64,000 nt of DNA from an uncultured Paracoccaceae bacterium. GTDB taxonomy: Bacteria > Pseudomonadota > Alphaproteobacteria > Rhodobacterales > Rhodobacteraceae. Positions 1-64,000 of this stretch are shown in pieces (position 1 is the stretch's first letter; every line of letters starts with the position of its first letter). The translations under genes and the position numbers were made by a program. Under the pieces are notes generated by a model, which saw only the letters and a list, made by a program, of their open reading frames with translations, had not been told where the DNA came from and searched no databases. The stretch spans positions 62,001 through 126,000 of the forward strand of contig CAJXSR010000006.1 of NCBI GenBank assembly GCA_913061275.1, given 5' to 3'.

Positions 1-566
1 ATATGGGTTTCGTAGAAAGTCTCTGCGTAGGATGACATGTCATAATCCCCAACAAGCGCTTCTACTTTGGAAAGTTCTTCTGACACAGGCTTTGCTTGAG
101 GGTTTAAAGTAACAAACACCCAACCCAGCCATTCTTCACATCGAATTTGCGGTAACTTATAATTCTTTTTATAAAAGCCATCGTTGTGCGTCATTGCAGG
201 GGCACCACGCAATGACCCATCCAGATTATAAGTCCATGCGTGGTAAGGGCAGACGATCGACCGCGTATTGCCGCGTCCTTCTAATAGCGTAGACATACGG
301 TGCAAACAGACATTGGACATCGCCTTTAGATGACCCGCTTTATCGCGCAAAACGACAATAGGTTGATCCGCAAGATCAAGCGTTACATAATCCCCAGCCG
401 CTTTCAAAGAGGACGAACGCCCTACACAGAACCAATCTTTAGAGAAAATATCCTTAATCTCACGCTTAAGAAAATCCTGAGACGTATATACAGAAGGCGG
501 CATCGCGCGCGCTTGTTCAAAAGGAACCAAAACACTTTTTTGAAGTTCTGCAACACAGTCTTCCAT
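1..566 (-). CDS. Rieske non-heme iron oxygenase, alpha subunit (N-terminal part)
   Basis: The reading frame opens at ATG 566-564 and runs off the window edge after about 188 codons, so only the N-terminal half is seen. The Rieske [2Fe-2S] motif is clear: Cys87-x-His89 (VCLHR) and Cys106-x2-His109 (VCPYHAW), 16 residues apart, followed by the usual WTYNLDG segment. The family oxidises aromatic rings or removes N-methyl groups using electrons from a separate reductase; the iron-binding catalytic domain lies outside the window, so the substrate cannot be judged. It is separated from the CoA-transferase operon by an IS6 fragment, so the two need not belong together. Confidence 0.88.
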   Translation of the reverse strand, partial: MEDCVAELQKSVLVPFEQARAMPPSVYTSQDFLKREIKDIFSKDWFCVGRSSSLKAAGDYVTLDLADQPIVVLRDKAGHLKAMSNVCLHRMSTLLEGRGNTRSIVCPYHAWTYNLDGSLRGAPAMTHNDGFYKKNYKLPQIRCEEWLGWVFVTLNPQAKPVSEELSKVEALVGDYDMSSYAETFYETH

Positions 567-628
567 TTTATTCTCCAGCTGGCCAACCCAATATAAAGAG
601 TTACCGCAATTCAGCCGTAGTTAAAGTA

Positions 629-848
629 TCTTGTCACATAGGGTTGCTTCGACACAGCCTAACTAACATAGCAGTTTTAGCGCATTCAGCAGATTATTGC
701 ATTCGCTACTCGCTGAATTTTTGCCAAGTTGAAGACATACTACATGATCGAAGGATTGATACCAGCTACAAGATCGTTCGATATTGGCTTGATCTGTTTG
801 GTTCAAAATTTGCACAGAAAGTTCGCAAGAAAAGGGCAGGGCACCAGC
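629..848 (+). mobile_element. IS6-family transposase remnant, N-terminal half
   Basis: The translation on the plus strand (CQVEDILHDRRID, VRYWLDLFG, VRKKRAGHQ) matches the N-terminal helix-turn-helix half of the IS6-family transposases found elsewhere in this window (26657, 34928, 40325). The match stops near 845, just where the sequence turns into the opposite-strand enoyl-CoA hydratase fragment. The left end is badly decayed (only a TTGTCA-like trace near 632). No DDE domain remains, so this is inactive. Confidence 0.75.
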
Positions 849-1010
849 CAAAACTATACAACGCACGGATATATGGGCTTTGATACGCGCAATCGCCGTA
901 AAAAATATATCAACAAACTCTAAATCAGTAATCGGATTTCGAAGGTCAGGTTGGTTAAGCGTTAGCGTAATTACATAACCATCTTATTCGTAAAGTAGTT
1001 TATCTGCCAT
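843..1010 (-). pseudogene. Enoyl-CoA hydratase/isomerase family, truncated start
   Basis: Read on the minus strand from ATG 1010, the frame gives MADKLLYE, then an in-frame TAA, then DGYVITLTLNQPDLRNPIT and ending in RCIVLAGA. This is the typical first strand-helix region of crotonase-family proteins (N-x-P-x-x-R-N-P and the VLAGA strand before the oxyanion loop). The start overlaps the end of the upstream CoA-transferase gene by 11 bases, so it was the last gene of that operon. It is dead twice over: a stop at codon 9 and loss of everything after about residue 55 at the junction with the IS6 fragment. Confidence 0.72.
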
Positions 1011-2256
1011 GATTTATATCCTCTATTATCTTGTTCTCTATCAAAGACTTGATCTTCGCATCATCCATTCCAAGTAGCTGTTCTAAAATCTCTTTACTGT
1101 GCTGTCCCAACACGGGTGGGCCTGTTTCACTCATGGCAGGTTGGCCGTCCATGCGGATGGGGTTGGTAACACTTGGCACAGTGCCTAAAGTCGCATGGGG
1201 TAGTTGGGTAACAAGTCCACGCGCTATTGCTTGTTTGTCGACGAATACCTCATCGACGTTATTGATCGGGCCACAAGGAACGCCGAGGGGTTCTAACAGG
1301 TCAAGCCAATGTGTACGTGTTTGTGTGCGTAATTTGTTTGATACAATATCGATCAACACATCTCGATTGGTCACACGCGCAGCATTTGTCTTATATTCGG
1401 GCATCTCTGGTAGTTCAGGTAATCCAGCCGCATCGCAAAATTTGATGAACTGGCTGTCATTACCAACGGCAAGGATCATATGGCCGTCAGATGCAGGGAA
1501 TATTTGGTATGGTGATATGCTGGGATGCGCGTTGCCCATACGTTTTGGAATTTGACCACCCACAAGCCAGTTCATAGCTTGATTTGCAAGGCCAGCAGCA
1601 CAAACATCGAACAACGAAATATCAAGATGGCGGCCTTTACCTGTTTGGCCGCGTTCTATGATAGAGGCAAGAATACCTATGGTGGCGTGCAGCCCTGTCA
1701 TTACATCCACTACAGCAACGCCAACTTTTGTTGGCCCCGCACCCGGCGTGTCATCGGGATTGCCAGTGATGCTCATAAGCCCCGCCATACCTTGAATAAG
1801 CAAATCATACCCTGCCTGTGATGCGCGTGGCCCTGTGTGACCAAATCCGGTGATTGAAGCATAAATCAGGCCGGGGTTAACTTTGTGCATAGTGTCTGCA
1901 TCCAGGCCGTAGCGCGCCAGATCACCAGTTTTGAAATTTTCCACCACCACATCGGCTTTAGCGGCAATATCGCGAACGATTTGCGCCCCCTCAGGTGATT
2001 TCAGGTCAATCGCCAAAGATCGTTTACCACGGTTCGCACCCAGAAAATATGCAGATTCTGACGACTCGCCTGATGATGTTTTGGCATAAGGCGGGCCCCA
2101 TGTACGGGTATCATCCCCAGAACGTGGACGTTCTATTTTAATCACATCCGCGCCTAAATCAGCCAGCATTTGCGTGGTCCATGGCCCTGCAAGTATCCGC
2201 GACAGATCAAGGATTGTGATGCCGCTTAAGGGGCGGTTGGTATCAGAGTTTGTCAT
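1000..2256 (-). CDS. CaiB/BaiF family (class III) CoA-transferase
   Basis: This 418-residue protein has the full length and layout of class III CoA-transferases, which move CoA between carboxylic acids. The N-terminal LSRILAGPW, LGADVIKIERP and NRGKRSLAIDLK blocks are typical, and the catalytic aspartate aligns with Asp184 in VVDVMTGLH (equivalent to Asp169 of formyl-CoA transferase). The C-terminal GPPVLGQHS segment is also characteristic. It lies third in an operon behind an acyl-CoA dehydrogenase and a second CoA-transferase, with a broken hydratase after it, so it probably activates an acid for a short CoA-ester degradation route. The substrate cannot be told from sequence. Confidence 0.9.
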   Translation of the reverse strand: MTNSDTNRPLSGITILDLSRILAGPWTTQMLADLGADVIKIERPRSGDDTRTWGPPYAKTSSGESSESAYFLGANRGKRSLAIDLKSPEGAQIVRDIAAKADVVVENFKTGDLARYGLDADTMHKVNPGLIYASITGFGHTGPRASQAGYDLLIQGMAGLMSITGNPDDTPGAGPTKVGVAVVDVMTGLHATIGILASIIERGQTGKGRHLDISLFDVCAAGLANQAMNWLVGGQIPKRMGNAHPSISPYQIFPASDGHMILAVGNDSQFIKFCDAAGLPELPEMPEYKTNAARVTNRDVLIDIVSNKLRTQTRTHWLDLLEPLGVPCGPINNVDEVFVDKQAIARGLVTQLPHATLGTVPSVTNPIRMDGQPAMSETGPPVLGQHSKEILEQLLGMDDAKIKSLIENKIIEDINHGR

Positions 2257-2386
2257 TGGTATACCTAGCAGTTAAATTATTACACGTAGAACATACCATC
2301 TTGTCGAATATTTTATCACAAGGTTCAACCCATCCTTCACAAAGGCATAATATCTTTTTAGGCAGCAATCTGCGGCTTTTCGACAT

Positions 2387-3517
2387 TTATGATTTGGAAA
2401 ACTCTGCAATAACAACGTTCGTATCGGCGCCAATAGTGGGGGCGTTTTTTGTTGTGGTTTCATCATATGTCCGCCGGATGGGTGGTGCGGGAATATCCAA
2501 CGTTTTGCCTTTCGATGTAATCACTGATTTTCGACGTAATGCGGGATGGCTCGACAAATCTTGCAAACTGTTCAAGGCGCCAAAAGCTATGGATGCATCC
2601 AGTAAACGTTCACGGAATTCTTTAGTAGTCAGCGAAGCTACCACCGAATTTATTGCAGCATCCAAAGCATCGCGATTGGCCACGCGTGCATTATTGGATA
2701 TAAAATTCTCATCTGCTTGCAATTCTGGCATTTTTAGAACCTCAACGCAAAATCGCCCCCATTCACGTTCGTTTTGAATGGAAACAATCGTTTGGGCTTT
2801 GTCATTTGTGGCATAAGCCCCGTAAGGCGCAATCGATGGGTGCTTTAGCCCCTGTCGCGTTGGGCCACCATTACCGTATTCATGGTGGATCAGGGGTACA
2901 GTCATCCATTCTGCGGTTACATCGAATAGCGAAACCTTAACGCCACTGCCTTGTTGCGTCCGTTCGCGTAACATCAGGGCTTCCATAATCCCGGCGTGGG
3001 CAGTCATGCCTGCTCCGATGTCGCTGATCGATACACCAACACGCCCCATTTCTGTTGGCCCACCGGATATGGCAACAAGGCCGCTTTCAGCTTGAACCAA
3101 GAAATCATACGCTTTCATTTTGCTCATTGCTTTGCTATCGCCATATCCTGATATGTCACAAGTAACCAAACGTGGGTAGCGCGCGCGTAGATCATCAGAG
3201 CCAAACCCAGCACGCTTGATTGCGTTAGGGGCAAGGTTTTGAACAAACACATCAGCCGAAGCAAGTAATCGTTCAAGCTGTGCTGCACCTTCTGTGGTTT
3301 TAAAGTCCAAAACCACAGATTCCTTACCTTGGTTAATCCACACAAAATATGAACTGTCCCCCTTAGCGGCTTCATCATAGCCACGTGCAAAATCACCTTC
3401 TGGTCGTTCTATTTTTATCACCCGTGCACCAGCATCAACCAGTCGTGCTGTACAAAGTGGTGCGGCTACAGCTTGTTCAACCGTCACAACGAGCATTCCA
3501 TCAAGCGGCTTCATCAA
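2387..3517 (-). CDS. CaiB/BaiF family (class III) CoA-transferase, second copy
   Basis: A 376-residue class III CoA-transferase, shorter than and clearly different from its downstream partner. The predicted nucleophile is Asp166 in SISDIGAGM. Other family blocks are ARVIKIERPEGDFARGY and the C-terminal IPAPPIR. Its ATG overlaps the TGA of the acyl-CoA dehydrogenase by four bases (ATGA), so the two are translationally coupled. A gap of 130 bases separates it from the next CoA-transferase. Two paralogous transferases side by side suggest either a heteromeric enzyme or successive use on two acids; the sequence does not decide between them. Confidence 0.88.
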   Translation of the reverse strand: MMKPLDGMLVVTVEQAVAAPLCTARLVDAGARVIKIERPEGDFARGYDEAAKGDSSYFVWINQGKESVVLDFKTTEGAAQLERLLASADVFVQNLAPNAIKRAGFGSDDLRARYPRLVTCDISGYGDSKAMSKMKAYDFLVQAESGLVAISGGPTEMGRVGVSISDIGAGMTAHAGIMEALMLRERTQQGSGVKVSLFDVTAEWMTVPLIHHEYGNGGPTRQGLKHPSIAPYGAYATNDKAQTIVSIQNEREWGRFCVEVLKMPELQADENFISNNARVANRDALDAAINSVVASLTTKEFRERLLDASIAFGALNSLQDLSSHPALRRKSVITSKGKTLDIPAPPIRRTYDETTTKNAPTIGADTNVVIAEFSKS

Positions 3518-4683
3518 AAACTCCTTGGCAAATCAAGCACATGTTCTGAGATGTAGCTTAGGATCAAATTTGTTGAAATTGGCGCAATTTGATAAAGTCG
3601 TGTTTCGCGGAATTTGCGTTCGATATGGTATTCTTTGGCAAATGCAAAACCACCGTGGGTCTGCATACAGGCATCCCCCGCACGCCAACTGGCCTCTGAG
3701 GCTAGCATTTTAGCCATATTGGCCTCGGCACCACAAGGTTGACCCGCATCAAACAAATTCGCTGCTTTTTCCACCATTAATGACGCGGCTTCAATTTCGG
3801 CAAAGGAACGCGCTAACGGAAATTGAACGCCCTGATTTTGGCCAATCGGGCGGCCAAAAACTTCACGTTCGCGGGCATAGGCACATGCTTTGTCTATGAA
3901 ATACTTCCCGTCACCAACACATTCCGCAGCAATTAAAATACGTTCGGCGTTCATACCGTCAAGAACTACCCGAAACCCTTTACCTTCTTGACCCAATAGA
4001 TTTTCAGCAGGTACTGACACGTTATCAAAGAACAATTCGCAGGCATGGTGGTTAATCATAGCGTCGATGGGCTGAACGGTAAGGCCGTTACCAATTACAT
4101 CAGGCAGATCAACAATGAACGCAGACATTCCATCAGTTTTTTTCTTACATTTACCCCTAGATGTTGTGCGTGCTAAAATAACCATCAGATCAGAATGCTC
4201 TACGCGGCTGATCCAGACCTTTTGACCGTTAATTAGATAACGATCCCCATCCCGCGTAGCGGTTGTTTTAAGATTGGTTGTGTCCGTTCCTGTGCTTGGC
4301 TCTGTAATACCAAACGATTGAAGCCGTAACTCACCAGAAGCAATCTTGGGCAGGTACTGCTGTTTTTGTTCTTCGGTTCCGTGGCGTAGTACTGCACCCA
4401 TTACATACATTTGCGCATGACACGCCCCTGGATGCCCGCCTGAATGTGATATTTCTTCTAAAATCGCAGCGGCTTCATAAATGCCCAAGCCTGCACCGCC
4501 ATATTCTTCGGGAATTAATGCGCTTAGATACCCGCTTTGAGTTAGTTCTTGTACGAATTCTGTTGGATATTGACTATTACGATCCAGTTTTAACCAGTAA
4601 TCTTCGTCAAACCCCTTGCACAGGGCACGTACCCCTTCGCGGATGGCGTTTGCCTGTTCGGTTTTTTCCACACTCTGGTGCAT
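3514..4683 (-). CDS. Acyl-CoA dehydrogenase
   Basis: A 389-residue flavoprotein of the acyl-CoA dehydrogenase family, which introduces an alpha-beta double bond into acyl-CoA esters and passes electrons to ETF. The signature FGITEPSTGTD and KVWISR flavin-binding region (about 124-160) and the C-terminal MQTHGGFAFAKEY block are present. The usual C-terminal catalytic Glu (IYEGT) is replaced by LYQIAP; the remaining candidate base is Glu247 in MNAERIL, the position used by isovaleryl-CoA-type enzymes (inference from remembered family alignments). It is the first gene of the CoA operon; the region upstream contains an IS6 tail. Confidence 0.9.
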   Translation of the reverse strand: MHQSVEKTEQANAIREGVRALCKGFDEDYWLKLDRNSQYPTEFVQELTQSGYLSALIPEEYGGAGLGIYEAAAILEEISHSGGHPGACHAQMYVMGAVLRHGTEEQKQQYLPKIASGELRLQSFGITEPSTGTDTTNLKTTATRDGDRYLINGQKVWISRVEHSDLMVILARTTSRGKCKKKTDGMSAFIVDLPDVIGNGLTVQPIDAMINHHACELFFDNVSVPAENLLGQEGKGFRVVLDGMNAERILIAAECVGDGKYFIDKACAYAREREVFGRPIGQNQGVQFPLARSFAEIEAASLMVEKAANLFDAGQPCGAEANMAKMLASEASWRAGDACMQTHGGFAFAKEYHIERKFRETRLYQIAPISTNLILSYISEHVLDLPRSF

Positions 4684-4872
4684 GGTATTCTCCTAAGCCA
4701 GTTGTTTTACACAGCTTACGGGGCGGTTTGTTTCTGAGTTTGTCAATAGGTGCCTATGTGAAATGTTTATATGTGACGGTGTAAATGTCGGTTTATATAA
4801 TTTGCTATAATGTAATCATTCTTTTAGGATAACACTTGTCGGTTCCAAATCAAACGCAGGTAATTATTTTTG
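4684..4872. other. Upstream region of the acyl-CoA dehydrogenase operon
   Basis: Noncoding stretch between the dehydrogenase start and an IS6 fragment. It should carry the promoter of the CoA operon, but no convincing -35/-10 pair or operator was picked out by eye. Confidence 0.4.
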
Positions 4873-5175
4873 GTGGCGTTGTCGATCGCTAATTATGTGT
4901 TGATAAATCAAACAATCAGTGTGAAAATTCGCACCTGCCGTTTCGACGACAAGAGAGGGCAATGCAGCGATTTGAAAGCACTGCGGGGCAACAGAAATTC
5001 ACCAGCAATCAGGCGTAGATATACAACCACCTTAATCATGAGAGACATTTAGAAACTAGGTAATTCTTCAAGCAATAATGTGCTATTGCCTCATGGAATG
5101 TTCCAATTTCTGTCCCGCATGATGTTGATTCTGGTATGCATTTAGATGGTGTGCTTCAGTTTGTCTGACAACACC
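4873..5175 (+). mobile_element. IS6-family element, 3' end remnant
   Basis: The sequence aligns with the last third of the IS6 copies at 34876 and 40272: the LRIANYV-like segment, the TTTCGACGACAAGAGAG stretch, the ACATTTAGAAAC segment and the terminal inverted repeat GTTTGTCTGACAACACC ending at 5175. The first two thirds and the left end are missing. Its right end stands 36 bases from the stop codon of gmaS, marking the left border of the methylated-amine island. Confidence 0.8.
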
Positions 5176-5211
5176 TTATGTGTAGCGGTTTTATGCAGAT
5201 TCCATTTGAAA

Positions 5212-6537
5212 TTAAATATCCAATGTATTCTCTTTTTCCCAAGTGGTGAAATGGGTGCAGAACTCATTCCATTCCGCATATTTCAACTTCAGATAAGCCG
5301 CTGAAAATTCTTCACCCATGGCCGCTTTCAGTGATGTATCTTCGTCGTATAACCGCAATGCATCCAGCATATTAAGCGGCAGCCTTGGCGCGTCTTTGAT
5401 CTTGTGCCCTTCAGCATACATATCAATATCGCGACGCGGGCCAGGGTCTGCATTGGTGCGGATGCCATCAAGACCAGCGGCGATGATGATCGCTTGTAGC
5501 AGGTACGGGTTAACTGCGCCATCTGGCAGTCGCAACTCAAACCTTCCTGGGCCTGGAACGCGCACCATATGGGTGCGGTTGTTGCCTGTCCATGTCACCG
5601 TATTGGGGGCCCATGTGGCCCCTGAAATTGTGCGCGGTGCATTGATCCGCTTGTAGCTGTTCACAGTTGGATTGGTGATGGCAGCCAAGGCAGATGCATG
5701 TTTCATGATGCCGCCCAGAAAGGCGCGGCCCTGATCCGATAGACCCAATTCACCTGTTTCGCTGGTGCCTTTATCGGCTGCAAAGGCGTTGATTTTACCG
5801 GTTTTAGTATCCCAAACCGAGATATGGGCGTGGCAACCGTTGCCTGTCAGACCTTCAATAGGTTTGGGCATGAATGTGGCACGAAATCCGTGCTTTTCAG
5901 CAACAGATTTGGTCATGAATTTAAAGAATGAATGACGGTCAGCAGTGATCACAGCATCGTCGAAATCCCAGTTCATTTCGAACTGCCCATTGGCGTCTTC
6001 GTGATCGTTTTGATAAGGATTCCAGCCCATTTCCAGCATGTAATCACAAATTTCGGCAATAACATCATAGCGGCGCATCACGGCCTGTTGGTCATAGCAG
6101 GGTTTGCCTGCCGTATCGTATTCGTCTGATATTTGGCTGCCGTCAGGGGTCAATAAAAAGAACTCGGCCTCAATACCCGTTTTCACGTTCAGGCCCATTT
6201 CAGCGGCCTCTGCCACAAGCTTATTCAACACATTGCGCGGTGCCTGATCTACGGTTTTGCCGCCCATCATGCAGTTGCCAGCCACCCATGCCACATCTTT
6301 TTTCCAAGGCAGTTGAATTACCGATGAAGGGTCAGGCACGGCCAGCATATCAGGGTGGGCAGGGGTTAGATCCAGATAGGTTGCAAATCCAGCAAACCCT
6401 GCACCATCTTCTTGCATGTCAGCAATCGCTTGTGCTGGCACCAGTTTGGCGCGTTGACCACCAAAAAGATCGGTGTATGAGATCATAAAATACTTAACGC
6501 CATTGTCTTTTGCGAAAGCTGCTAGGTCTGTTGTCAT
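5212..6537 (-). CDS. gmaS: Gamma-glutamylmethylamide synthetase (glutamine synthetase type III-like)
   Basis: A 441-residue glutamine-synthetase-fold enzyme. Visible motifs are the metal-binding GIEAEFFLL, the GNGCHAHIS ATP-site segment, the SYKRINAPRT loop and GPGRFELRLPDG. GmaS condenses methylamine with glutamate using ATP to give gamma-glutamylmethylamide. The call rests mainly on context: it is the last gene of an operon behind the three N-methylglutamate synthase subunits, as in methylamine-using marine bacteria. A plain GlnT-type glutamine synthetase is the alternative, since the fold is shared. Spacing to the upstream mgsC is 30 bases. It ends next to an IS6 tail, and no terminator is obvious. 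Confidence 0.82.
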   Translation of the reverse strand: MTTDLAAFAKDNGVKYFMISYTDLFGGQRAKLVPAQAIADMQEDGAGFAGFATYLDLTPAHPDMLAVPDPSSVIQLPWKKDVAWVAGNCMMGGKTVDQAPRNVLNKLVAEAAEMGLNVKTGIEAEFFLLTPDGSQISDEYDTAGKPCYDQQAVMRRYDVIAEICDYMLEMGWNPYQNDHEDANGQFEMNWDFDDAVITADRHSFFKFMTKSVAEKHGFRATFMPKPIEGLTGNGCHAHISVWDTKTGKINAFAADKGTSETGELGLSDQGRAFLGGIMKHASALAAITNPTVNSYKRINAPRTISGATWAPNTVTWTGNNRTHMVRVPGPGRFELRLPDGAVNPYLLQAIIIAAGLDGIRTNADPGPRRDIDMYAEGHKIKDAPRLPLNMLDALRLYDEDTSLKAAMGEEFSAAYLKLKYAEWNEFCTHFTTWEKENTLDI

Positions 6538-6567
6538 TGTCGTTCTCCCTGTTCGTCGTTGTCTCTC

Positions 6568-7914
6568 TTAGAAATTTGTTCCCGGTTTTCCCGGCCACCA
6601 GTCGGTGCCTGAAAGCGGAATGCGTGCCATTGCGGCGGCCTCTAATGTTAGGGCCACCAAGTCTTCTGGCTCTAAATTATGCACGTGGTTTTTACCGCAA
6701 GCCCGTGCAATAGTTTGGGCTTCTAATGTCATTACCTTAAGATAATTAGATAGGCGGCGTCCACCTTCTACGGGATCAAAACGTTTCATCAGCTCTGGTG
6801 TTTGGGTGGTAATGCCTGCAGGATCATTGCCTTCATGCCAGTCATCGTATGCACCCGCTGTGGTCCCAAGTTTTTGATACTCGTCTTCCCAGCGTGGGTC
6901 ATTATCGCCCAAGGCTATTAAGGCGCCTGTGCCGATAGCCACTGCATCTGCCCCAAGGGCCAAAGCTTTGGCAACATCGGCCCCGCCACGGATACCACCC
7001 GATACAACAAGTTGCACTTTACGGTGCATATCAAGTTCTTGCAGGGCCTCAACCGCTTGACGGATGCAGGCCAGAATAGGTTGCCCTACATTCTCAATAA
7101 ATACGTCTTGGGTGGCAGCTGTGCCGCCTTGCATGCCGTCCAGCACAACCACATCAGCCCCTGCTTTGATTGCAAGTGTGGTGTCAAAGTAGGGGCGTGC
7201 GCCGCCGATTTTGACATAGATTGGCTTTTCCCAGTTGGTAATTTCGCGCAGTTCCAGAATTTTAATTTCCAGATCATCAGGGCCAGTCCAGTCAGGATGC
7301 CGACAGGCGGAACGCTGGTCGATACCTTTGGGCAGGTTGCGCATTTCGGCTACGCGATCACTGATCTTCTGGCCTAGCAACATGCCGCCACCGCCAGGCT
7401 TTGCCCCTTGGCCAACAACAATCTCAATAGCATCACAGCGGCGCAGGTCATCTGGGTTCATACCATAACGCGATGGCAAGTATTGATAAATCAATTTGTT
7501 GGAATGGCCGCGTTCTTCTTCGGTCATGCCGCCGTCACCAGTTGTGGTTGATGTGCCAGCCATTGTGGCCCCGCGCCCCAAGGCTTCTTTAGCGCCGCCT
7601 GACAATGAGCCAAAAGACATGCCTGCAATGGTTATGGGTATGTCCAATTCAATCGGTTTGCTGGCAAAGCGTGTGCCAAGTGTCACTTTGGTTTCACATT
7701 TTTCACGATAGCCTTCTAATGGATAGCGCGAAATGGAAGCACCCAAGAACAGCAGATCATCAAAATGCGGAACTTTGCGTTTTGAGCCGCCACCACGAAT
7801 GTCGTATATGCCTGTCGCTGCCGCACGGCGAATTTCAGCGTTTACCGGGTTGGAAAACGTCGCGGACTGGATCGGAACAGTGCGAGGAATTGTATTGTCT
7901 GGTTTATTTGTCAT
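6568..7914 (-). CDS. mgsC: N-methylglutamate synthase subunit C (FMN-binding glutamate synthase domain; GlxD-like)
   Basis: A 448-residue protein matching the FMN/central domain of glutamate synthase. Glycine-rich barrel segments VLDGMQGGTAA and VSGGIRGGADVAKALALGA bind FMN. In glutamate synthase this domain forms glutamate from 2-oxoglutarate and ammonia; in the methylamine pathway the three-subunit enzyme makes N-methylglutamate. The stretch that carries the [3Fe-4S] cysteines in glutamate synthase (before ITTQ) has none here: the residues read EGNDPAGITTQ. I believe this is normal for the GlxD/MgsC branch but could not check. Coupled to mgsB with a 9-base gap. Confidence 0.85.
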   Translation of the reverse strand: MTNKPDNTIPRTVPIQSATFSNPVNAEIRRAAATGIYDIRGGGSKRKVPHFDDLLFLGASISRYPLEGYREKCETKVTLGTRFASKPIELDIPITIAGMSFGSLSGGAKEALGRGATMAGTSTTTGDGGMTEEERGHSNKLIYQYLPSRYGMNPDDLRRCDAIEIVVGQGAKPGGGGMLLGQKISDRVAEMRNLPKGIDQRSACRHPDWTGPDDLEIKILELREITNWEKPIYVKIGGARPYFDTTLAIKAGADVVVLDGMQGGTAATQDVFIENVGQPILACIRQAVEALQELDMHRKVQLVVSGGIRGGADVAKALALGADAVAIGTGALIALGDNDPRWEDEYQKLGTTAGAYDDWHEGNDPAGITTQTPELMKRFDPVEGGRRLSNYLKVMTLEAQTIARACGKNHVHNLEPEDLVALTLEAAAMARIPLSGTDWWPGKPGTNF

Positions 7915-7923
7915 TATAATCCC

Positions 7924-8607
7924 CTAATACGCTGAAGCATTATCAACGTCGAAATTGTAAAGCTTGCGGGCAGAGCCGTAGCGGGTGAATTCTTCTGGCT
8001 TTGCATCTGCTTCGGCTTCAGCCAAAAGACATTTCAAAATTTCCAGATGCTCAGGCCGCATGTCTTTTTTGATGCAATCAGCCCCTAGACTTTTCACAGT
8101 GCCACGCACAAACAGATTGGCTTCATAAAGGCTGTCACCCAAAGCGTCACCTGCATCCCCCAATACAACCAGATTACCTGATTGCGCCATAAAGGCGGAC
8201 ATGTGACCGATGTTGCCATGCACGACAATATCAACGCCTTTCATCGAAATACCGCACCGCGATGAGGCATTGCCCTTAATCACCAGCAATCCACCGTGGG
8301 CTGTGGCACCTGCGTACTGACTGGCATCACCATCAATAACAACTTTGCCAGACATCATGTTTTCGGCAACACCGGGGCCAGCGGAACCTTTGACATGCAC
8401 AGTGGCTTGCTTGTTCATACCGCCGCAATAATACCCTGTGGGGCCAAGAACGGTTACTTCAATGGGCGCATCCAAACCCACGGCAATCGCATGACTGCCT
8501 TTGGGGTTGGTGATCTCCCAAGCGGTTTGGTTGGTGTCATTGCTTTGTGCGTGCAGGCTAACGTTAAGTTTGCGCAGGCCCTCGGTTTCTAAATCAAAAC
8601 TTTGCAT
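7924..8607 (-). CDS. mgsB: N-methylglutamate synthase subunit B (GXGXG domain; GlxC-like)
   Basis: A 227-residue protein made almost entirely of the glutamate synthase alpha-subunit C-terminal GXGXG repeat fold, a right-handed beta helix. Repeats such as GSAGPGVAENMMSG, GDASQYAGATAHGG and GDAGDALGDSLYEANLFVRG are visible. It has no catalytic residues of its own and is expected to act as the structural subunit joining the amidotransferase and FMN subunits. It starts directly after the stop of mgsA with no gap, so the subunits are encoded as one transcription unit in the order A, B, C. Confidence 0.88.
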   Translation of the reverse strand: MQSFDLETEGLRKLNVSLHAQSNDTNQTAWEITNPKGSHAIAVGLDAPIEVTVLGPTGYYCGGMNKQATVHVKGSAGPGVAENMMSGKVVIDGDASQYAGATAHGGLLVIKGNASSRCGISMKGVDIVVHGNIGHMSAFMAQSGNLVVLGDAGDALGDSLYEANLFVRGTVKSLGADCIKKDMRPEHLEILKCLLAEAEADAKPEEFTRYGSARKLYNFDVDNASAY

Positions 8608-9504
8608 TTAATGTTTCCAAAAATAAACGGTTGCGGGTTCTGGTTCCCAAACATGGGCGTCTTCTATGCCGGGTAGGTTTACCAATGCGCGGTATTCTGA
8701 GCCGAATGCCACATATTGATCGGTTTCTGCCATCACGGCTGGTTTGCACGCGATGGGATCACGCACCACACCAAAGCCGTCTTTGGTACCGACAACGAAT
8801 GTAAAGAAACCGTCAAGATCATCTAGGCTGCTTTCCAGTGCTTCGCCTAAAGTACTGCCGTGTCGCATTTTCCATGTCAGGTATGCGGCACCCACTTCGG
8901 TATCGTTTTCGGTTTCAATCGTAACCCCGTCACGGCGCAATTTGCGGCGCAGACTGTTGTGGTTGGAAAGGGAACCATTGTGAACCAGACATTGATCGGC
9001 ACCAGTTGAAAACGGGTGCGCACCCAAGGTTGTAACCGCAGACTCGGTAGCCATGCGGGTGTGCCCGATGCCGTGTGTGCCTGTCATGGAACGCAGATCA
9101 AAACGGTTGGCCACTTCTTCGGGCAAGCCAGTTTCTTTATAGATTTCCATTGTGTCGCCCGCACTCATCACCCGAACATCGGGGCGTATTGTTTTAAGGG
9201 CAGACCGTACTTTAGTCATGTCATCTGTCGGCATTTCCAAAATGGCGTGTGTATCTTTTTTAGTCACAGAGATTTTAACGCCTGTGGCCTTTCTAAGGGC
9301 TTTCTTCAGCCCTTTGAAATCCTGTGCAGGATTGTCTGATTGAACCGTCAGTTTGCTGTTACCATCTGCATCATTGCCGTAAATGGCGATGCCAGCACTA
9401 TCAGGGCCGCGATTGGTCATGGTAATCAGCATATCTGTCAGCATATTACCCAATTCGGGCTCTAGTTTTTTATCTTTTAAGAACAGTCCTACGATGCCAC
9501 ACAT
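8608..9504 (-). CDS. mgsA: N-methylglutamate synthase subunit A (class II glutamine amidotransferase; GlxB-like)
   Basis: A 298-residue Ntn-hydrolase-fold amidotransferase. It starts MCGIVGLF, so Cys2 becomes the N-terminal nucleophile after Met removal. Also present are GHTRMATES, LVHNGSLSNH and the ETENDTEVGAA segment of the glutamine-binding site. The family strips ammonia from glutamine; in N-methylglutamate synthase it should release methylamine from gamma-glutamylmethylamide. It is the promoter-proximal gene of mgsABC-gmaS. About 205 bases separate it from the XRE-cupin regulator upstream, which is the natural place for the promoter and the regulator's binding site. Confidence 0.87.
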   Translation of the reverse strand: MCGIVGLFLKDKKLEPELGNMLTDMLITMTNRGPDSAGIAIYGNDADGNSKLTVQSDNPAQDFKGLKKALRKATGVKISVTKKDTHAILEMPTDDMTKVRSALKTIRPDVRVMSAGDTMEIYKETGLPEEVANRFDLRSMTGTHGIGHTRMATESAVTTLGAHPFSTGADQCLVHNGSLSNHNSLRRKLRRDGVTIETENDTEVGAAYLTWKMRHGSTLGEALESSLDDLDGFFTFVVGTKDGFGVVRDPIACKPAVMAETDQYVAFGSEYRALVNLPGIEDAHVWEPEPATVYFWKH

Positions 9505-9709
9505 TACTGCTACTCCTTCATTTTAATCCAGATTCTAGGCTAACATCGATTTGAAGGGCGTTCAACCTAAAAGAAAGAAATATTCATTAGGGGAATAAAA
9601 ATGTCGGAATACACTGTACCTTTCGGATATTATTTAATATCGATCAAACATATTTCTCATTTTTCGAGTTTGATAATGGCAAGCCCACATCAGATGGCAT
9701 TTGGGGCAA

Positions 9710-10330
9710 TCACGGCCTTTGCGTATATGAAATGATCGACAGATATTTGGCTGGTAGGCTGATTAGGTTTTCGGGGCCGTGCGGGGCATCGGCATCGAAA
9801 AACAATGTGTCCCCAGGTTTTAAGGGGTAGACCGCGTTGCCATGCCTGTAATCAACCTCACCTTCCAGCATATATATTGTTTCAATGCCGCTGTGTTGGA
9901 AGGTCGGGAATACATCTGCCTCTGTTGTCAGGGTAATCAGGTAAGGTTCTACCGTAACTCCGCTGGCATTGGCCCCAATATGGCCCAGCAAATTATATTG
10001 GTGTCCTGCCCGGGTGCCCTCACGTTCCAGTTCCACCCCTTCATCGGCTTTGGTGTGAACCGCCAAGCGGCTTTCTTCAAAGCCACGAAAAAGCGAGGTG
10101 ATTGGCAAGCTTAATGCTTGTGCAAGAGATTGCAGTGTTGTCAATGAGGCCGAGGTGTTACCATTTTCTATTTTTGACAACATGCCAATAGAAAGGCCCG
10201 TACGATTTGCCAAATCCGCAACCGTCATGGATTTTTGCAAACGGTGTAGACGCACCTCACGCCCTATTGCAATTTCAAGAACCTTTTCGCGTTCTTCGCT
10301 TATTCGGTGGGGGTTTTGGTTAAAGTTCAC
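9710..10330 (-). CDS. XRE-family regulator with C-terminal cupin domain
   Basis: A 206-residue protein with an N-terminal helix-turn-helix (about residues 24-78; MTVADLANRTGLS then MLSKIENGNTS) and a C-terminal cupin (about 125-200; GIETIYMLEGEVDY and PLKPGDTLFFDADAPHGPEN). This architecture is common in repressors of amine and amino-acid catabolic genes, where the cupin senses the metabolite. It sits just upstream of mgsABC-gmaS on the same strand and is the obvious candidate regulator for them, though no operator could be read out. Confidence 0.87.
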   Translation of the reverse strand: MNFNQNPHRISEEREKVLEIAIGREVRLHRLQKSMTVADLANRTGLSIGMLSKIENGNTSASLTTLQSLAQALSLPITSLFRGFEESRLAVHTKADEGVELEREGTRAGHQYNLLGHIGANASGVTVEPYLITLTTEADVFPTFQHSGIETIYMLEGEVDYRHGNAVYPLKPGDTLFFDADAPHGPENLISLPAKYLSIISYTQRP

Positions 10331-10791
10331 AATAACGGGCCTATCTTCAAGGTATGAGATGCCCCTAGTTTCCTAGACAGCTAGTGTTTCATTATTCAGT
10401 TGTCTTTGTTTGAAGTCAACCATTGCTGGCAAGTGATTGTAATCCATTGTTTGTATGCTTTTTAATTGGCTTGCAGAACACCTCAATGTAGGCGGCTTTT
10501 ACGCGCAAGCACTCGTCCGTGTGGGACAGGGGGGTGGCCCAGTGACGGGTGTTATTCTTATGTGTACAGTAACGGTCGCCCATCAACGGCAACAAGTGGT
10601 AGGCTGGGCCGATTAATATGCTAAAATGCCAATTCCACAAAATACGATGGCTATTACAATCCATTGTACTTGGGTCAAGTTAATTTAGATGAAAGCCCCT
10701 ATTTTAGAGGGAAATTAGTTTCCACTGGGTGACCTTTTCGTTATTAGTGGCTGTGAAAACGCGGCACCTATTAGGTTTTTCGGGGTTTATT
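10331..10791. other. Intergenic region between XRE-cupin regulator and globin
   Basis: A 461-base noncoding stretch holding the divergent promoters of the regulator (minus) and the globin (plus). One open minus-strand frame of 82 codons exists at 10416-10664, but it matches nothing I recognise and lacks a convincing ribosome site. No repeat or hairpin stands out. Confidence 0.4.
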
Positions 10792-11193
10792 ATGAAGAAG
10801 AAAATGATCGACATCATCGGTGGTGAGGATATTTTATTCAAACTTGTGAATGACTTTTATGATCTTGTTGAAACTGTTCCCGAAGGCAAAAATATTAAGA
10901 AACTGCATTTACGCGGCCATGGCTTAAACCATGTACGAGCGGAGCAATTCAATTTCCTTTCTGGCTTTCTTGGCGGCAGGCGACATTTTGAAGAAAAGCA
11001 TGGACACATGAACGTAAAATTGATGCATGCGCATGTGCCAATTTCCCTTAAAGACGCAGAAGATTGGATGGCTTGTATGGGTATGGCATTTGATAAAAAC
11101 GGATTACAAGGGCCAGAAATTGACATGCTAAGGGAATCTCTACGCAGTGTTGCGTTACTGCTTGTGAATGACCTGAAGTCATGGGGTGAATAG
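10792..11193 (+). CDS. Truncated haemoglobin (group II-like globin)
   Basis: Starting at ATG 10792 (MKKKMIDIIGGEDILF) the product has 133 residues, close to usual length for truncated globins. Family features: Tyr23 in NDFYDLV at the B10 position, FLSGFLGG, the HGH turn near residue 70, proximal haem His79 in KLMHAH, and Trp92 in DAEDWMACM (G8). These proteins bind O2 or NO. An upstream in-frame ATG at 10729 gives an unsupported 21-residue extension. The last codons and stop (GGT GAA TAG) lie inside the terminal repeat of an IS3 relic that begins at 11187, so the natural C-terminus was replaced by a few residues. Position between mgs and tdm genes suggests a role linked to the oxygen-dependent amine oxidation, which is inference. 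Confidence 0.85.
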   Translation: MKKKMIDIIGGEDILFKLVNDFYDLVETVPEGKNIKKLHLRGHGLNHVRAEQFNFLSGFLGGRRHFEEKHGHMNVKLMHAHVPISLKDAEDWMACMGMAFDKNGLQGPEIDMLRESLRSVALLLVNDLKSWGE

Positions 11194-11337
11194 CTTCTAG
11201 TTTGAATAGACGCTTCCAGTTCCGTGACCTGCTTGATTTCATCAACCTTGAATACTTCTGTGAAATTTGGTCATGCCATAGAGTTCTCCTTGCCTCATTT
11301 TAGGGGGCAAGGTTTCTATAAATCTTGGGGTAATTCA
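11187..11337 (-). mobile_element. Internally deleted IS3-family relic (151 bp)
   Basis: Both ends match the IS3 element at 27692-28916. On the minus strand it begins TGAATTACCCCAAG, runs through the orfA leader (TGAGGCAAGGAGAACTC) and the first orfA codons (ATG ACC AAA TTT CAC), then jumps straight to the element's right end and closes with CTAGAAGCTATTCA. All transposase coding sequence is gone, leaving a MITE-like piece. It forms the end of the globin gene on one side. Confidence 0.7.
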
Positions 11338-11551
11338 ATAATCGCGAAGGAAGAAGTGTAGACATTCAAGAAAAATCACCTTCATGTTAAATAAAAACTA
11401 TGTAATTTTGCCCATAGTTACCTAGTCAGCTTGCAATCACCATATTGTTGATTGAAGGGCAGATAGGTAGCTTGGTACGGCGCCACGATGCGAACTTATT
11501 GCACTGGTAGTTGCCAAAGCAGAAATGTAAGGTCGGGTATGATAGATTTAA

Positions 11552-12727
11552 ATGCTGCATAGAAAACCCCACCCGGGCACGCTCGTCCTTATTTCTGCGT
11601 CCATTATGTCCGCTATTCTTGGCTCAATACACGCTTTTTCAGTGTTTCTTGATCCACTTGAAATCCAATTTACCACAACAAGGTCGGCAGTTTCACTGAC
11701 CTATTCATTTGCATTGATGTCTTTGACAATAGCCGTGTTATTTGGCCCTCGGTTCTTTGGACGTTGGTCTGCCGCAACCATTGTTTTATTTGCTTGTGCC
11801 TTGGCCGCCTGCGGTGCGGTCATTGCGGGAATGGCCGGATCGCTTCAAACAGTGTGGCTAGGATACAGTCTGATATTTGGCCTTGCAAACGGGTTGGGTT
11901 ATGGCTTTGGGTTGCAAATCTCTGCGCAAGTTAATCCAGGGCGTGAAGGTCTGGCGATGGGGATTGTCACTGCGTCATATGCTTTTGGGTCGATATTTTC
12001 GCCAGGATTATTTGGATTAGCAATAGAGGCTGGTGGGTTTTCAGCGGCAATGACGGCACTGGCTGTGACGTTGATTGGCACTGGTTCACTAAGCGCAGTA
12101 CTAATGGGGCAAGCGGGTGCCAAATTCCAATCTGAAAAATCTCAAGCCTTTGCCATTTCTGTACCGGTTCAAAGCCAGATACTTCTGTGGCTGGGGTATT
12201 TCGGAGGTGTTATGGCTGGGCTCATGGTAATTGGCCACGCTGCCGAAATTGCCGCCTCACTGCGTCCTGGCATTTCTCCCTGGGTCGCACCAGCAATTAT
12301 TGCAGCTTGCAATTTGCTGGGCAGTTTGGTTGGTGGCCGCCTTGCCGATAAATCCTCGCTTGGCATTTTACTTGCGGCATTGGCTCTTGTGACCAGCATT
12401 GCTCTTGCAGGTCTTGCGGTCTTTGGACAGGTTGGCGGCTTGCTGATCGGCTTCAGTGTTATCGGGTTTGCCTATGGCGGTACCATCGCTGCCTATCCCG
12501 CTGCCATCGCAAAGCTGTTTGGTATGAAGGAAAGTGCAAGGATTTATGGTCGCATATTTACCGCATGGGGGTGTGCAGGCTTACTTGGCCCATGGTTCGC
12601 GGGCTTTCTATTTGACCGAAATGCAGACTACCAGCTTGCGTTACTTACCGCATCGGCCGTTGGGTTGGTTTCGGTCTTGGCGATAGTTGTCCTTTTCAGA
12701 AAGAACCATGGTTCTGCACATTCTTGA
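11552..12727 (+). CDS. MFS transporter (OxlT-like)
   Basis: A 391-residue membrane protein with about twelve hydrophobic segments in two halves. The GLANGLGYGFG stretch and the layout of the first half recall the oxalate/formate antiporter branch of the major facilitator superfamily. It begins at ATG 11552; no strong ribosome site is seen, so a nearby alternative start is possible. It lies inside the methylated-amine island, convergent with tdm, so it may move an organic acid or amine connected with this pathway, but the substrate cannot be read from sequence. Confidence 0.82.
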   Translation: MLHRKPHPGTLVLISASIMSAILGSIHAFSVFLDPLEIQFTTTRSAVSLTYSFALMSLTIAVLFGPRFFGRWSAATIVLFACALAACGAVIAGMAGSLQTVWLGYSLIFGLANGLGYGFGLQISAQVNPGREGLAMGIVTASYAFGSIFSPGLFGLAIEAGGFSAAMTALAVTLIGTGSLSAVLMGQAGAKFQSEKSQAFAISVPVQSQILLWLGYFGGVMAGLMVIGHAAEIAASLRPGISPWVAPAIIAACNLLGSLVGGRLADKSSLGILLAALALVTSIALAGLAVFGQVGGLLIGFSVIGFAYGGTIAAYPAAIAKLFGMKESARIYGRIFTAWGCAGLLGPWFAGFLFDRNADYQLALLTASAVGLVSVLAIVVLFRKNHGSAHS

Positions 12728-12876
12728 AACAATGTGCTTGAACGGCATTTCGCAGCTTAATGAAGATTTTGTGAATAGAGGATGTGTCGATCATTGCCAA
12801 ATGGATGATTTCGGGAAATGTTTTATCAATTCAAATGGGCTATTCAGACAATGCCGATATAACTACCAAGAACGCA

Positions 12877-15246
12877 TCAATAATTGCCTTTGACGCGTTC
12901 TTTGGTTGGATCAAAATGCGGGAATGTTGTCACCTTGGCTTTCAGGCGTTTTTGCTCGCCATCCAGTTGCCCAATTTCGATGTCCGTTCCGGGTTCGCAA
13001 TAGGCTACATCAACACGGGCCAGTGCAATGGTTTTGCCCAGATATGGCGACTTCATAGCCGAGGTCACGATGCCTACTTGCGCCTTACCAATACGCAGGC
13101 AATCACCATGCTGTGGAACAATGCCACCTTCAACATCCAGCCCGATTAATTTGCGATGCGGGTGTGCTTTGCGTTCTTCAATAGCTTTGCGACCGATAAA
13201 ATTGTCTTCCTGCGTTTTTAGCGGCACAGTAAAACCGATACCTGCCTCAAAAGGATCGGTTTCGTCAGAAAACTCATACCCTGCAAAGACCAAGCCTGCC
13301 TCAATCCTAAGCATATCCAGTGCCGCCAGTCCAAGTGGCACCATGCCTTTGGGTTCGCCTGCGGCCCAGATGGTATTGAATACTTCTTCAGCATCTTTGG
13401 GGTGGCAGAACACTTCGTAGCCAAGTTCACCTGAATAGCCAGTACGGCTAAGTACGATCGGTGTGCCCTGTATGTCACGAAGGCGCGCGGTCGTGAACCG
13501 GAACCAAGCAAGATCTTTTACAGTGGAGTGCGTTGGTGGCGTCCATAGAACTTCAGCAAGGATTTCCCGACTAAGTGGCCCCTGAACTGCGATATTGTGA
13601 TGCTGGTCGGTCGAGGATTTAACCCAAGCATTCAGGCCATGCTTTTCTGCCTGATCGCGCATCCATTTGCCGGAACTGTCGCAGCCACCGATCCAACGGA
13701 AATTGTTATCACCCAACCGAAATACTGTGCCGTCGTCGATCATACCGCCGTGATCGTAACACATGGCGGTGTAGACAATGCCGCCAACGCTGAGTTTTTT
13801 GATGTTACGGGTGACGCATAGCTGCATCAGTGCTTCGGCATCCGGGCCGGTCACTTCATATTTGCGCAGTGGGCTTAGGTCCATCACAACGGCTTTTTCA
13901 CGTGCCGCCCAATATTCGGCAATCGCCCCGTGGTTGCTCATTTGATTGGCCAACCAATAGCCGTTATATTCTACAAATTCACGTGTGTGCTTAGCAAAGC
14001 ACGAGTGAAAACCGGTTTCTTTTGTTGGTTCCACGTCCGCCTCCGGGGTCTTGCGCCAGCCAATCGAGCGCTTAAAGTCTTCGTTTTCCTTGTACACCCG
14101 CACCTGAATATCGGTGGGGTTCCAAGCGTTAGTCGGGTCGATGTCACACGGACATGCTGTTGAAACTGCAACAAGATCGGTCAATGCGCGCAGCAATACA
14201 AAATCACCAGGCCGCGACCATGGGTCGTCGAGGCTTAGAGTATGATGATCGTCGATCATCGTATTGAAGAAGTAGTTAATCGACGGCCAGCCAACGCGGG
14301 GTTTAATGCCCCACGCCGCCACTTCTGCGTTAATATTATCTGAGCAATTTATGTGACCAGGATAGCCTGCGTCATCATAATAGCGTGGGTAACACGACAG
14401 CCCGTAAGCATCGTGACGACCGCAAGTGTCTTGGACTATTTCGAACAGCGGTTCTTGATCTACGCTCCAGTATTTCGACATAATGCCAGGTATCGGATAG
14501 ACACAGCCGGTCAATGACCGTGTGGTTGTCATGTTGATATCGCGTTCGATACCGCGATCCAGTTCAGCCATCGAAAAACACTGAAAATCTGTGCACTCGC
14601 GTCCCTGCACATCCATGATCTGAATATATTGACCGTTGCGCACTTCGTATGCTTTTGCATTGCCAGGTTGAATATTATAATCTTGTAATGCATCAGCCAA
14701 TGGATCAGCTGGTTTCAGCCCACCTTTACCCTGAGAGGGGTTGGCCCTACGCATATAAAGAACGATCTCGGTTGGCGCGTTTTGACCCCACGCGCTCATC
14801 GGGCCACCTACGGCGCATACAATTAACAAACCATCGGTGGATGCATAAAATCCTGCTGTTTCGCCCGCCTTAGAGAATTCGGGAAACAAACAAACACCAT
14901 CGGCGCGGCCAATGTCAAAGCTGGATTTTTCAAGTGCAGCCAAAATGCGTTTTCCTGAAAGGTCGCCGCTTGATAGTGCGGCTTGCAGACCGACAGGTGT
15001 ATGCCCGCCAATCGCACCGATCATTGATGCATCAGAGGATCCATCTGGTGCAAAGAATACCAGTTCAACTGGCTGCAAGCCCTCACGATCTACAATCGAG
15101 ATTTCATCACCAGCTTCGATTGGCAAAGCCCGCGAGCCGCCCCCAGCGATGACATAGCGTTCCACCCCATGCGGAAGTATAGGCAAGCCAGGGCTACTGA
15201 TGCCATTACGCTCAAAGGGCGTTTCAAAAATTGGTCTTGTATTCAT
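12877..15246 (-). CDS. tdm: Trimethylamine N-oxide demethylase
   Basis: A 789-residue protein when started at ATG 15246, whose A overlaps the TAA of tmoV (TAATG). The N-terminal half is a DUF1989-type metal domain rich in conserved Cys/His (for example Cys275 in QDTCGRHD, Cys285, Cys365 and Cys367 in TACPCD); the C-terminal half from about residue 410 is a complete GcvT-like tetrahydrofolate-binding domain (SRTGYSGELGYEVF, LDMLRIEAG). This DUF1989-GcvT fusion is the known layout of Tdm, which splits TMAO to dimethylamine and formaldehyde and can hand the C1 unit to folate. Which Cys bind the metal is inference. It is the last gene of tmoXWV-tdm. Confidence 0.92.
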   Translation of the reverse strand: MNTRPIFETPFERNGISSPGLPILPHGVERYVIAGGGSRALPIEAGDEISIVDREGLQPVELVFFAPDGSSDASMIGAIGGHTPVGLQAALSSGDLSGKRILAALEKSSFDIGRADGVCLFPEFSKAGETAGFYASTDGLLIVCAVGGPMSAWGQNAPTEIVLYMRRANPSQGKGGLKPADPLADALQDYNIQPGNAKAYEVRNGQYIQIMDVQGRECTDFQCFSMAELDRGIERDINMTTTRSLTGCVYPIPGIMSKYWSVDQEPLFEIVQDTCGRHDAYGLSCYPRYYDDAGYPGHINCSDNINAEVAAWGIKPRVGWPSINYFFNTMIDDHHTLSLDDPWSRPGDFVLLRALTDLVAVSTACPCDIDPTNAWNPTDIQVRVYKENEDFKRSIGWRKTPEADVEPTKETGFHSCFAKHTREFVEYNGYWLANQMSNHGAIAEYWAAREKAVVMDLSPLRKYEVTGPDAEALMQLCVTRNIKKLSVGGIVYTAMCYDHGGMIDDGTVFRLGDNNFRWIGGCDSSGKWMRDQAEKHGLNAWVKSSTDQHHNIAVQGPLSREILAEVLWTPPTHSTVKDLAWFRFTTARLRDIQGTPIVLSRTGYSGELGYEVFCHPKDAEEVFNTIWAAGEPKGMVPLGLAALDMLRIEAGLVFAGYEFSDETDPFEAGIGFTVPLKTQEDNFIGRKAIEERKAHPHRKLIGLDVEGGIVPQHGDCLRIGKAQVGIVTSAMKSPYLGKTIALARVDVAYCEPGTDIEIGQLDGEQKRLKAKVTTFPHFDPTKERVKGNY

Positions 15247-17312
15247 TAGCTTAGTCCCAAAGCATTTTTGCGCTGCGCAGCCCATGTATTAATCAAATGA
15301 TCAACGGCAAGACCTATGAACGCGACACATAAGCCCAGCATCAGCCCATTCCCGATGCCTTGCTTGTCAGACAGCGCTTTTAAGATGTACTGCCCTAGGT
15401 CGTCAGTGCCGATCATTGCACCAATAATCACCATAAACAGTGCGAATATTACAGTTTGATTGACGCCTAACATGATGTGTGGAAATGCCAGTGGTAAATC
15501 AATTTTTACCCACCTTTGAAATGCTGTGGCACCTGACATCATTCCAGCTTCTTTAAGGGAAGGCGGCACATTGCGGATACCTTCAATCGTGTAGCGCACA
15601 GCAGGAATGGTTGCGTAAATAATGACTGCGATCAGTACCGACGTATCTGTGACGCCGAACAGCATGATTACTGGGATCAGATAGATGAACGATGGGAATG
15701 TTTGTAACGTATCACAAGCCAACAGTGCGGCCTTGGATGCAAATGTGTATTGTGCGCAAATAGAACCGACGATCAGGCCGAAAGTAACAGAAATGATGAC
15801 CGAAAATGAAGCCATATACATGGTAATCAGTGCGCGGTCCCACCATTCTGTTAATGCAATGAACAGCAACAACCCACCAACAATCAAAGCCGATCTTATC
15901 CCGCCGATGATACATCCTGTGCCCATCACCAGCAGGAACGTAGCACTAACGGGCATTGCCAGATAAGCATTTTTCATGGGTTGCAACACGTTGACGATCA
16001 AGCCACGGTTAAAACCTTGCAGACCTGCATACCAGTTATCTACCATCCAATCGACGCCGCTTTGCCAAAATAATTCGGTTGTAATGCCCTTATTGTGCGG
16101 GATCAGATATAAATAATTAATCCCGTCTTGAAATATAAGCTGGCCTAACAATGCCACCGCGATACAACCCACGAAAAAAACTGCAAAGACCAGCGCATAT
16201 TTGTGCCGCTGGGCAAAGCTTAAGTCGGCAAAATAGTCGGTTTGTTTGTTGGCATACGCTAGTGAAAGTTTGTCCAAGACCACAGCGATCAGCACAATGC
16301 AGATACCCAACTCTAACGCCTGACCGATGCGCAGCTGGTTCAAAGCAAGCAATAGGTTGAACCCAAGCCCCTTGGCACCGATAAATGACGCGATCACTGC
16401 CATGGCAAGACATTGCATGATTACTTGGTTCACCCCGATTAAAATATCGCGACGGGCGGTTGGCACAAGCACCTTAAACAAAATTTGTTTGTCGTTGCTA
16501 CCGTTCATAAGTCCGGCCTCGACAACCTCTACTGGCACTTTCTTCAATCCCAAAAGCGTTAAACGGATCATGGGTGGAGTGGCAAAAATGATAGTCGCAA
16601 TGGCACCCGCATGGTCACCAAGTCCGAAAAAAACCGTGACTGGAACTAGGTATGAAAAATGCGGCATGGTTTGAGCAATGTTCAAAAATGGAGCCAAGGC
16701 TACTTCAACTGCGTGGCTTTTGTAAGACAAAATGCCAAAAAGCAAACCTAACAAAACGGATACTGGGGCCGCGACCAAGACAAACGATAGTGTTTCCATT
16801 GCAGGATGCCACTGGCCGAATACAGAAATATAAACAGTTGCTGCCCCAGCCAAAAGGGCAAGGTTTCGACCATTTAATGCATAGCCCAGAATAACCGCAC
16901 CACCCGAAACTACCGTCCAGGGTAACGCTGGCCAAGCTGCCCAAGGATTTTCCCGAACAAACTCCCAGCTAGTGAAAGCAACGATTGTTTTGACACCGCC
17001 AATTAAGACTTCTCTGATGAATTCGATCATGAATAATACACCTCGCGAGAAACCTCTTGTTACTTCGCGCAACAGTGCCACTTCTTCATATTCTTCGATA
17101 TGAGGGTCGTAAACTTGGATTGGGAACCAGTTGAACATCAAGTTTTCGGCGAAATCATTGATAATTCCGGGAAGTGATGCCAGCAATGACGGGAAACGCC
17201 ACAAAACGTTGGCCTCATTAGGCTTCACTAGAATAACCAATGCAAAAAACGCAATCAGCAGTATCACAAATTGGCTGAGCTTACGGTGTTTGGTGAAAAA
17301 GTTTGTACCCAT
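15246..17312 (-). CDS. tmoV: TMAO ABC transporter permease (fused two-domain)
   Basis: With the start at ATG 17312 (MGTNFFTKH) the protein has 688 residues and contains two complete ABC permease domains in tandem. Each carries its own ATPase-contact (EAA) loop: VVEAGLMNGSNDKQI near the middle of the first half and LKEAGMMSGATAFQRW in the second. ProW/OpuAB-type permeases usually have one such domain; the duplication-fusion is typical of TmoV. The start lies one base past the stop of tmoW, and the stop overlaps the start of tdm, so transport and demethylation are translationally coupled. Confidence 0.9.
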   Translation of the reverse strand: MGTNFFTKHRKLSQFVILLIAFFALVILVKPNEANVLWRFPSLLASLPGIINDFAENLMFNWFPIQVYDPHIEEYEEVALLREVTRGFSRGVLFMIEFIREVLIGGVKTIVAFTSWEFVRENPWAAWPALPWTVVSGGAVILGYALNGRNLALLAGAATVYISVFGQWHPAMETLSFVLVAAPVSVLLGLLFGILSYKSHAVEVALAPFLNIAQTMPHFSYLVPVTVFFGLGDHAGAIATIIFATPPMIRLTLLGLKKVPVEVVEAGLMNGSNDKQILFKVLVPTARRDILIGVNQVIMQCLAMAVIASFIGAKGLGFNLLLALNQLRIGQALELGICIVLIAVVLDKLSLAYANKQTDYFADLSFAQRHKYALVFAVFFVGCIAVALLGQLIFQDGINYLYLIPHNKGITTELFWQSGVDWMVDNWYAGLQGFNRGLIVNVLQPMKNAYLAMPVSATFLLVMGTGCIIGGIRSALIVGGLLLFIALTEWWDRALITMYMASFSVIISVTFGLIVGSICAQYTFASKAALLACDTLQTFPSFIYLIPVIMLFGVTDTSVLIAVIIYATIPAVRYTIEGIRNVPPSLKEAGMMSGATAFQRWVKIDLPLAFPHIMLGVNQTVIFALFMVIIGAMIGTDDLGQYILKALSDKQGIGNGLMLGLCVAFIGLAVDHLINTWAAQRKNALGLS

Positions 17313-17313
17313 A

Positions 17314-18381
17314 TCAGGCACCCGCCTGTGCATTATCATCCTTGCCAAACAAGATGTGAATCATCTTATCGCTATGGAGCGACCCAATAATGTTGTTGTT
17401 CTCGTCTATAACACGAACCGGTTTAGTTTGGGCAAGCACTGCCTCGGCCACGGTTTCAATAATTGCGTCGCCTGAAATCGTCAGGTCGCTAAAATCAATT
17501 CCGTCAGTAATCGGATCCATGACAGATTTTATTTTCAGCACTTTTTCACGAGGCACTTCTTCTGTAAACTTGCTGACATACTCGGTAGCTGGGTTTAAAA
17601 CAATATTAGCAGGTGTATCGATTTGCTCGATCACACCATCCTTCATGATGGCGATCCTATCTGCAAGGCGCAGCGCTTCTGCAAAGTCGTGTGTCACGAA
17701 TAGGATGGTCTTATTCAACACACCCTGAAGGCGCATAAATTCATCTTGCATCTCTTTGCGGATCAACGGGTCAAGCGCTGAAAACGGTTCGTCAAGAAAC
17801 CAGATGTCGGGCTCTACCGCCAATGATCGTGCAATGCCAACCCGTTGTTGTTGGCCACCAGATAGTTGTCTTGGAAAATAGTTTTGGCGGCCGTCTAGGC
17901 TAACCAATTCGACCATATCCATCGCGCGTTTCATCGCGTCACGTGTACTTATGCCCTTAATCTGTAAGGGAAAAGCAATATTTTCCAAAACTGTCTTATG
18001 TGGTAATAGCGCGAAACTTTGGAACACCATGCCCATCTTATTTCTGCGTAATTCGATTAGTTGTTTGTTGTTCATCGCCAACAAATCTTGGCCATCAATA
18101 TGGATGTTGCCAGCAGTTGTTTCTGTTAGGCGGGAAATGCAACGCAATAAAGTTGATTTACCAGAACCTGATAACCCCATCACAACCAGCATTTCGCCCT
18201 TGTAAACTTCAAACGACGCGTTGTTTACACCGACAACGCAACCCGCTTCTTGAAACTTGGCCGCGTCAACATTGCCATTTGCTGCCCGCAGCATTTTATC
18301 TGCGTTTTCACCGAATATTTTGTATACAGATTCGCATTTGATAACCGGTTCTTTTGGCATTGTTTCACTTGAAGTTGACAT
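17314..18381 (-). CDS. tmoW: TMAO ABC transporter ATP-binding protein
   Basis: A 355-residue ATPase of the ProV/OpuAA (quaternary amine uptake) branch. Walker A GLSGSGKST, signature LSGGQQQRVGIARSLA, Walker B IWFLDEPFSALD and the switch VTHDFAEAL are all intact. A C-terminal regulatory segment (about 275-350, ending LHSDKMIHILFG) looks like a CBS-type domain, which in related importers senses ionic strength or cyclic nucleotides. It follows tmoX after 152 bases containing a strong stem-loop and is joined to tmoV with a one-base gap. Confidence 0.9.
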   Translation of the reverse strand: MSTSSETMPKEPVIKCESVYKIFGENADKMLRAANGNVDAAKFQEAGCVVGVNNASFEVYKGEMLVVMGLSGSGKSTLLRCISRLTETTAGNIHIDGQDLLAMNNKQLIELRRNKMGMVFQSFALLPHKTVLENIAFPLQIKGISTRDAMKRAMDMVELVSLDGRQNYFPRQLSGGQQQRVGIARSLAVEPDIWFLDEPFSALDPLIRKEMQDEFMRLQGVLNKTILFVTHDFAEALRLADRIAIMKDGVIEQIDTPANIVLNPATEYVSKFTEEVPREKVLKIKSVMDPITDGIDFSDLTISGDAIIETVAEAVLAQTKPVRVIDENNNIIGSLHSDKMIHILFGKDDNAQAGA

Positions 18382-18492
18382 ATAATTATTCCGTTAGGTT
18401 TTGTTACGTGATCGCGGGTTCTTAATTTGCGCTCAGGTCTTTCCTAAAATCAAAGTACTCTATTTAGCTATACAGTTAGTGCAGTTTTAGGT

Positions 18493-18520
18493 CTCCCTGC
18501 ACGCTATTGTATGCAGGGAG
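18493..18520 (-). terminator. Stem-loop between tmoX and tmoW
   Basis: A perfect 9-bp stem (CTCCCTGCA / TGCAGGGAG) with a 10-base loop lies just after the tmoX stop codon. There is no strong U-tract on the minus strand, so it more likely stabilises the tmoX message or causes partial termination, favouring the binding protein over the rest of the transporter. Confidence 0.65.
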
Positions 18521-18533
18521 AGTTGTTTAGTAC

Positions 18534-19469
18534 TTATTCTACGAACGGCTTCCACACATCTTCATGATCAGCCAACCACTTTGCAGCGGCGTCCTGATGG
18601 CTCATGCCGTCGATGTCCACTAAAGCAGCCATTTGACCAATGTCCGTTGACGAAAAGTCCAGCTTAGAAAAAGCTGAATACGCCGCAGGGTGTGTTTTTG
18701 GAAACTTGTAATTAGCTGCTTTTTTCAGCCAACCCTTTGGCGAACCACAGGCTCCATCACCACCGTCAGCAACACGGCATCCATCCGTATAAGCAGGGAA
18801 TTCAATGAATGCAAAGCCTTCCGCGTCGGTAAAGTTTGGTGTCCAGTTAAAGGTAATGATGCCTCGGCCTTCTTTCTTGGCTGATGCCAATTCTGCCCAG
18901 ATTGCATCGGCACCACCAGCAAATTTTACAGTGTATAGATCACCAAGACCAAGTGCTTCTAGGCGTATCGGCATAAGATCACCGTGCCAGCTTTGTGGGC
19001 CTTCCAACCAACGGCCTTTGCCCTCTGAATCTGCTGTAGCAAATACTTCAGGGCAATTTTTTAAGGCTTCCCAGTTAGGTAAGCCGGGGCATAGATTGTC
19101 GTCGATCACATATTGAGGAACGCCCATTTCTTCTAGTGTTGCAGCTGAATGTGTTCCTGCATCGATAATTCCGCCTTTAGCCATGGCATTGTAAAAAGAT
19201 GCGCCAAAAGTTGACTGCCAAACTTCATGTGAAATTGTGACATCACCGATGCGGATGGCTTCGTAGACAGCTTGAGAGTCAGCTGGAACATATTCAACAG
19301 TGTCTCCTAAGCTTTCAAATATGCCGCCAATCACATAGGCCATAACGACCTGACTTGACCAGTTATGTGTTGGAATGACGATTGGCTCTGCCGAGTCCGC
19401 TGCCATTGCATGGCTCCCGATCGAGGCAAGCCCGATAGCGGCAGCCGAAAGTGTGTTTTTAAGTTTCAT
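18534..19469 (-). CDS. tmoX: TMAO-binding periplasmic protein
   Basis: A 311-residue OpuAC-type substrate-binding protein with a signal peptide (MKLKNTLSAAAIGLASIGSHAMA, cleaved near residue 23). The mature part begins DSAEPIVIPTHNW and contains many Trp residues (IPTHNWSS, SHEVWQSTFG, GPQSWHG), fitting an aromatic cage for a methylated amine oxide. Identification as TmoX rests on its operon with a fused permease and tdm; glycine betaine or choline binding would look similar. It is divergent from a LysR gene, 272 bases away, the likely regulator. Confidence 0.88.
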   Translation of the reverse strand: MKLKNTLSAAAIGLASIGSHAMAADSAEPIVIPTHNWSSQVVMAYVIGGIFESLGDTVEYVPADSQAVYEAIRIGDVTISHEVWQSTFGASFYNAMAKGGIIDAGTHSAATLEEMGVPQYVIDDNLCPGLPNWEALKNCPEVFATADSEGKGRWLEGPQSWHGDLMPIRLEALGLGDLYTVKFAGGADAIWAELASAKKEGRGIITFNWTPNFTDAEGFAFIEFPAYTDGCRVADGGDGACGSPKGWLKKAANYKFPKTHPAAYSAFSKLDFSSTDIGQMAALVDIDGMSHQDAAAKWLADHEDVWKPFVE

Positions 19470-19741
19470 GGTATCTCCCGTTTCTTTTCTATAGGTTTTC
19501 GAAAGCTACATCCCAAAAGCCCATCGGAATCCGACAATCGAAGTGGTGACATATTGTCAGGAGTCGCTGATTCCTCTGCATATAATTTTGATGGGCAAAG
19601 CCCTTGTATTCTGATGGCAAATTTGATAAAATAACTTTTAATCAATGTGTTACTCATTGGCGCTATTTTGACCTGTTAAAAAATTGACACGAATATATAT
19701 GTTATCGATGTTGCGCCACACCAGCATCTTTGGAAGGAAAC

Positions 19742-20665
19742 ATGGGTACAAATCACAAATCTCTTCCGCCACTGGATCACTTGCTTGCATTTGAAGCAGC
19801 GGCGCATTTTGAAAGTTTTGCCGCTGCATCCAGAATTTTGAACATCAGTGAAAGTGCAATCAGCCGAAAAACGCGCTTGGTAGAGTTGCATTTTGGTGTA
19901 CCGCTCTTCTTGCGTGGTCACAAATCTATTTCACTTACACCACAAGGACGGCAGCTTTTGGATCGCATTTCACCTGCCATGCAAAGCCTTCGGGATGCGT
20001 CTAACGATCTTATGTCACGGCAAAATCGAAATGAAGTTTCGTTGGCGGCAACGAATTCCGTTGCTGCATTGTGGTTGATGCCCCGACTTCGTAAGTTCAA
20101 CACGCGTAACAAACAATTAAAAATAATGCTATTTGCATCCGACAGCGATGCCGAATGCCTAGGCGACAGTAACGATCTTGCTATTCTTCGCGGTGAAGGT
20201 AACTGGCCTGGTTACAAGGCAAAGCTATTGTTCGGCGAAAGCATTTTTCCGATCTGTTCTCCTGCTTTTTTGAAACGCCAACCAAAGGTTGGCGACATGG
20301 CCGAGCTGCCACAACTTCCACTCATTGAAGTTTCCAGCGATCACACTGAATGGATGAACTGGGAAACTTGGTTTTCTGGACAAGATATTCAGGCTGATAA
20401 ACTTGATGGTGTGGCAACATTCAATGCCTACCCCTTAGCAGTGCAAGCTGCGGTGGATGGGCTTGGAATTGCATTGGGGTGGGGTCATTTGGTCGATCAT
20501 CTGTTGGAAACTGGGGCACTGATACGGCCCTTAAAATCGCACCAAACACGGACAACCAGCGGCTATTACTTGTTGAGCCCTGAAAAACAGCGCGCGTTCC
20601 CCGAACGTCGTGTGGTCGAGAACTGGTTATTAAATGAAAGTGCTGCACGTAAGCGATATGGCTGA
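19742..20665 (+). CDS. LysR-family (GcvA-like) transcriptional regulator
   Basis: Start chosen at ATG 19742, preceded by GGAAGGAAAC; a TTG at 19730 would overlap that ribosome site. The 307-residue product has the N-terminal winged helix-turn-helix (LLAFEAAAHFESFAAAS, ISESAISRKTRLVE, GVPLFLRGHK) and a C-terminal effector domain ending in the GcvA-type SPEKQRAFPERR segment. It is divergent from tmoX and is the best candidate for control of tmoXWV-tdm. A terminator shared with the amt gene follows. Confidence 0.88.
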   Translation: MGTNHKSLPPLDHLLAFEAAAHFESFAAASRILNISESAISRKTRLVELHFGVPLFLRGHKSISLTPQGRQLLDRISPAMQSLRDASNDLMSRQNRNEVSLAATNSVAALWLMPRLRKFNTRNKQLKIMLFASDSDAECLGDSNDLAILRGEGNWPGYKAKLLFGESIFPICSPAFLKRQPKVGDMAELPQLPLIEVSSDHTEWMNWETWFSGQDIQADKLDGVATFNAYPLAVQAAVDGLGIALGWGHLVDHLLETGALIRPLKSHQTRTTSGYYLLSPEKQRAFPERRVVENWLLNESAARKRYG

Positions 20666-20708
20666 CCCAATCTAATTTTAAGGTAAGCGACCAAACTATC
20701 ACCCAGCC

Positions 20709-20730
20709 AGTGTTGTCAAACAAACTTGAG
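20709..20730. repeat. Solitary IS6-family terminal repeat
   Basis: AGTGTTGTCAAACAAACTTGA matches the IS6 end at 35657-35677 except for its first base. There is no transposase sequence beside it. It lies between the end of the LysR gene and the terminator. Confidence 0.55.
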
Positions 20731-20741
20731 AGACAACATAA

Positions 20742-20771
20742 ATAAGGCGCCGAAAAACTCCGGCGCCTTAT
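20742..20771. terminator. Bidirectional rho-independent terminator
   Basis: An 11-bp perfect stem (ATAAGGCGCCG / CGGCGCCTTAT) with an 8-base loop separates the convergent LysR gene and the small protein/amt operon. A T-rich run follows on both strands, so it can serve both transcripts. Confidence 0.85.
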
Positions 20772-20787
20772 ATGTTTCTATGTCGCT

Positions 20788-21003
20788 TTAGTAGCGTTCA
20801 AGCATTTTGGCAATCTTTTCGGGATCACCCATTTTCATGACCTCTTCCATGTGCTTTGTTTCGCGACGTGCCTGGGTAATGTGCCAGCCAAGCCAGAAAA
20901 CCACACCTGCGATGACCATTGGTAATTCGAACCCTTGGAAGGGATAAATGGCCCCAACGTCAGCCAAATCAACGGCCCAGTTTTCATATCCGATAGTAGA
21001 CAT
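20788..21003 (-). CDS. Small membrane protein paired with ammonium transporter
   Basis: A 71-residue protein with one hydrophobic segment (about 28-43, MVIAGVVFWLGWHI) followed by a charged tail (QARRETKHMEEVMKMGDPEKI). I do not recognise a named family. It lies 11 bases behind amt on the same strand with a good ribosome site (AGGAGG-like, from TTCCTCC on the plus strand) and ends at the shared terminator. Co-transcription suggests it modifies or stabilises the ammonium channel, which is inference. Confidence 0.7.
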   Translation of the reverse strand: MSTIGYENWAVDLADVGAIYPFQGFELPMVIAGVVFWLGWHITQARRETKHMEEVMKMGDPEKIAKMLERY

Positions 21004-21014
21004 TTTATTCCTCC

Positions 21015-22379
21015 TTAAGATTTAGCGGTTAGATGTTTATGGTTTGCAGCGGTAATTTCAGCCACAGCATCTTCATAGGCGTGATGCTCTGCAAAATCCA
21101 AGCCCTGAAGCTCAATCTCTGGAGGGATACGCAAAGTACCATATGCAGCCTGAATACGCGCAACTACATATGCCGGGCAGAACCCAAGAACGAAGAACAT
21201 GATGATTGCACCGATAAACTGACCTAGCGGGTTGATCGCTGCATAGCCTTCATATGGTGATGATGGTACACCCCATAGAACGAAGCCTGCAATGGCAACA
21301 CCCAAGAAACCAGCATATCCGTGAACTGCAACAGCACCCACAGCATCGTCGATTTTGAATTTCTTCTCGACCCAGTAGTGTAGTTTGTATGCAATCACAG
21401 GGACAATGGCCCCGATCAACAATGCCTGCATCGGATGGTACAGATCGTTCCCGGCAGAAGCGCCGATGATGCCTGCAAGGCCACCAGAGAAGGTCCAGAA
21501 TGCGTCACCCTTGGACACGATGTATGTGGCCATCAAGCCGCCCGATAAGGACAGTAGGAAGTTAAAAGTGATCGCCCCAAGTGAGGTAGGCCCAAGATAA
21601 ATGTTTGTGGCTGTCCACGTTGTACCCGTGATTTGACCGTCAATGACCTCGGGTGAGATCAATGGAACGTTACAAGCGGCGTAAAACCCCCAGAACCCTG
21701 TATAGATCAGGAACAGGCCGATTGTGACCATCCATGGATTGTGTGGTGGAATATCGCGCGGTGTGCCGTCTTTGGCAAATTTTCCGATCCGTGGCCCTAG
21801 AACGAATAGGAGGCCTAAAGCATAGCCGCCGGCAATAGCATGGATAACACCGGATGCATAAGCATCGTGGTAGCCAAGTACTTTGACCATCCAACCATCC
21901 CAGTGCCAGCCCCATGCTGCGTCAATGATCCACCAAACGGAACCGATCAGGACGGCGTGAACCCAAAGTGCCGATGATCGAATGCGTTCGATTACGGAAC
22001 CGGATACGATCGAAGCTGCTGTCCAGGAAAACAGTAGAAACGCTGCCCAAAACACACCAGTGATGCGATCTTCAAGGTTCGTGGCCATATTTGGCGATGT
22101 TGGCAGGTTCGCTTTACCAGCTGCCCAATCAATACCGCCCATACCAGGGAAGAAATTTGGGAACGCCCAATAAATCCACCAGCCAAAGAAAAAGAACGAG
22201 ACGGTTACCAGCGGTATAATCATCACGTTCTTCATCAATGTATGCATATGATTTTTACGGCGACTTGCGCCCACTTCGTACATGCAGAATCCCACATGTA
22301 TCAAAAACATGAACACCACCGTTACCCAGTAATAAAACTCGGTAAAGATGGTGGTTAAAGCGTTTAAATTCCCATCCAT
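21015..22379 (-). CDS. amt: Ammonium transporter (Amt family)
   Basis: A 454-residue channel with eleven or more membrane spans. The twin histidines of the Amt pore are visible as His180 (GVIHAIAGGYALG) and His353 (AVHGYAGFLG). Methylamine is a classic Amt substrate analogue, and the gene lies inside the methylated-amine island between tmoXWV-tdm and dmmDABC, so it may recapture ammonia released by the pathway or carry methylammonium. It lacks a GlnK gene beside it; a 71-residue membrane protein is there instead. It is divergent from dmmD. Confidence 0.92.
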   Translation of the reverse strand: MDGNLNALTTIFTEFYYWVTVVFMFLIHVGFCMYEVGASRRKNHMHTLMKNVMIIPLVTVSFFFFGWWIYWAFPNFFPGMGGIDWAAGKANLPTSPNMATNLEDRITGVFWAAFLLFSWTAASIVSGSVIERIRSSALWVHAVLIGSVWWIIDAAWGWHWDGWMVKVLGYHDAYASGVIHAIAGGYALGLLFVLGPRIGKFAKDGTPRDIPPHNPWMVTIGLFLIYTGFWGFYAACNVPLISPEVIDGQITGTTWTATNIYLGPTSLGAITFNFLLSLSGGLMATYIVSKGDAFWTFSGGLAGIIGASAGNDLYHPMQALLIGAIVPVIAYKLHYWVEKKFKIDDAVGAVAVHGYAGFLGVAIAGFVLWGVPSSPYEGYAAINPLGQFIGAIIMFFVLGFCPAYVVARIQAAYGTLRIPPEIELQGLDFAEHHAYEDAVAEITAANHKHLTAKS

Positions 22380-22725
22380 TTCTTGTCCCCTTAGTTGTTT
22401 TAGGCGTACTTGTTGCCTGTCAGTAATAAAATATTAATCGTAGTATTGCGTGAAAAAAGGTGCTGTTGTCAACAAAAAGTCTACTTTCGCCGATTTTTGC
22501 TTGAATTCCGGCTTTTGGAAAAGCCGCGTGTTTTGGAAATCTGTTATGAATGCTTTCGATATTTTGTAATGAATCGCGGGAAGTTCTAATAAAATGGCAG
22601 ATAAAATATTTCCTACGAGGAATGTTTTTTTATTTTAAGTCTTGATTTTTCTTTCGCCATGAGTCTGAATGTCGGCAGCAAAAACGACATAGATAAAGAA
22701 ACATACATAATTTGGGAGATTCTTA
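22380..22725. other. Divergent promoter region of amt and dmmDABC
   Basis: A 346-base noncoding stretch that must carry both divergent promoters. A small hairpin-like TTCCTACGAGGAA followed by a T-run occurs near 22611-22632. I found no clear sigma-54 (GG-N10-GC) site or NtrC-type dyad by eye, and no long frame or repeat. Confidence 0.45.
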
Positions 22726-23871
22726 ATGGCTATTATTTACAGACATTCTGTATTGGCAAACCGCCACGCAGAAATCGGCGCTAAACTGGAAGATTGGAAC
22801 GGCATGGGAACAGCTTGGTTCTATGACGATACACCCGAGCGAGCAGAAGCAGACTACTTAGCCGTTCGCACAAAAGCGGGCCTGATGGATGTGTCAGGTT
22901 TGAAAAAGGTTCATGTGGTTGGCCCGCAGGCAGCAGCCGTGATTGATCGTGCGACAACCCGCAATGTCGATAAAATCATGCCAGGACGCTCCGTTTATGC
23001 GTGTATGCTGAATGACGAAGGTAAGTTTATCGACGACTGTGTCATATATCGTCTGAGTGTTAATCATTGGATGGTAGTCCATGGTACGGGCACCGGACAT
23101 GAGCAACTAACAATGGCAGCTCTAGGAAGAAACGTATCCATAATTGCCGATGACGATTTGCACGACATGTCACTGCAAGGCCCTGTTGCTGTTGATTTCC
23201 TTGCCAAGCACATCGATGGCATTCGTGATCTTGCATATTTTGGTATCCTACAAACAAAATTGTTTGGCCGCGCAGTTATGATTTCACGCACTGGGTACAC
23301 AGGTGAAAGGGGATATGAAATTTTTGTCGGCTCTAAAGATGCTGTTCATGTCTGGGACAATATTTTGGCTGAAGGTGCTAGTATGGGGATCGTTCCTGTA
23401 CAGTTTTCCACACTTGATCTGTTGCGCACTGAAAGCTATCTGCTGTTCTTTCCTGGTGACAACTCTGAAACCTATCCATTTGCAGATGAACCATGTGGTG
23501 ACACACTTTGGGAATTGGGGCTGGAATTCACTGTTTCCCCTGGCAAGATCGGTTTTCGAGGTGCGGAAAACCACTATGCCCTAGAAGGCAAGGAAAGGTT
23601 CAAAATCTACGGTGTTCGCCTAGAAGGGACCGAACCGGCAGATGAAGGCGCGGTTTTATTGCAAGACGGAAAAGAAGTGGGTCATGTGACCTTCGGTATG
23701 TATTCATCTTTAAATAAGCACAATGTTGGCATTGCACGTATGCCTGTTGAATGCGCTAAAGATGGATGTAAAATGACAGTGCGAAACGCAAATAATAATG
23801 AAATTCCCTGTGTCGCGGAAGAAATGCCTTTCTATGACAAAGATAAGAAAATTCGCGTAGCTAAAGGCTAG
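22726..23871 (+). CDS. dmmD: GcvT-like tetrahydrofolate-dependent protein of the dimethylamine monooxygenase cluster
   Basis: A 381-residue aminomethyltransferase-fold protein (MDVSGLKKVHVVGPQA, SRTGYTGERGYEIF, LDLLRTESYLLFF). In known dmmDABC clusters DmmD is thought to transfer the formaldehyde equivalent from dimethylamine oxidation to tetrahydrofolate. It is first in the operon, with GGGAG ahead of ATG 22726, and separated from dmmA by a stem-loop at 23886-23912. Gene order D-A-B-C is exactly that of the roseobacter clusters, which gives the specific call. Confidence 0.87.
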   Translation: MAIIYRHSVLANRHAEIGAKLEDWNGMGTAWFYDDTPERAEADYLAVRTKAGLMDVSGLKKVHVVGPQAAAVIDRATTRNVDKIMPGRSVYACMLNDEGKFIDDCVIYRLSVNHWMVVHGTGTGHEQLTMAALGRNVSIIADDDLHDMSLQGPVAVDFLAKHIDGIRDLAYFGILQTKLFGRAVMISRTGYTGERGYEIFVGSKDAVHVWDNILAEGASMGIVPVQFSTLDLLRTESYLLFFPGDNSETYPFADEPCGDTLWELGLEFTVSPGKIGFRGAENHYALEGKERFKIYGVRLEGTEPADEGAVLLQDGKEVGHVTFGMYSSLNKHNVGIARMPVECAKDGCKMTVRNANNNEIPCVAEEMPFYDKDKKIRVAKG

Positions 23872-23885
23872 TCGATTACAAAGAT

Positions 23886-23912
23886 AGGGTGTAGGCTTTT
23901 GACTTACACCCT
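23886..23912 (+). terminator. Stem-loop between dmmD and dmmA
   Basis: An 8-bp stem (AGGGTGTA / TACACCCT) with an 11-base loop, followed by TTTAACTTT. It probably acts as a partial terminator or a message-stability element, giving dmmD a different level from dmmABC. Confidence 0.6.
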
Positions 23913-23946
23913 TTAACTTTATCAAAGATAAGAGGACGCTGGGCAA

Positions 23947-24555
23947 ATGTCCAAATTCAATTTTCCAGAAAGTATCATGAGCCGACCAGTCTATGGAACG
24001 CTTGAACCGCGTTCGGGTAAAGCACACTTGATGGTGGCTGATGCACAAGGTGCCGAGGCTATCATTGGCCTTTCAAAGGCAGACAGCGGTTTGCTGTCAA
24101 AAACGCACATTATATATATCCCCAAGGGTACGGGTGATACGTATACTGGCAAACTTGAAAAACTTGGGGCGGCACAGTTATATGTGGGGCCATCCTATGA
24201 GGCTGCAAAAACACGACTGCAACGCACCTTGGCTGGTGCCCATATGGGATTGCAGGTATATTTGTCAGGAACCGAAGGGTTGATGGGCCAAGCGATGCTG
24301 GAAGCCACCAACGCGGGCATCCCACACACCGCAATACAAACCGAACATCGCGGTTCGGTGGCTCGGCGCATGCAATGCGTGCATTGCAAAGGTATAACCG
24401 AGGATGTGATGACTGATCCGTTCGTCTGTTCGCATTGTGGTTTGAGCTTGTTTGTTAGAGATCACTATTCACGTCGACTGGCTGCCTTTCAGGGGGTGTG
24501 CATTGATGCAGAAGACCCTGGTAATGTACCTGCATCTGTGGAGTTGTATAAATGA
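23947..24555 (+). CDS. dmmA: Dimethylamine monooxygenase subunit DmmA
   Basis: A 202-residue protein with no known catalytic motif in its first 140 residues and a C-terminal zinc-ribbon-like domain: Cys144-x2-Cys147 (MQCVHCKG) and Cys161-x2-Cys164 (FVCSHCGLS). This is the layout of DmmA, the small subunit of the three-part enzyme that oxidises dimethylamine to methylamine and formaldehyde. Its stop overlaps the dmmB start by four bases (ATGA). The sequence alone says little; the neighbours decide the call. Confidence 0.85.
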   Translation: MSKFNFPESIMSRPVYGTLEPRSGKAHLMVADAQGAEAIIGLSKADSGLLSKTHIIYIPKGTGDTYTGKLEKLGAAQLYVGPSYEAAKTRLQRTLAGAHMGLQVYLSGTEGLMGQAMLEATNAGIPHTAIQTEHRGSVARRMQCVHCKGITEDVMTDPFVCSHCGLSLFVRDHYSRRLAAFQGVCIDAEDPGNVPASVELYK

Positions 24556-25517
24556 GCGCTGGAACTGAAAAAATTGCTGTGACTGTTACAGATATTGTCA
24601 AAGTTAACGATCTTGTGACGCGCTTTAAGTTTGAACCAACCAAAGGTGGCTTGTTGCCAACATTTTCGGGCGGTGCACACACCGTGGTGGAAATGAAGGA
24701 TGGCAACATTACGCGTCTGAACCCTTATTCATTGATGTCTGACCCTTGGGATCAATCGGCGTATACAATTTCGGTGCGCCGTGATGATGAAGGTCGCGGG
24801 GGATCGTTGTTTATGCACAATAGCGTGAAAGTTGGTGACCAAATGGTGGTCAGCAATCCAGTGAATTTGTTTTCGCTAGACTTACGCGCAAAGAAGCACC
24901 TGATGTTGGCCGGTGGCATTGGTATCACGCCATTCCTTGCGCAGATCAAACAGTTGGATCGTGCCCGCGGAAACTGGGAGTTGCATTATGCGTGCAGAAA
25001 TGAAGCACTTGGGTCTTATGTTGATTACCTGACATCAACGCATCCGAATGATGTGAATGTTTACTATGATGATGAAAAACAGTCCATCGATCTGGAAAAC
25101 CTTCTAGATGGTCAACCTTTGGGAACGCATATCTATGTGTGTGGCCCCAAAGGAATGATTGACTGGGTGCGAGGGAAAGCCGCTGAACTTGGATGGCCAC
25201 GTGAAGCTGTCCATTATGAAGAGTTTTTGGCACCACAATCGGGCAAACCGTTTGAGGTTAAGTTGGCTGTATCGAACAAGGTCATTCAGGTCGGCGAACA
25301 TGAAAGCTTGCTAGAAGCGATTGAACGGGCAGGGGTGGATGCACCTTACCTGTGCCGTGGCGGGGCATGCGGACAATGTGAAACAGATGTGATCAGCTAT
25401 GATGGAAAATTCCTACACCGCGATCACTGGCTGGAAGATAATGAACACGCATCGGGCAAAAAGATCATGCCATGCGTTTCGCGGTTTGAGGGCAAGACCC
25501 TTGTCTTGGACCGATAG
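24552..25517 (+). CDS. dmmB: Dimethylamine monooxygenase reductase subunit DmmB
   Basis: A 321-residue reductase with an FNR-type flavin/NAD domain (RLNPYSLMS, GGIGITPFLAQI, YVCGPKGMID) and a C-terminal plant-type [2Fe-2S] domain with Cys268, Cys273, Cys276 (LCRGGACGQC) and Cys308 (MPCVSR). It resembles vanillate demethylase reductases and should pass electrons from NAD(P)H to the haem subunit DmmC. Coupled to dmmA by overlap and to dmmC with an 11-base gap. Confidence 0.92.
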   Translation: MSAGTEKIAVTVTDIVKVNDLVTRFKFEPTKGGLLPTFSGGAHTVVEMKDGNITRLNPYSLMSDPWDQSAYTISVRRDDEGRGGSLFMHNSVKVGDQMVVSNPVNLFSLDLRAKKHLMLAGGIGITPFLAQIKQLDRARGNWELHYACRNEALGSYVDYLTSTHPNDVNVYYDDEKQSIDLENLLDGQPLGTHIYVCGPKGMIDWVRGKAAELGWPREAVHYEEFLAPQSGKPFEVKLAVSNKVIQVGEHESLLEAIERAGVDAPYLCRGGACGQCETDVISYDGKFLHRDHWLEDNEHASGKKIMPCVSRFEGKTLVLDR

Positions 25518-25528
25518 GGAGAAATCTG

Positions 25529-26581
25529 ATGATAATGCAGTTCAACGAAGAGACATTCCGCGAGGACTATACGTTTCACAATTCTGACTGGGCGATAAAC
25601 CGTTTCCCGTTTCCGTTCCACGAAGACAGCTACATGTATGCCGTCAATATGGAACAGCATCGTGGAGGGCCGGAAGGCTCGATTTACGAAAAGCGCTTTG
25701 ATGTAGATGAACACTATGTTGCGGAAATGAAAGACAGGGCGATGGTGCTGTCAGATGATCCGTTGCGTTGCCAGTCATTGCCGCACATGACTTTGGCCGG
25801 CTGGGATCTGTTAGAACTGATAATGGTGTCAAAATCCGAAGATTACCCCGATCTGTTTGAGCTTCACCGTAATGGTGACAAATGGCACTGGATCAACAAG
25901 CCATTGGGCATTGAAGACCACTTCACCTTTTTGGATGAAACCACTTTGCCTTACGGGCCTATGGAATATATTACACGCCAAACACAGGGTGATTTTTGTG
26001 TTTTGGATCAACGTGATGACAATCTATGGATGGATGCGGGCATTGTCACAACTCAGGCCGACTGGTCGCTGGATTTTGACATTGGTATGAACTTTTTTGA
26101 ATGGCATGCACCTGTACCTTTGGCGCATGAAAAAGGTATTTTCGTACGGGCGCTGAAATTTTTATTGAATATCCAACAAGGTGCCCCGGCACGGCGCCTG
26201 AATTGGACAATGACGGTTAATCCTTTGCTGGATACAAGCCCTGAAAATTACCACAAATGGGGTGTGCAGAAAACTGAAATTACACCCGAAAATATCGGCA
26301 GAAAACAATACTTGCGGGTAGAACTGCAAACGTTCTTCCGTCTTCCACGATCCAACGGGTTGGTTTTTCCGATCAGGTGCTATCTGATTGCTTTCGAAGA
26401 CTTAGTGAAAATCCCGAAATGGGGCCGCCGTCTACACCGTGTCATCCGAGATTTACCGGTAGAGCTAGCAACATACAAAGGGTTTATCGATAATCGCCCG
26501 ATGATGCTGGATTATCTGTCAGAGTTTGATGATGGCGAGCCCACGTCCGATGGAATTTGGCCCGATCGGCATTTGGAATAA
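25529..26581 (+). CDS. dmmC: Haem-dependent oxidative N-demethylase (DUF3445), subunit DmmC
   Basis: A 350-residue protein of the DUF3445/haem-dependent oxidative N-demethylase family, the catalytic subunit that inserts oxygen to remove a methyl group from dimethylamine. It has the usual N-terminal YTFHNSDWAINRFPFP and PVPLAHEKGIF blocks and a LRVELQTFFRLPRS segment. A GGGAGAAATCTG ribosome site precedes ATG 25529. It is the last gene of dmmDABC and of the island; an IS6 end begins 23 bases after the stop. Confidence 0.87.
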   Translation: MIMQFNEETFREDYTFHNSDWAINRFPFPFHEDSYMYAVNMEQHRGGPEGSIYEKRFDVDEHYVAEMKDRAMVLSDDPLRCQSLPHMTLAGWDLLELIMVSKSEDYPDLFELHRNGDKWHWINKPLGIEDHFTFLDETTLPYGPMEYITRQTQGDFCVLDQRDDNLWMDAGIVTTQADWSLDFDIGMNFFEWHAPVPLAHEKGIFVRALKFLLNIQQGAPARRLNWTMTVNPLLDTSPENYHKWGVQKTEITPENIGRKQYLRVELQTFFRLPRSNGLVFPIRCYLIAFEDLVKIPKWGRRLHRVIRDLPVELATYKGFIDNRPMMLDYLSEFDDGEPTSDGIWPDRHLE

Positions 26582-26590
26582 TCTGTATGT

Positions 26591-26604
26591 GGTGCTGTCA
26601 GACT
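26591..26604 (+). repeat. Partial extra copy of IS6 left end
   Basis: GGTGCTGTCAGACT directly precedes the full left end GGTGTTGTCAGACAAACTT at 26605. It is a truncated second copy of the same terminal repeat, suggesting nested insertion or end slippage. Confidence 0.5.
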
Positions 26605-26656
26605 GGTGTTGTCAGACAAACTTGACGGCTTCGGAACCAATCCGTAATTTTATCCA

Positions 26657-27250
26657 ATGAAAATACAAAACCACTTCAAATACTTTAAAACCTCCCCGGA
26701 AATTATCCGCTTGGCCGTGATGTATTACGTTCGCTATCCGCTCAGCTTTCGCCAAGTTGAAGATATCTTGCATGAACGCGGAATTGATATTTGCCATGAA
26801 ACGGTACGGTTTTGGGTGAATAGATTTGGGAAAGAATTTGCCAAGGAAATTCGGAAGAAGAGGGTGGGGTACCATTCAAACTGGCAGTGGCATTTAGACG
26901 AAGTTTTTGTGAAGGTTAATGGCGAACGCTTCTACCTATGGCGTGCGGTTGTTCACGAAGGTGAAGTTCTAGAATGCTCCGTTACAAAACGGCGCAACAA
27001 GGCGGCAGCGAAGGAGTTTCTCATAAAAATAATGAGAAAGCACGGATCGCCAGCGATTATTACAACGGATAAGTTACCATCCTACGGCACTGCTTTTCGT
27101 GAAGTTGGCGTTGCTGACAGACAGCTTTGCGGCGGCCGATCAAACAATCGATGCGAAAACTCACATCTCAATACGATTAAACCCAAAACGGATGGTGGAA
27201 TTGGCCAGTGGAGACTTTTGGCATTCCGGGCCCATATCCGGGGCCTATAA
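26657..27250 (+). pseudogene. IS6-family transposase, C-terminus replaced
   Basis: The frame keeps the N-terminal domain and all three candidate catalytic residues: Asp81 (HLDEVFVKV), Asp138 (IITTDKLPSY) and Glu167 (NRCENSH). After residue about 171 it departs from the family and ends in 26 unrelated residues; some 60 C-terminal family residues are lost. It has the best-preserved N-terminal frame of the IS6 copies here but is unlikely to be active. Confidence 0.82.
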
Positions 27251-27560
27251 AGCGCCTCCATTCGCAAGCCGTATCTCTAACACGCTGATAACACGCGGTT
27301 ATACTGCGTTAAACTTACACTGTCAGATTATGGAAGACTGTTTGGCTGTGCGCGCAGTCTTGAGCTATCTAGTCTGGGCTCGAAATTCCTTGTTAACAGG
27401 GAATTTACAGGGAAAATATACAATTTTTACCTAATTTGATGAGTCTGGCCTGTAATATAGGCTTGATTACAGTGTGTTATTGATGATTTCCCTAAGAATA
27501 ATAACAGGGAGTTTATTTTATATACTAAGGAGAATAAACGAGAAAGCAGGAAATGGATTA
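27172..27560. other. Foreign segment inside the IS6 element
   Basis: About 390 bp replacing part of the transposase gene. No family protein is visible. It contains a direct near-repeat AACAGGGAATTTACAGGGAA near 27393 and a related AACAGGGAGTTT near 27500. It may be a piece of another locus captured by recombination between two IS6 copies. Confidence 0.45.
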
Positions 27561-27750
27561 GACAATCTTGCAAGCAGAAACGTGCAACTTAACTCTCTGA
27601 GTGGTTCACTTCCTGTGCGGCATGATGTTGAAGTTGATGTACCTTTTGAGGTGTACTCAAGTTTGTCTGACAGCACCGTAACATCCATGGATGAATAGCC
27701 CCTAGAATTGTAGACGCTTTCTGTCCTAATTTTGAGGCAAGGAGGCCAAG

Positions 27751-28026
27751 ATGGGTAAGCCAAAATTCAGTGAAGATTTCAAACAAGATGCAGTGCATCA
27801 GGTAGTGGTACGAGGGTATCCAGTTCGGGAAGTTTCTGGGCGATTGGGCGTCAGTACACATTCTTTGTACGCTTGGATGAAGAAGTTCCCTCCAGCAGTA
27901 AACAACAAAGCAGATGATGCACAGAGCGAAGAGATAAGGCGACTAAAGCGCGAACTGCTTAGGGTTACCGAGGAGCGCGATATATTAAAAAAGGCCACTG
28001 CGTACTTCGCCAAAGATGCAATATGA
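27751..28026 (+). CDS. IS3-family transposase OrfA
   Basis: A 91-residue helix-turn-helix protein (SEDFKQDAVHQVV, REVSGRLGVSTHSLYAWMKK) ending in a leucine-zipper-like helix (IRRLKRELLRVTEERDILKK). An AGGAGG ribosome site precedes the ATG. It binds the element ends and is normally fused to OrfB by a -1 frameshift. It overlaps the orfB start by four bases. The frame is intact even though orfB is broken. Confidence 0.88.
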   Translation: MGKPKFSEDFKQDAVHQVVVRGYPVREVSGRLGVSTHSLYAWMKKFPPAVNNKADDAQSEEIRRLKRELLRVTEERDILKKATAYFAKDAI

Positions 28027-28898
28027 GGTACGCATTTGTTGCTGAGCATCGCCCAATATTTTCGGTTCGTGCGATGTGCCGTTGCTTGCGTATTCATCCG
28101 AGTGGATTTTATGCTTGGCTCAAGAAGCCATTAAGCAAAAGAGCTGCTGAAGATGTGCGCCAAACCGAGTTGATTAAAGATGCTTGGGAAGATAGCGGCA
28201 AAGTTTACGGTTGAAGAAAGCTGCATGATGACTTGTGCGATGCTGGCGAAGCCATCAGCCCTAACCGTGTGGCGCGCTTGGCAAGATTAGCGGGTATTCG
28301 GGCTCAAATTGGATATAAGCGTCGGCCTGGTAAATATGGCGGTAAGCCATCTGTTGTGGTTGATAACACATTGGATCGTTAATTCGACGTCTCTGAACCG
28401 GATATTGTCTGGGTCACGGATATCACGTACATTCGAACGCATCAGGGTTTTGTGTATTTAGCGGTTGTGATTGATTTATATTCCCGCCGTGTTGTGGGTT
28501 GGGCCATGCAATCAAGGCAACCCACGGATTTAGTACTGCAAGCGTTACTGACTGCTGTCTGGCGTAGAAAGCCCACGGAGCAAGTGTTAATACATTCCGA
28601 TCAAGGGTGCCAGTTTACCAGCATAGAATGGGCATCATTTCTAAAGCACCACAGCCTTGAACACAGCATGAGCCGGCGAGGTAATTGCCATGATAACGCC
28701 GTTGCCGAAAGCTTCTTCAATCTTCTGAAACGCGAACGCATTCGCCGCAGAACATACAAAAATCGGGAGGAGGCTCGTCAGGACGTATTTGATTATATCG
28801 AAATGTTCTATAATCCAAAACGTAAACATGCGAGAAACGGGATGTTGTCACCTGTTGAATTTGAAAGACAGCAAAAAGTAAAACGCGAAGGTGTCTAG
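28023..28898 (+). pseudogene. IS3-family transposase OrfB with two in-frame stops
   Basis: The integrase-core frame runs from 28023 to 28898 with all three acidic residues in place (WVTDITYI, IHSDQGCQFTS, NAVAESFFNLLKRE), but is cut by TGA at 28212-28214 (after KVYG) and TAA at 28380-28382 (after NTLDR, where the family usually has Gln). There is no frameshift. Both stops can come from single base changes, so the inactivation is recent. Confidence 0.85.
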
Positions 28899-28916
28899 AA
28901 AACTAGGGGCTATTCA

Positions 28917-29147
28917 ATGCCCCACGCGGATAGTTTTGTAGACAGTTGGGTTGTTGCTAAAGAGAGAGCTGGCGATAATGCGCTATCTTGGTGGCCTGAC
29001 CCACCAGATCGAGCCCCAGGCTACCCAGTCCGCCTGGATTATTGCTTTCTAAGCCCAGAGTTTTCCTCGAAAGTAAAACAGGCATGGGTAGACAGAGAAG
29101 CTATTGGTTCTGATCATAAACCCTATTGGGTGGAGCTTATTAATTAA
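28917..29147 (+). pseudogene. Endonuclease/exonuclease/phosphatase family protein, C-terminal fragment
   Basis: The frame starts exactly at the IS3 right end and gives about 76 residues with the family's last motifs: DSWVV, RLDYCFLSPEF and GSDHKPYWVEL (the SDH motif is the metal-site His). About two thirds of the protein is missing upstream and is not present beyond the IS elements, so this is a truncated remnant. Confidence 0.72.
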
Positions 29148-29178
29148 CTCCCAATTCGACAGTAATTTCAAGGTTAAA

Positions 29179-29217
29179 GTCAGAGGCATTTTCTTAAGTT
29201 AACCAGTTGGGGCAACG
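29179..29217 (+). repeat. Decayed IS6 left-end remnant
   Basis: GTCAGAGGCATTTTCTTAAG and, further on, TTAACCAGTTGGGGCAA resemble the first 50 bases of the IS6 copies at 34876 and 42595. It lies between the nuclease fragment and the DmdA-family operon. The match is partial. Confidence 0.4.
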
Positions 29218-29274
29218 GGTAATTGAGCAGCACTAAATAGTGACATATTCAATGACAATAAGGATCGTTTGAAA

Positions 29275-30387
29275 CTAAGCCATTGGCAGTCTAGAAATCT
29301 TACCTGATCTGTTTTGTCCGTCAGGAGTGATAACAGTGACGTCTTGCCCGATATTCCAGAATTCCCGATCTATCATTGACTGGCCGATATTTGACATTAA
29401 TCTCGGCGACCAGACACCCGAAGTGATCTGCCCTACTTGCCGTTTACCGATCATAACAGGCCATGGTAATGAACATGTAGGGCAGGGCTCACCATCAAAG
29501 ATGATGCCGCGGATTTTGCGTGTAACACCATCGGCGGCAATTTTCTCCAGCGCTACCCGTCCAATGTAGTCTACCGAACCATCCAGCGAACAGAAATTGT
29601 CCAATCCAATTTCCAACGGATTGTTCTCACGGGTCATTTCATTACCGTAAGAGAACAAACCACCTTCGATACGTTCAATTAAGTTTGGACAGCCAGGGGT
29701 CATATTAAGGGGTTGGCCCGCCTCCCAGATATGATCCCATAGATCGGCACCGAGGTGGCCGCCTTCAAGATAAATTTCAAAGCCGCCTTGCCGAGAATAG
29801 CCCGAACGGGCAATTAATTGGCGCGTGCCTTGGAATTCGATCCAGTCGTATTTGAAAAACCCAATGTCCCGAATATGTTCGCCAAATAGGCTTGCCAACA
29901 ATCCTTCGGCTTTTGGTCCTTGCACAGCAAGTGGTGAGACATCTGGTTCGCTGACCTGAACATCCATCTCACGCCCCAGAGCAAGACCCAGAGCATAAAG
30001 CAAAACATCGCTGTCGGCTATGGAGAGCCAAAATTTGTCTTCTGCCAATTTCAACATCACTGGATCATTTATCAGCCCTGCATTAGCGTCAATGATCGGT
30101 ATATAGAAACAGTCACCGATTATGGCTTTGCCAATATGGCGAGGTGTCATCATTTGCACCAGTTTGGCAGCATCAGGGCCTTCGATCTGAACCTGCCGTT
30201 GACAAGAGACATCCCACAGTTGGACATGCTCGCGTAGGTGCCAATAATCATCTTCGATTGAGGGTTGGAATGCTTTTGGTAGGAGCATGTGGTTGACTAC
30301 GGAAAAGCCACGTACGCCAACGTGCTCAATTTTGTCCGTATAGGGTGTGCGCCGAATGCGGCGAGACATGTTCAAGCCATCTGCCAT
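29275..30387 (-). CDS. dmdA: DmdA-family (dimethylsulfoniopropionate demethylase-like) GcvT-fold protein
   Basis: Started at ATG 30387, which overlaps the upstream stop (TAATG), the protein has 370 residues, the usual DmdA length. Diagnostic blocks are VVNHMLLPKAF, HLREHVQLWDV, RQVQIEGPDAA, IARSGYSRQGGFEIY and GCPNLIERIEGG followed by SYGNEMTREN. They match what I remember of DmdA better than glycine-cleavage T proteins or sarcosine-type enzymes. DmdA transfers a methyl group from DMSP to tetrahydrofolate. The partners here (HIUase-like, TPP and FMN enzymes) are not the DmdBCD pathway, so a related substrate is possible. The symbol marks the family, not proven DMSP activity. Confidence 0.65.
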   Translation of the reverse strand: MADGLNMSRRIRRTPYTDKIEHVGVRGFSVVNHMLLPKAFQPSIEDDYWHLREHVQLWDVSCQRQVQIEGPDAAKLVQMMTPRHIGKAIIGDCFYIPIIDANAGLINDPVMLKLAEDKFWLSIADSDVLLYALGLALGREMDVQVSEPDVSPLAVQGPKAEGLLASLFGEHIRDIGFFKYDWIEFQGTRQLIARSGYSRQGGFEIYLEGGHLGADLWDHIWEAGQPLNMTPGCPNLIERIEGGLFSYGNEMTRENNPLEIGLDNFCSLDGSVDYIGRVALEKIAADGVTRKIRGIIFDGEPCPTCSLPWPVMIGKRQVGQITSGVWSPRLMSNIGQSMIDREFWNIGQDVTVITPDGQNRSGKISRLPMA

Positions 30388-30725
30388 TATGATGACTTCC
30401 AAATCGTGTAGGAATTTGGACTAAGAATGATGGGCATATGATATTTACCGTTAGGATTAGACATCGAGAAGCGCAGTACTATTTGCGAAATTCCGCCGGA
30501 GATACCTCGTTCATTCCAATATGGCCCAGTTTCAAACACCAGCTCATAGATTGCATCAGGATTGATTTGATCAGGTGCAATCTCTTGCTCAAGGCGGCCT
30601 CCATTATCCATGACAGTCTCAAAAACAATCTCGTTGTTTTTTCCTAGGCGACTTAATGTGACGTTGATGCCACCTGCATGGGTGCCATCAACGCCGTTCA
30701 GTGTGTGTGATGATATTATTGCCAT
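30387..30725 (-). CDS. Transthyretin/5-hydroxyisourate hydrolase-like protein with altered C-terminus
   Basis: A 112-residue protein of the transthyretin-related fold. The three polar active-site residues of HIU hydrolase are at the expected places: His7 (SSHTLNG), Arg44 (NGGRL) and His96 (KYHMPIILSP). The family's closing tetrapeptide Tyr-Arg-Gly-Ser is instead Trp109-Lys-Ser-Ser. No urate-pathway gene is nearby. It is coupled on both sides by TAATG overlaps with the TPP enzyme and the DmdA-family gene. It probably hydrolyses some other cyclic or activated intermediate of this operon, which is inference. Confidence 0.75.
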   Translation of the reverse strand: MAIISSHTLNGVDGTHAGGINVTLSRLGKNNEIVFETVMDNGGRLEQEIAPDQINPDAIYELVFETGPYWNERGISGGISQIVLRFSMSNPNGKYHMPIILSPNSYTIWKSS

Positions 30726-32455
30726 TATTCTATCGAAGCCTTATCGCGTTTATCAGAGGTGGCAGCCACAATCGGGCTAATAACACCACGACATTTGACG
30801 TTGATGCAGGCGGTTTTCCCGCTTGCTATTGCGCGTTTCATAGCAGGGGCGAACTCTTCGCGATTAGTTACCAACTCACCATGTCCGCCTAACCCTTCGC
30901 ACATAGCATGGAACGGGATGTCGCGAAAATCAGTCGCGTAATGTTGTCCATTGTTAAACAGGCGCTCCTGTTGCTGACTAATGCAATCCAGCCCACCGTT
31001 ATTATCAACGACAATAATGATTGGTACGTTTTCCTGAAAGCAGGCTTCAACCGATAGACCTCCAGATAGGAACGCCCCGTCGCCTGTGATCAGAACCGCG
31101 TTCTTGTCTGGGTGTACATTTTTGGCTGAAAAGGCAAACGACACACCAACACCAAGTAAACTATAGTTGCCAGGATGCAGAATACCACCCAGTTTCAAGC
31201 CTCGTTTTGCGGCGATATTGACCCCGATTTCGTTCCAGAAATGAGTGTTACCACCATCAAAGATCAACCAGTCACCGTCATTCATCTCGGCCTGCACATC
31301 GATGCCCAATTGTAAGGGGTGCATCTTGCGTCCTTCAGCTAGGTCGGTAGCAGATTCCTCTGCAATATGATCGCTCCACTCTTGCACCCAGTCACTACGA
31401 CGTTGGACTTGTAGATCGAACCAATTGTCCCATGTCTTACCGACGCCAGCTAGCGCATCAAGAAATGCCCCAGGGTCAGACAGAAGCTGCATATCAGCGG
31501 CGTGATTGTAATCTAATTCTTCGTGACTACCATTCACACAGATTAGCTTGGTGTCTTCTAGAATAAAAGGCGGGTTACCAAAATTCATTTGGTTGTCCAG
31601 ACGACAACCGACCATCACCACGACATCGGCTTCATGAATAGCAGGTTTCGAAGGGTGGTATTGATGAAAATCAGCTAAACCCATGTAACATTCAGAAGCT
31701 TCACCAAGGTTCTTGATGTGGTAAGGTACGTTGTAAACTGGCATGCGTAGAGCTGTACCCGCAGCATCCAGTTTGCTTTCGGATTTTGACCACCATACGC
31801 CATGCCCTGCAATAATCAGCGGCCGCTCAGCATTGCGGATTGTGTCTAATATGGGCCCTAACGCGGATGGATCGGGCCACGCACGTGGAACGGGTGTATC
31901 TGTACGATCAAACGGGCGCTCATCCAACCCCGCGTCCTCAGGAAAGGACGAAAACATGATGTCCACTGGTAGCGCCAGATGCACTGGGCCAGGGTACCCG
32001 GTCGTTGCGGCCTTCCAAGCGCGGTCAACAAATTCGCTGATGCGATTACCATCTACAATCTGTGCGGAATATTTGGTTAACGGCGCAGCTATCGCCACAT
32101 CATCGATTTCTTTGAAACCGCCTGAGCCCTGACGTTTCAATGTCGAAGACCCAGTCACAAAGATAACTGGCGAGCGTTCGCCCCATGCTTCCAGCATCGC
32201 GGGCACCGCATTGGCAAAACCTTCGGGACCAACAAGGCACAGAGTTGGTTTGCGGGTGATCCTAGCGTGGCCATCGGCCAAATGACCTGCAACTTGCTCA
32301 TGAGGGCAGTTTATCACGGGCATCTGGCATTCCATGAACCCTTCTAGCGCGGGGTTGCAAAACCCACCCGCTAGAGTGAACGCATGCTTTACGCCTTTTT
32401 TCTTGAATGCTTGAGCTAGCAATGCTCCGCCACGAATTTGTTTCTTTTCAGTCAT
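30725..32455 (-). CDS. Thiamine diphosphate-dependent enzyme (acetolactate synthase/decarboxylase type)
   Basis: A 576-residue three-domain TPP enzyme. The activating glutamate sits in CPHEQVAGHLADGHAR near the N-terminus, and the cofactor motif is ITGDGAFLSGG followed by VVDNNGG. Such enzymes decarboxylate 2-oxo acids or join the resulting carbanion to an acceptor. The gene next upstream encodes a 2-hydroxyacid dehydrogenase, which could supply the 2-oxo acid, as in the mandelate pathway. The start is ATG 32455; TTG 32461 is better spaced from GAGGAGG and cannot be excluded. Confidence 0.85.
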   Translation of the reverse strand: MTEKKQIRGGALLAQAFKKKGVKHAFTLAGGFCNPALEGFMECQMPVINCPHEQVAGHLADGHARITRKPTLCLVGPEGFANAVPAMLEAWGERSPVIFVTGSSTLKRQGSGGFKEIDDVAIAAPLTKYSAQIVDGNRISEFVDRAWKAATTGYPGPVHLALPVDIMFSSFPEDAGLDERPFDRTDTPVPRAWPDPSALGPILDTIRNAERPLIIAGHGVWWSKSESKLDAAGTALRMPVYNVPYHIKNLGEASECYMGLADFHQYHPSKPAIHEADVVVMVGCRLDNQMNFGNPPFILEDTKLICVNGSHEELDYNHAADMQLLSDPGAFLDALAGVGKTWDNWFDLQVQRRSDWVQEWSDHIAEESATDLAEGRKMHPLQLGIDVQAEMNDGDWLIFDGGNTHFWNEIGVNIAAKRGLKLGGILHPGNYSLLGVGVSFAFSAKNVHPDKNAVLITGDGAFLSGGLSVEACFQENVPIIIVVDNNGGLDCISQQQERLFNNGQHYATDFRDIPFHAMCEGLGGHGELVTNREEFAPAMKRAIASGKTACINVKCRGVISPIVAATSDKRDKASIE

Positions 32456-32479
32456 CTTCAATTATGCCTCCTCAGGCAA

Positions 32480-33679
32480 TTAGGCTTGATGTGTTACGGT
32501 TTGGACCGCCGTTAGCGGCTCCAATATGAGATCGGATGGACAATTTTCAAGAATGGCGGGTGACACGTCGTGTACATCTTTCAATCCAGTTTGTGCAAGG
32601 GTAAGGCTCGCATCCTCGCCTAGAATACGGATGAGAGCATTCAGTCCACACGCACCCTCGGCACCTAAAGCAAACAGGTATGGGCGCCCTAGCATTACAA
32701 AATTTGCTCCCATAGCGAGGGCCTTAATTACGTCTTCGCCATTTCGCACACCGCTATCGAAAAGTAATGGATAATCTGAACCAACAGCGCGTCGAATACG
32801 CGGTAGCACATCAATCGACGCAGGTGCACTGTCGAGCTGTCGCCCCCCGTGATTAGAGACATAGATTGCGTCTGCACCAGCGCGTTGAATGCGTAAAGCA
32901 TCTTGCGTAGAGGTGACACCTTTGATGATTAATGTGCCTTTCCAGAGATCGCGGAGACGCTTGAGAAATTCCCAATTAGCCCCCGCACGGCTAGCATTGC
33001 GATCAAATTGTGCATCACCTGACGTGGATTTGAAATTCACGGGTTCTGGCGCCCCGTGCCATAAGGTTGACAGCGACCAACGCGGGTGGGTGGCAAAATC
33101 CATGAACTGCTTTCCGTTCATGCGAAATGGCATCTGAAATCCGTTGCGTAAATCCCGTAATCGCCGCGATACTTGGGGTACATCGACCGTTAAAACCAAA
33201 GTTTCATACCCAGCATTACGAGCGCGATCAACCAATGCTAACGATTGGTCTGCTGAGCTGCCGACATAAAGTTGAAACCAACTGTTTTCGCCTGCCCAGC
33301 TACGCATGTCTTCGATGGAACATGAGGCAGCTGATGAAAGGCAAACTGGTAAATTGAACCCCTGAGCTGCTTTAGCCAATGCGTGATCAGCACTAGGCCA
33401 AGCTAGGTTGCACATTCCCATGGGTGCGATCCCAAAGGGAAGGTCATAGCTATGGCCCAAAAATTGAGTAGCCAAGCTGCGTGTGCCGACATCTTCCATA
33501 ACACGCGGTTGCAATGTGATTTCGTCAAACCGCGTTAGATTTCGTTGTGATGCAATCTCGCGTCCTACAGACCCTTCGATGAAATCAAACACGAGCTGCG
33601 GCTGACGTCGCTTTGCAATCCTAATGGCATCTTCGGTCGAAAAGATTTGTCTACTTTTGATCGTTATATTTCTGTCCAA
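32480..33679 (-). CDS. FMN-dependent alpha-hydroxyacid dehydrogenase/oxidase
   Basis: A 399-residue (beta/alpha)8 flavoprotein of the L-lactate/mandelate dehydrogenase and glycolate oxidase family. The active-site signature SNHGGRQLD (base His and substrate-binding Arg) is intact, with FMN-site segments IAPMGMCNLAWP, LVLTVDVP and IIKGV. It oxidises a 2-hydroxy acid to the 2-oxo acid. First gene of the operon; the LysR gene lies 151 bases upstream on the same strand. Substrate unknown; L-lactate itself is possible but does not explain the neighbours. Confidence 0.88.
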   Translation of the reverse strand: MDRNITIKSRQIFSTEDAIRIAKRRQPQLVFDFIEGSVGREIASQRNLTRFDEITLQPRVMEDVGTRSLATQFLGHSYDLPFGIAPMGMCNLAWPSADHALAKAAQGFNLPVCLSSAASCSIEDMRSWAGENSWFQLYVGSSADQSLALVDRARNAGYETLVLTVDVPQVSRRLRDLRNGFQMPFRMNGKQFMDFATHPRWSLSTLWHGAPEPVNFKSTSGDAQFDRNASRAGANWEFLKRLRDLWKGTLIIKGVTSTQDALRIQRAGADAIYVSNHGGRQLDSAPASIDVLPRIRRAVGSDYPLLFDSGVRNGEDVIKALAMGANFVMLGRPYLFALGAEGACGLNALIRILGEDASLTLAQTGLKDVHDVSPAILENCPSDLILEPLTAVQTVTHQA

Positions 33680-33830
33680 TGCCGAAATGGGTTTATCCTC
33701 GCATTTTGGTGTGATGTGCTAATTCATTATAAGCCTAAATTTCTAACAATCACCAATCGAAATAGATTAGCTACTCATTCGGAAAATCTATGAATTGCTA
33801 GACTATTCGTGGAGTGTAACCTTTAACTGA

Positions 33831-34751
33831 TCAACCCGTATAATCCACGACACGTGCAACACGTTCAGTCAGTTGCTCAGCTAAAGTTTCAGAAAACTCG
33901 ATTGCGTGGCGTGATAACTTATCTCGCCCAGATGTAACCACCGAGACATAATATTTCAGATCTTGTGCAATCGGGCGAAACGCAACACCGCCCATGTTGA
34001 CTGCTTGTTCGGCAGAAAATGGATCGGCAATGGCAAACACGCCTGTTTCGCGTACCAACGAGGTCGCAACAGGCATATTCGTCGCTGACAAACGCGATGA
34101 ACGTTGCAGCTTGGCCGACAGTTCGCTGTTTATCGACATCATGTTGTCAGGAAAGGCCCCGCCGAATGTGACAAAGGTCTCAGTTTCCGATAATTCGTCA
34201 AGATCGACAGCCCCAGCTTGGCCTGCAAGTGGGTGATCTTCGGGCATTAAGCAAACATAAGGCGCAGTCGTCTGAAACAAGGTTTCAACACCGTGATAGG
34301 GTGGTTGTCGCCCAACAATTCCCAGATCAAACTGGTGCATCTGAACCGCATTAATGATCCCTGGAGTGTTGCGGGTATGGATCATGAAACGAATGTCATC
34401 GTAACGTTGGTACAATCGATTAACCGCTTTTGGCAGTTCATACGTTGCAATAGATTGGATCGTGCCAATAGAAATTACTCCACCGCTGGTGGTTCGGATG
34501 GCATCAGCCAACTCCTGCAATCTTTCAACCCCAACGAACATACCCTCAACGCCCTTATAGAATGTATTTGCATCCAGTGTTGGTGTTAGCCCGCGTCCAC
34601 TGCGCAAAAACAAAGGGTAGCCAACCGCCCGCTCAAGATCCGCAATCAAGCGGCTTACGCTAGGTTGTGAGATGTGCATGATTTCTGCAGCTTCGGTAAT
34701 AGATCCGCTGCGCATTGTTGCACGAAAGGCTTCAAGTTGGCGTAAGTTCAA
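33831..34751 (-). CDS. LysR-family transcriptional regulator
   Basis: A 306-residue regulator: helix-turn-helix in residues 3-62 (MRSGSITEAAEIMHISQPSVS, GYPLFLRSGRGL) and a periplasmic-binding-protein-like effector domain (ISIGTIQSIATYELPKAV). It points the same way as the FMN-TPP-HIUase-DmdA operon and is its likely regulator. Its upstream region ends at the IS6 copy at 34876. Confidence 0.88.
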   Translation of the reverse strand: MNLRQLEAFRATMRSGSITEAAEIMHISQPSVSRLIADLERAVGYPLFLRSGRGLTPTLDANTFYKGVEGMFVGVERLQELADAIRTTSGGVISIGTIQSIATYELPKAVNRLYQRYDDIRFMIHTRNTPGIINAVQMHQFDLGIVGRQPPYHGVETLFQTTAPYVCLMPEDHPLAGQAGAVDLDELSETETFVTFGGAFPDNMMSINSELSAKLQRSSRLSATNMPVATSLVRETGVFAIADPFSAEQAVNMGGVAFRPIAQDLKYYVSVVTSGRDKLSRHAIEFSETLAEQLTERVARVVDYTG

Positions 34752-34875
34752 ATTGATATCCTTTCGTCCAGTGCGTGGCTCTAGAATATTCAGTGGCTAC
34801 ATGAAGGCAAGCAAATTCTGAATACATATGCTTAATTCATTTGTTTTTTGCATACCCTCTTTGCGTGCTCGGTGA

Positions 34876-35677
34876 GGCGTTGTCAGAGGAACTTGATTGA
34901 ATTAACTGGTTGTGTCAGTTTTGCGAAATGACAATCAAAAACATATTTAGTATTTTTAAAACTTCACCCTAAATCATCCGCTTGGCGGTGATGTATTACG
35001 TGCGGTATCCACTAAGCTTTCACCAGGTTGAAGATATTTTGCATGAACGCGGGATTGATATTTGCCATGAAACAGTTCGGTATTGGCATGAGCGTTTTGG
35101 GCCAAAATTTGCACGAGAAATTCGTAAGAAAAGGGCAGGGCATCACTCAAACTGGCAGTGGTGTTTGGACGAAGTTTTCGTGAAAATTAATGGCGAAAGA
35201 TTTTACCTTTGGCGCGCAGTTGATCGTGAAGGCGAAGTGTATGAAAGTTTTGTCACCAAACGGCGCGGCAAAGCCGCAGCCAAAAAATTTTTCATAAAAA
35301 CATTGCGAAGACATGGTCTCCCAAGATTATAACGACAGATAAACTATCGTCTTATCAAGCAGTGTTTCGTGAACTTGGTGTTGCAGATCGCCAATTATGT
35401 GGCGGCAGAACAAACAATAGATGTGAAAATTTGCACCTACCATTTCGACGAGGAGAAAGGGCGATGCAAAAATTTAAAAGTTGTGCAATGCTCCAGAAAT
35501 TCGCAAGCTATCAAGCCCAGATATACAATCATTTCAACCACGAAAGGCATTTAGAAACCAGACAACCCTACTAGCAAAAGCGTGCTAGTACGCTCACGGA
35601 GTGGCGCAATTCCTGTGCCGCTTGATGTTGATGTTTGTGCGCCTTTAGAGGTTTACTCAAGTTTGTTTGACAACACC
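34876..35677 (+). mobile_element. IS6-family element, 802 bp, inactive
   Basis: Left end GGCGTTGTCAGAGGAACTTG at 34876, right end CAAGTTTGTTTGACAACACC ending at 35677. The length equals that of the copy at 40272. Its right end supplies the last codons of the RND pump gene. No target duplication is seen. Confidence 0.88.
34928..35574 (+). pseudogene. IS6-family transposase, broken
   Basis: From ATG 34928 (MTIKNIFSIFKTSP) the frame hits TAA where the family has Glu (SPEIIR), continues in frame to the second catalytic Asp region, then is shifted by a small deletion near 35325 (LPRL then stop) and resumes as NRCENLHLPFRRGERAM. A TAG replaces a Gln-type codon near the end. At least three lesions. 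Confidence 0.88.
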
Positions 35678-38600
35678 CATAGAAGGTACTCTTAGTGTTA
35701 ATCTAAGAAGCGGTGGTACAAGCAGAAGCGTTAAGATAGCGCTAAGCGACAATCCCCCAACCACAACAGATCCCAATCCGCGATATAGTTCAGAACCCGC
35801 GCCAGGAAACACCACCATTGGCAACATCCCGAAAATAGACGTGAGCGTTGACATGAATATAGGTCGTATCCTGTTTCGTGTCGCCTCTTTGATTGCATCA
35901 GGCACGTTCATGCCATCTTCGCGCAAATGATGTTGGGACTGATGTACAAGCAATATCGCATTATTCACCACAATACCGATCAAAATCACAAACCCCAAAA
36001 GGGTTAACATATCCAGTGGCTGCGGATAATAAAGATTAACCAAAAATAACCCCACCACGCCACCAGCCCCCGCTACAGGAACAGAAATCAAAATAACCAG
36101 AGGCAGAACAAAGCTTTCAAACAACACAGCCATAACAAGAAATACAATAACCAACGCAAGCAGTAAATTCACCTGCAAAGCATTCCACGTCTGTGTCAAC
36201 TGATCCGCAGCCCCCGATATGGTCATGCGCGTATTACTAGGCATTCCGCCATCCAGAAGTGGCGCCATAACCTTATCCTGCATCAATTCCAAAGCAGTTT
36301 CCAAAGGGATATCAACAGAGGGTCGAACCTCTAACGTGATGGTTCTTAGACGCTCGCGATGGCGTATTTCAGTAGGGCCTGCAGTCAGAATTACATTACT
36401 CAACTCGGAAATAGGGATAATCTGGCCATTTGGCGCGATCACTGGGAAATCACCTATGTCTTGTGTGCGCTGGCCGTGTGCAAATGCGCTGTCCCCCTTC
36501 AGGGTTAAATCAATCCGTTCTGCCCCAACAGTGATCTCTTCGATACGTACGCCATCGTTGTATGCATCAAGCGTCAATGCAAGACTGCTGGCAGTAATCC
36601 CCGCATCCGCTAAACGTAACCTATCGGGGATCAGCCTGACTTCTGGCGAGCCAAGCTCAAGACCGGGCAAAGGCCTGAATTGATTGCCTTCGCCCCTTGG
36701 AAAATGAACCGCAATCAGGCCAGCAGCACGTTGGGCGACACTCAAGATATCTTCAAGCTTGTTGCCCGAAACATTCAACCTAATTGCCCGTGCGCCCCCT
36801 ATACCGCGCCCGAAAAGCGATCTTTGATTTATAAAACCAAATGTACCAGGTTCTGCAAAAATTGGACCCGATAAAACGGGTATTAGATCTGTGACCCGTT
36901 CAGGATCTTTCGCTGATCCACCAAGAAATGTAGCTCCGTTGGTTGCTACAAAAAAGAAATGCTTAATTGCGGGCGGATCATCTAGATTGTCTGTACTCTC
37001 ACGCAACCACAAAGGTTTCGCCACCGCTTCGATCCGTTCTGCGATTTTTGTAGTGGTATCCAGATTGTATCCTGGAGGTGGCAATATAATACCAAATACT
37101 AGATTACGATTGCCATCCGGTAGATATTCCAGTTTCGGCAGATAGGTCATTGTACCCCAGATTGCCAAAGCGGTAATCGCACTGACACTAATAATTCCCA
37201 GCAAGCGAAAACGTACTGTCAAAGACACATAGCTGGACATAATCCAAGAAAAAAGCCGCCCAAAGTGGTCAATGATTGGCAATGGCAGGACTTTCAAGTG
37301 GGTTTTACCACCCGCTAGTAAACGTGATGACATGGCAGGTATAACAGTCACAGCAACGACCAGCGACAGTACCACGCTTACAGAAATTGCAACCGCAATA
37401 TCGCGAAACAACTGGCCGGCTTCCAGTTCCATTACAAGAATTGGAATGAACACCATCACGGTGGTCAGTGCTGAAACCAGAATTGCACCCCAAACCTGAC
37501 GCGCGCCTTCATAAGCCGCCTCATGTGGTGCCATACCTTGCTGTCGCAACCGATAAATATTTTCGAGAACAACAATGGCTGCATCCACCACCATACCAAC
37601 AGCAAAGGCAATGCCCGCAAGAGAAATCACATTCAGCGTGCGCCCCATACCTGCCATGGCTACAAAACTTGCAATGATCGATACTGGTATCGCGAGCGAA
37701 ATCACCAGCGTCGCCCTAGGTGATCGCAAGAAAAGCAACAACACTGCAGCTGCCAATAGCCCCCCGATCCAAATGTTGGAGACTACCAGTTCTATGGCAC
37801 CGTCAATATAAACAGTTTCGTCGTAAACCTGTTCAATGGTTAATCCAGCTTCAGGAAGCTCTTTCTTGCGAAGGTCATCAAGGGTTGAACGGATACCATC
37901 CATCGTTTCAATAACATTTGCGCCGTTTTCACGCACAACATTGATCGCAATAGAAGCCTCGCCCCTTTGCCTGATACGTGCTGTTGGTTCTTTATATCCA
38001 AAGGTTATATTCGCAACGTCCCGCGCAAATACCCGCCCTGATGTGCCTCCAGAGCTGGTAGCGTCAGAACGCAACACCACTTCTCCCACAGACTCAATGG
38101 TGTTCAATTCACCTACAGCACGCACGACATAACGTCGCTTTCCTTCCTCAACATCTCCCGCTGATATAGAGATACTTTCACTGCGAAGCCGTTGTACAAC
38201 CTCGGGGATCGTCAAACGGAACTCGGCTAATTTTGCGGGATTTATAATAATCTGCAACTCACGGGCCACACCACCGAAAACATTCACCGAGGCCACACCC
38301 TCTACCCGTTCCAGCTGTTCTGCAATTACATCGCGCGCAAAATCCCCAAATTGTTCCATAGGCCGCGCTTGCCCTGCAACGCGTTGTAATATGATCCACG
38401 CAATCGGGTTATCATCTGCCCCCGATGTGTCCAATGTGGGTTCACTAGCCTCGTCGGGATAACCTGTGACGCGATCCAACCGATTAGCGACCAAAAGCAA
38501 TGCACGGTCCATATTGGTACCGATTGCAAATTCAAGATTTATGCGTGCACGACCCGTTTGTGCGCGCGAAATCATAAGGTCCAACCCCTCAAGGCCGCGC

Positions 38601-38812
38601 AACTCATCTTCCTGTGGGTTAACAATTTCACGCTCGACCTCTGCGGGGGCGGCACCTGCCCAGCGCGTTTGAACCTCAATAACGGGTTTGCGTACATCTG
38701 GTGTTAACTGGATCGGAATGCGCGATAACGCAAGGATGCCAAACATCACTGCCATTAAGACAACCGCCAGAACCGCTACAGGCCGGTCTATCGAAAAGCG
38801 AATTAAATTCAT
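35657..38812 (-). CDS. RND-family efflux pump, inner-membrane component
   Basis: A 1051-residue AcrB/HAE1-type transporter: two repeats of membrane helices with large periplasmic loops, starting MNLIRFSIDRPVAVLAVVLMA. The TM4 proton-relay region reads GMVVDAAIVVLENIYR, so the first Asp of the usual Asp-Asp pair is kept and the second is Ala. It follows its adaptor gene on the same strand and lacks an outer-membrane channel gene. The last seven codons (MGVVKQT, stop) come from the IS6 end at 35657-35677, so the original C-terminal tail is lost; core helices are complete and function may survive. Confidence 0.9.
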   Translation of the reverse strand: MNLIRFSIDRPVAVLAVVLMAVMFGILALSRIPIQLTPDVRKPVIEVQTRWAGAAPAEVEREIVNPQEDELRGLEGLDLMISRAQTGRARINLEFAIGTNMDRALLLVANRLDRVTGYPDEASEPTLDTSGADDNPIAWIILQRVAGQARPMEQFGDFARDVIAEQLERVEGVASVNVFGGVARELQIIINPAKLAEFRLTIPEVVQRLRSESISISAGDVEEGKRRYVVRAVGELNTIESVGEVVLRSDATSSGGTSGRVFARDVANITFGYKEPTARIRQRGEASIAINVVRENGANVIETMDGIRSTLDDLRKKELPEAGLTIEQVYDETVYIDGAIELVVSNIWIGGLLAAAVLLLFLRSPRATLVISLAIPVSIIASFVAMAGMGRTLNVISLAGIAFAVGMVVDAAIVVLENIYRLRQQGMAPHEAAYEGARQVWGAILVSALTTVMVFIPILVMELEAGQLFRDIAVAISVSVVLSLVVAVTVIPAMSSRLLAGGKTHLKVLPLPIIDHFGRLFSWIMSSYVSLTVRFRLLGIISVSAITALAIWGTMTYLPKLEYLPDGNRNLVFGIILPPPGYNLDTTTKIAERIEAVAKPLWLRESTDNLDDPPAIKHFFFVATNGATFLGGSAKDPERVTDLIPVLSGPIFAEPGTFGFINQRSLFGRGIGGARAIRLNVSGNKLEDILSVAQRAAGLIAVHFPRGEGNQFRPLPGLELGSPEVRLIPDRLRLADAGITASSLALTLDAYNDGVRIEEITVGAERIDLTLKGDSAFAHGQRTQDIGDFPVIAPNGQIIPISELSNVILTAGPTEIRHRERLRTITLEVRPSVDIPLETALELMQDKVMAPLLDGGMPSNTRMTISGAADQLTQTWNALQVNLLLALVIVFLVMAVLFESFVLPLVILISVPVAGAGGVVGLFLVNLYYPQPLDMLTLLGFVILIGIVVNNAILLVHQSQHHLREDGMNVPDAIKEATRNRIRPIFMSTLTSIFGMLPMVVFPGAGSELYRGLGSVVVGGLSLSAILTLLLVPPLLRLTLRVPSMGVVKQT

Positions 38813-38888
38813 AAGGCCAATTCCTGTAGCATATTCAAAGCACTATTTTCAACTAGACACGCTAACTGTATTACATGGGTATCCGTCA

Positions 38889-40043
38889 TTACTCCGCACT
38901 CTTTGTCTTGGAAGCTATCACAAGCACGGGGTGGCCATCACTATCTAACGGGTTTATTGACTGATTGGGTCGCAAACGCTCGTTACCACGGATCACAACA
39001 TAATCATCAGAGGTGATGCCAGACAGTATCTCTAGGCCACCAGCACTCGCCTGACCAATTTCAACTTCTTGTGCAATGGCCTTTCCGTCACGTGCTACAA
39101 ACACCATCCACCCGCCATCAAGCCCCTGTACCAGTGCGTCTTTTGGAACAATCACGACATCCGTAATCGCGCTTATTGGCATCAGAATTGTAACCGTTTT
39201 GCCGTTTGCAATCAGGTATGGCTCGACACCCTGTAAACTGACCGTCAAACGTACAGGACGTGTTCTGGTTGAAACAGTTTCGACTGGCAGCAATGTACGG
39301 ACTGTAGCCACCGCGCGCGTTCCATCATGCAGAACCGCTTCAAGTTCACGCCCGACTTTCAGACCTTTTAACAGGTTTACAGGAACATCGGCCTCTATCT
39401 CTAAACCATTTAGATCAAGCAACATGGCAACAGCACCGCCAAGCGAAATATACTGCCCCGGTTGTACATTGCGCGTGATAGCAACACCAGCAAACGGAGC
39501 AACAATAACAGAATGCTTGCGGTCATATTTTGCCCTTGCAAATGCGGCTTGCGCGATTGCTAACTGGGCAGAAGCGCGGGACAATTCACCGATTGCCTCA
39601 GCAGCTGATTGTTGCAGATCATCAAAGCGCCCCTTAGAAAACGCAACGCCTCCTAGCAATCCTGATTGACGTTCAAATGCATTTTTTGCCAGTGTCACAC
39701 GCGCCTCTGCAACTATAATCCCGGCCCTTGCAGACAATAGCAACGCTTCAGCATTTTGCAGTTGAATATCAACCAACTCATCATCCAAACGCACAAGTGC
39801 TTGGTCTTTTTCGATCTTATCGCCAACCTGAAACAACACACTGTCAACAATTCCGTCACGACGCGCAGCCACATCAGAATCGACTGTCGCAATTAATCTT
39901 GCAAGCAATGGTGTTGTATCATCAATATTTGCAAGTTTGACCTTTTCAACGGTAACAGCCACAGCCTTACCTTGCGCCATCACAGAAGTGGCAATCAACA
40001 TTCCCGAAAGACAAACTGCCGTGAATTTTAAAAAAAGTTTCAT
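38889..40043 (-). CDS. RND efflux periplasmic adaptor (membrane fusion) protein
   Basis: Start chosen at ATG 40043 (MKLFLKFTAVCLSGMLIATSVMAQ) because it gives a clean signal peptide and follows AGGGTG; an upstream extension has no such site. The 384-residue protein has the adaptor order: barrel-sandwich lipoyl half (VLFQVGDKIEKDQALVRLDDE), alpha-helical hairpin, second lipoyl half (VIVAPFAGVAI), beta-barrel and membrane-proximal domain. It pairs with the RND pump 76 bases downstream. Confidence 0.9.
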   Translation of the reverse strand: MKLFLKFTAVCLSGMLIATSVMAQGKAVAVTVEKVKLANIDDTTPLLARLIATVDSDVAARRDGIVDSVLFQVGDKIEKDQALVRLDDELVDIQLQNAEALLLSARAGIIVAEARVTLAKNAFERQSGLLGGVAFSKGRFDDLQQSAAEAIGELSRASAQLAIAQAAFARAKYDRKHSVIVAPFAGVAITRNVQPGQYISLGGAVAMLLDLNGLEIEADVPVNLLKGLKVGRELEAVLHDGTRAVATVRTLLPVETVSTRTRPVRLTVSLQGVEPYLIANGKTVTILMPISAITDVVIVPKDALVQGLDGGWMVFVARDGKAIAQEVEIGQASAGGLEILSGITSDDYVVIRGNERLRPNQSINPLDSDGHPVLVIASKTKSAE

Positions 40044-40271
40044 TGAACACCCTAAAGAAAACTGGTTTTCCATTAGATACATTAGCCTCTTCAATTATAA
40101 AGGCAACGGGTGTGGGAGACGAAGTGAATATCTGTGAACAGACATAGTGATATGAACCTATTTCCCCAAGTTATACTTACTTTCAGATGAAAATACGAAT
40201 TTATCTTTGGTTGACCACATTCAAACGAATTAATACTTATGCCCATTTCTTATGCTGTGCGGCTTAAAAAA

Positions 40272-41073
40272 GGTGTTGTCATAGGAACTTTACGACTTCG
40301 GAACCGATCCTTAATTTTGTTCAATGACAACACAGGACATATTCAAGTATTTCAAAACGAGCCCAGAAATCATCCGCTTGGCAGTGATGTATTATGTTAG
40401 ATATCCGCTGAGATTTCGCCAAGTTGAAGACATCTTGCATGAGCGCGGGATTGATATTTGTTATGAAACGGTTTGGTAATGGGTTGCGCGTTTTGGGTCA
40501 AAGTTCGCACGGGAAATCCGTAAGAAAAGGGCAGGGCAACATTCAAATTGGCAGTGGCATTTAGACGAAGTTTTTGTGAAGATTAATGGTGAACGCTTCT
40601 ATCTATGGCGTGCGGTTGATCACGAAGGTGAAGTGCATGAAAATTTTATCACCAAACGGCTGGATAAAGCCGCGGCCAAGAAATTCTTCATATAACATTA
40701 CGAAAACATGGCTCCCCCAAAATCATTACGACAGATAAATTGCCGCCTTACCGCGCTGCGTTTCGTGATATTGGCGTTTCAGGTCGCCAATTATGTGGTG
40801 GTCGATCAAACAATCGATGTGAAAGTTCACATCTTTCGTTTCGACGACAAGAGAGAGCGATGCAGCGTTTAAAAACAGTAGCAACCCTCCAAAAGTTTGT
40901 CAGTTATCACAGCCAAATTTACAATCATTTCAATCACGGAAGACATCTTGAAACCAGGCTGGCTTACAAACAGAAACGCATTGCCGCTCTGGTCGAGTAG
41001 TTCCAAACCTATGCTTCTTAGATGTTTGCAATTATGGTATTTTGAGATGAGATCGAATTAGTCTGACAATACC
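40272..41073 (+). mobile_element. IS6-family element, 802 bp, inactive
   Basis: Left end GGTGTTGTCATAGGAACTT at 40272, right end TTAGTCTGACAATACC ending at 41073. Same orientation and length as the copy at 34876. It separates the RND module from the MFS gene. Confidence 0.87.
40325..41000 (+). pseudogene. IS6-family transposase, broken
   Basis: From ATG 40325 (MTTQDIFKYFKTSPEII) the frame stops at TAA where Trp-Val/Trp-His stands in the relatives (ETVW, stop, near 40478) and meets a further stop after KKFFI near 40693. The C-terminal part (RQLCGGRSNNRCESSHLSF) is intact in a shifted frame, with Glu-to-Glu DDE residue kept as CES. Multiple lesions. Confidence 0.86.
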
Positions 41074-41093
41074 GACGATATCTTCGCATCCTA

Positions 41094-42383
41094 TTATCTC
41101 GCGTCACCTTTTAGGTTTAGGCAGGTTATAAAGCCAACCAAAGCGGCGGCTAAAACAATTACAAAGCTCCAGCGATAGTCGGATTCGGCATAGGTTCTTG
41201 CGCCATCGACAAATGTTCCATCCCATCTGCGATCAAGAATAACACCGACCAAAGGTTGCAATAGAGCACCAGATGCGACGGTCATCGAATTTACAATCCC
41301 CACCACAGAGCCACTGATATCCGCTGGTGCAACTTCGCGGACCAAAGCAAAAGTCGTCACCATTGCCGAACCGGAAGCCCCCGCCAATACAAAAAGACTA
41401 ACCGTTAACCAAAGGGGAGCATTAGGCAGGAACACTATGATCCCCAACGTTAAAGACAGAATGCCTGAGCCGCCGATTAGCAAAGCTTTCCGCTGTCCAA
41501 TGTAGTCGGATAGCCACCCGGTAAACGGGGCACCAAAAGCCCAGCCAAATAGCATTAACGACATATAGAAGGCAGCTTCGGGCCGTGCCAGCCCATAAGC
41601 GCTCATCAAATATGGTGTGCCCCACAAACCACCCATTGTTAACATTGGCCCAGACATTGTCGCCGCCACAAGTGCAATCTTCCAGACTTCGCGTTTGCTT
41701 GCTGCACGCGCGAGGCCGCGCCACATATTTTTCCAAACACCTTTTTGTTTCTTTTTAATTGTGTGATTTTCGGGCCTGTTTCGCACAAATGCGTAGATCA
41801 ATACTGCGAGAAAACCACCAAAGAAGCCCAATCCCCCCATACTAGAGCGCCATCCAAATTGTGAAATGAATATGGCCAAAGGCGCTTGCGCCAACATCCC
41901 GCTCATCATTCCGACAAACATGGTAAGTCCGGATAAAAGCGCAAATTGTCGAACGGGAAACCACTTACTTGCCAGCATAAGCGCCCCTAAAAACCCGACG
42001 CTGGAGCCAACCCCGATAAGGACACGTCCGATGTATGCAACTTCGATGGAAGTCGCTGAACCAAACAGGAGTGAACCGAGTGCGGCTATGGATAAGGCAA
42101 CAGTCAATAAAACGCGCGCACCAACTACATCAAGAATTGCACCAAGTGGAATTTGTAATAAGACGTAAGGATAGAAGTAAAGCGCTGAAAGTGTTCCAAG
42201 CATGGCACCGCTAATGGCAAATTCTCTCATCAAATCGGAAACCATCACGCTGGGCGCTACGCGATGAAAGAAAGCGTATCCGAATGCGAGGGCGGCAAGT
42301 GACCAAATAATCCATGCTCTACGACCGCCAAGCTGCACTGTATTTTCAGTAGGTTCGGTATTTGACAATATCTTGTTCCTCAA
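41094..42383 (-). CDS. MFS transporter
   Basis: A 429-residue major facilitator with about twelve membrane segments. The first half carries the loop DLMREFAISGAMLGTLSALYF and the second half the conserved GWLSDYIGQRKALL. This resembles the hexuronate/phthalate (anion:cation symporter) branch. It stands alone between two IS6 traces with no linked enzyme gene, so the substrate is unknown. Confidence 0.83.
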   Translation of the reverse strand: MRNKILSNTEPTENTVQLGGRRAWIIWSLAALAFGYAFFHRVAPSVMVSDLMREFAISGAMLGTLSALYFYPYVLLQIPLGAILDVVGARVLLTVALSIAALGSLLFGSATSIEVAYIGRVLIGVGSSVGFLGALMLASKWFPVRQFALLSGLTMFVGMMSGMLAQAPLAIFISQFGWRSSMGGLGFFGGFLAVLIYAFVRNRPENHTIKKKQKGVWKNMWRGLARAASKREVWKIALVAATMSGPMLTMGGLWGTPYLMSAYGLARPEAAFYMSLMLFGWAFGAPFTGWLSDYIGQRKALLIGGSGILSLTLGIIVFLPNAPLWLTVSLFVLAGASGSAMVTTFALVREVAPADISGSVVGIVNSMTVASGALLQPLVGVILDRRWDGTFVDGARTYAESDYRWSFVIVLAAALVGFITCLNLKGDAR

Positions 42384-42594
42384 CAGCGGTTACGGTGGCG
42401 CTACATCTACTCTGGAAGCAAGAATACTTCACGAGCGATAAACAACGTGACGTTACTGCAAAATATCAGAGTATTATATCATTACCCAAGACCCCAAAAC
42501 TAGGTCTGTTTTCAGATTTGACATAACCAAGATCAGGATGGACTTCTAGTAAAATCAGTTATTTACGGGTTTGAAGTTGTGAAGCAATTAAGTT
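42384..42594. other. Upstream region of MFS gene
   Basis: Noncoding sequence that must carry the MFS promoter; nothing specific could be recognised. The remaining 98 bases to the next gene are IS6 end remnants. Confidence 0.4.
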
Positions 42595-42690
42595 GAGGTG
42601 TCGGAGGAATTTGCTTGGATTAATCGATTGGGGCAATTTTGCAAAATGATAGATAAAAACGGTATTGTCAGAGGAACTTGCTGATTTTGG
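42595..42690 (+). repeat. Two tandem IS6 left-end remnants
   Basis: A decayed left end (GGTGTCGGAGGAATTTGC, then TTGGGGCAATTTTGCAAAA) occupies 42595-42660 and is followed at once by a second one (GGTATTGTCAGAGGAACTTG) at 42661. Both point the same way as all other readable IS6 copies. They abut the 3' end of the DadA-like gene. Confidence 0.65.
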
Positions 42691-42692
42691 AA

Positions 42693-43994
42693 TCAGACAC
42701 CGAAGCGGTCCATCATGGAATGCCAACGTATGATTGCAGGCAGGAACCACGGATTGCCTGTGTAAAACGGCCGTGTCGGAAATTCCAACCCGTCCAGTTC
42801 GGTTTTGCCATCTTTTGACCCCAGCATTTTCAGGGCGGCTTTGTGCCCGAAATAAGTGGATCGGCCGACGCCAGAGCCGCAATATCCCATGGCGTAATGC
42901 AGACCGTCGTGGGTTCCCAGATGCGGTGTATGATCGAATGTATATGCAACTGTTCCTGACCATGCGTGGGTGATTGCCGTGTCGTTTAGTTGCGGAAAGA
43001 TACGGGTCATAAGACGTTTTAAATCTGGGGCGTAACGGTTTGGTCGGTCAGCCTGACCAAATGTGCGTCCGCCGAAAACCATGCGCTTTTTGTCCGGGGA
43101 TGGGCGAAAATATAATACCACACGCGACATTTCGTTAAATGACCTGCCTTTGGGACTAAGCTCATTCATAATGGCTGCCGGTAACGGTTCGGTTGCGATC
43201 ATTGCAGAGCGGATGGGTATTACCCGTTTTTGAAAGAATGGTAGTTCCGGACCCGAATATCCGTTGGTTGCAATCAAAACCTGATCTGCGCGCAGCGTCT
43301 GTCCGCCGACATCAACCTCAAAACCCTTGCCGTCCCTTTTTACGCCGGTCATACGCGCTGGTGCAAAAATACGAACGCCCTCTGCCAGAATGCGTTCAGC
43401 CAAGCCAGCCAGATAACGCCCTGGGTGAAGATGCCCGTCGTTAGGATAGACGATGCCGCCATGGTAGCGGTCTGACCCGATTTCGTTTCGCTGGTCGGCT
43501 TGCGATACCATTTCAAATTCCAACCCAACAGCTTTGTTCAACAGCTCTGCTTCACGTGCCGCCGTTTCATATTTCCTGGGGCTGGGTGCGCCGCTGAACT
43601 TTCCGTTTAGATGCAGCCCGCAGTCAATATTTTCAGTTGCGATCAGGTTTTTCAGATGTTGAAGGGTGTTCATGCTTTCGTGTAGTAATGCATGGGCTTT
43701 GGTAGTGCCAAAGGCATGAGTTAAGCCAGCCATTCCAAGCTTGTGAAATGATGGCCCAATATTGCCGCCATTACGTGCCGAACACCCAAATCCGATAGCT
43801 TGCGCATCAATGACAACCACTTCACGGCCAGCCCTTGCAAGTGTCAGTGCGGCAGATAGGCCGCTGTATCCGGCACCTACAACAAGCGTTCCAACTGTAG
43901 CGGGTAGTTGTTCGGCGGGTTTAGCACGCTGAGCAGCTTTATAGGCTACATCATCCCACCAATATGGGTGTCTTTGTATCTGTTGCATTTCCAA
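42693..43994 (-). CDS. FAD-dependent amine/amino-acid oxidoreductase (DadA/PuuB-like)
   Basis: A 433-residue flavoprotein of the D-amino-acid-dehydrogenase / gamma-glutamylputrescine-oxidase type. The FAD-binding TLVVGAGYSGLSAAL and VVVIDAQAIGFGCSARNGG motifs are near the N-terminus, and YAMGYCGSGVGRSTYFG near the C-terminus. It would oxidise an amine or N-alkyl amino acid. G+C is visibly higher than in the later DadA-like gene at 48049. The gene is enclosed by IS6 left ends in the same orientation (42661 and 44044). Confidence 0.87.
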   Translation of the reverse strand: MEMQQIQRHPYWWDDVAYKAAQRAKPAEQLPATVGTLVVGAGYSGLSAALTLARAGREVVVIDAQAIGFGCSARNGGNIGPSFHKLGMAGLTHAFGTTKAHALLHESMNTLQHLKNLIATENIDCGLHLNGKFSGAPSPRKYETAAREAELLNKAVGLEFEMVSQADQRNEIGSDRYHGGIVYPNDGHLHPGRYLAGLAERILAEGVRIFAPARMTGVKRDGKGFEVDVGGQTLRADQVLIATNGYSGPELPFFQKRVIPIRSAMIATEPLPAAIMNELSPKGRSFNEMSRVVLYFRPSPDKKRMVFGGRTFGQADRPNRYAPDLKRLMTRIFPQLNDTAITHAWSGTVAYTFDHTPHLGTHDGLHYAMGYCGSGVGRSTYFGHKAALKMLGSKDGKTELDGLEFPTRPFYTGNPWFLPAIIRWHSMMDRFGV

Positions 43995-44043
43995 TGTGGC
44001 CTTATTCCGGCGGTTTATTCGGCTAACTTAACAGTGTTTGAAG

Positions 44044-44353
44044 GGTATTGTCAGAGGAAACTTAATTTTGTGATCATTGCCGCGTAGATTTTGCAGGTGA
44101 TGACTAAAGTATCTGCCGTTTCGACGACGAGAAAGGGCGATGCAGAAGTTTGAAAGCCCCGCGGCGCTTCAGAAATTTACAAGTTATCACGCTCAGATAT
44201 ACAATCATTTTACTCACGAAAGACATTTAGAAACCAGACAATCGTTCAAGCAAAAATGTGTAACTGCTCTAACGGAGTGGTTCAATTTCTGTGCCGCTTG
44301 ATGTTGGTGTTGGTGCGCCTTTAGGGGTGTACGCAAGTTTGTCTGACAACACC
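44044..44353 (+). mobile_element. IS6-family deletion derivative (310 bp)
   Basis: Left end GGTATTGTCAGAGGAAAC and right end AAGTTTGTCTGACAACACC enclose only the first about 50 and last about 250 bases of the element; the N-terminal and catalytic coding parts are gone. TTTGAA occurs next to both ends (44038-44043 offset by one, and 44354-44359), possibly a decayed target duplication. The layout is MITE-like. Confidence 0.75.
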
Positions 44354-44371
44354 TTTGAAATCTTGCCATGA

Positions 44372-45946
44372 TCAAGCCGCAGCGGGTTTTTTTGTTATTT
44401 CACAGAGGTTTTTCAACATTTCAACGCCGACAGGTTCAACTGCTTGCATCGGAATAACGGCATACCGTTTAGACAGCTCATCGCGCACTTTGGCGATTTG
44501 TTGTTGCTCGGATAAAGCGCGTTTTTGCAAAAGTGGTTGCTCTGTCTGTGCCGCGGCTAGGCTGGAATTGATGATCCAGTCCCATGGTTTTATGCCCGCG
44601 CGTTGCAAGTCGTCCTGCAGATGCGCGGCTTCCAGCACCGGCGTGGTTTCGGGCAAGGTTACAAGTAAGATTTTTGTTTGCTTAGGGTCTTGAAGACGCA
44701 TCATTGGGGTTACCAATTTAGCGGATGTTTCCCCTGAATGGCGCAGGATATCGCGGTGATAAGATCCGGTTGCATCTAATAGCAATAAGGTATGCCCGGT
44801 TGGCGCCGTATCCATCACCACGAAATGCTTTGTACTTTCGCGGATCACGCGTGAAAACGCCTGGAACACAGCAATTTCTTCGGTGCAGGGGGATCGCAAG
44901 TCTTCTTCCAGCATCGCGCGGGCCTGCGCATCCAGACCCTTACCCTTTGTTGCCATCACATGATCATGATATTTGGCCGTTTCGGCCACAGGATCGATAC
45001 GGCTGACGGTCAAGCCTGCCAAATTGCCTGCCAGTGTTTCCGTGATATGTGCAGCTGGATCAGTTGTGGTCAGCAAAACTTCATGACCACGGGCGGCAAG
45101 TTCCGTAGCAACGGCTGCGGCCATAGTTGTTTTGCCAACCCCGCCTTTGCCCATGAACATGACCAAACCCTTACCAGGCCCTTCGATATCATCAACAAGT
45201 GCGCCAAGTGTCGGAAAATCCTGCTGGGCTGAAGCACCGGATTGCGCAGGGCTTACCGTATCGGGGCCGCCTGCCGCAAAGCGTTTCAACGCATCAAGCC
45301 CAACAAGGTTTTCTGAACGCAGGGCAAATATCTCGCGTGGAAGTGCGGCGACTTCGGGGGTCATGCCCGCCAAAGCATCCTGATCCCTTTGTAACAGTGC
45401 TGCTGCCAACGGATCACCACCCGTTTCCTGCGGCATCATTCCATTGATTGCAAGCTGCTGGTTTTTGATCCCGATCGCGGCCAGCTCTTTTGCGGTTCGT
45501 GCAACTTCGGACAATGCGGAATGCCGTGGTCGGGCAACCAGTATTAGGCGTGTGGATGCAGGATCTGACAAGCGGCCAACCGCAGCACCGTAACGCGTGC
45601 GCTGTTTTTCCAACCCGGCAAGTGGGCCAAGACAGGATGCATCTCCTTTGCCCGCTTCCAAAAAGCCGGACCATGCACCGGGAAGTTTCAACATCCGGAT
45701 GGTATGACCGGTAGGAGCGGTGTCAAAAACAACGTGATCATAGCGTCCCAGCAGATCATTGTCGGTCAGCAGCGCGGTGAATTCATCGAAAGCCGCAATT
45801 TCAATGGTGCAGGCGCCTGAAAGCTGTTCTTCAATACTTTTAAGAGCTTCCTCTGGCAGCACACCGCGCATCGGGCCCACGATACGTTCACGATATTCGG
45901 CTGCAGCTTCTTCCGGGTTGATTTCTATCGCGTCAAGTCCAGCCAC
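44372..45946 (-). pseudogene. ArsA-type arsenite ATPase lacking its first P-loop
   Basis: The 524 residues align with ArsA from about residue 60 onward. The first half keeps GPMRGVLPEEA, EEQLSGACTIEIAAFDEFT and DTAPTGHTIRML but lacks the N-terminal Walker A. The second half is complete: MGKGGVGKTTMAAAVA, TTTDPAAH, DTAPTGHTLLLL. ArsA drives ArsB-mediated arsenite export and needs both sites. The frame upstream is broken by a junction with a MATE gene fragment near 45953. No arsR, B, C or D is nearby. G+C is clearly higher than in the surroundings (33 of 60 in 45001-45060), indicating transfer. Confidence 0.82.
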
Positions 45947-45952
45947 ATTGTT

Positions 45953-46110
45953 GATAGGGGTGCTCCAACGAAATTCCCTATAAAAATTCCATCAATCAAG
46001 CTGGCAGACGAAAGGGCCAGCATGCCAAATACAGAAGGGAGTACAAAACGAGCAAACTCTTTGACTATATCGCCAGTGAGCATTCTTGTATTTTGATCTG
46101 TCACCGCCAT
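45953..46110 (-). pseudogene. MATE-family efflux protein, N-terminal fragment
   Basis: Starting at ATG 46110 the frame reads MAVTDQNTRMLTGD, then FARFVLPSVFGMLALSS and IDGIFIGNFVGAP, the first membrane helix of MATE (NorM-like) transporters. After about 52 residues it runs into ArsA sequence in another frame and stops at 45925. The exact junction is uncertain by about ten bases. Confidence 0.72.
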
Positions 46111-46415
46111 TGTCTAAAGTCCCTTGCCTTGAGATTTACGGATACTTGATTGGTTTCCGCAATCTAGATTATTGAAGGTTAGAATGGTGGTTGTCGAGTC
46201 AACTTAAAACGCTAACCAGCCGTCAGTTAACATCGTGAACTGCACGCAGAAGTGCAACCGATAATAAATACTGATATTTCTTTATCTGTAGATGGTGAAA
46301 ATTTTGGCGCGATACCTTACGACTATAATCCAACCAGAGAGTGAAGTCTTTTTACTGCAGCAAAATAAAACTAGTTAAATTAATCTAAGCGGTTGTTTTA
46401 GTGTGTTTAATCACT
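46111..46415. other. Intergenic region
   Basis: 305 bases without a recognisable gene, hairpin or IS6 trace. It holds the former promoter of the MATE fragment. Confidence 0.4.
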
Positions 46416-46628
46416 CTATCGCGTGTTGGGTGCTTCATTGTCTAATTTGCAGCATATACGATAAGCTTCAAGATCGGCACTGTTCATAAAGCCATTTTGA
46501 AATAACCACATAGCCGCGGCATAACGAGTGTACCCAGAACCCGGGATTCCTATGGGTGTATGGAGCAAGATTGTTTGCGCAAGCTTTGTTTTTTCAAGAG
46601 ATTGTTTAGGCAATATAAAAAGACCCAC
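46416..46628 (-). CDS. Small protein of unknown function
   Basis: A 70-residue frame behind the Rieske gene on the same strand, 39 bases after its stop. The second half (YTRYAAAMWLFQNGFMNSADLEAYRICCKLD) looks like a folded amphipathic helix pair and more conserved than the first half, but I cannot name a family. It may be the last gene of the catabolic operon, or a remnant. Confidence 0.45.
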   Translation of the reverse strand: MGLFILPKQSLEKTKLAQTILLHTPIGIPGSGYTRYAAAMWLFQNGFMNSADLEAYRICCKLDNEAPNTR

Positions 46629-46667
46629 CTTTCAGAAGCCAGGACCGATAGACAAATGTTCCTAATT

Positions 46668-47873
46668 TTAGGTAGCTAGTTTTGTCATCATCGCGTCGTT
46701 AGTCGAAGCCATCTTATCTTCTGCAGGAGCATCTTCGAGATTAACCACAGGTAAAATAGCGCGAATATGATCATGATGTGTTCTGACACCATACTCCAAA
46801 TCAGATAGATAAAATCCTGCATAATCACGAGAGGCCATGGCTTCATTTGACCATATAGTCAGTTGTACGTCCTCATCAAAAGTTTCGGTGTCTATTCTTG
46901 CAGCCAAATAACGTGCCGCCTTTTGTTGCCGTGTTTCGCTCTGGTATTTGTAAACGGCACCACGAAGAAGGGATTTGCCCGTTGAAATTGGAAATTCTTG
47001 ATAGAACTGAATGCCTTCGGGAGTTGCTGCAATAACAGTATTGGGGAATAAACCCCAATAAACCCAAGCTTCATGAAGATCTTCTGGAAGGTTTTCTTGC
47101 GGGGTTGATAGTTTTGAGTAATGTCGAACGCTCCAACGTCTTCCTTGTTCTCTGTTAAATTTACCAACAGAACGACTTAAACCATTTATATAAGGCTCAT
47201 CATTATAAGACTTGCCATATAAATCTTGTAAGGCAGGATGTGCCATTGCGACATGATACCCTTCGTTATCTACATCTCTTATAGATTTCCAATTTACGGG
47301 TGAGGTATTGGTTTGCAAACCAGACGTCGGAATAAGTGTATCCATCTGATATTGGGATATTTCTTCTGCAAATGGGGACATCAGTTTGCTGACACTTGGT
47401 TGTGGCCCCTTGCTGAAGCGAATAAAGATAAAACCATTCCAAACTTCGCAGTCTATTGCCAGCAATCCAAATTCGTTCTTGTCGAGCTTAGGGAAACTTT
47501 TGGGTTGTGCCGCCCCTCTAAGGGTACCATCAAAATTATATACCCAACCATGGAATGGGCAGACCAGAGCGCCTTTGCAAACGCCATTATCATTGATGAC
47601 CAATCGTGATCCTCTATGTCTGCAAATATTATGGAACGCTTGGATTACTCCATCTTCTCCATGCACAATCAATGCCCGTTCGCCGAATGCATCAAATGTT
47701 TGATAAGATCCTGGAAGTGGGATGTCACTTATGTGGCATGCAATTTGCCAATGACTTCTAAACAACTGTTCCCGTTCAAGATCAAGAAGTGCCTCGCTAT
47801 GGTATGCCCAGCCAGGAAGGCCTCTGCGATCCCAATCTGTAGGTGGTGACATCTCTCTTTTGGTAACGTTCAT
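46668..47873 (-). CDS. Rieske oxygenase, quaternary-amine demethylase type
   Basis: A 401-residue Rieske non-heme iron oxygenase. The [2Fe-2S] ligands are Cys84, His86, Cys105, His108 (NICRHRG and LVCPFHGW). The iron site reads NEGYHVAMAH with His207 and His212, and Glu204 stands where most family members have the bridging Asp; this Glu-x-Tyr-His pattern is what carnitine (CntA) and related betaine oxygenases show. It is therefore likely to remove or release a methylamine group from a quaternary or N-methyl compound. A matching reductase gene is absent from this locus. It follows the DadA-like gene after 175 bases. Confidence 0.87.
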   Translation of the reverse strand: MNVTKREMSPPTDWDRRGLPGWAYHSEALLDLEREQLFRSHWQIACHISDIPLPGSYQTFDAFGERALIVHGEDGVIQAFHNICRHRGSRLVINDNGVCKGALVCPFHGWVYNFDGTLRGAAQPKSFPKLDKNEFGLLAIDCEVWNGFIFIRFSKGPQPSVSKLMSPFAEEISQYQMDTLIPTSGLQTNTSPVNWKSIRDVDNEGYHVAMAHPALQDLYGKSYNDEPYINGLSRSVGKFNREQGRRWSVRHYSKLSTPQENLPEDLHEAWVYWGLFPNTVIAATPEGIQFYQEFPISTGKSLLRGAVYKYQSETRQQKAARYLAARIDTETFDEDVQLTIWSNEAMASRDYAGFYLSDLEYGVRTHHDHIRAILPVVNLEDAPAEDKMASTNDAMMTKLAT

Positions 47874-48048
47874 TGCATAGTTTCCAGGTTATCTATCTCT
47901 TTAATAATGTTGCATTTTTGCCTTCACCATGCAAGCCTGCATGATCTTTTGAACGCTCAACAAGTCAGTAGAAACAAGAAGTTTGTATTCGGCGGAGCTA
48001 TATTAATAAAGCCAATAGAAATGAGCAAACGTCGTGTGAAAGGTTTGG

Positions 48049-49359
48049 TCAAGGCTGTAGCGTATCCATCATGCGTTTCCATGTCAGCGCGATTGTAATT
48101 CCGCTTCCTCTAAATTGATTAAGAGGCACTTTCTTTATGGGAGTAATCGGCAAGAATTCGTTTTCTTCAATTTCGCCATTACAATGCTTCGCAAGGATTT
48201 TTCCAAATGTTGTCGCCATAGCAACTCCGCGTCCATTAAAGCCAAGCCCGCTGTAGAGCCCATCTGCTAGTTTGTGAATGTGCGGGACATGATCAAGGGT
48301 AAGGGCGACCCGGCCTGTCCATAAATGCTTAATCTCAATGTCTTTTACCTGAGGTAGAATCTCATGTAGGCGGCGAAGACCAAAAGTGAAATTGCTTTTA
48401 TCAATAGATTCAAGTTGTGAATTTGTACGGCTGCCGAAGATAAGTCGGTTTTTCGCATCAATCCCAAACCAAGATAGTAATCTTTGCGTGTCTGCAATCC
48501 CTTGCCGATTTGGGAGGATTTTTTCATGAAGCTCTTTAGGCAAAGGATCTGTAGCAATAACCCCAGTTAAGACGGGGACAATGGATTGTGAGAGGTTCGG
48601 CAACATATTACCTGTGTATCCATTGGTGCAGACAACAACAGTCTTTGCCTTAACGCTTCCCTCGACGGTCTTGACCATCCAGTTATTATTCGTGTGTTCA
48701 ACTGAAAGGGCAGGGCTGTTTTTGAAAATCCTGGCGCCATTAGACAGGCATGCTTTTGCTAATCCTCGTGCGTATTTAAGCGGGTGCAAATTGCCGCCTC
48801 GGTTATCGAGTAAACCTTTATAATAACCGTCAGTTCCTACCAGTGTACTGATCTTTTCGCGATCAAGTTCTTTCACATCAACATTTCTACCGCCCCATTG
48901 TGTTAGGTGGGAATTGATCGTTTCGGCCCCTTTCGGTCCTTTGGAAAGTTGGATCCAGCCAGTTTTGCGCAAGTCGCACTCAATTTTGTATTTATCAATA
49001 ATATCATAAACAACAGAAGGCGCATCGCCTGCGGTCTTTATGATCTGCTCCCCTCGCTCAGAACCGTAGCGTGCGAGTATCTCATTCGGCATAATCTTCA
49101 GGCCCGGTATTATTTGCCCACCATTCCTGCCTGATGCGCCCCAACCTGGTTCGTGTGCATCAACAATCGCCACGTCAAAACCCCGTTCAGAAAGATGTAA
49201 TGCGGTGGAAAGCCCGCAAAAACCCGCACCAATAACGGCAACGTCAGCCTTTATATCCTCTTTTAGAACCTCAAGATTATCTAATCTTTCTGAGGTTACT
49301 CCCCATAACGACGTATCAATATGGCAGGATGATTTGAACCATGCATCGGTGGAAGTCAT
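48049..49359 (-). CDS. FAD-dependent amine/amino-acid oxidoreductase (DadA/PuuB-like)
   Basis: A 436-residue flavoprotein: dinucleotide-binding VAVIGAGFCGLSTAL and VAIVDAHEPGWGASGRNGG at the N-terminus, substrate/FAD cap at GLYSGLGFNGRGVAMAT near the C-terminus. The start overlaps the stop of the TMADH-like gene by four bases (ATGA), so the two enzymes are made together and probably work on successive amine intermediates. It is similar in type but different in sequence and base composition from the DadA-like protein at 42693. Confidence 0.88.
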   Translation of the reverse strand: MTSTDAWFKSSCHIDTSLWGVTSERLDNLEVLKEDIKADVAVIGAGFCGLSTALHLSERGFDVAIVDAHEPGWGASGRNGGQIIPGLKIMPNEILARYGSERGEQIIKTAGDAPSVVYDIIDKYKIECDLRKTGWIQLSKGPKGAETINSHLTQWGGRNVDVKELDREKISTLVGTDGYYKGLLDNRGGNLHPLKYARGLAKACLSNGARIFKNSPALSVEHTNNNWMVKTVEGSVKAKTVVVCTNGYTGNMLPNLSQSIVPVLTGVIATDPLPKELHEKILPNRQGIADTQRLLSWFGIDAKNRLIFGSRTNSQLESIDKSNFTFGLRRLHEILPQVKDIEIKHLWTGRVALTLDHVPHIHKLADGLYSGLGFNGRGVAMATTFGKILAKHCNGEIEENEFLPITPIKKVPLNQFRGSGITIALTWKRMMDTLQP

Positions 49360-51443
49360 AAGAGATTACCTTCCTTAAATTTGTGAATTTCAAAGTCATT
49401 TTCACGTTTGAGAAGTGCGTTGTGATCTACTGGAACTTCTAGGTTCCGCGCATACTCATGGCCTGAATAGACAGCCATTGCTATTGTTCCTGGGGCATAG
49501 CAATCGCCAATTCTGGTGACCGATTTAACATTATGGTCAAGCCATTGGTCAGACATTTCAAGCAGCTCATTATACAAACCATCGATACTGTGCCTTGAAG
49601 TAACGGGCACAATTGCATTTGCTTCGATACGGGTTTCTGTACCTATATAAACGCATTCGATTGTCACTGATCCTTCGTCAACAGATTTGGCAGCATGATG
49701 GGTGATAATCTTGACACCTAATTCACGAAGTCTGGTTTGGATATGAGAATTTTCAAGCGTGTTGTGTGTCCAACTGGCAATATCCGCATCAGGCGTTACC
49801 AAAACAACTTCATTACCGGCTTCAGCAAGGTGTTCCGCTATAGCACTACCAAGGTAATAGTGATCATCATCATACACGACTATTTTGCCGGATGGTTGGC
49901 GCCCATCAAAAACATCTTCAGGTGTGTAAATCATATTTGTCGTGCTGGTCGAAACTGGTTTGCGATGATGAGCACCAACAAAGTCAGTGCGCCATTTCGA
50001 GCCGGTGGCAATAGCCACATGATTACATCCAAGCTCCAGAATGTCTTCGGCGGAAAGCGGGCTATCAACAAATGTCTGAACATTGCCTCGGCTTGAAAGC
50101 ATATATGTGCGATGATCAGAAACGCGTTTCCATTCACTGAGTGCTTTTAGCTTAGTTTCTTGAAGGACACGGCCACCCAATTCTGTTTTGGCTTCTGCCA
50201 TGGTAACGTCATAGCCTCTGTTAGATAGTGCCAGTGTTGCTTCAAGGCCCGATGGCCCTGAGCCAACAACAAGCACCTTGTCATTAGATGTCGCCTTGGA
50301 AATTTTTTCGGGGTGCCAGCCCTTGCGCCATTCTTCGCCCATTGTCGGGTTTTGTGTGCACCGCATTGGGTAGGCTATAAAATCACCTGACGTACACATA
50401 TTACATCCTATGCACTCCCTGATTTCATCAGATCGACCTTCAAGAATTTTTGTTGGTAAGTATGGGTCAGCAATCGATGGACGTGCGGCCCCAATAAGGT
50501 CTAGAACACCCCGTTTCACCTGAGATACCATTGTGTCTGGCGAGGTGAATCGCCCTACGCCCACAACAGGCTTAGTCGTCATTTGTTTGACGAATTTTAT
50601 ATACTCTTCTTGTGACCCCTCACTGCCAAAACGTGAAGGTAATGAATCATTGCCCCAATCAGCAACATTCACATCCCATAAATCTGGAACCTCTGCTAAT
50701 GATCCAACAATATCTTGTGCTTCGGCTACATTCATGCCGTCTTCACCAAGTAGCTCGTCAACTGCAAATCTAAGTGCGACAGCGCAATCATGCCCCACTG
50801 CATCTTTTGTATCCTCAAGAACTTCCCTTAGAAGGCGCACACGGTTGGTTAAACTTCCGCCATATTCATCTGTACGTTGATTAAAACGTTTAAGAAGAAA
50901 CTGGAAAAGAAGCGTCATAATGCCATGTGCAGCATATACATAAACGATATCATAACCCGCGCGTCGTGACCGTAGTGCGGCCTCTCTAAACCAGCGGCGC
51001 AATTCTTTAATGTCCGCTTTATCCATTCCTCTCGCTTGCGTAGAGTTCGATGCTTCAGTGGGCGCCGCAGACGGAGCTAGTGCGGGCATGCGGGTTAAGT
51101 AGTTGCTGACTGACTGACCGTTATGCACCAATTGAACGCCTGCCAGCGCACCATGCTCATGGACTTTATTGATCATTAATTCATGAACTGGGAGGTCGCT
51201 ATCATCCCATAACCGCATGAGTGTTGCAGGTGTAAGATCACTTGTTGGATGAATTGAGCATTCTTCCGTGCAAACCACGCCCCAACCACCTTCGGCTTTA
51301 ACGCTTCTCATTTCTGCCATTGAGCGCGGCCACCGATGCCCCATGCCGTTACAATGAGGCACCTGGTAAAAACGGTTTTTAGTAGTTTTTGGTCCGATCT
51401 TTACATGCTCAAAAAGAATTTTGTGATTTGTTTCAGTCTTCAT
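49356..51443 (-). CDS. TMADH-like flavoenzyme, paralog A
   Basis: A 695-residue protein with an Old-Yellow-Enzyme FMN barrel (1-360), a [4Fe-4S] motif (CIGCNMC then PMRC) and C-terminal FAD/ADP-type domains (LVVGSGPSGLEATLAL). Cys31 in FYQVPHCNG matches the Cys30 of trimethylamine dehydrogenase that covalently holds FMN. Catalytic Tyr/His are kept (YVYAAHG) and the Trp264/Asp267 region reads DWGNDS, but the Tyr60 position is Glu61 and Trp355 is lost. So it likely demethylates a different N-methyl amine, with a charged pocket. Second enzyme of the minus-strand operon. Confidence 0.88.
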   Translation of the reverse strand: MKTETNHKILFEHVKIGPKTTKNRFYQVPHCNGMGHRWPRSMAEMRSVKAEGGWGVVCTEECSIHPTSDLTPATLMRLWDDSDLPVHELMINKVHEHGALAGVQLVHNGQSVSNYLTRMPALAPSAAPTEASNSTQARGMDKADIKELRRWFREAALRSRRAGYDIVYVYAAHGIMTLLFQFLLKRFNQRTDEYGGSLTNRVRLLREVLEDTKDAVGHDCAVALRFAVDELLGEDGMNVAEAQDIVGSLAEVPDLWDVNVADWGNDSLPSRFGSEGSQEEYIKFVKQMTTKPVVGVGRFTSPDTMVSQVKRGVLDLIGAARPSIADPYLPTKILEGRSDEIRECIGCNMCTSGDFIAYPMRCTQNPTMGEEWRKGWHPEKISKATSNDKVLVVGSGPSGLEATLALSNRGYDVTMAEAKTELGGRVLQETKLKALSEWKRVSDHRTYMLSSRGNVQTFVDSPLSAEDILELGCNHVAIATGSKWRTDFVGAHHRKPVSTSTTNMIYTPEDVFDGRQPSGKIVVYDDDHYYLGSAIAEHLAEAGNEVVLVTPDADIASWTHNTLENSHIQTRLRELGVKIITHHAAKSVDEGSVTIECVYIGTETRIEANAIVPVTSRHSIDGLYNELLEMSDQWLDHNVKSVTRIGDCYAPGTIAMAVYSGHEYARNLEVPVDHNALLKRENDFEIHKFKEGNLL

Positions 51444-51494
51444 AGTTTCTATCTCTGTATATGGGGCATTATTTAGGTGATAAGAAAATGCGTT

Positions 51495-51833
51495 TTAAAG
51501 TGTATCTTGCCAGCATGTGAAAACCGAATTGATTACAGCTTTGTGGATTTTTTGGTGCGCGATTTTATCATTACCGGGCACCGCAGGATTAAGTAGATAC
51601 TCATATGCTGCATCGAGTTGCTTACGATCTTTGAAACTCATAATTGAATAAAACTCAGGCTCTTCATCCCCTGCAGTATCCATAGGAGTGTCTTTTATGC
51701 GTCGACCTATGGGATCGGCAGACTTGATGAAGTCTGAATTGCGAATGGTATCAACAAACCGCAAATAATCTTGTTCAAATTCATCGAAATCAATATCTGC
51801 CCTAAGGTCAAATTTGCTCAACATGTGTATCAT
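51495..51833 (-). CDS. Small conserved-looking protein, possible alpha/beta-barrel
   Basis: A 112-residue protein (or 109 from the second ATG). The pattern FEQDYLRFVDTIRN, EPEFYSIMSFKDRKQLDAAYEYL resembles dimeric alpha/beta-barrel (EthD/DUF1330-type) proteins with a beta-strand between two helices, but I cannot assign a family. It lies between the cupin and paralog A with gaps of about 50-60 bases, on the same strand, so it is probably part of the operon. Confidence 0.6.
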   Translation of the reverse strand: MIHMLSKFDLRADIDFDEFEQDYLRFVDTIRNSDFIKSADPIGRRIKDTPMDTAGDEEPEFYSIMSFKDRKQLDAAYEYLLNPAVPGNDKIAHQKIHKAVINSVFTCWQDTL

Positions 51834-51892
51834 GGCTTCCTCAAAATGTAGGTTTTACATTAACTAATTTTACAATTCCCCTGTCATCAATT

Positions 51893-52669
51893 CTATGTGC
51901 CTTCTTGATCATGTGTCAGCATGCAGTAGAATTTGCGAACAGGAGCTTTAGTTTTCCACGAACAAATCGTTCCAACAGGAATGAAAAACACATCACCCGG
52001 ACCAAAAGAATGTGTCTGACCTGATTGTTCGGTGATAGATATCTCACCATCAAGAAGTTGGACAAATTCACTACATGGAAATGGCTTCATAGCACTTTCA
52101 AACGGCGCGCTTTCCCACATACCAACATGCACATTTTCAGTATCGTTAACAAAAACTGGAGCATCACTTTGGCTAGGCGCTTTACCACTAGTTTCAAAAG
52201 GGAATGGTGTATCAAGTTCTTGCAGGGCATTAGAAAGCGTATCCTGATTAAGAACAAATGCATCCTTCGCATCAGGATTTATTTTAGGTAAAATTCCATC
52301 CGTGCGATTATATGTTATGAAGAATTTTCTTAGAAAACCTTCCTGCTTCCAACTTACAGGCATCCCATTTTGTACACAAAATGTTTCGCCTTCTTTAATA
52401 AGTGTTTCCCGTCCATCTTTGCCAACTATTGTGACATTGCCTTCCAGAATGCACATGAATTCATCCCCCGGGTAGGGGCCAAACCTTTCTTGCATGCTTG
52501 TTGTTGTCCAAACGCCAACAGTTAATCCAAATGCCTCGTCTTCAAAATAAATATGCCAAGATTGTTCAGGCAGACCAGATTGAAAGTCTTCTTGTTCTAA
52601 TTTTAGTTTAGACAAGCCAACACCTTCAGGGCCGTTTGTTTTTAAAGTAATAATTTTTGATTTTGGCAT
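51893..52669 (-). CDS. Bicupin protein (two cupin_3/DUF861-like domains)
   Basis: A 258-residue protein with two related cupin domains: residues about 45-120 (VGVWTTTSMQERFGPYPGDE, CILEGNVTIVG, KEGETFCVQNGMPVSW) and about 180-250 (VGMWESAPFESAMKPFPCSE, LLDGEISITE, GPGDVFFIPVGTICSW). The family includes ureidoglycine aminohydrolase and EutQ-like proteins. The usual metal His are sparse, so binding or a non-oxidative role is as likely as catalysis. It is the first gene of the minus-strand arm and faces the transporter operon across the shared regulatory region. Confidence 0.78.
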   Translation of the reverse strand: MPKSKIITLKTNGPEGVGLSKLKLEQEDFQSGLPEQSWHIYFEDEAFGLTVGVWTTTSMQERFGPYPGDEFMCILEGNVTIVGKDGRETLIKEGETFCVQNGMPVSWKQEGFLRKFFITYNRTDGILPKINPDAKDAFVLNQDTLSNALQELDTPFPFETSGKAPSQSDAPVFVNDTENVHVGMWESAPFESAMKPFPCSEFVQLLDGEISITEQSGQTHSFGPGDVFFIPVGTICSWKTKAPVRKFYCMLTHDQEGT

Positions 52670-52774
52670 TCTTACAGGCGCTCTTTTTGGTTGGTTAGCA
52701 GGGGGCGCTTATATATTACTAGCGAAGATATCCCTTTTCAGGTTTCGATATGTAAAAAGCGATTGCCATTTAAG

Positions 52775-52804
52775 TTGACAGGTTTGTTTTTTCCAGCTTA
52801 CCCT
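52775..52804 (+). promoter_or_regulatory. Candidate promoter of the transporter operon
   Basis: TTGACA (52775-52780) followed after 17-18 bases by TTACCC/TACCCT. The -35 is perfect, the -10 weak. The dyad at 52809 lies just downstream, where a repressor would block transcription start. Confidence 0.5.
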
Positions 52805-52808
52805 CTGA

Positions 52809-52820
52809 CTGAACGTTCAG
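52809..52820. promoter_or_regulatory. Palindromic operator candidate for the TetR/BetI-like regulator
   Basis: CTGAACGTTCAG is a perfect 12-bp palindrome with partial dyad symmetry extending outward. Its TGAACGTTCA core is the type of site bound by BetI-like TetR proteins, and such a regulator is encoded at 57104 in the same operon. It lies between the two divergent arms, so it could control both. Confidence 0.6.
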
Positions 52821-52957
52821 ATAGTCAAGTAAGAAGTTCAGAGCGTTTTTATAGTGTGCACACGAAGGAGAAGGTCATATTTCTTAAGGCTAATGAGCTA
52901 AAATTAGGAAAGACTCTCCAAATATACGGTTTAACTGATCCAAGGGAGGAACAGAGT

Positions 52958-54067
52958 ATGAATATGAAAAGTCATTTAAATATACTGGCTTACGCTACAA
53001 GTCTCGGCTTACTTATGACGGGGCAAGCAGTCTCGCAAGAGCGCGTTTTAAAAGTAACTAATTGGGGCGAGTACATTGGTGAAGAAACCATTGCGAACTT
53101 TGAAAAAGAATACGGTATCAAAGTTATCTACGATGCTTACGATTCGTCAGAATCGATTGATGCAAAATTACTAGCCGGCAGCAGTGGTTATGATGTTGTC
53201 AGTCACTCAGGGGGTGATACCGCACGTCTTATTAAAGCTGGGATTGTAGCACCACTAGATAAGTCCAAGCTTGATAATATAAAAAACATGTCACCAGAAA
53301 TTATGTCCCAGCTTGGCAGCGACTGGGATCCAGGAAATCAGCATTTCATACCATATATGTGGGGCACTCACGGTGTTACCTATAACAAAGAGTTGGTTCT
53401 TGCGACAAATCCAGATGCACAAATTGGTTCAATGAGTATGGTATTTGATCCAGTGCAAATGAAAGAGCTAGCGAAATGCGGTGTCTCTTTGCTTGATTCA
53501 CCAGGCGACATTATCCCAATGGCATTAGCCCATCTAGGACTTGACCCAAATTCCACCAACAAAGAGGACTACGCGAAAGTGGGCGAAATGCTTGCTAAAA
53601 TTCGTCCCTATGTAAAAACATTTGATAATTATGCTTATCAACGCATGCCACAAAAAGAGTTCTGTGTTGCAGTTACTTGGGGGCCAGATGGCTTATTAGC
53701 AATGTCTGGTGCTGTTGAGGCGAATACGGGTGTTGTTCTTGATTTCTATCTGCCAGAAGGCGAAGGCAAGGCGCAATTATGGATTGATGGTTGGTTAATT
53801 CCTTCTGACGCCAAAAATATCGAAGACGCTCATTTATTTCTAAATTACATGATGCGTCCAGATGTTGCTGCGGCTGACAGTAACTTCACTTGGTATGCTA
53901 CCGCAAACGTCCCTGGGAAGGCACAAGTGGATGCAGACGTTACTTCCAGCCCTGCAGCTTATCCGACTAGTAATCAGGTCGCGAAAATGTACACGACTGC
54001 TGTCTTGCCGCCAAAAATAGAGCGCCTTCAAACAAGAACGTGGACAAACTTCAAAGCTGGCGAATAA
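52958..54067 (+). CDS. ABC transporter periplasmic binding protein (PotD/PotF-like)
   Basis: Start at ATG 52958, seven bases after GGGAGGA; the open frame upstream is not needed. The 369-residue product has a signal peptide (ending TGQAVSQ) and the polyamine-type mature start VLKVTNWGEYIGEETIANFE. Further family features are VIYDAYDSSESIDAKLL and GYDVVSHSG. In PotF-like proteins this fold binds putrescine, spermidine or other cationic or zwitterionic amines. Together with the demethylases in the same locus it probably imports the methylated substrate. It is followed by a stem-loop before the ATPase gene. Confidence 0.88.
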   Translation: MNMKSHLNILAYATSLGLLMTGQAVSQERVLKVTNWGEYIGEETIANFEKEYGIKVIYDAYDSSESIDAKLLAGSSGYDVVSHSGGDTARLIKAGIVAPLDKSKLDNIKNMSPEIMSQLGSDWDPGNQHFIPYMWGTHGVTYNKELVLATNPDAQIGSMSMVFDPVQMKELAKCGVSLLDSPGDIIPMALAHLGLDPNSTNKEDYAKVGEMLAKIRPYVKTFDNYAYQRMPQKEFCVAVTWGPDGLLAMSGAVEANTGVVLDFYLPEGEGKAQLWIDGWLIPSDAKNIEDAHLFLNYMMRPDVAAADSNFTWYATANVPGKAQVDADVTSSPAAYPTSNQVAKMYTTAVLPPKIERLQTRTWTNFKAGE

Positions 54068-54079
54068 CTCAACAATACT

Positions 54080-54117
54080 ACCATTGGCGTAGCTCTTAAC
54101 TGAGTTGTGCCAATGGT
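54080..54117 (+). terminator. Stem-loop after the binding-protein gene
   Basis: ACCATTGGC (54080-54088) pairs with GCCAATGGT (54109-54117) across a 20-base loop. There is no T-run, so partial termination or message protection is likely, raising binding protein over membrane parts. Confidence 0.6.
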
Positions 54118-54156
54118 TCACATTGAAATATTTCTAAAATTAGTACGGGACACGTA

Positions 54157-55311
54157 ATGGCAGGCGAACAAATAACTTCAGAACAGAAAGCCAGCGAGAC
54201 ACCTTGGCTGGATATGGATACTAAGCCGCTTATTCGATTAAGTGGAGTGACAAAAAAGTTCGGAGAATTCGTTGCCATAAATAATGTTGACCTAGATATT
54301 TATGAAGGGGAATTGTTTTGTTTGCTTGGTGGTTCAGGCTGTGGAAAATCAACTTTACTTCGAATGTTGGCTGGGTTTGAAACCCCTACATCAGGGAGTA
54401 TAATTATTGATGGTAAGGACATGTCTGATGTCCCACCTTATGAACGCCCCACTAATATGATGTTCCAAAGCTATGCGCTATTCCCTCATATGAATGTCGC
54501 TAAAAATATTGCATTTGGATTAGAACAAGATAATTTACCAAAAGGTGAGATTGAAGATCGGATTGATGAAATTCTGAAGCTGGTTGAACTTCAGGATTAC
54601 AAAAAACGAAAACCTCAACAGTTATCGGGCGGGCAAAGGCAACGAGTGGCACTCGCACGAGCATTGGTAAAAAAACCGAAGCTATTACTACTTGATGAAC
54701 CCCTTGCTGCTTTGGATAAGAAATTACGTGAACAAACACAGTTTGAACTTGCAAACATCCAAGAACAAGTTGGCATAACATTTGTTGTCGTTACGCATGA
54801 TCAAGAAGAAGCAATGACACTATCCAGCCGAATTGCCGTGATGGATAAGGGTGAGTTTGTGCAAACCGGCTCTCCAACTGATATATATGAATTTCCAGAG
54901 AGCAGGTTTGTCGCTGATTTTATTGGATCAGCAAACATACTTGAAGGGAAGGTAACTGAAGACAGTGCCGCCCATGTTCGTGTTGCAACTGATTTAGGTG
55001 AAATATACATTGATCATGGTCAATCTACAAAACAAGGTAGTCGCGTCTGGGTTGCTATCAGGCCTGAGAAAATACATTTGAGTAAAAAACCATCAAGCAA
55101 AAACGGATACAATCAGGCGGTAGGAATAGTCGATGATATTGGATATCTTGGTAATACATCAATTTATAAAATTAGACTGAAAAATGGGCATATCGTTGAT
55201 GTGACTGCACCAAATCAGATTAGGCCCAAAAATCGTACTCACAGTATAACCTGGGAAGATACGGTTTATCTTCATTGGGATGCTTCCAGCGCAATGTTGC
55301 TTAAGAAATGA
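54157..55311 (+). CDS. ABC transporter ATP-binding protein (PotA/PotG-like)
   Basis: A 384-residue ATPase with Walker A GGSGCGKST, Q-loop FQSYALFPH, signature LSGGQRQRVALARAL, Walker B LLLLDEPLAALD and His-switch VTHDQEEAM. The C-terminal TOBE domain (about 285-380) is present. The order in the operon and the C-terminus fit polyamine-type importers. Its TGA overlaps the next ATG by four bases. Confidence 0.9.
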   Translation: MAGEQITSEQKASETPWLDMDTKPLIRLSGVTKKFGEFVAINNVDLDIYEGELFCLLGGSGCGKSTLLRMLAGFETPTSGSIIIDGKDMSDVPPYERPTNMMFQSYALFPHMNVAKNIAFGLEQDNLPKGEIEDRIDEILKLVELQDYKKRKPQQLSGGQRQRVALARALVKKPKLLLLDEPLAALDKKLREQTQFELANIQEQVGITFVVVTHDQEEAMTLSSRIAVMDKGEFVQTGSPTDIYEFPESRFVADFIGSANILEGKVTEDSAAHVRVATDLGEIYIDHGQSTKQGSRVWVAIRPEKIHLSKKPSSKNGYNQAVGIVDDIGYLGNTSIYKIRLKNGHIVDVTAPNQIRPKNRTHSITWEDTVYLHWDASSAMLLKK

Positions 55312-56261
55312 CTGATAATACATTTCCAAATGATCTAACTAAAAATCCACGTGGCATGATACAACGTGCGCTCAATAAACTGCAATCAAGTTGGCGAACT
55401 ATTGTCATTCTAATACCATTTATCTGGTTGTCGCTTTTCTTTCTTGCACCATTTTTTATAGTGGGGAAGATTAGCCTGGCAGAACTTGCCATATCTAGCC
55501 CACCTTTCACTAAAATGATTGAATGGAAAGACAGTGGTATAATTACGATCCGTCTAATCTTTGATAATTTCATATATATTTTTGAAGACCCTCTCTATTT
55601 GCGTACTTATATGAACTCTTTAAGAATTTCGATTACATCAACGATCATCTGTTTGTTCATTGGTTATCCTATTGCCTATGGGATTGTTCGCTCAGGCCCA
55701 GTTGTAAAAAAACTATTGTTGTTTGCAATCATATTGCCATTTTGGACGTCATTTCTATTGCGAGTATATGCATGGATGGGACTGCTTTCAGATCAAGGAA
55801 CAATCAATAACCTACTAATTTCAATGGGATTTATTGATGACCCCATTAAAATGCTTTACACAGAATTCGCTGTATTTGTGGGTATAGTTTACACTTATCT
55901 ACCATTCATGATCTTGCCTCTTTATGCCAATATGGAAAAGCTTGATAGCACGTTGAATGAAGCTGCTGCAGACCTTGGCGCTGGGCCTGTGGTTACGTTT
56001 TTTAGAATAACACTACCGTTGACAATCCCTGGCATAATAGCGGGGTCATTGTTGGTTTTCATTCCTGCAACAGGAGAATATGTAATTCCTGATTTGCTTG
56101 GTGGTGGGAATGTACAGATGATAGGCCGCCTACTTTACAATGAGTTTGCGAGAAATGTTGACTGGCCAGTTGCCTGCGCAGTTGCAATCGTTTTGCTGTT
56201 ATTATTGGTTTTACCAATGGCGATATATCAACATTATCAAGGTAAGGCTGCAGAGGAATGA
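55308..56261 (+). CDS. ABC transporter permease (PotB/PotH-like)
   Basis: A 317-residue membrane protein with about six helices. The ATPase-contact loop is LNEAAADLGAGPVVTFFRITLP near residue 225 (EAA motif). The N-terminal part with the long periplasmic stretch FNF-like NFIYIFEDPLYLRTYMNSL is typical of PotH. Overlaps the ATPase gene and is followed by the second permease after three bases. Confidence 0.88.
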   Translation: MTDNTFPNDLTKNPRGMIQRALNKLQSSWRTIVILIPFIWLSLFFLAPFFIVGKISLAELAISSPPFTKMIEWKDSGIITIRLIFDNFIYIFEDPLYLRTYMNSLRISITSTIICLFIGYPIAYGIVRSGPVVKKLLLFAIILPFWTSFLLRVYAWMGLLSDQGTINNLLISMGFIDDPIKMLYTEFAVFVGIVYTYLPFMILPLYANMEKLDSTLNEAAADLGAGPVVTFFRITLPLTIPGIIAGSLLVFIPATGEYVIPDLLGGGNVQMIGRLLYNEFARNVDWPVACAVAIVLLLLLVLPMAIYQHYQGKAAEE

Positions 56262-56264
56262 TAT

Positions 56265-57104
56265 ATGTATCGTAAACGCTCTAAATTTTTGACATTCATG
56301 CTGATTACAGGCTTTTCATTCCTTTATATACCAATGATCCTTTTGATAGTTTACTCATTCAATTATTCAAAAATTGTGCCTATATGGGGGGGCTGGTCAA
56401 CACGTTGGTATACGGAACTATTCAAATCTGAAGAGGTCTGGGAGGCAGTTTCGCTTAGCCTACAAATAGCATTCATCAACGCAATGTTTGCTACTATACT
56501 TGGAACTCTTGCAGGTCTTGCAATGGTACGATTTGGGAAATTTCGTGGGAGGACCCTGTTCGGCGGTATGTTAGTCGCCCCACTTGTGATGCCTGAAGTC
56601 ATTACTGGGTTATCGCTATTGGTATTATTCATTTCACTTGAACAACTAATAGGTTGGCCTTCAGAGCGTGGTTTTACGACCATTACAATCGCACATATTA
56701 CATTTTCCCTAGCATATGTAGCTGTGATAATTCAGGCCCGTTTGACAGGGATGGGGCAAGACTTAGAAGAGGCGGCGGCAGATCTTGGGGCTAAGCCTTT
56801 CAAGGTACTGACATCTATAACGTTCCCTCGTTTGGCACCAGGAATGCTTTCTGGTTGGTTGCTAGCATTTACATTATCACTTGATGATCTGGTCATTTCA
56901 AGTTTTGTAACAGGGCCTGGTGCAAATACACTTCCAATTCTAATTTTCTCAAGAATACGATTAGGATTACGTCCCGATATCAATGCGCTTGCAACAATCA
57001 TCATATTGGTTGTGGCTATTTGCGTTGCAATCGCAGCATTCATCTTGTTCCGCCAACAAAAGCTTCAAGACCAAGATGAAATGATGGCAGCACGAGAAAC
57101 TTAA
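56265..57104 (+). CDS. ABC transporter permease (PotC/PotI-like)
   Basis: A 279-residue permease with six helices; starts FLTFMLITGFSFLYIPMILL and has the EAA loop LEEAAADLGAKPFKVLTSIT. The SLDDLVISSFVTGPGANTLP segment is a hallmark of PotC/PotI. Its stop overlaps the regulator's start by one base (TAATG). Confidence 0.9.
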   Translation: MYRKRSKFLTFMLITGFSFLYIPMILLIVYSFNYSKIVPIWGGWSTRWYTELFKSEEVWEAVSLSLQIAFINAMFATILGTLAGLAMVRFGKFRGRTLFGGMLVAPLVMPEVITGLSLLVLFISLEQLIGWPSERGFTTITIAHITFSLAYVAVIIQARLTGMGQDLEEAAADLGAKPFKVLTSITFPRLAPGMLSGWLLAFTLSLDDLVISSFVTGPGANTLPILIFSRIRLGLRPDINALATIIILVVAICVAIAAFILFRQQKLQDQDEMMAARET

Positions 57105-57775
57105 TGAAACAACAAAACCAAAATCAAACTGGAAAACCCAGAACAGCACCTCGAGATGTGCGCCGTAAGCAATTAATTATGGGCGCAATAGATTCAATCT
57201 CTAAGCGTGGGTTCTCAGGAACGACATTGAAGCATGTGACACAAGGTGCCAAACTTTCTCATGGCGTTGTAAATTTTCATTTTGAGAGCAAAGAGTCATT
57301 ATACGTTGAAACACTTGGTTTCTTGGCAAACGAGCATTACAAAATTTGGTATGAGGCTATGAAAAATGCAGGACCTGATCCTGTAGATCAATTGGTAGCC
57401 GTGATTGAAGCAGATTTTAACAAAAAGGTTTGTTCACCAAAAAAACTTTCAGTTTGGTTCGCATTTTGGGGGCAAGCAAAATATCGCCCGAATTATCTTA
57501 AAATTCATAATAAACATGATGAAGCTCGCTTCGGTGAGCTAGCAAGATTGTGCGCAGAAATCATAAATGATGGAAACTATGAAGATTTGTATGCTCCACA
57601 AATGGCTCGTACTCTGGAAGCATTAATTGATGGCTTATGGCTTGATATGATGCTGTATCCGTCAACTCAGAAGCGGTTGGAATGCAGGAATGATTGCTTT
57701 GTTGCTCTAGCAAATTTCTTCCCAAAACATTTTAAATACCTCTTAGCGGATGAATCAAATAGTTGCCAAAAATAA
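57104..57775 (+). CDS. TetR-family regulator, BetI-like
   Basis: A 223-residue regulator. The helix-turn-helix lies at about residues 20-66 (GAIDSISKRGFSGTTLKHV, LSHGVVNFHFESKESLY), and the ligand domain includes VWFAFWGQAKYRPNYLKIH and EALIDGLWLDMML, both typical of BetI, the choline-responsive repressor. It is inside the transporter operon and likely acts at the palindrome 52809-52820, sensing the methylated amine imported by the upstream transporter; that is inference. Confidence 0.87.
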   Translation: MKQQNQNQTGKPRTAPRDVRRKQLIMGAIDSISKRGFSGTTLKHVTQGAKLSHGVVNFHFESKESLYVETLGFLANEHYKIWYEAMKNAGPDPVDQLVAVIEADFNKKVCSPKKLSVWFAFWGQAKYRPNYLKIHNKHDEARFGELARLCAEIINDGNYEDLYAPQMARTLEALIDGLWLDMMLYPSTQKRLECRNDCFVALANFFPKHFKYLLADESNSCQK

Positions 57776-57822
57776 TATGATGAAACAAATTAATTCAAAA
57801 CATCAAATTGCGAGATATGAAC

Positions 57823-59895
57823 ATGCGTGATCCGCGTTACGACATTTTATTCAAGCCCATGAAAATTGGACCTGTGACTGCTAAAAACCGATTTTATCAA
57901 GTACCACATTGCACTGGCAGCGGCGCGCAAAGGCCTCGTATATTAGCAGGGCTCCGAGAAGTAAAAGCAGAGGGTGGATGGGGAGTTGTTAATACAGAAT
58001 TTTGTTCGGTTCACCCGTCCTCCGATGATCCGCCACATCCATGTGCGACCCTGTGGGATGATAGGGATATAAAAGCACATGCTTTGATGACGGAAAAAGT
58101 TCATGCACACGGCGCATTAGCAGGTGTAGAGTTATGTTTAGGTGGGGCCAGAATGGCAAACCTAGAAACACGTGAAGTTTCCATGAGCTCAGTCAGCATG
58201 CCAAATTTGGCAGGAAACCCTTTCCAGACACGTGCAATGGACAGGCAAGATATCAGGGATGTTCGACGTTGGCATAGGAATGCTGCGTTACGCGCCAAAG
58301 AAGCAGATTTTGATCTCGTATATGTATACGCGACACACGGATATTTGCTGTCACAATTTTTGTCATCAACTATGAACACAAGATCAGATGAATATGGAGG
58401 AGCACTTGAAAACCGTGTTCGTCTTGTACGTGAAATTATTGAAGATACGAAGGAAGCTATTGGAGATAAAATGGCTGTTGCCGTTCGATTTTCAGCTGAA
58501 ACAAATGGCGGATATGATGGCGGTGACGGAAACCCAATGCCAGGTGAAACCGAAGACATGTTTGGCATATTGGGTGAATTACCCGATCTTTGGGATATTA
58601 ACGTAAATGATTATTCGGTTGAAATGGGTTTGTCGCGGTTCGTTTCAGAAGGGTCATTAGAACCCTATATCAAGTCGATTAAATCTATGACGACCAAACC
58701 TGTTGTGAGCGTTGGTAGATTTACGTCGCCAGACACAATGGCGAGCCAAATCAAAAGAGGCATTGTTGACTTCATAGGGGCTGCCAGACCCTCAATCGCT
58801 GACCCGTTTTTGCCAAAGAAGATTGAAGAAGGTCGGTTGGAAGACATACGCGAATGTATTGGATGCAATATTTGCTACATGGGGGATGGCAAAGGTGTTC
58901 CCATAAGATGTACTCAGAACCCAACTATGAGCGAAGAATGGCGGCGTGGGTGGCATCCTGAAAAAATTCAACCTAAGAAATCCGACGATAGTGTTCTTAT
59001 TATTGGTGCAGGTCCTGCGGGCCTAGAAGCGGCACATGCGTTGGGAAAACGTGGATATAGTGTAATGCTGGCAGAGGCCACGCGCGATTTAGGCGGGCGG
59101 GTATTAAAAGAAGCGCAACTTCCAGGTTTGAATGAATGGATTAGGGTGCGCGATTACCGCACCCAGCAGATTGATAAAATGGATCATGTGGAGATTTTTC
59201 GTGAAAGCAAAATGTCTGCAAAGCAAGTCCTGGAAATAGGAGCAGATCATATTGCAATTGCAACAGGTGCTGCGTGGCGCCGAGATGGTTATGGCGCGAA
59301 TGCATTAGGGGCGCTTCCTGAAATTTCTCAAGGAGCAAAGGTTTATTCGCCAGACGATATTATGTCAGGGGTGATGCCTGAAGGACCAGTGGTCGTATAT
59401 GATGATGACCATTATTATATGGGGACTGTAATCGCAGAAGCTATTCGTAAATCTGGTGTGCCTGTTACATTAGTGACGCCAGAAGATAAGATCTCTACGT
59501 GGGGGGCTTATACCATGGATCGTTCGCGTGCGCAGGCGAAGCTTATGGAAATGGGGGTAGAGCTGGTTGTGTCTCAGACACTGAGTGGCTTTGACGGTGC
59601 CGAGGTTGCACTGTCTTGCAATTATACTGGTGCTAATAAGCGATTGGAATGTTCGTCTCTTGTTTTGGTTACAGCCCGTCAGCCAAATGACACACTTTAT
59701 GAAGAGTTATCCACTGTGCTTTCCAGTGGCTCATTTGCGCTGCCAAAAACCTTAAAGAGAATTGGCGATTGTGAAGCACCTGCAATCATTGCTGCAGCCG
59801 TCTATTCTGGCCATCGTTATGCGCGTAACTTAGAAGAGATCATTGATACCGATAATCCGCTAAAACATGACCGAGTATCTCTTGGAGACGTCTAA
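57823..59895 (+). CDS. TMADH-like flavoenzyme, paralog B
   Basis: ATG 57823 (MRDPRYDILF) is chosen because it matches paralog C and known TMADH starts; TTG 57808 and ATG 57817 are alternatives. The 690-residue protein has the FMN barrel, [4Fe-4S] motif (CIGCNIC then PIRC) and FAD/ADP domains (LIIGAGPAGLEAAHAL). Cys30 (FYQVPHCTG) and the Tyr/His pair (YVYATHGY) match TMADH. The cage differs: Phe60 for Tyr60, Tyr for Trp264 (NDYSVEMG), Glu for Asp267 and no Trp355. It probably demethylates a larger N-methyl compound. Confidence 0.88.
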   Translation: MRDPRYDILFKPMKIGPVTAKNRFYQVPHCTGSGAQRPRILAGLREVKAEGGWGVVNTEFCSVHPSSDDPPHPCATLWDDRDIKAHALMTEKVHAHGALAGVELCLGGARMANLETREVSMSSVSMPNLAGNPFQTRAMDRQDIRDVRRWHRNAALRAKEADFDLVYVYATHGYLLSQFLSSTMNTRSDEYGGALENRVRLVREIIEDTKEAIGDKMAVAVRFSAETNGGYDGGDGNPMPGETEDMFGILGELPDLWDINVNDYSVEMGLSRFVSEGSLEPYIKSIKSMTTKPVVSVGRFTSPDTMASQIKRGIVDFIGAARPSIADPFLPKKIEEGRLEDIRECIGCNICYMGDGKGVPIRCTQNPTMSEEWRRGWHPEKIQPKKSDDSVLIIGAGPAGLEAAHALGKRGYSVMLAEATRDLGGRVLKEAQLPGLNEWIRVRDYRTQQIDKMDHVEIFRESKMSAKQVLEIGADHIAIATGAAWRRDGYGANALGALPEISQGAKVYSPDDIMSGVMPEGPVVVYDDDHYYMGTVIAEAIRKSGVPVTLVTPEDKISTWGAYTMDRSRAQAKLMEMGVELVVSQTLSGFDGAEVALSCNYTGANKRLECSSLVLVTARQPNDTLYEELSTVLSSGSFALPKTLKRIGDCEAPAIIAAAVYSGHRYARNLEEIIDTDNPLKHDRVSLGDV

Positions 59896-59930
59896 GTAAA
59901 ATAGGAATTTAAACGATATGATCGACGACT

Positions 59931-60407
59931 GTGTTTAAATACAAAACAGACGAATATCAAGCGACGCTGCTCCGCTATTTCGAAGAAGAAATAATGGGTG
60001 AAGGATATTTTTATGGATTAGCGGAAAAGTTCCCGGAGCAGCACCAACGTCAAAAGATGATCTATTTAGCACGCGTAGAGAGATATGCTGCAGAATCCGT
60101 TAAGCCTTTGTTAAAAAAATATAATTTAGAAGCACGATCTGATTGCGACCTCCATGAAATTGGTAAAAAAGATATCGAGAAATCTGTTAGTATGGGTTGG
60201 AATGGCTTTGTCGGTTACATGGTTGAGCGCTTTCCCGAATACATGCCAGAATTCAAGGGCCTTGAAGCGATGGCACCTAACGAAGACTTAGTCGAACTGC
60301 AAATTCTTACAGAACATGAGGTTGCTGCAATTGAATTTGCAAAGCTTGAGAAGGTGGGCGATCCAAACAGTATACGGCCTTTGCTTGCATACCTTGAGCG
60401 TGCTTAA
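59931..60407 (+). CDS. Helical, ferritin-like protein between two TMADH paralogs
   Basis: A 158-residue, mostly helical protein read from GTG 59931 (the ATG at 59919 leads only to a six-codon frame). Acid-rich helices LLRYFEEEIMGEGYFYGLAEK, LARVERYAAES and ILTEHEVAAIEFAKLE space Glu/His as in ferritin-like carboxylate-bridged proteins, but I see no full di-iron set and cannot name a family. Co-transcribed between two flavoenzymes; possibly an electron-transfer or assembly partner. Confidence 0.6.
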   Translation: MFKYKTDEYQATLLRYFEEEIMGEGYFYGLAEKFPEQHQRQKMIYLARVERYAAESVKPLLKKYNLEARSDCDLHEIGKKDIEKSVSMGWNGFVGYMVERFPEYMPEFKGLEAMAPNEDLVELQILTEHEVAAIEFAKLEKVGDPNSIRPLLAYLERA

Positions 60408-60431
60408 AATAGATATTAGGATGATGAATAA

Positions 60432-62474
60432 ATGAGAGACCCCAGTTTAGATATCTTGTTCGAGCCTTTGAAAATAGGGCCAGTCACTGCAAAAAATAGG
60501 TTTTACCAAGTACCCCACTGCACCGGTATGGGGTGGAGAAGACCAAATACACTTGCCGCATTGCGAGAAACTAAGGCTGAAGGTGGTTGGGCTGTTGTCT
60601 GTACTGAAGGTTGCTCCATGCACCCCACTTCGGATGATGATTATTATCCTCATGCCAGCCTTTGGAATGATGAAGACATACGCGCGCAACGCCTGATGAC
60701 TGAGAAGGTTCATCAGCATCAATCGCTTGCGGGCGTGGAGTTATGGATAGGCGGAGGATCAACGGCAAATTTAGGCACACGCATTCCTGGATTGGCACTG
60801 CAAGACAGGCCGTTTACCAACAATAGTATTGCGAGTTCGAGCCAGCCCAGAAAGATGGATCGTGAAGATATGCGTAATGTCAGAAAGTGGCATCGGGAAG
60901 CGGCGATAAGAGCAGTAAAAGCAGAGTTTGATATCGTTTATGTTTACGCCACACATGGATATTTATTGTCTCAATTCCTATCTAGCGAAACAAATGAGCG
61001 AACCGATGAATATGGTGGGTCATTGGAAAACCGGGTCAGGTTTATCCGCGAGCTGATCGAAGAAACAGGAGAGGTGCTTGCTGGTAAAGCGGCGGTAGCA
61101 ACCAGATTTAGCGTCGATATAAATGATGCTGAAACTTATGATGCGTTCTCAATGTTGGCTGAATTACCTGATCTGTGGGATTTAACTGTACCAGATTATG
61201 GTATCGAGATGGGTGTTTCACGGTTTGTCAAAGAAGGTGCATTACTGGAAAGTATTGGAAAGGCCAAAACCCTTACAAGCAAACCAGTGGTGGCCGTTGG
61301 GAGATTCACATCACCAGACGTCATGGCACGAGCAATCAAGTCTGGCACGCAAGATATGATTGGGGCTGCCAGACCTTCAATTGCGGATCCGTTTTTACCC
61401 AAGAAGATCGAAGAGGGTCGCTTAGAAGATATTAGAGAATGTATCGGGTGTAATATCTGTTACGCCCATAATTCACTTGGCGTTCCCATAAGATGTACGC
61501 AAAATCCAACAATGGGTGAAGAATGGCGCCACGGCTGGCACCCTGAGAAGATCCAAAAGAGCAAAATACAAGAAACCTTCCTTGTCGTTGGTGCAGGGCC
61601 AGCTGGGCTAGAGGCGAGTAGGGTGCTTGGGGCGCAGGGCCATAAAGTTATGCTTGTGGATGCAGAGCGTCAGCTAGGGGGCAGAGTAAATCGAGAATCA
61701 AAACTTCACGGGCTTAGTGAATGGGCAAGGGTGCGTGACTGGCGTCTGGGGCAGATTGAAAAAACACCTTTGGTGGAAACTTATCCTGAAAGCAGGCTAG
61801 AAAAGGAAGACATTGCAGAATTAAAACTGGATCATGTTTTGATTGCAACGGGATGCAAATGGGCGAGTGACAGCGTGGGAGTACATAGTGATACAAGTTT
61901 TCTATGTACGGATGCGGCAATGGTCATTAACGCAGAGACTGTAATAAGCGGTGATGTGATTTACCCTCAGCATGTAATGATTTACGATGATGACCATTAT
62001 TATATGGGTTCTGTGCTTTCTTTGGAACTTGTCAAAAAGGGTCATGACGTTACTTTGGTAACGCCGGCAGGTCGTGCTGGCGATTGGGGCTCACTGACAG
62101 AGGAAATTTACACCTCAAACGCAGCTTTAATTGAGGCGGGGGTTAAAATAGTAACAAATAAGAAGGTTACATCGGTTGAGACACAGAAGATTACCGTTGC
62201 TTGTGTTTTCTCTGAACAACAAACAGAGATAAACTGCGACGCAATAATTCCGCTTTGCAGGCGCATTCCAGTTCTGGGGCTTTATGATGCCTTAGTCAGC
62301 GATCCGGTGTTTGTGCAAGAGCGCGCGATTAAATCTATTCGCCGTATCGGTGATGCTGAAGCCCCATCGATTATTGCCGCTGCAGTGCATAGTGGTTACC
62401 GCCACGCAATGGAAATTGGACTCGACATATCTTTGGACTTTTCCAAACGAGAACACCCAGTGTTAATGGGGTGA
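60432..62474 (+). CDS. TMADH-like flavoenzyme, paralog C
   Basis: A 680-residue TMADH-type protein starting MRDPSLDILFEPLKIG after AGGATGATG. It keeps Cys30 (FYQVPHCTG), the Tyr/His pair (YVYATHGY), the [4Fe-4S] motif (CIGCNIC, PIRC) and the C-terminal nucleotide domains (LVVGAGPAGLEASRVL). Residue 60 is Gly rather than Tyr, Trp264 is Tyr (DYGIEMG), Asp267 is Glu and Trp355 is missing. It is closer to paralog B than to A, but the pocket residue differs (Gly against Phe), fitting a bulkier substrate or a different step. Last gene of the plus-strand arm. Confidence 0.88.
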   Translation: MRDPSLDILFEPLKIGPVTAKNRFYQVPHCTGMGWRRPNTLAALRETKAEGGWAVVCTEGCSMHPTSDDDYYPHASLWNDEDIRAQRLMTEKVHQHQSLAGVELWIGGGSTANLGTRIPGLALQDRPFTNNSIASSSQPRKMDREDMRNVRKWHREAAIRAVKAEFDIVYVYATHGYLLSQFLSSETNERTDEYGGSLENRVRFIRELIEETGEVLAGKAAVATRFSVDINDAETYDAFSMLAELPDLWDLTVPDYGIEMGVSRFVKEGALLESIGKAKTLTSKPVVAVGRFTSPDVMARAIKSGTQDMIGAARPSIADPFLPKKIEEGRLEDIRECIGCNICYAHNSLGVPIRCTQNPTMGEEWRHGWHPEKIQKSKIQETFLVVGAGPAGLEASRVLGAQGHKVMLVDAERQLGGRVNRESKLHGLSEWARVRDWRLGQIEKTPLVETYPESRLEKEDIAELKLDHVLIATGCKWASDSVGVHSDTSFLCTDAAMVINAETVISGDVIYPQHVMIYDDDHYYMGSVLSLELVKKGHDVTLVTPAGRAGDWGSLTEEIYTSNAALIEAGVKIVTNKKVTSVETQKITVACVFSEQQTEINCDAIIPLCRRIPVLGLYDALVSDPVFVQERAIKSIRRIGDAEAPSIIAAAVHSGYRHAMEIGLDISLDFSKREHPVLMG

Positions 62475-62497
62475 TTGGCCTAAAATCAAAGTGGAGA

Positions 62498-63307
62498 CTA
62501 CGTCTTTCGCAAAACGAGTGTATAACTCATAGGAAAGCCAATATTAGCACTTTCTACATTATACCAAGTGTTTGAGATATGGCCTGGGAACTCTTCAAAA
62601 TACTCTACTGTCATTCCAGAATTTAGTCCTGCCATGATTATATCGGACATTGTGTGTGTAAATGAAGTGGCAGGCTTTGCGTCATATTTTTCACCACCGA
62701 AATAATCCAAACCCTCGGGCTCTACGTATGGGCTTTTGTCGAAATAGGATATTTCCCAAGTGATTGGCGCATCTTCACACCCAGGTTCAATCATATCAAG
62801 TAAAGGGTGTTGCTCGTAGATGAAGAGGGCACCATCAGGTTTTAGTAGCTTTGACGCAACTTTAAAGAACTCAACCACTTCAGGCATCCAGCAGATTACG
62901 CCTATAGTGATCGTGACGACATCAAATTTTGATTTGTAGGTATCGTCTATATCGTAAATATTCGTACAAACAAACTCGACATCAAGGTTGGCCGCGGCTG
63001 ATAATTCACGCGCTTGATCAATAAAGTTTTGGGCGCCATCAAAACCAACACAACGGGCCGCATTCATTTTTTTAACACACAATAGTTCGCGCCCATTGTT
63101 GCAGCATATCTGGGCAATATCTTTCCCTTCAATCTCCAACACATTAAGGCGTTTTAGCTCAATTTTATCCAGAACCGAATACTCTGGATCGCTCGCAAAA
63201 GCCTTCAATAAATCAGCTTGATTATGCCTCTTATGAATGGGTGCCACTTCATTCCAAGCTTCCAAGTTTGCTGAAGTGAGTTTCTTTACTTCTTCAATGC
63301 TCTTCAT
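62498..63307 (-). CDS. SAM-dependent methyltransferase (class I)
   Basis: A 269-residue Rossmann-fold methyltransferase. Motif I is a variant (AQICCNNGREL with acidic VGFDGAQ after it), followed by FDVVTITIGVICWMPEVVEF and LKPDGALFIYEQHPLLDMI. Substrate unknown. It is convergent with the TMADH paralog C gene, 23 bases away, and precedes nothing on its own strand, with the aminotransferase gene 32 bases upstream. A methyltransferase beside demethylases could make rather than degrade a methylated compound. Confidence 0.83.
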   Translation of the reverse strand: MKSIEEVKKLTSANLEAWNEVAPIHKRHNQADLLKAFASDPEYSVLDKIELKRLNVLEIEGKDIAQICCNNGRELLCVKKMNAARCVGFDGAQNFIDQARELSAAANLDVEFVCTNIYDIDDTYKSKFDVVTITIGVICWMPEVVEFFKVASKLLKPDGALFIYEQHPLLDMIEPGCEDAPITWEISYFDKSPYVEPEGLDYFGGEKYDAKPATSFTHTMSDIIMAGLNSGMTVEYFEEFPGHISNTWYNVESANIGFPMSYTLVLRKT

Positions 63308-63339
63308 TTAATCCACTAACTATTAGGCTATAGGCCCAT

Positions 63340-64000
63340 TTAAGAACTAAGTTGTATCGTAACTTTTTCTAAAGCTTTTTCGATAATATCAAACATGTCA
63401 TCTATCTGTTCTTTTGTGATGATTAAGGGCGGCGAGAATACTGCCATATTTATCAGTGGCCGAACTAATAAACCCAATTCCTCACATGCTTCATCGAGTA
63501 GAGCACCCAACTTGCGCTCATCGTCGATAGTATGGTTGTCTATATCAGGCTTACCTTCGATACATCCTACTAAACCAACACCTCTCACATCGCCGACAAT
63601 TGAGAATTCTTTAAGTTTTTGTAATCTTTCTTGGAAGTATGGTGAAATCTCTCTGACATGCTCAAGTATTTGTTCTTGTTCCATGATTTCTATATTTTTC
63701 AAGGCAGCGACACAGGAAACCGGATGCCCTGAATAGGTATAACCATTCGAGAAGAGGACATCATCTGTGCCTGTCATGCGTTCCATTATTTTGTCTGAAA
63801 TAATGCAGGCACCTAGTGGCAGGTATCCAGATGTCAGGCCCTTTGCGCATGTGATCATGTCTGGTTCAATATCAAAGACATCTTTTGATGCAAACCAATG
63901 ACCAAGCCGTCCAAATCCCGTCACGACCTCATCAGAAATGTAGAGTATGTCATGCCGTCGGCAAATTTCTAATGTGCGTTTGTGGTAACCAGAGGGCGGT
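63340..64000 (-). CDS. Class III aminotransferase (omega-amino acid type), C-terminal part
   Basis: The frame is open to the window edge; about 220 residues are seen. Visible motifs are YISDEVVTGFGRLG (the Asp that contacts the PLP nitrogen) and ITCAKGLTSGYLPLGA, whose Lys forms the Schiff base. The C-terminal half reads GDVRGVGLVGCIEG and LLVRPLINMAVFSPPL. The family transfers amino groups from omega-amines or beta-alanine-type substrates to pyruvate or 2-oxoglutarate. The gene is on the same strand as the methyltransferase, 32 bases upstream of it. Confidence 0.88.
   Translation of the reverse strand, partial: PPSGYHKRTLEICRRHDILYISDEVVTGFGRLGHWFASKDVFDIEPDMITCAKGLTSGYLPLGACIISDKIMERMTGTDDVLFSNGYTYSGHPVSCVAALKNIEIMEQEQILEHVREISPYFQERLQKLKEFSIVGDVRGVGLVGCIEGKPDIDNHTIDDERKLGALLDEACEELGLLVRPLINMAVFSPPLIITKEQIDDMFDIIEKALEKVTIQLSS

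Follow-up and report, generated by a model that had tools for sequence, protein, structure and literature searches.

The nearest characterised relatives of the Rieske oxygenase considered here act on quaternary amines. In one of them, CntA, a tyrosine (Y203) provides the cation-pi contact to the substrate; group Va enzymes have Tyr or Phe at this position and group Vb enzymes have Asn, and some members of group V carry a CxxC pair beside the iron. Enzymes of the histamine dehydrogenase type catalyse the oxidation of diamines, among them histamine, agmatine and putrescine, and the 6-hydroxypseudooxynicotine oxidase Pno belongs to the same TMADH/histamine dehydrogenase family. The amine site of the polyamine-binding proteins PotF and PotD is lined by a set of pocket positions, D39E and F276W being two of the PotF-to-PotD exchanges; positions 39, 185, 247 and 278 serve both amine ends of putrescine and spermidine, and the pocket acids are conserved to at least 96% across PotF-type proteins generally. 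This background is taken from six papers (PMC13390433, PMC10180351, PMC7948474, PMC5500553, PMC8666671, PMC10952381). No description of the cluster presented below was found among the titles and abstract openings listed, with subscription papers mostly outside the coverage.

The locus lies in a window of 64,000 nucleotides, the whole stretch of DNA that was analysed. It comprises three flavoproteins of the TMADH/histamine dehydrogenase type, a Rieske oxygenase, a flavoenzyme of the DAO type, a PotFGHI-type importer, a BetI-like TetR regulator and a bicupin, and its two arms flank a divergent region. It probably imports and strips down an amine bearing methyl groups, and to judge from the residues discussed below this amine is most likely polyamine-like. 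The more specific reading is tentative, and we give it a probability of about 0.4: the locus would serve the breakdown of an N-methylated diamine or polyamine, meaning a dication in which one or more nitrogens are methylated. The features are as follows.

24552-25517, plus strand: DmmB-like flavin/2Fe-2S reductase that may supply the Rieske enzyme with electrons (PF22290, PF00111 and PF00175 over cut-off)
45946-46095, minus strand: MATE-family transporter gene remnant covering roughly codons 6-56 (matches the MATE gene in the G029 cluster with 59% over 51 aa, E 5e-11)
46416-46628, minus strand: small81, a small conserved protein, 70 aa from GTG (tblastn 49%, E 2e-10; ORF limits)
46668-47873, minus strand: Rieske oxygenase alpha subunit, 401 aa (PF00355 64.4 bits, PF00848 82.7 bits)
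48049-49359, minus strand: DAO-family FAD oxidoreductase, L-pipecolate-oxidase-like, 436 aa (PF01266 223.9 bits)
49356-51443, minus strand: TMADH/histamine-dehydrogenase-family flavoprotein 1 (TMADH1), 695 aa (PF00724 and PF07992; histamine dehydrogenase 3k30, 771.7 bits)
51495-51833, minus strand: 112-aa protein (sub-threshold DUF6614 match, 19.8 bits, cut-off 25)
51893-52669, minus strand: bicupin, 258 aa (PF05899, two stretches)
52670-52957: shared divergent regulatory region, 288 bp (from the sequence)
52804-52821, plus strand: candidate TetR operator TCTGACTGAACGTTCAGA, holding the perfect palindrome CTGAACGTTCAG
52958-54067, plus strand: PotF-type solute-binding protein, 369 aa (NCBIfam PotF 310.8 bits for the longer TTG frame, cut-off 636)
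54157-55311, plus strand: PotG/PotA-type ATPase (TIGR01187 408 bits, over the cut-off of 355.6)
55308-56261, plus strand: PotH-type permease (379.3 bits, cut-off 489)
56265-57104, plus strand: PotI-type permease (353.3 bits, cut-off 476)
57104-57775, plus strand: TetR regulator with BetI-type C-terminus (PF13977 69.4 bits)
57808-59895, plus strand: TMADH-family flavoprotein 2 (TMADH2), 695 aa from TTG, start uncertain (PF00724 and PF07992)
59931-60407, plus strand: 158-aa protein, GTG start uncertain (no Pfam or NCBIfam match)
60432-62474, plus strand: TMADH-family flavoprotein 3 (TMADH3), 680 aa (PF00724 and PF07992)
62498-63307, minus strand: SAM methyltransferase (PF13649)
63340-64000, minus strand, and on to contig position 126734 (L018:3340-4734): class III aminotransferase, 464 aa (PRK07036)

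A preliminary description placed a divergent locus at 46668-62474. The locus is real, but these borders are off: the right arm runs beyond 62474 to the aminotransferase, which leaves the window, and on the left small81, encoded after the Rieske gene, was overlooked. The two small proteins listed there do exist, with 112 and 158 aa, small81 being a third. The shared regulatory region, given as 290 bp, measures 288 bp with the PotF ATG at 52958.

The Rieske demethylase proposed earlier is represented by a Rieske alpha subunit. Its best NCBIfam model is GbcA (124.8 bits, far under the cut-off of 670) and its best PDB match is CntA, so that its likeness to group V is one of HMM and PDB search scores. 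The ligands of the [2Fe-2S] cluster (CxH...CxxH; C84, H86, C105, H108) are invariant in six homologues, and E204 aligns to the bridging Glu of CntA, E205. Eighty named loci share the core of the cluster; they are the best 80 out of 527 confirmed matches and hence biased to close relatives; this recurrence indicates that the arrangement is not due to chance. All 80 have NEGYH at the bridging Glu, within the motif NWKS[VI]RDVDNEGYHV, and all 80 have Asp at the position of CntA Y203 (Asp202 in the window). At this position the window enzyme thus has neither the group Va residue (Tyr or Phe) nor the group Vb Asn, and the CxxC pair is absent as well, Gly205 and Val208 standing there in the sequence alignment. 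By sequence, its pocket is of neither type known from group V. It was correctly stated before that the locus encodes no Rieske reductase, and the suggestion that a DmmB-like one is borrowed is plausible: among the three PF00175 matches in the genome, Fer2 was found only on the one in the dmm-like operon (the other two were judged by reading), in which PF00970 falls slightly under cut-off (19.8 against 21.1 bits). The ORF which follows small81 in relatives was considered as a Rieske reductase and ruled out, the one in G010 being of the Amino_oxidase family.

The polyamine-type importer of the preliminary description is confirmed by the PotF/G/H/I-type genes at 52958-57104 on the plus strand. 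None of their NCBIfam equivalog cut-offs is reached (PotF 310.8 of 636, PotG 480.5 of 613, PotH 379.3 of 489, PotI 353.3 of 476 bits); the ATPase reaches the subfamily potA cut-off. The best PDB matches of the PotF-type protein are PotF chains (best E 5.6e-85), and its start is the ATG at 52958, with GGAGG upstream, rather than the TTG at 52691. PotG, PotH and PotI homologues occur in 71 of the 80 named loci (best 80 of 527). The pocket residues W37, E39, D185, W244, D247, W276 and D278 are common to the window protein and 12 relatives of at least 71% identity, and all 13 thus have an acid at positions 39, 185, 247 and 278; the Ruegeria homologue is about 80% identical to the window PotF. The aromatic box and the four acids are kept in the window PotF, the acids at 39 and 185 being conservatively changed, and the pocket differs at positions 38, 87 and 182. 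Since these acids are general to PotF-type proteins they are no pointer to a methylated ligand in particular, nor do such residues prove a ligand for this protein. It should be noted that the binding proteins of two class B-type clusters, Shinella L010 and Parasedimentitalea L013, keep the aromatics and miss the acids at 39, 247 and 278; class B shares the Rieske enzyme, and the substrate of the latter therefore need not be a dication. The genome encodes two further PotF-type proteins (40% and 30%), one of which has a more PotF-like pocket, yet also an in-frame stop.

Two to four flavin amine oxidases had been counted; what is present is one DAO-family enzyme and three proteins of the TMADH/histamine dehydrogenase family. 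An amine-oxidase identity of the 680-695-aa proteins was ruled out, because all three have the Oxidored_FMN plus Pyr_redox_2 architecture and the best PDB match of the two searched, TMADH1 and TMADH3, is histamine dehydrogenase 3k30. The His-Cys for 6-S-cysteinyl FMN and the four Cys for a 4Fe-4S cluster are found in all three, as read from the sequences and for TMADH1 and TMADH3 also from alignments. The Tyr-His-Asp triad is complete in TMADH1, with Glu for Asp in the other two. TMADH1 and TMADH2 (the latter read from sequence) have Asp at the position of histamine dehydrogenase Asp358; TMADH1 has Trp267 as well, which is Tyr in TMADH2 and TMADH3. TMADH2 homologues (60-71%) were found in the examined stretches of G001, G003, G004, G029, G034 and G038, and the Parasedimentitalea cluster has a gene with 64% identity to TMADH3. 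The DAO enzyme scores 321 bits against the AmaA model (cut-off 600), and its homologues (61-69%) adjoin the TMADH1 homologue in G001, G002 and G010; the same holds for homologues of the 112-aa protein (36-39%) in G001 and G002.

The aminotransferase exceeds the PRK07036 cut-off (661.6 against 618 bits), has polyamine:pyruvate transaminase among its better PDB matches and is found in 69 of the 80 named Rieske loci (best 80 of 527). For the neighbouring methyltransferase no homologue was found in five plasmid loci and none was counted in the 80 named loci (best 80 of 527), and its link to the pathway is unproven. Aldehyde dehydrogenases occur in four same-genus clusters; the nearest models of the G029 one, betaine-aldehyde, HpaE and aminobutyraldehyde, all stay under cut-off.

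The BetI-like regulator and the bicupin are both as described before, the former as a TetR protein with PF13977 which falls below the BetI equivalog cut-off (TIGR03384, 104 against 201.3 bits). No sigma-70-like promoter was found in 52500-53100. The palindrome of the candidate operator has a chance expectation of 0.10 with at most one mismatch. Of the 13 regions upstream of PotF, 6 hold a degenerate motif with no mismatch, a descriptive count as the pattern was drawn from those regions; the shuffles used with this motif were mononucleotide. A bicupin homologue has the same place in G001 (33%) and lies beside TetR instead in G004 and L066 (40-45%). Bicupin matches in 68 plasmid records are at most 30% among the matches listed, and no Rieske gene is annotated beside the homologue in the one neighbourhood viewed. 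The 158-aa protein has a homologue (43%) between TMADH-family genes in L145 and others in five plasmid records (26-31%) and in five of the 41 genomes searched, its own included; in the one plasmid neighbourhood viewed neither a Rieske nor a TMADH gene is annotated by it. Its predicted structure is not usable (mean pLDDT 38.8).

The left end of the locus is damaged. In all 13 class A loci, that is the named loci (best 80 of 527) carrying the window's type of PotF, the Rieske gene is directly followed by small81 and a flavoprotein akin to polyamine oxidases. The G010 protein, the one member searched, matches PF01593 and has LSD1B and spermine oxidase as nearest PDB chains; the identity of the oxidase-like protein is no more than 28-31% in six Ruegeria loci. 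The oxidase query also weakly matches 26 class B or PotG-only loci (at most 25% where at least 300 aa are covered), which were taken as CrtO-like FAD proteins and left out of the counts. No copy was found elsewhere in the genome by a PF01593 search, and a similarity search gave short weak matches only; to judge from the gene content, the window locus is one that has lost this enzyme. Compared with its homologues, small81 is missing the C-terminal tail (alignment of 14); it has no Pfam match, and its predicted structure is helical (pLDDT 84), all PDB fold matches having E values of 2.8 or more. As small81 is shortened and the oxidase absent, the locus may not be fully functional here. That the island is altogether decayed is nevertheless very unlikely: besides these two defects it has the MATE remnant, adjoining a truncated ArsA, and a lower G+C, but the other main frames (Rieske, DAO, TMADH1, TMADH2, Pot genes, TetR, aminotransferase) are open and near the listed homologues in length.

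In the model which we prefer, the methylated diamine or polyamine would be imported via the PotFGHI-type system, and the Rieske enzyme, with electrons from the DmmB-like reductase, would hydroxylate an N-methyl group with release of formaldehyde. The TMADH-like and DAO enzymes may then take off the remaining N-methyl groups or cut C-N bonds, for which relatives would have an extra step in the polyamine-oxidase-like enzyme. The aminotransferase would convert the freed primary amine to an aldehyde, to be oxidised by an aldehyde dehydrogenase, while formaldehyde could be passed on to folate, and genes of the N-methylglutamate type in the same window could handle any methylamine.

Import and demethylation of a methylated amine, as first proposed, fit these enzymes and the TMAO demethylase (Tdm), dmmDABC-like and N-methylglutamate-synthase-like genes of the window. 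The substrates proposed with it, a betaine or N-methyl heterocycle such as proline betaine, homarine or trigonelline, fit less well with the PotF acids, the Asp at the Asp358 position in two of the three TMADH-type proteins, the aminotransferase and the Rieske pocket. The PotF carboxylates and the Rieske Asp in place of the CntA Tyr favour an N-methylated diamine or polyamine instead, and because of this pocket and motif we now consider catabolism of a betaine or heterocycle unlikely. The closeness of the Rieske enzyme to group V in search scores and the BetI-like regulator speak for it, and the two class B-type binding proteins, with aromatics and without the acids, could suit a quaternary ammonium zwitterion; the window protein, however, retains all four acids, the Rieske enzyme has neither the group Va aromatic nor the group Vb Asn, and the cluster includes an aminotransferase and, in class A relatives, the polyamine-oxidase-like enzyme.

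Another possibility, to which we give little weight, is that the Rieske arm and the arm with TMADH2, the 158-aa protein, TMADH3 and the aminotransferase serve different amines, importer and regulator being merely common. In the examined stretch of G020 the right-arm genes are present and the Rieske gene absent, so that each arm may have a substrate of its own. In L145, of the same genus, genes for TetR, TMADH, TMADH2, the 158-aa protein, TMADH and the aminotransferase accompany a Pot-type importer, and the 13.3 kb examined contain no Rieske gene (the first 8 kb of the contig lie outside). Four same-genus Rieske clusters have neither TetR nor the 158-aa gene in the stretch examined. Against a division stand the aminotransferase in most Rieske loci, as counted above, and TMADH2 homologues near the Rieske gene in 6 of 15 compared loci. 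Ordinary catabolism of an unmethylated diamine or polyamine, with the Rieske enzyme as N-dealkylase or hydroxylase, would agree with the polyamine-type pocket and with the use of diamines by histamine-dehydrogenase-like enzymes; we hold it to be quite improbable, as we know of no Rieske enzyme for unmethylated polyamines. Two other PotF-type proteins in the genome, one with the in-frame stop, also count against it, as does the action of the nearest Rieske relatives on quaternary amines.

If the N-methylated diamine or polyamine is indeed the substrate, N-methylated polyamines would count as a class of nutrients that has its own route of import and demethylation, beyond betaines and simple methylamines, and a Rieske subfamily recognising its amine differently would be added. 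We find it rather doubtful, but worth stating, that this is a bacterial pathway devoted to N-methylated polyamines (e.g., those of diatom silica) with a new Rieske subfamily (signature RDVDNEGYH) and an unclassified helical partner of 80 residues, widespread in marine and plant-associated alphaproteobacteria. The conserved core (Rieske enzyme, small81, polyamine-oxidase-like flavoprotein, aminotransferase, importer) is a defined gene set in Ruegeria and relatives, and several carriers are named strains rather than metagenome bins, so that substrate screens are directly possible.

Compared with the known systems, the window Rieske enzyme resembles group V (CntA, GbcA/BmoA, Stc2) in the HMM and PDB entries that it matches best, in its Rieske ligands and in the bridging Glu, and differs in the Asp two residues before this Glu, where group V has Tyr/Phe or Asn, and in having no CxxC. 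The three TMADH-type proteins share with their family the domain order, PHC motif, CX2CX2CX11C cluster and length, whereas the pocket residues differ in all three. The TetR protein has the PF13977 C-terminal domain of the BetI choline repressor, but about half the cut-off score and no bet genes in the locus. The rhizobial class B clusters (Shinella, Ensifer, Rhizobium; L009-L011), which as far as seen appear unstudied, are like the window in their Rieske enzyme (62-66%), aminotransferase (47-49%), TetR (38-44%) and Pot permeases and ATPase, and unlike it in having another binding protein and, in place of the TMADH and DAO enzymes, two CrtO-like FAD proteins and a GcvT-like one (families tested for Shinella L010). 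With the PotFGHI/PotABCD importers, finally, the window has in common the gene order PotFGHI, the pocket acids and the aromatic box, while its PotF is distinguished by G38, E39, S182 and D185.

The divergent gene cluster is a genuine, conserved amine-catabolic locus built from known kinds of enzymes, and as far as literature searches show it is undescribed. It belongs to a genome of 3.39 Mb in 56 contigs. According to open reading frames and family scans the leftward arm consists, in order, of a bicupin, a 112-aa protein, a flavoprotein of the trimethylamine/histamine dehydrogenase family (TMADH1), a DAO-family enzyme and a Rieske oxygenase (46668-47873, minus strand). The rightward arm holds importer genes of the PotF, PotG, PotH and PotI types, a BetI-type TetR regulator, a second such flavoprotein (TMADH2), a 158-aa protein and a third (TMADH3). 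The preliminary description gave the divergent region shared by the arms as 290 bp; the region is there, and since PotF starts with the ATG at 52958 its length is 288 bp. TMADH3 is followed by a methyltransferase gene and then by one for a class III aminotransferase (PRK07036, 661.6 bits, over the cut-off of 618), which is entire once the contig continuation past the window is included.

A tblastn search of plasmids matched 933 records; in 73 a single place covers 80% of the query, and 5 are at 60-80% identity. The genome scan gave at least 527 confirmed relatives, and the neighbour counts are for the best 80 of these, with flanks of at most 10 kb that were often cut by contig ends. PotG, PotH and PotI homologues were each found in 72 of the 80 loci and all three together in 71, where PotG is at least 44% identical. 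An aminotransferase homologue (identity at least 45%) is present in 69 loci, in 66 of them together with all three Pot genes. The other homologues number 57 for TetR, 13 for PotF, 5 for the TMADH1 type, 3 for the bicupin and 2 each for DAO and the 112-aa protein. Our sorting rule placed 13 loci in class A (window-type PotF) and 52 in class B (rhizobial type), while 8 have PotG only and 7 were unsorted. Class B loci have a different binding protein from class A. As far as visible, they also hold small81 (a small conserved protein), a GcvT/TMAO-demethylase-like protein and a pair of CrtO-like FAD proteins, the families having been tested on one locus, L010 of Shinella.

In all 13 class A loci the Rieske gene is directly followed by small81 and a flavoprotein similar to that of G010, a same-genus genome; identity to the G010 protein is 50-56% in seven loci and 28-31% in six Ruegeria loci. 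The G010 flavoprotein matches PF01593, and its closest PDB chains are LSD1B and spermine oxidase. Among 15 comparison loci 12 have a PotF at least 73% identical, all with Rieske, small81 and flavoprotein genes adjacent; the aminotransferase lies within the stretch in 11 of the 12 (one partial at a contig end), and in the twelfth, L035, on a different contig of its genome. TetR is found in 7 of the 12, once at only 29%. TMADH1 occurs together with DAO in G001, G002 and G010 of the 15, and TMADH2 homologues (60-71%) in G001, G003, G004, G029, G034 and G038. The clusters of four same-genus genomes (G029, G038, G034, G010) also encode an aldehyde dehydrogenase and a MATE transporter; the best models for the G029 enzyme (betaine-aldehyde, HpaE and aminobutyraldehyde dehydrogenase) all score under cut-off. 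In Fuscovulum (L012:23198-24049) a small81-like domain is fused to a DMSP-lyase-type cupin (PF16867), adjoining Rieske and Pot genes.

The left end of the locus in the window has suffered damage. Its small81 is without the C-terminal tail, and a MATE remnant of 51 residues (59%, E 5e-11), located on the same strand, extends to 45946, the start of the listed ArsA frame. About the first 63 positions of the ArsA model are missing, and this truncated ArsA abutting the MATE remnant (44372-46095, minus strand) is probably a deletion scar. The polyamine-oxidase-like flavoprotein is absent from the window locus, and a genome search found no good copy elsewhere. Beyond the aminotransferase lies a serine-recombinase-type fragment (PF07508, partial; 5479-6426, plus strand, of the contig continuation L018). 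G+C is 43.2% over 46.4-64 kb versus 47.6% over 1-45.9 kb (46.8 to 48.0% among 57 segments of 17.6 kb each); the flanks have 46.2% (20 kb left of the window) and 45.7% (contig end past the aminotransferase). Rieske homologues at E 1e-60 or better were found in 10 of 61 genomes, that of the window included, and in 7 of 32 other genomes of the genus; they are 51-65% identical, which is no closer than rhizobial ones. This pattern suggests a mobile, patchily held island. In the same-genus genome G020 a 13.3-kb stretch (L145:2-12922) is related to the right arm: it holds the genes of a Pot-type importer, a TetR, the aminotransferase and three TMADH-type genes, with the 158-aa gene (43%) between the second and third of these. 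The Rieske gene is absent within it, and a search of G020 at E 1e-60 gave no homologue, so the right arm is able to exist without this Rieske enzyme.

The shared region contains the palindrome CTGAACGTTCAG (chance expectation 0.10 with at most one mismatch). A longer degenerate form occurs without mismatch in 6 of 13 PotF upstream regions, the same 13 from which the pattern was built. All six, the window included, accompany a TetR of at least 55% identity; the motif is absent from G002, which also has such a TetR, and from six other loci.

By relatedness the Rieske enzyme is predicted to work like a group V N-demethylase and is a putative member of that group. Its best HMM is GbcA (124.8 bits versus a cut-off of 670) and its best PDB match CntA; the motif NWKS[VI]RDVDNEGYHV is kept in 80/80 loci (best 80 of the confirmed relatives), and the CxxC pair is absent from the window enzyme. 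In the alignment Asp202 stands where CntA has Tyr203, the residue behind the cation-pi contact of group Va; in group Vb the position is Asn. Of seven other Rieske loci in the genome five fit the search pattern, with Phe or Tyr at this position (two of the five strings are identical), and two fall outside it. A search of the genome for reductases by PF00175, which those lacking this domain would escape, gave three proteins. One, the candidate electron donor of the Rieske enzyme, is DmmB-like (24552-25517): its NAD and 2Fe-2S domains pass the cut-off and its FAD domain falls just short. The others, judged by reading the sequences, resemble a ferredoxin-NADP reductase in one case and a membrane ferric-reductase-like protein in the other. 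The methylated-amine genes elsewhere in the window are:

22726-26581, plus strand: dmmDABC-like operon (GCV_T, DmmA-like, DmmB-like reductase, HODM-like heme subunit)
12877-18381, minus strand: trimethylamine N-oxide demethylase (NCBIfam 1175.6/1100, over cut-off) next to choline/betaine-type ABC transporter genes
5212-9504, minus strand: type III glutamine-synthetase-like gene together with genes for glutamate-synthase, GXGXG and GATase domains, a set similar to that for N-methylglutamate synthesis

As to the substrate, the PotF study PMC8666671 lists S38, D39 and D247 at the proximal amine, an aromatic box of W37, W244 and F276, and S85, S87, A182, E185, D278 and L348 at the distal amine; for W37, D39, E185, D247 and D278 it gives a conservation of at least 96% among PotF proteins. 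In the window and in 12 close relatives the PotF residues are W37, E39, D185, W244, D247, W276 and D278; position 38 is Gly or Ala and position 182 is Ser (position 348 lies outside the comparison). The Fuscovulum PotF (42%) has D39, D185, D247 and D278. In class A these residues speak for a ligand of the polyamine type, and one may speculate that the less bulky side chains of residues 38 and 185 leave room for methyl groups. We therefore rank an N-methylated diamine or polyamine first (probability about 0.4). A betaine, one of the substrate types that the preliminary description had proposed, is kept as a less likely candidate, ranked lower by the class A pocket and the Rieske motif. The two class B-type binding proteins compared have Gly39, Thr247 and Cys278, yet keep the aromatic residues, and the same Rieske subfamily may serve another ligand in class B. 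Further PotF-type proteins of the genome are 40% and 30% identical; one paralogue (L153, G000:C8:51069-52157) has a more PotF-like pocket but carries an in-frame TGA where Trp37 would stand.

The three 680-695-aa flavoproteins had been taken for flavin amine oxidases, but PDB matches (TMADH1, TMADH3) and cofactor-site residues make them trimethylamine/histamine dehydrogenase types. The top matches are histamine dehydrogenases, followed by another family member and trimethylamine dehydrogenase, and in all three sequences the His-Cys for covalent FMN attachment can be read along with four 4Fe-4S cysteines. A further family homologue (L017, G000:C4:92112-94055) carries one in-frame TAA. The pocket of histamine dehydrogenase includes, according to PMC10180351, Gln65, Trp267 and Asp358. 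Here TMADH1 has Glu/Trp/Asp and TMADH3 Gly/Tyr/Asn by alignment, and TMADH2 Phe/Tyr/Asp as read by eye; trimethylamine dehydrogenase itself aligns with Tyr/Trp/Trp.
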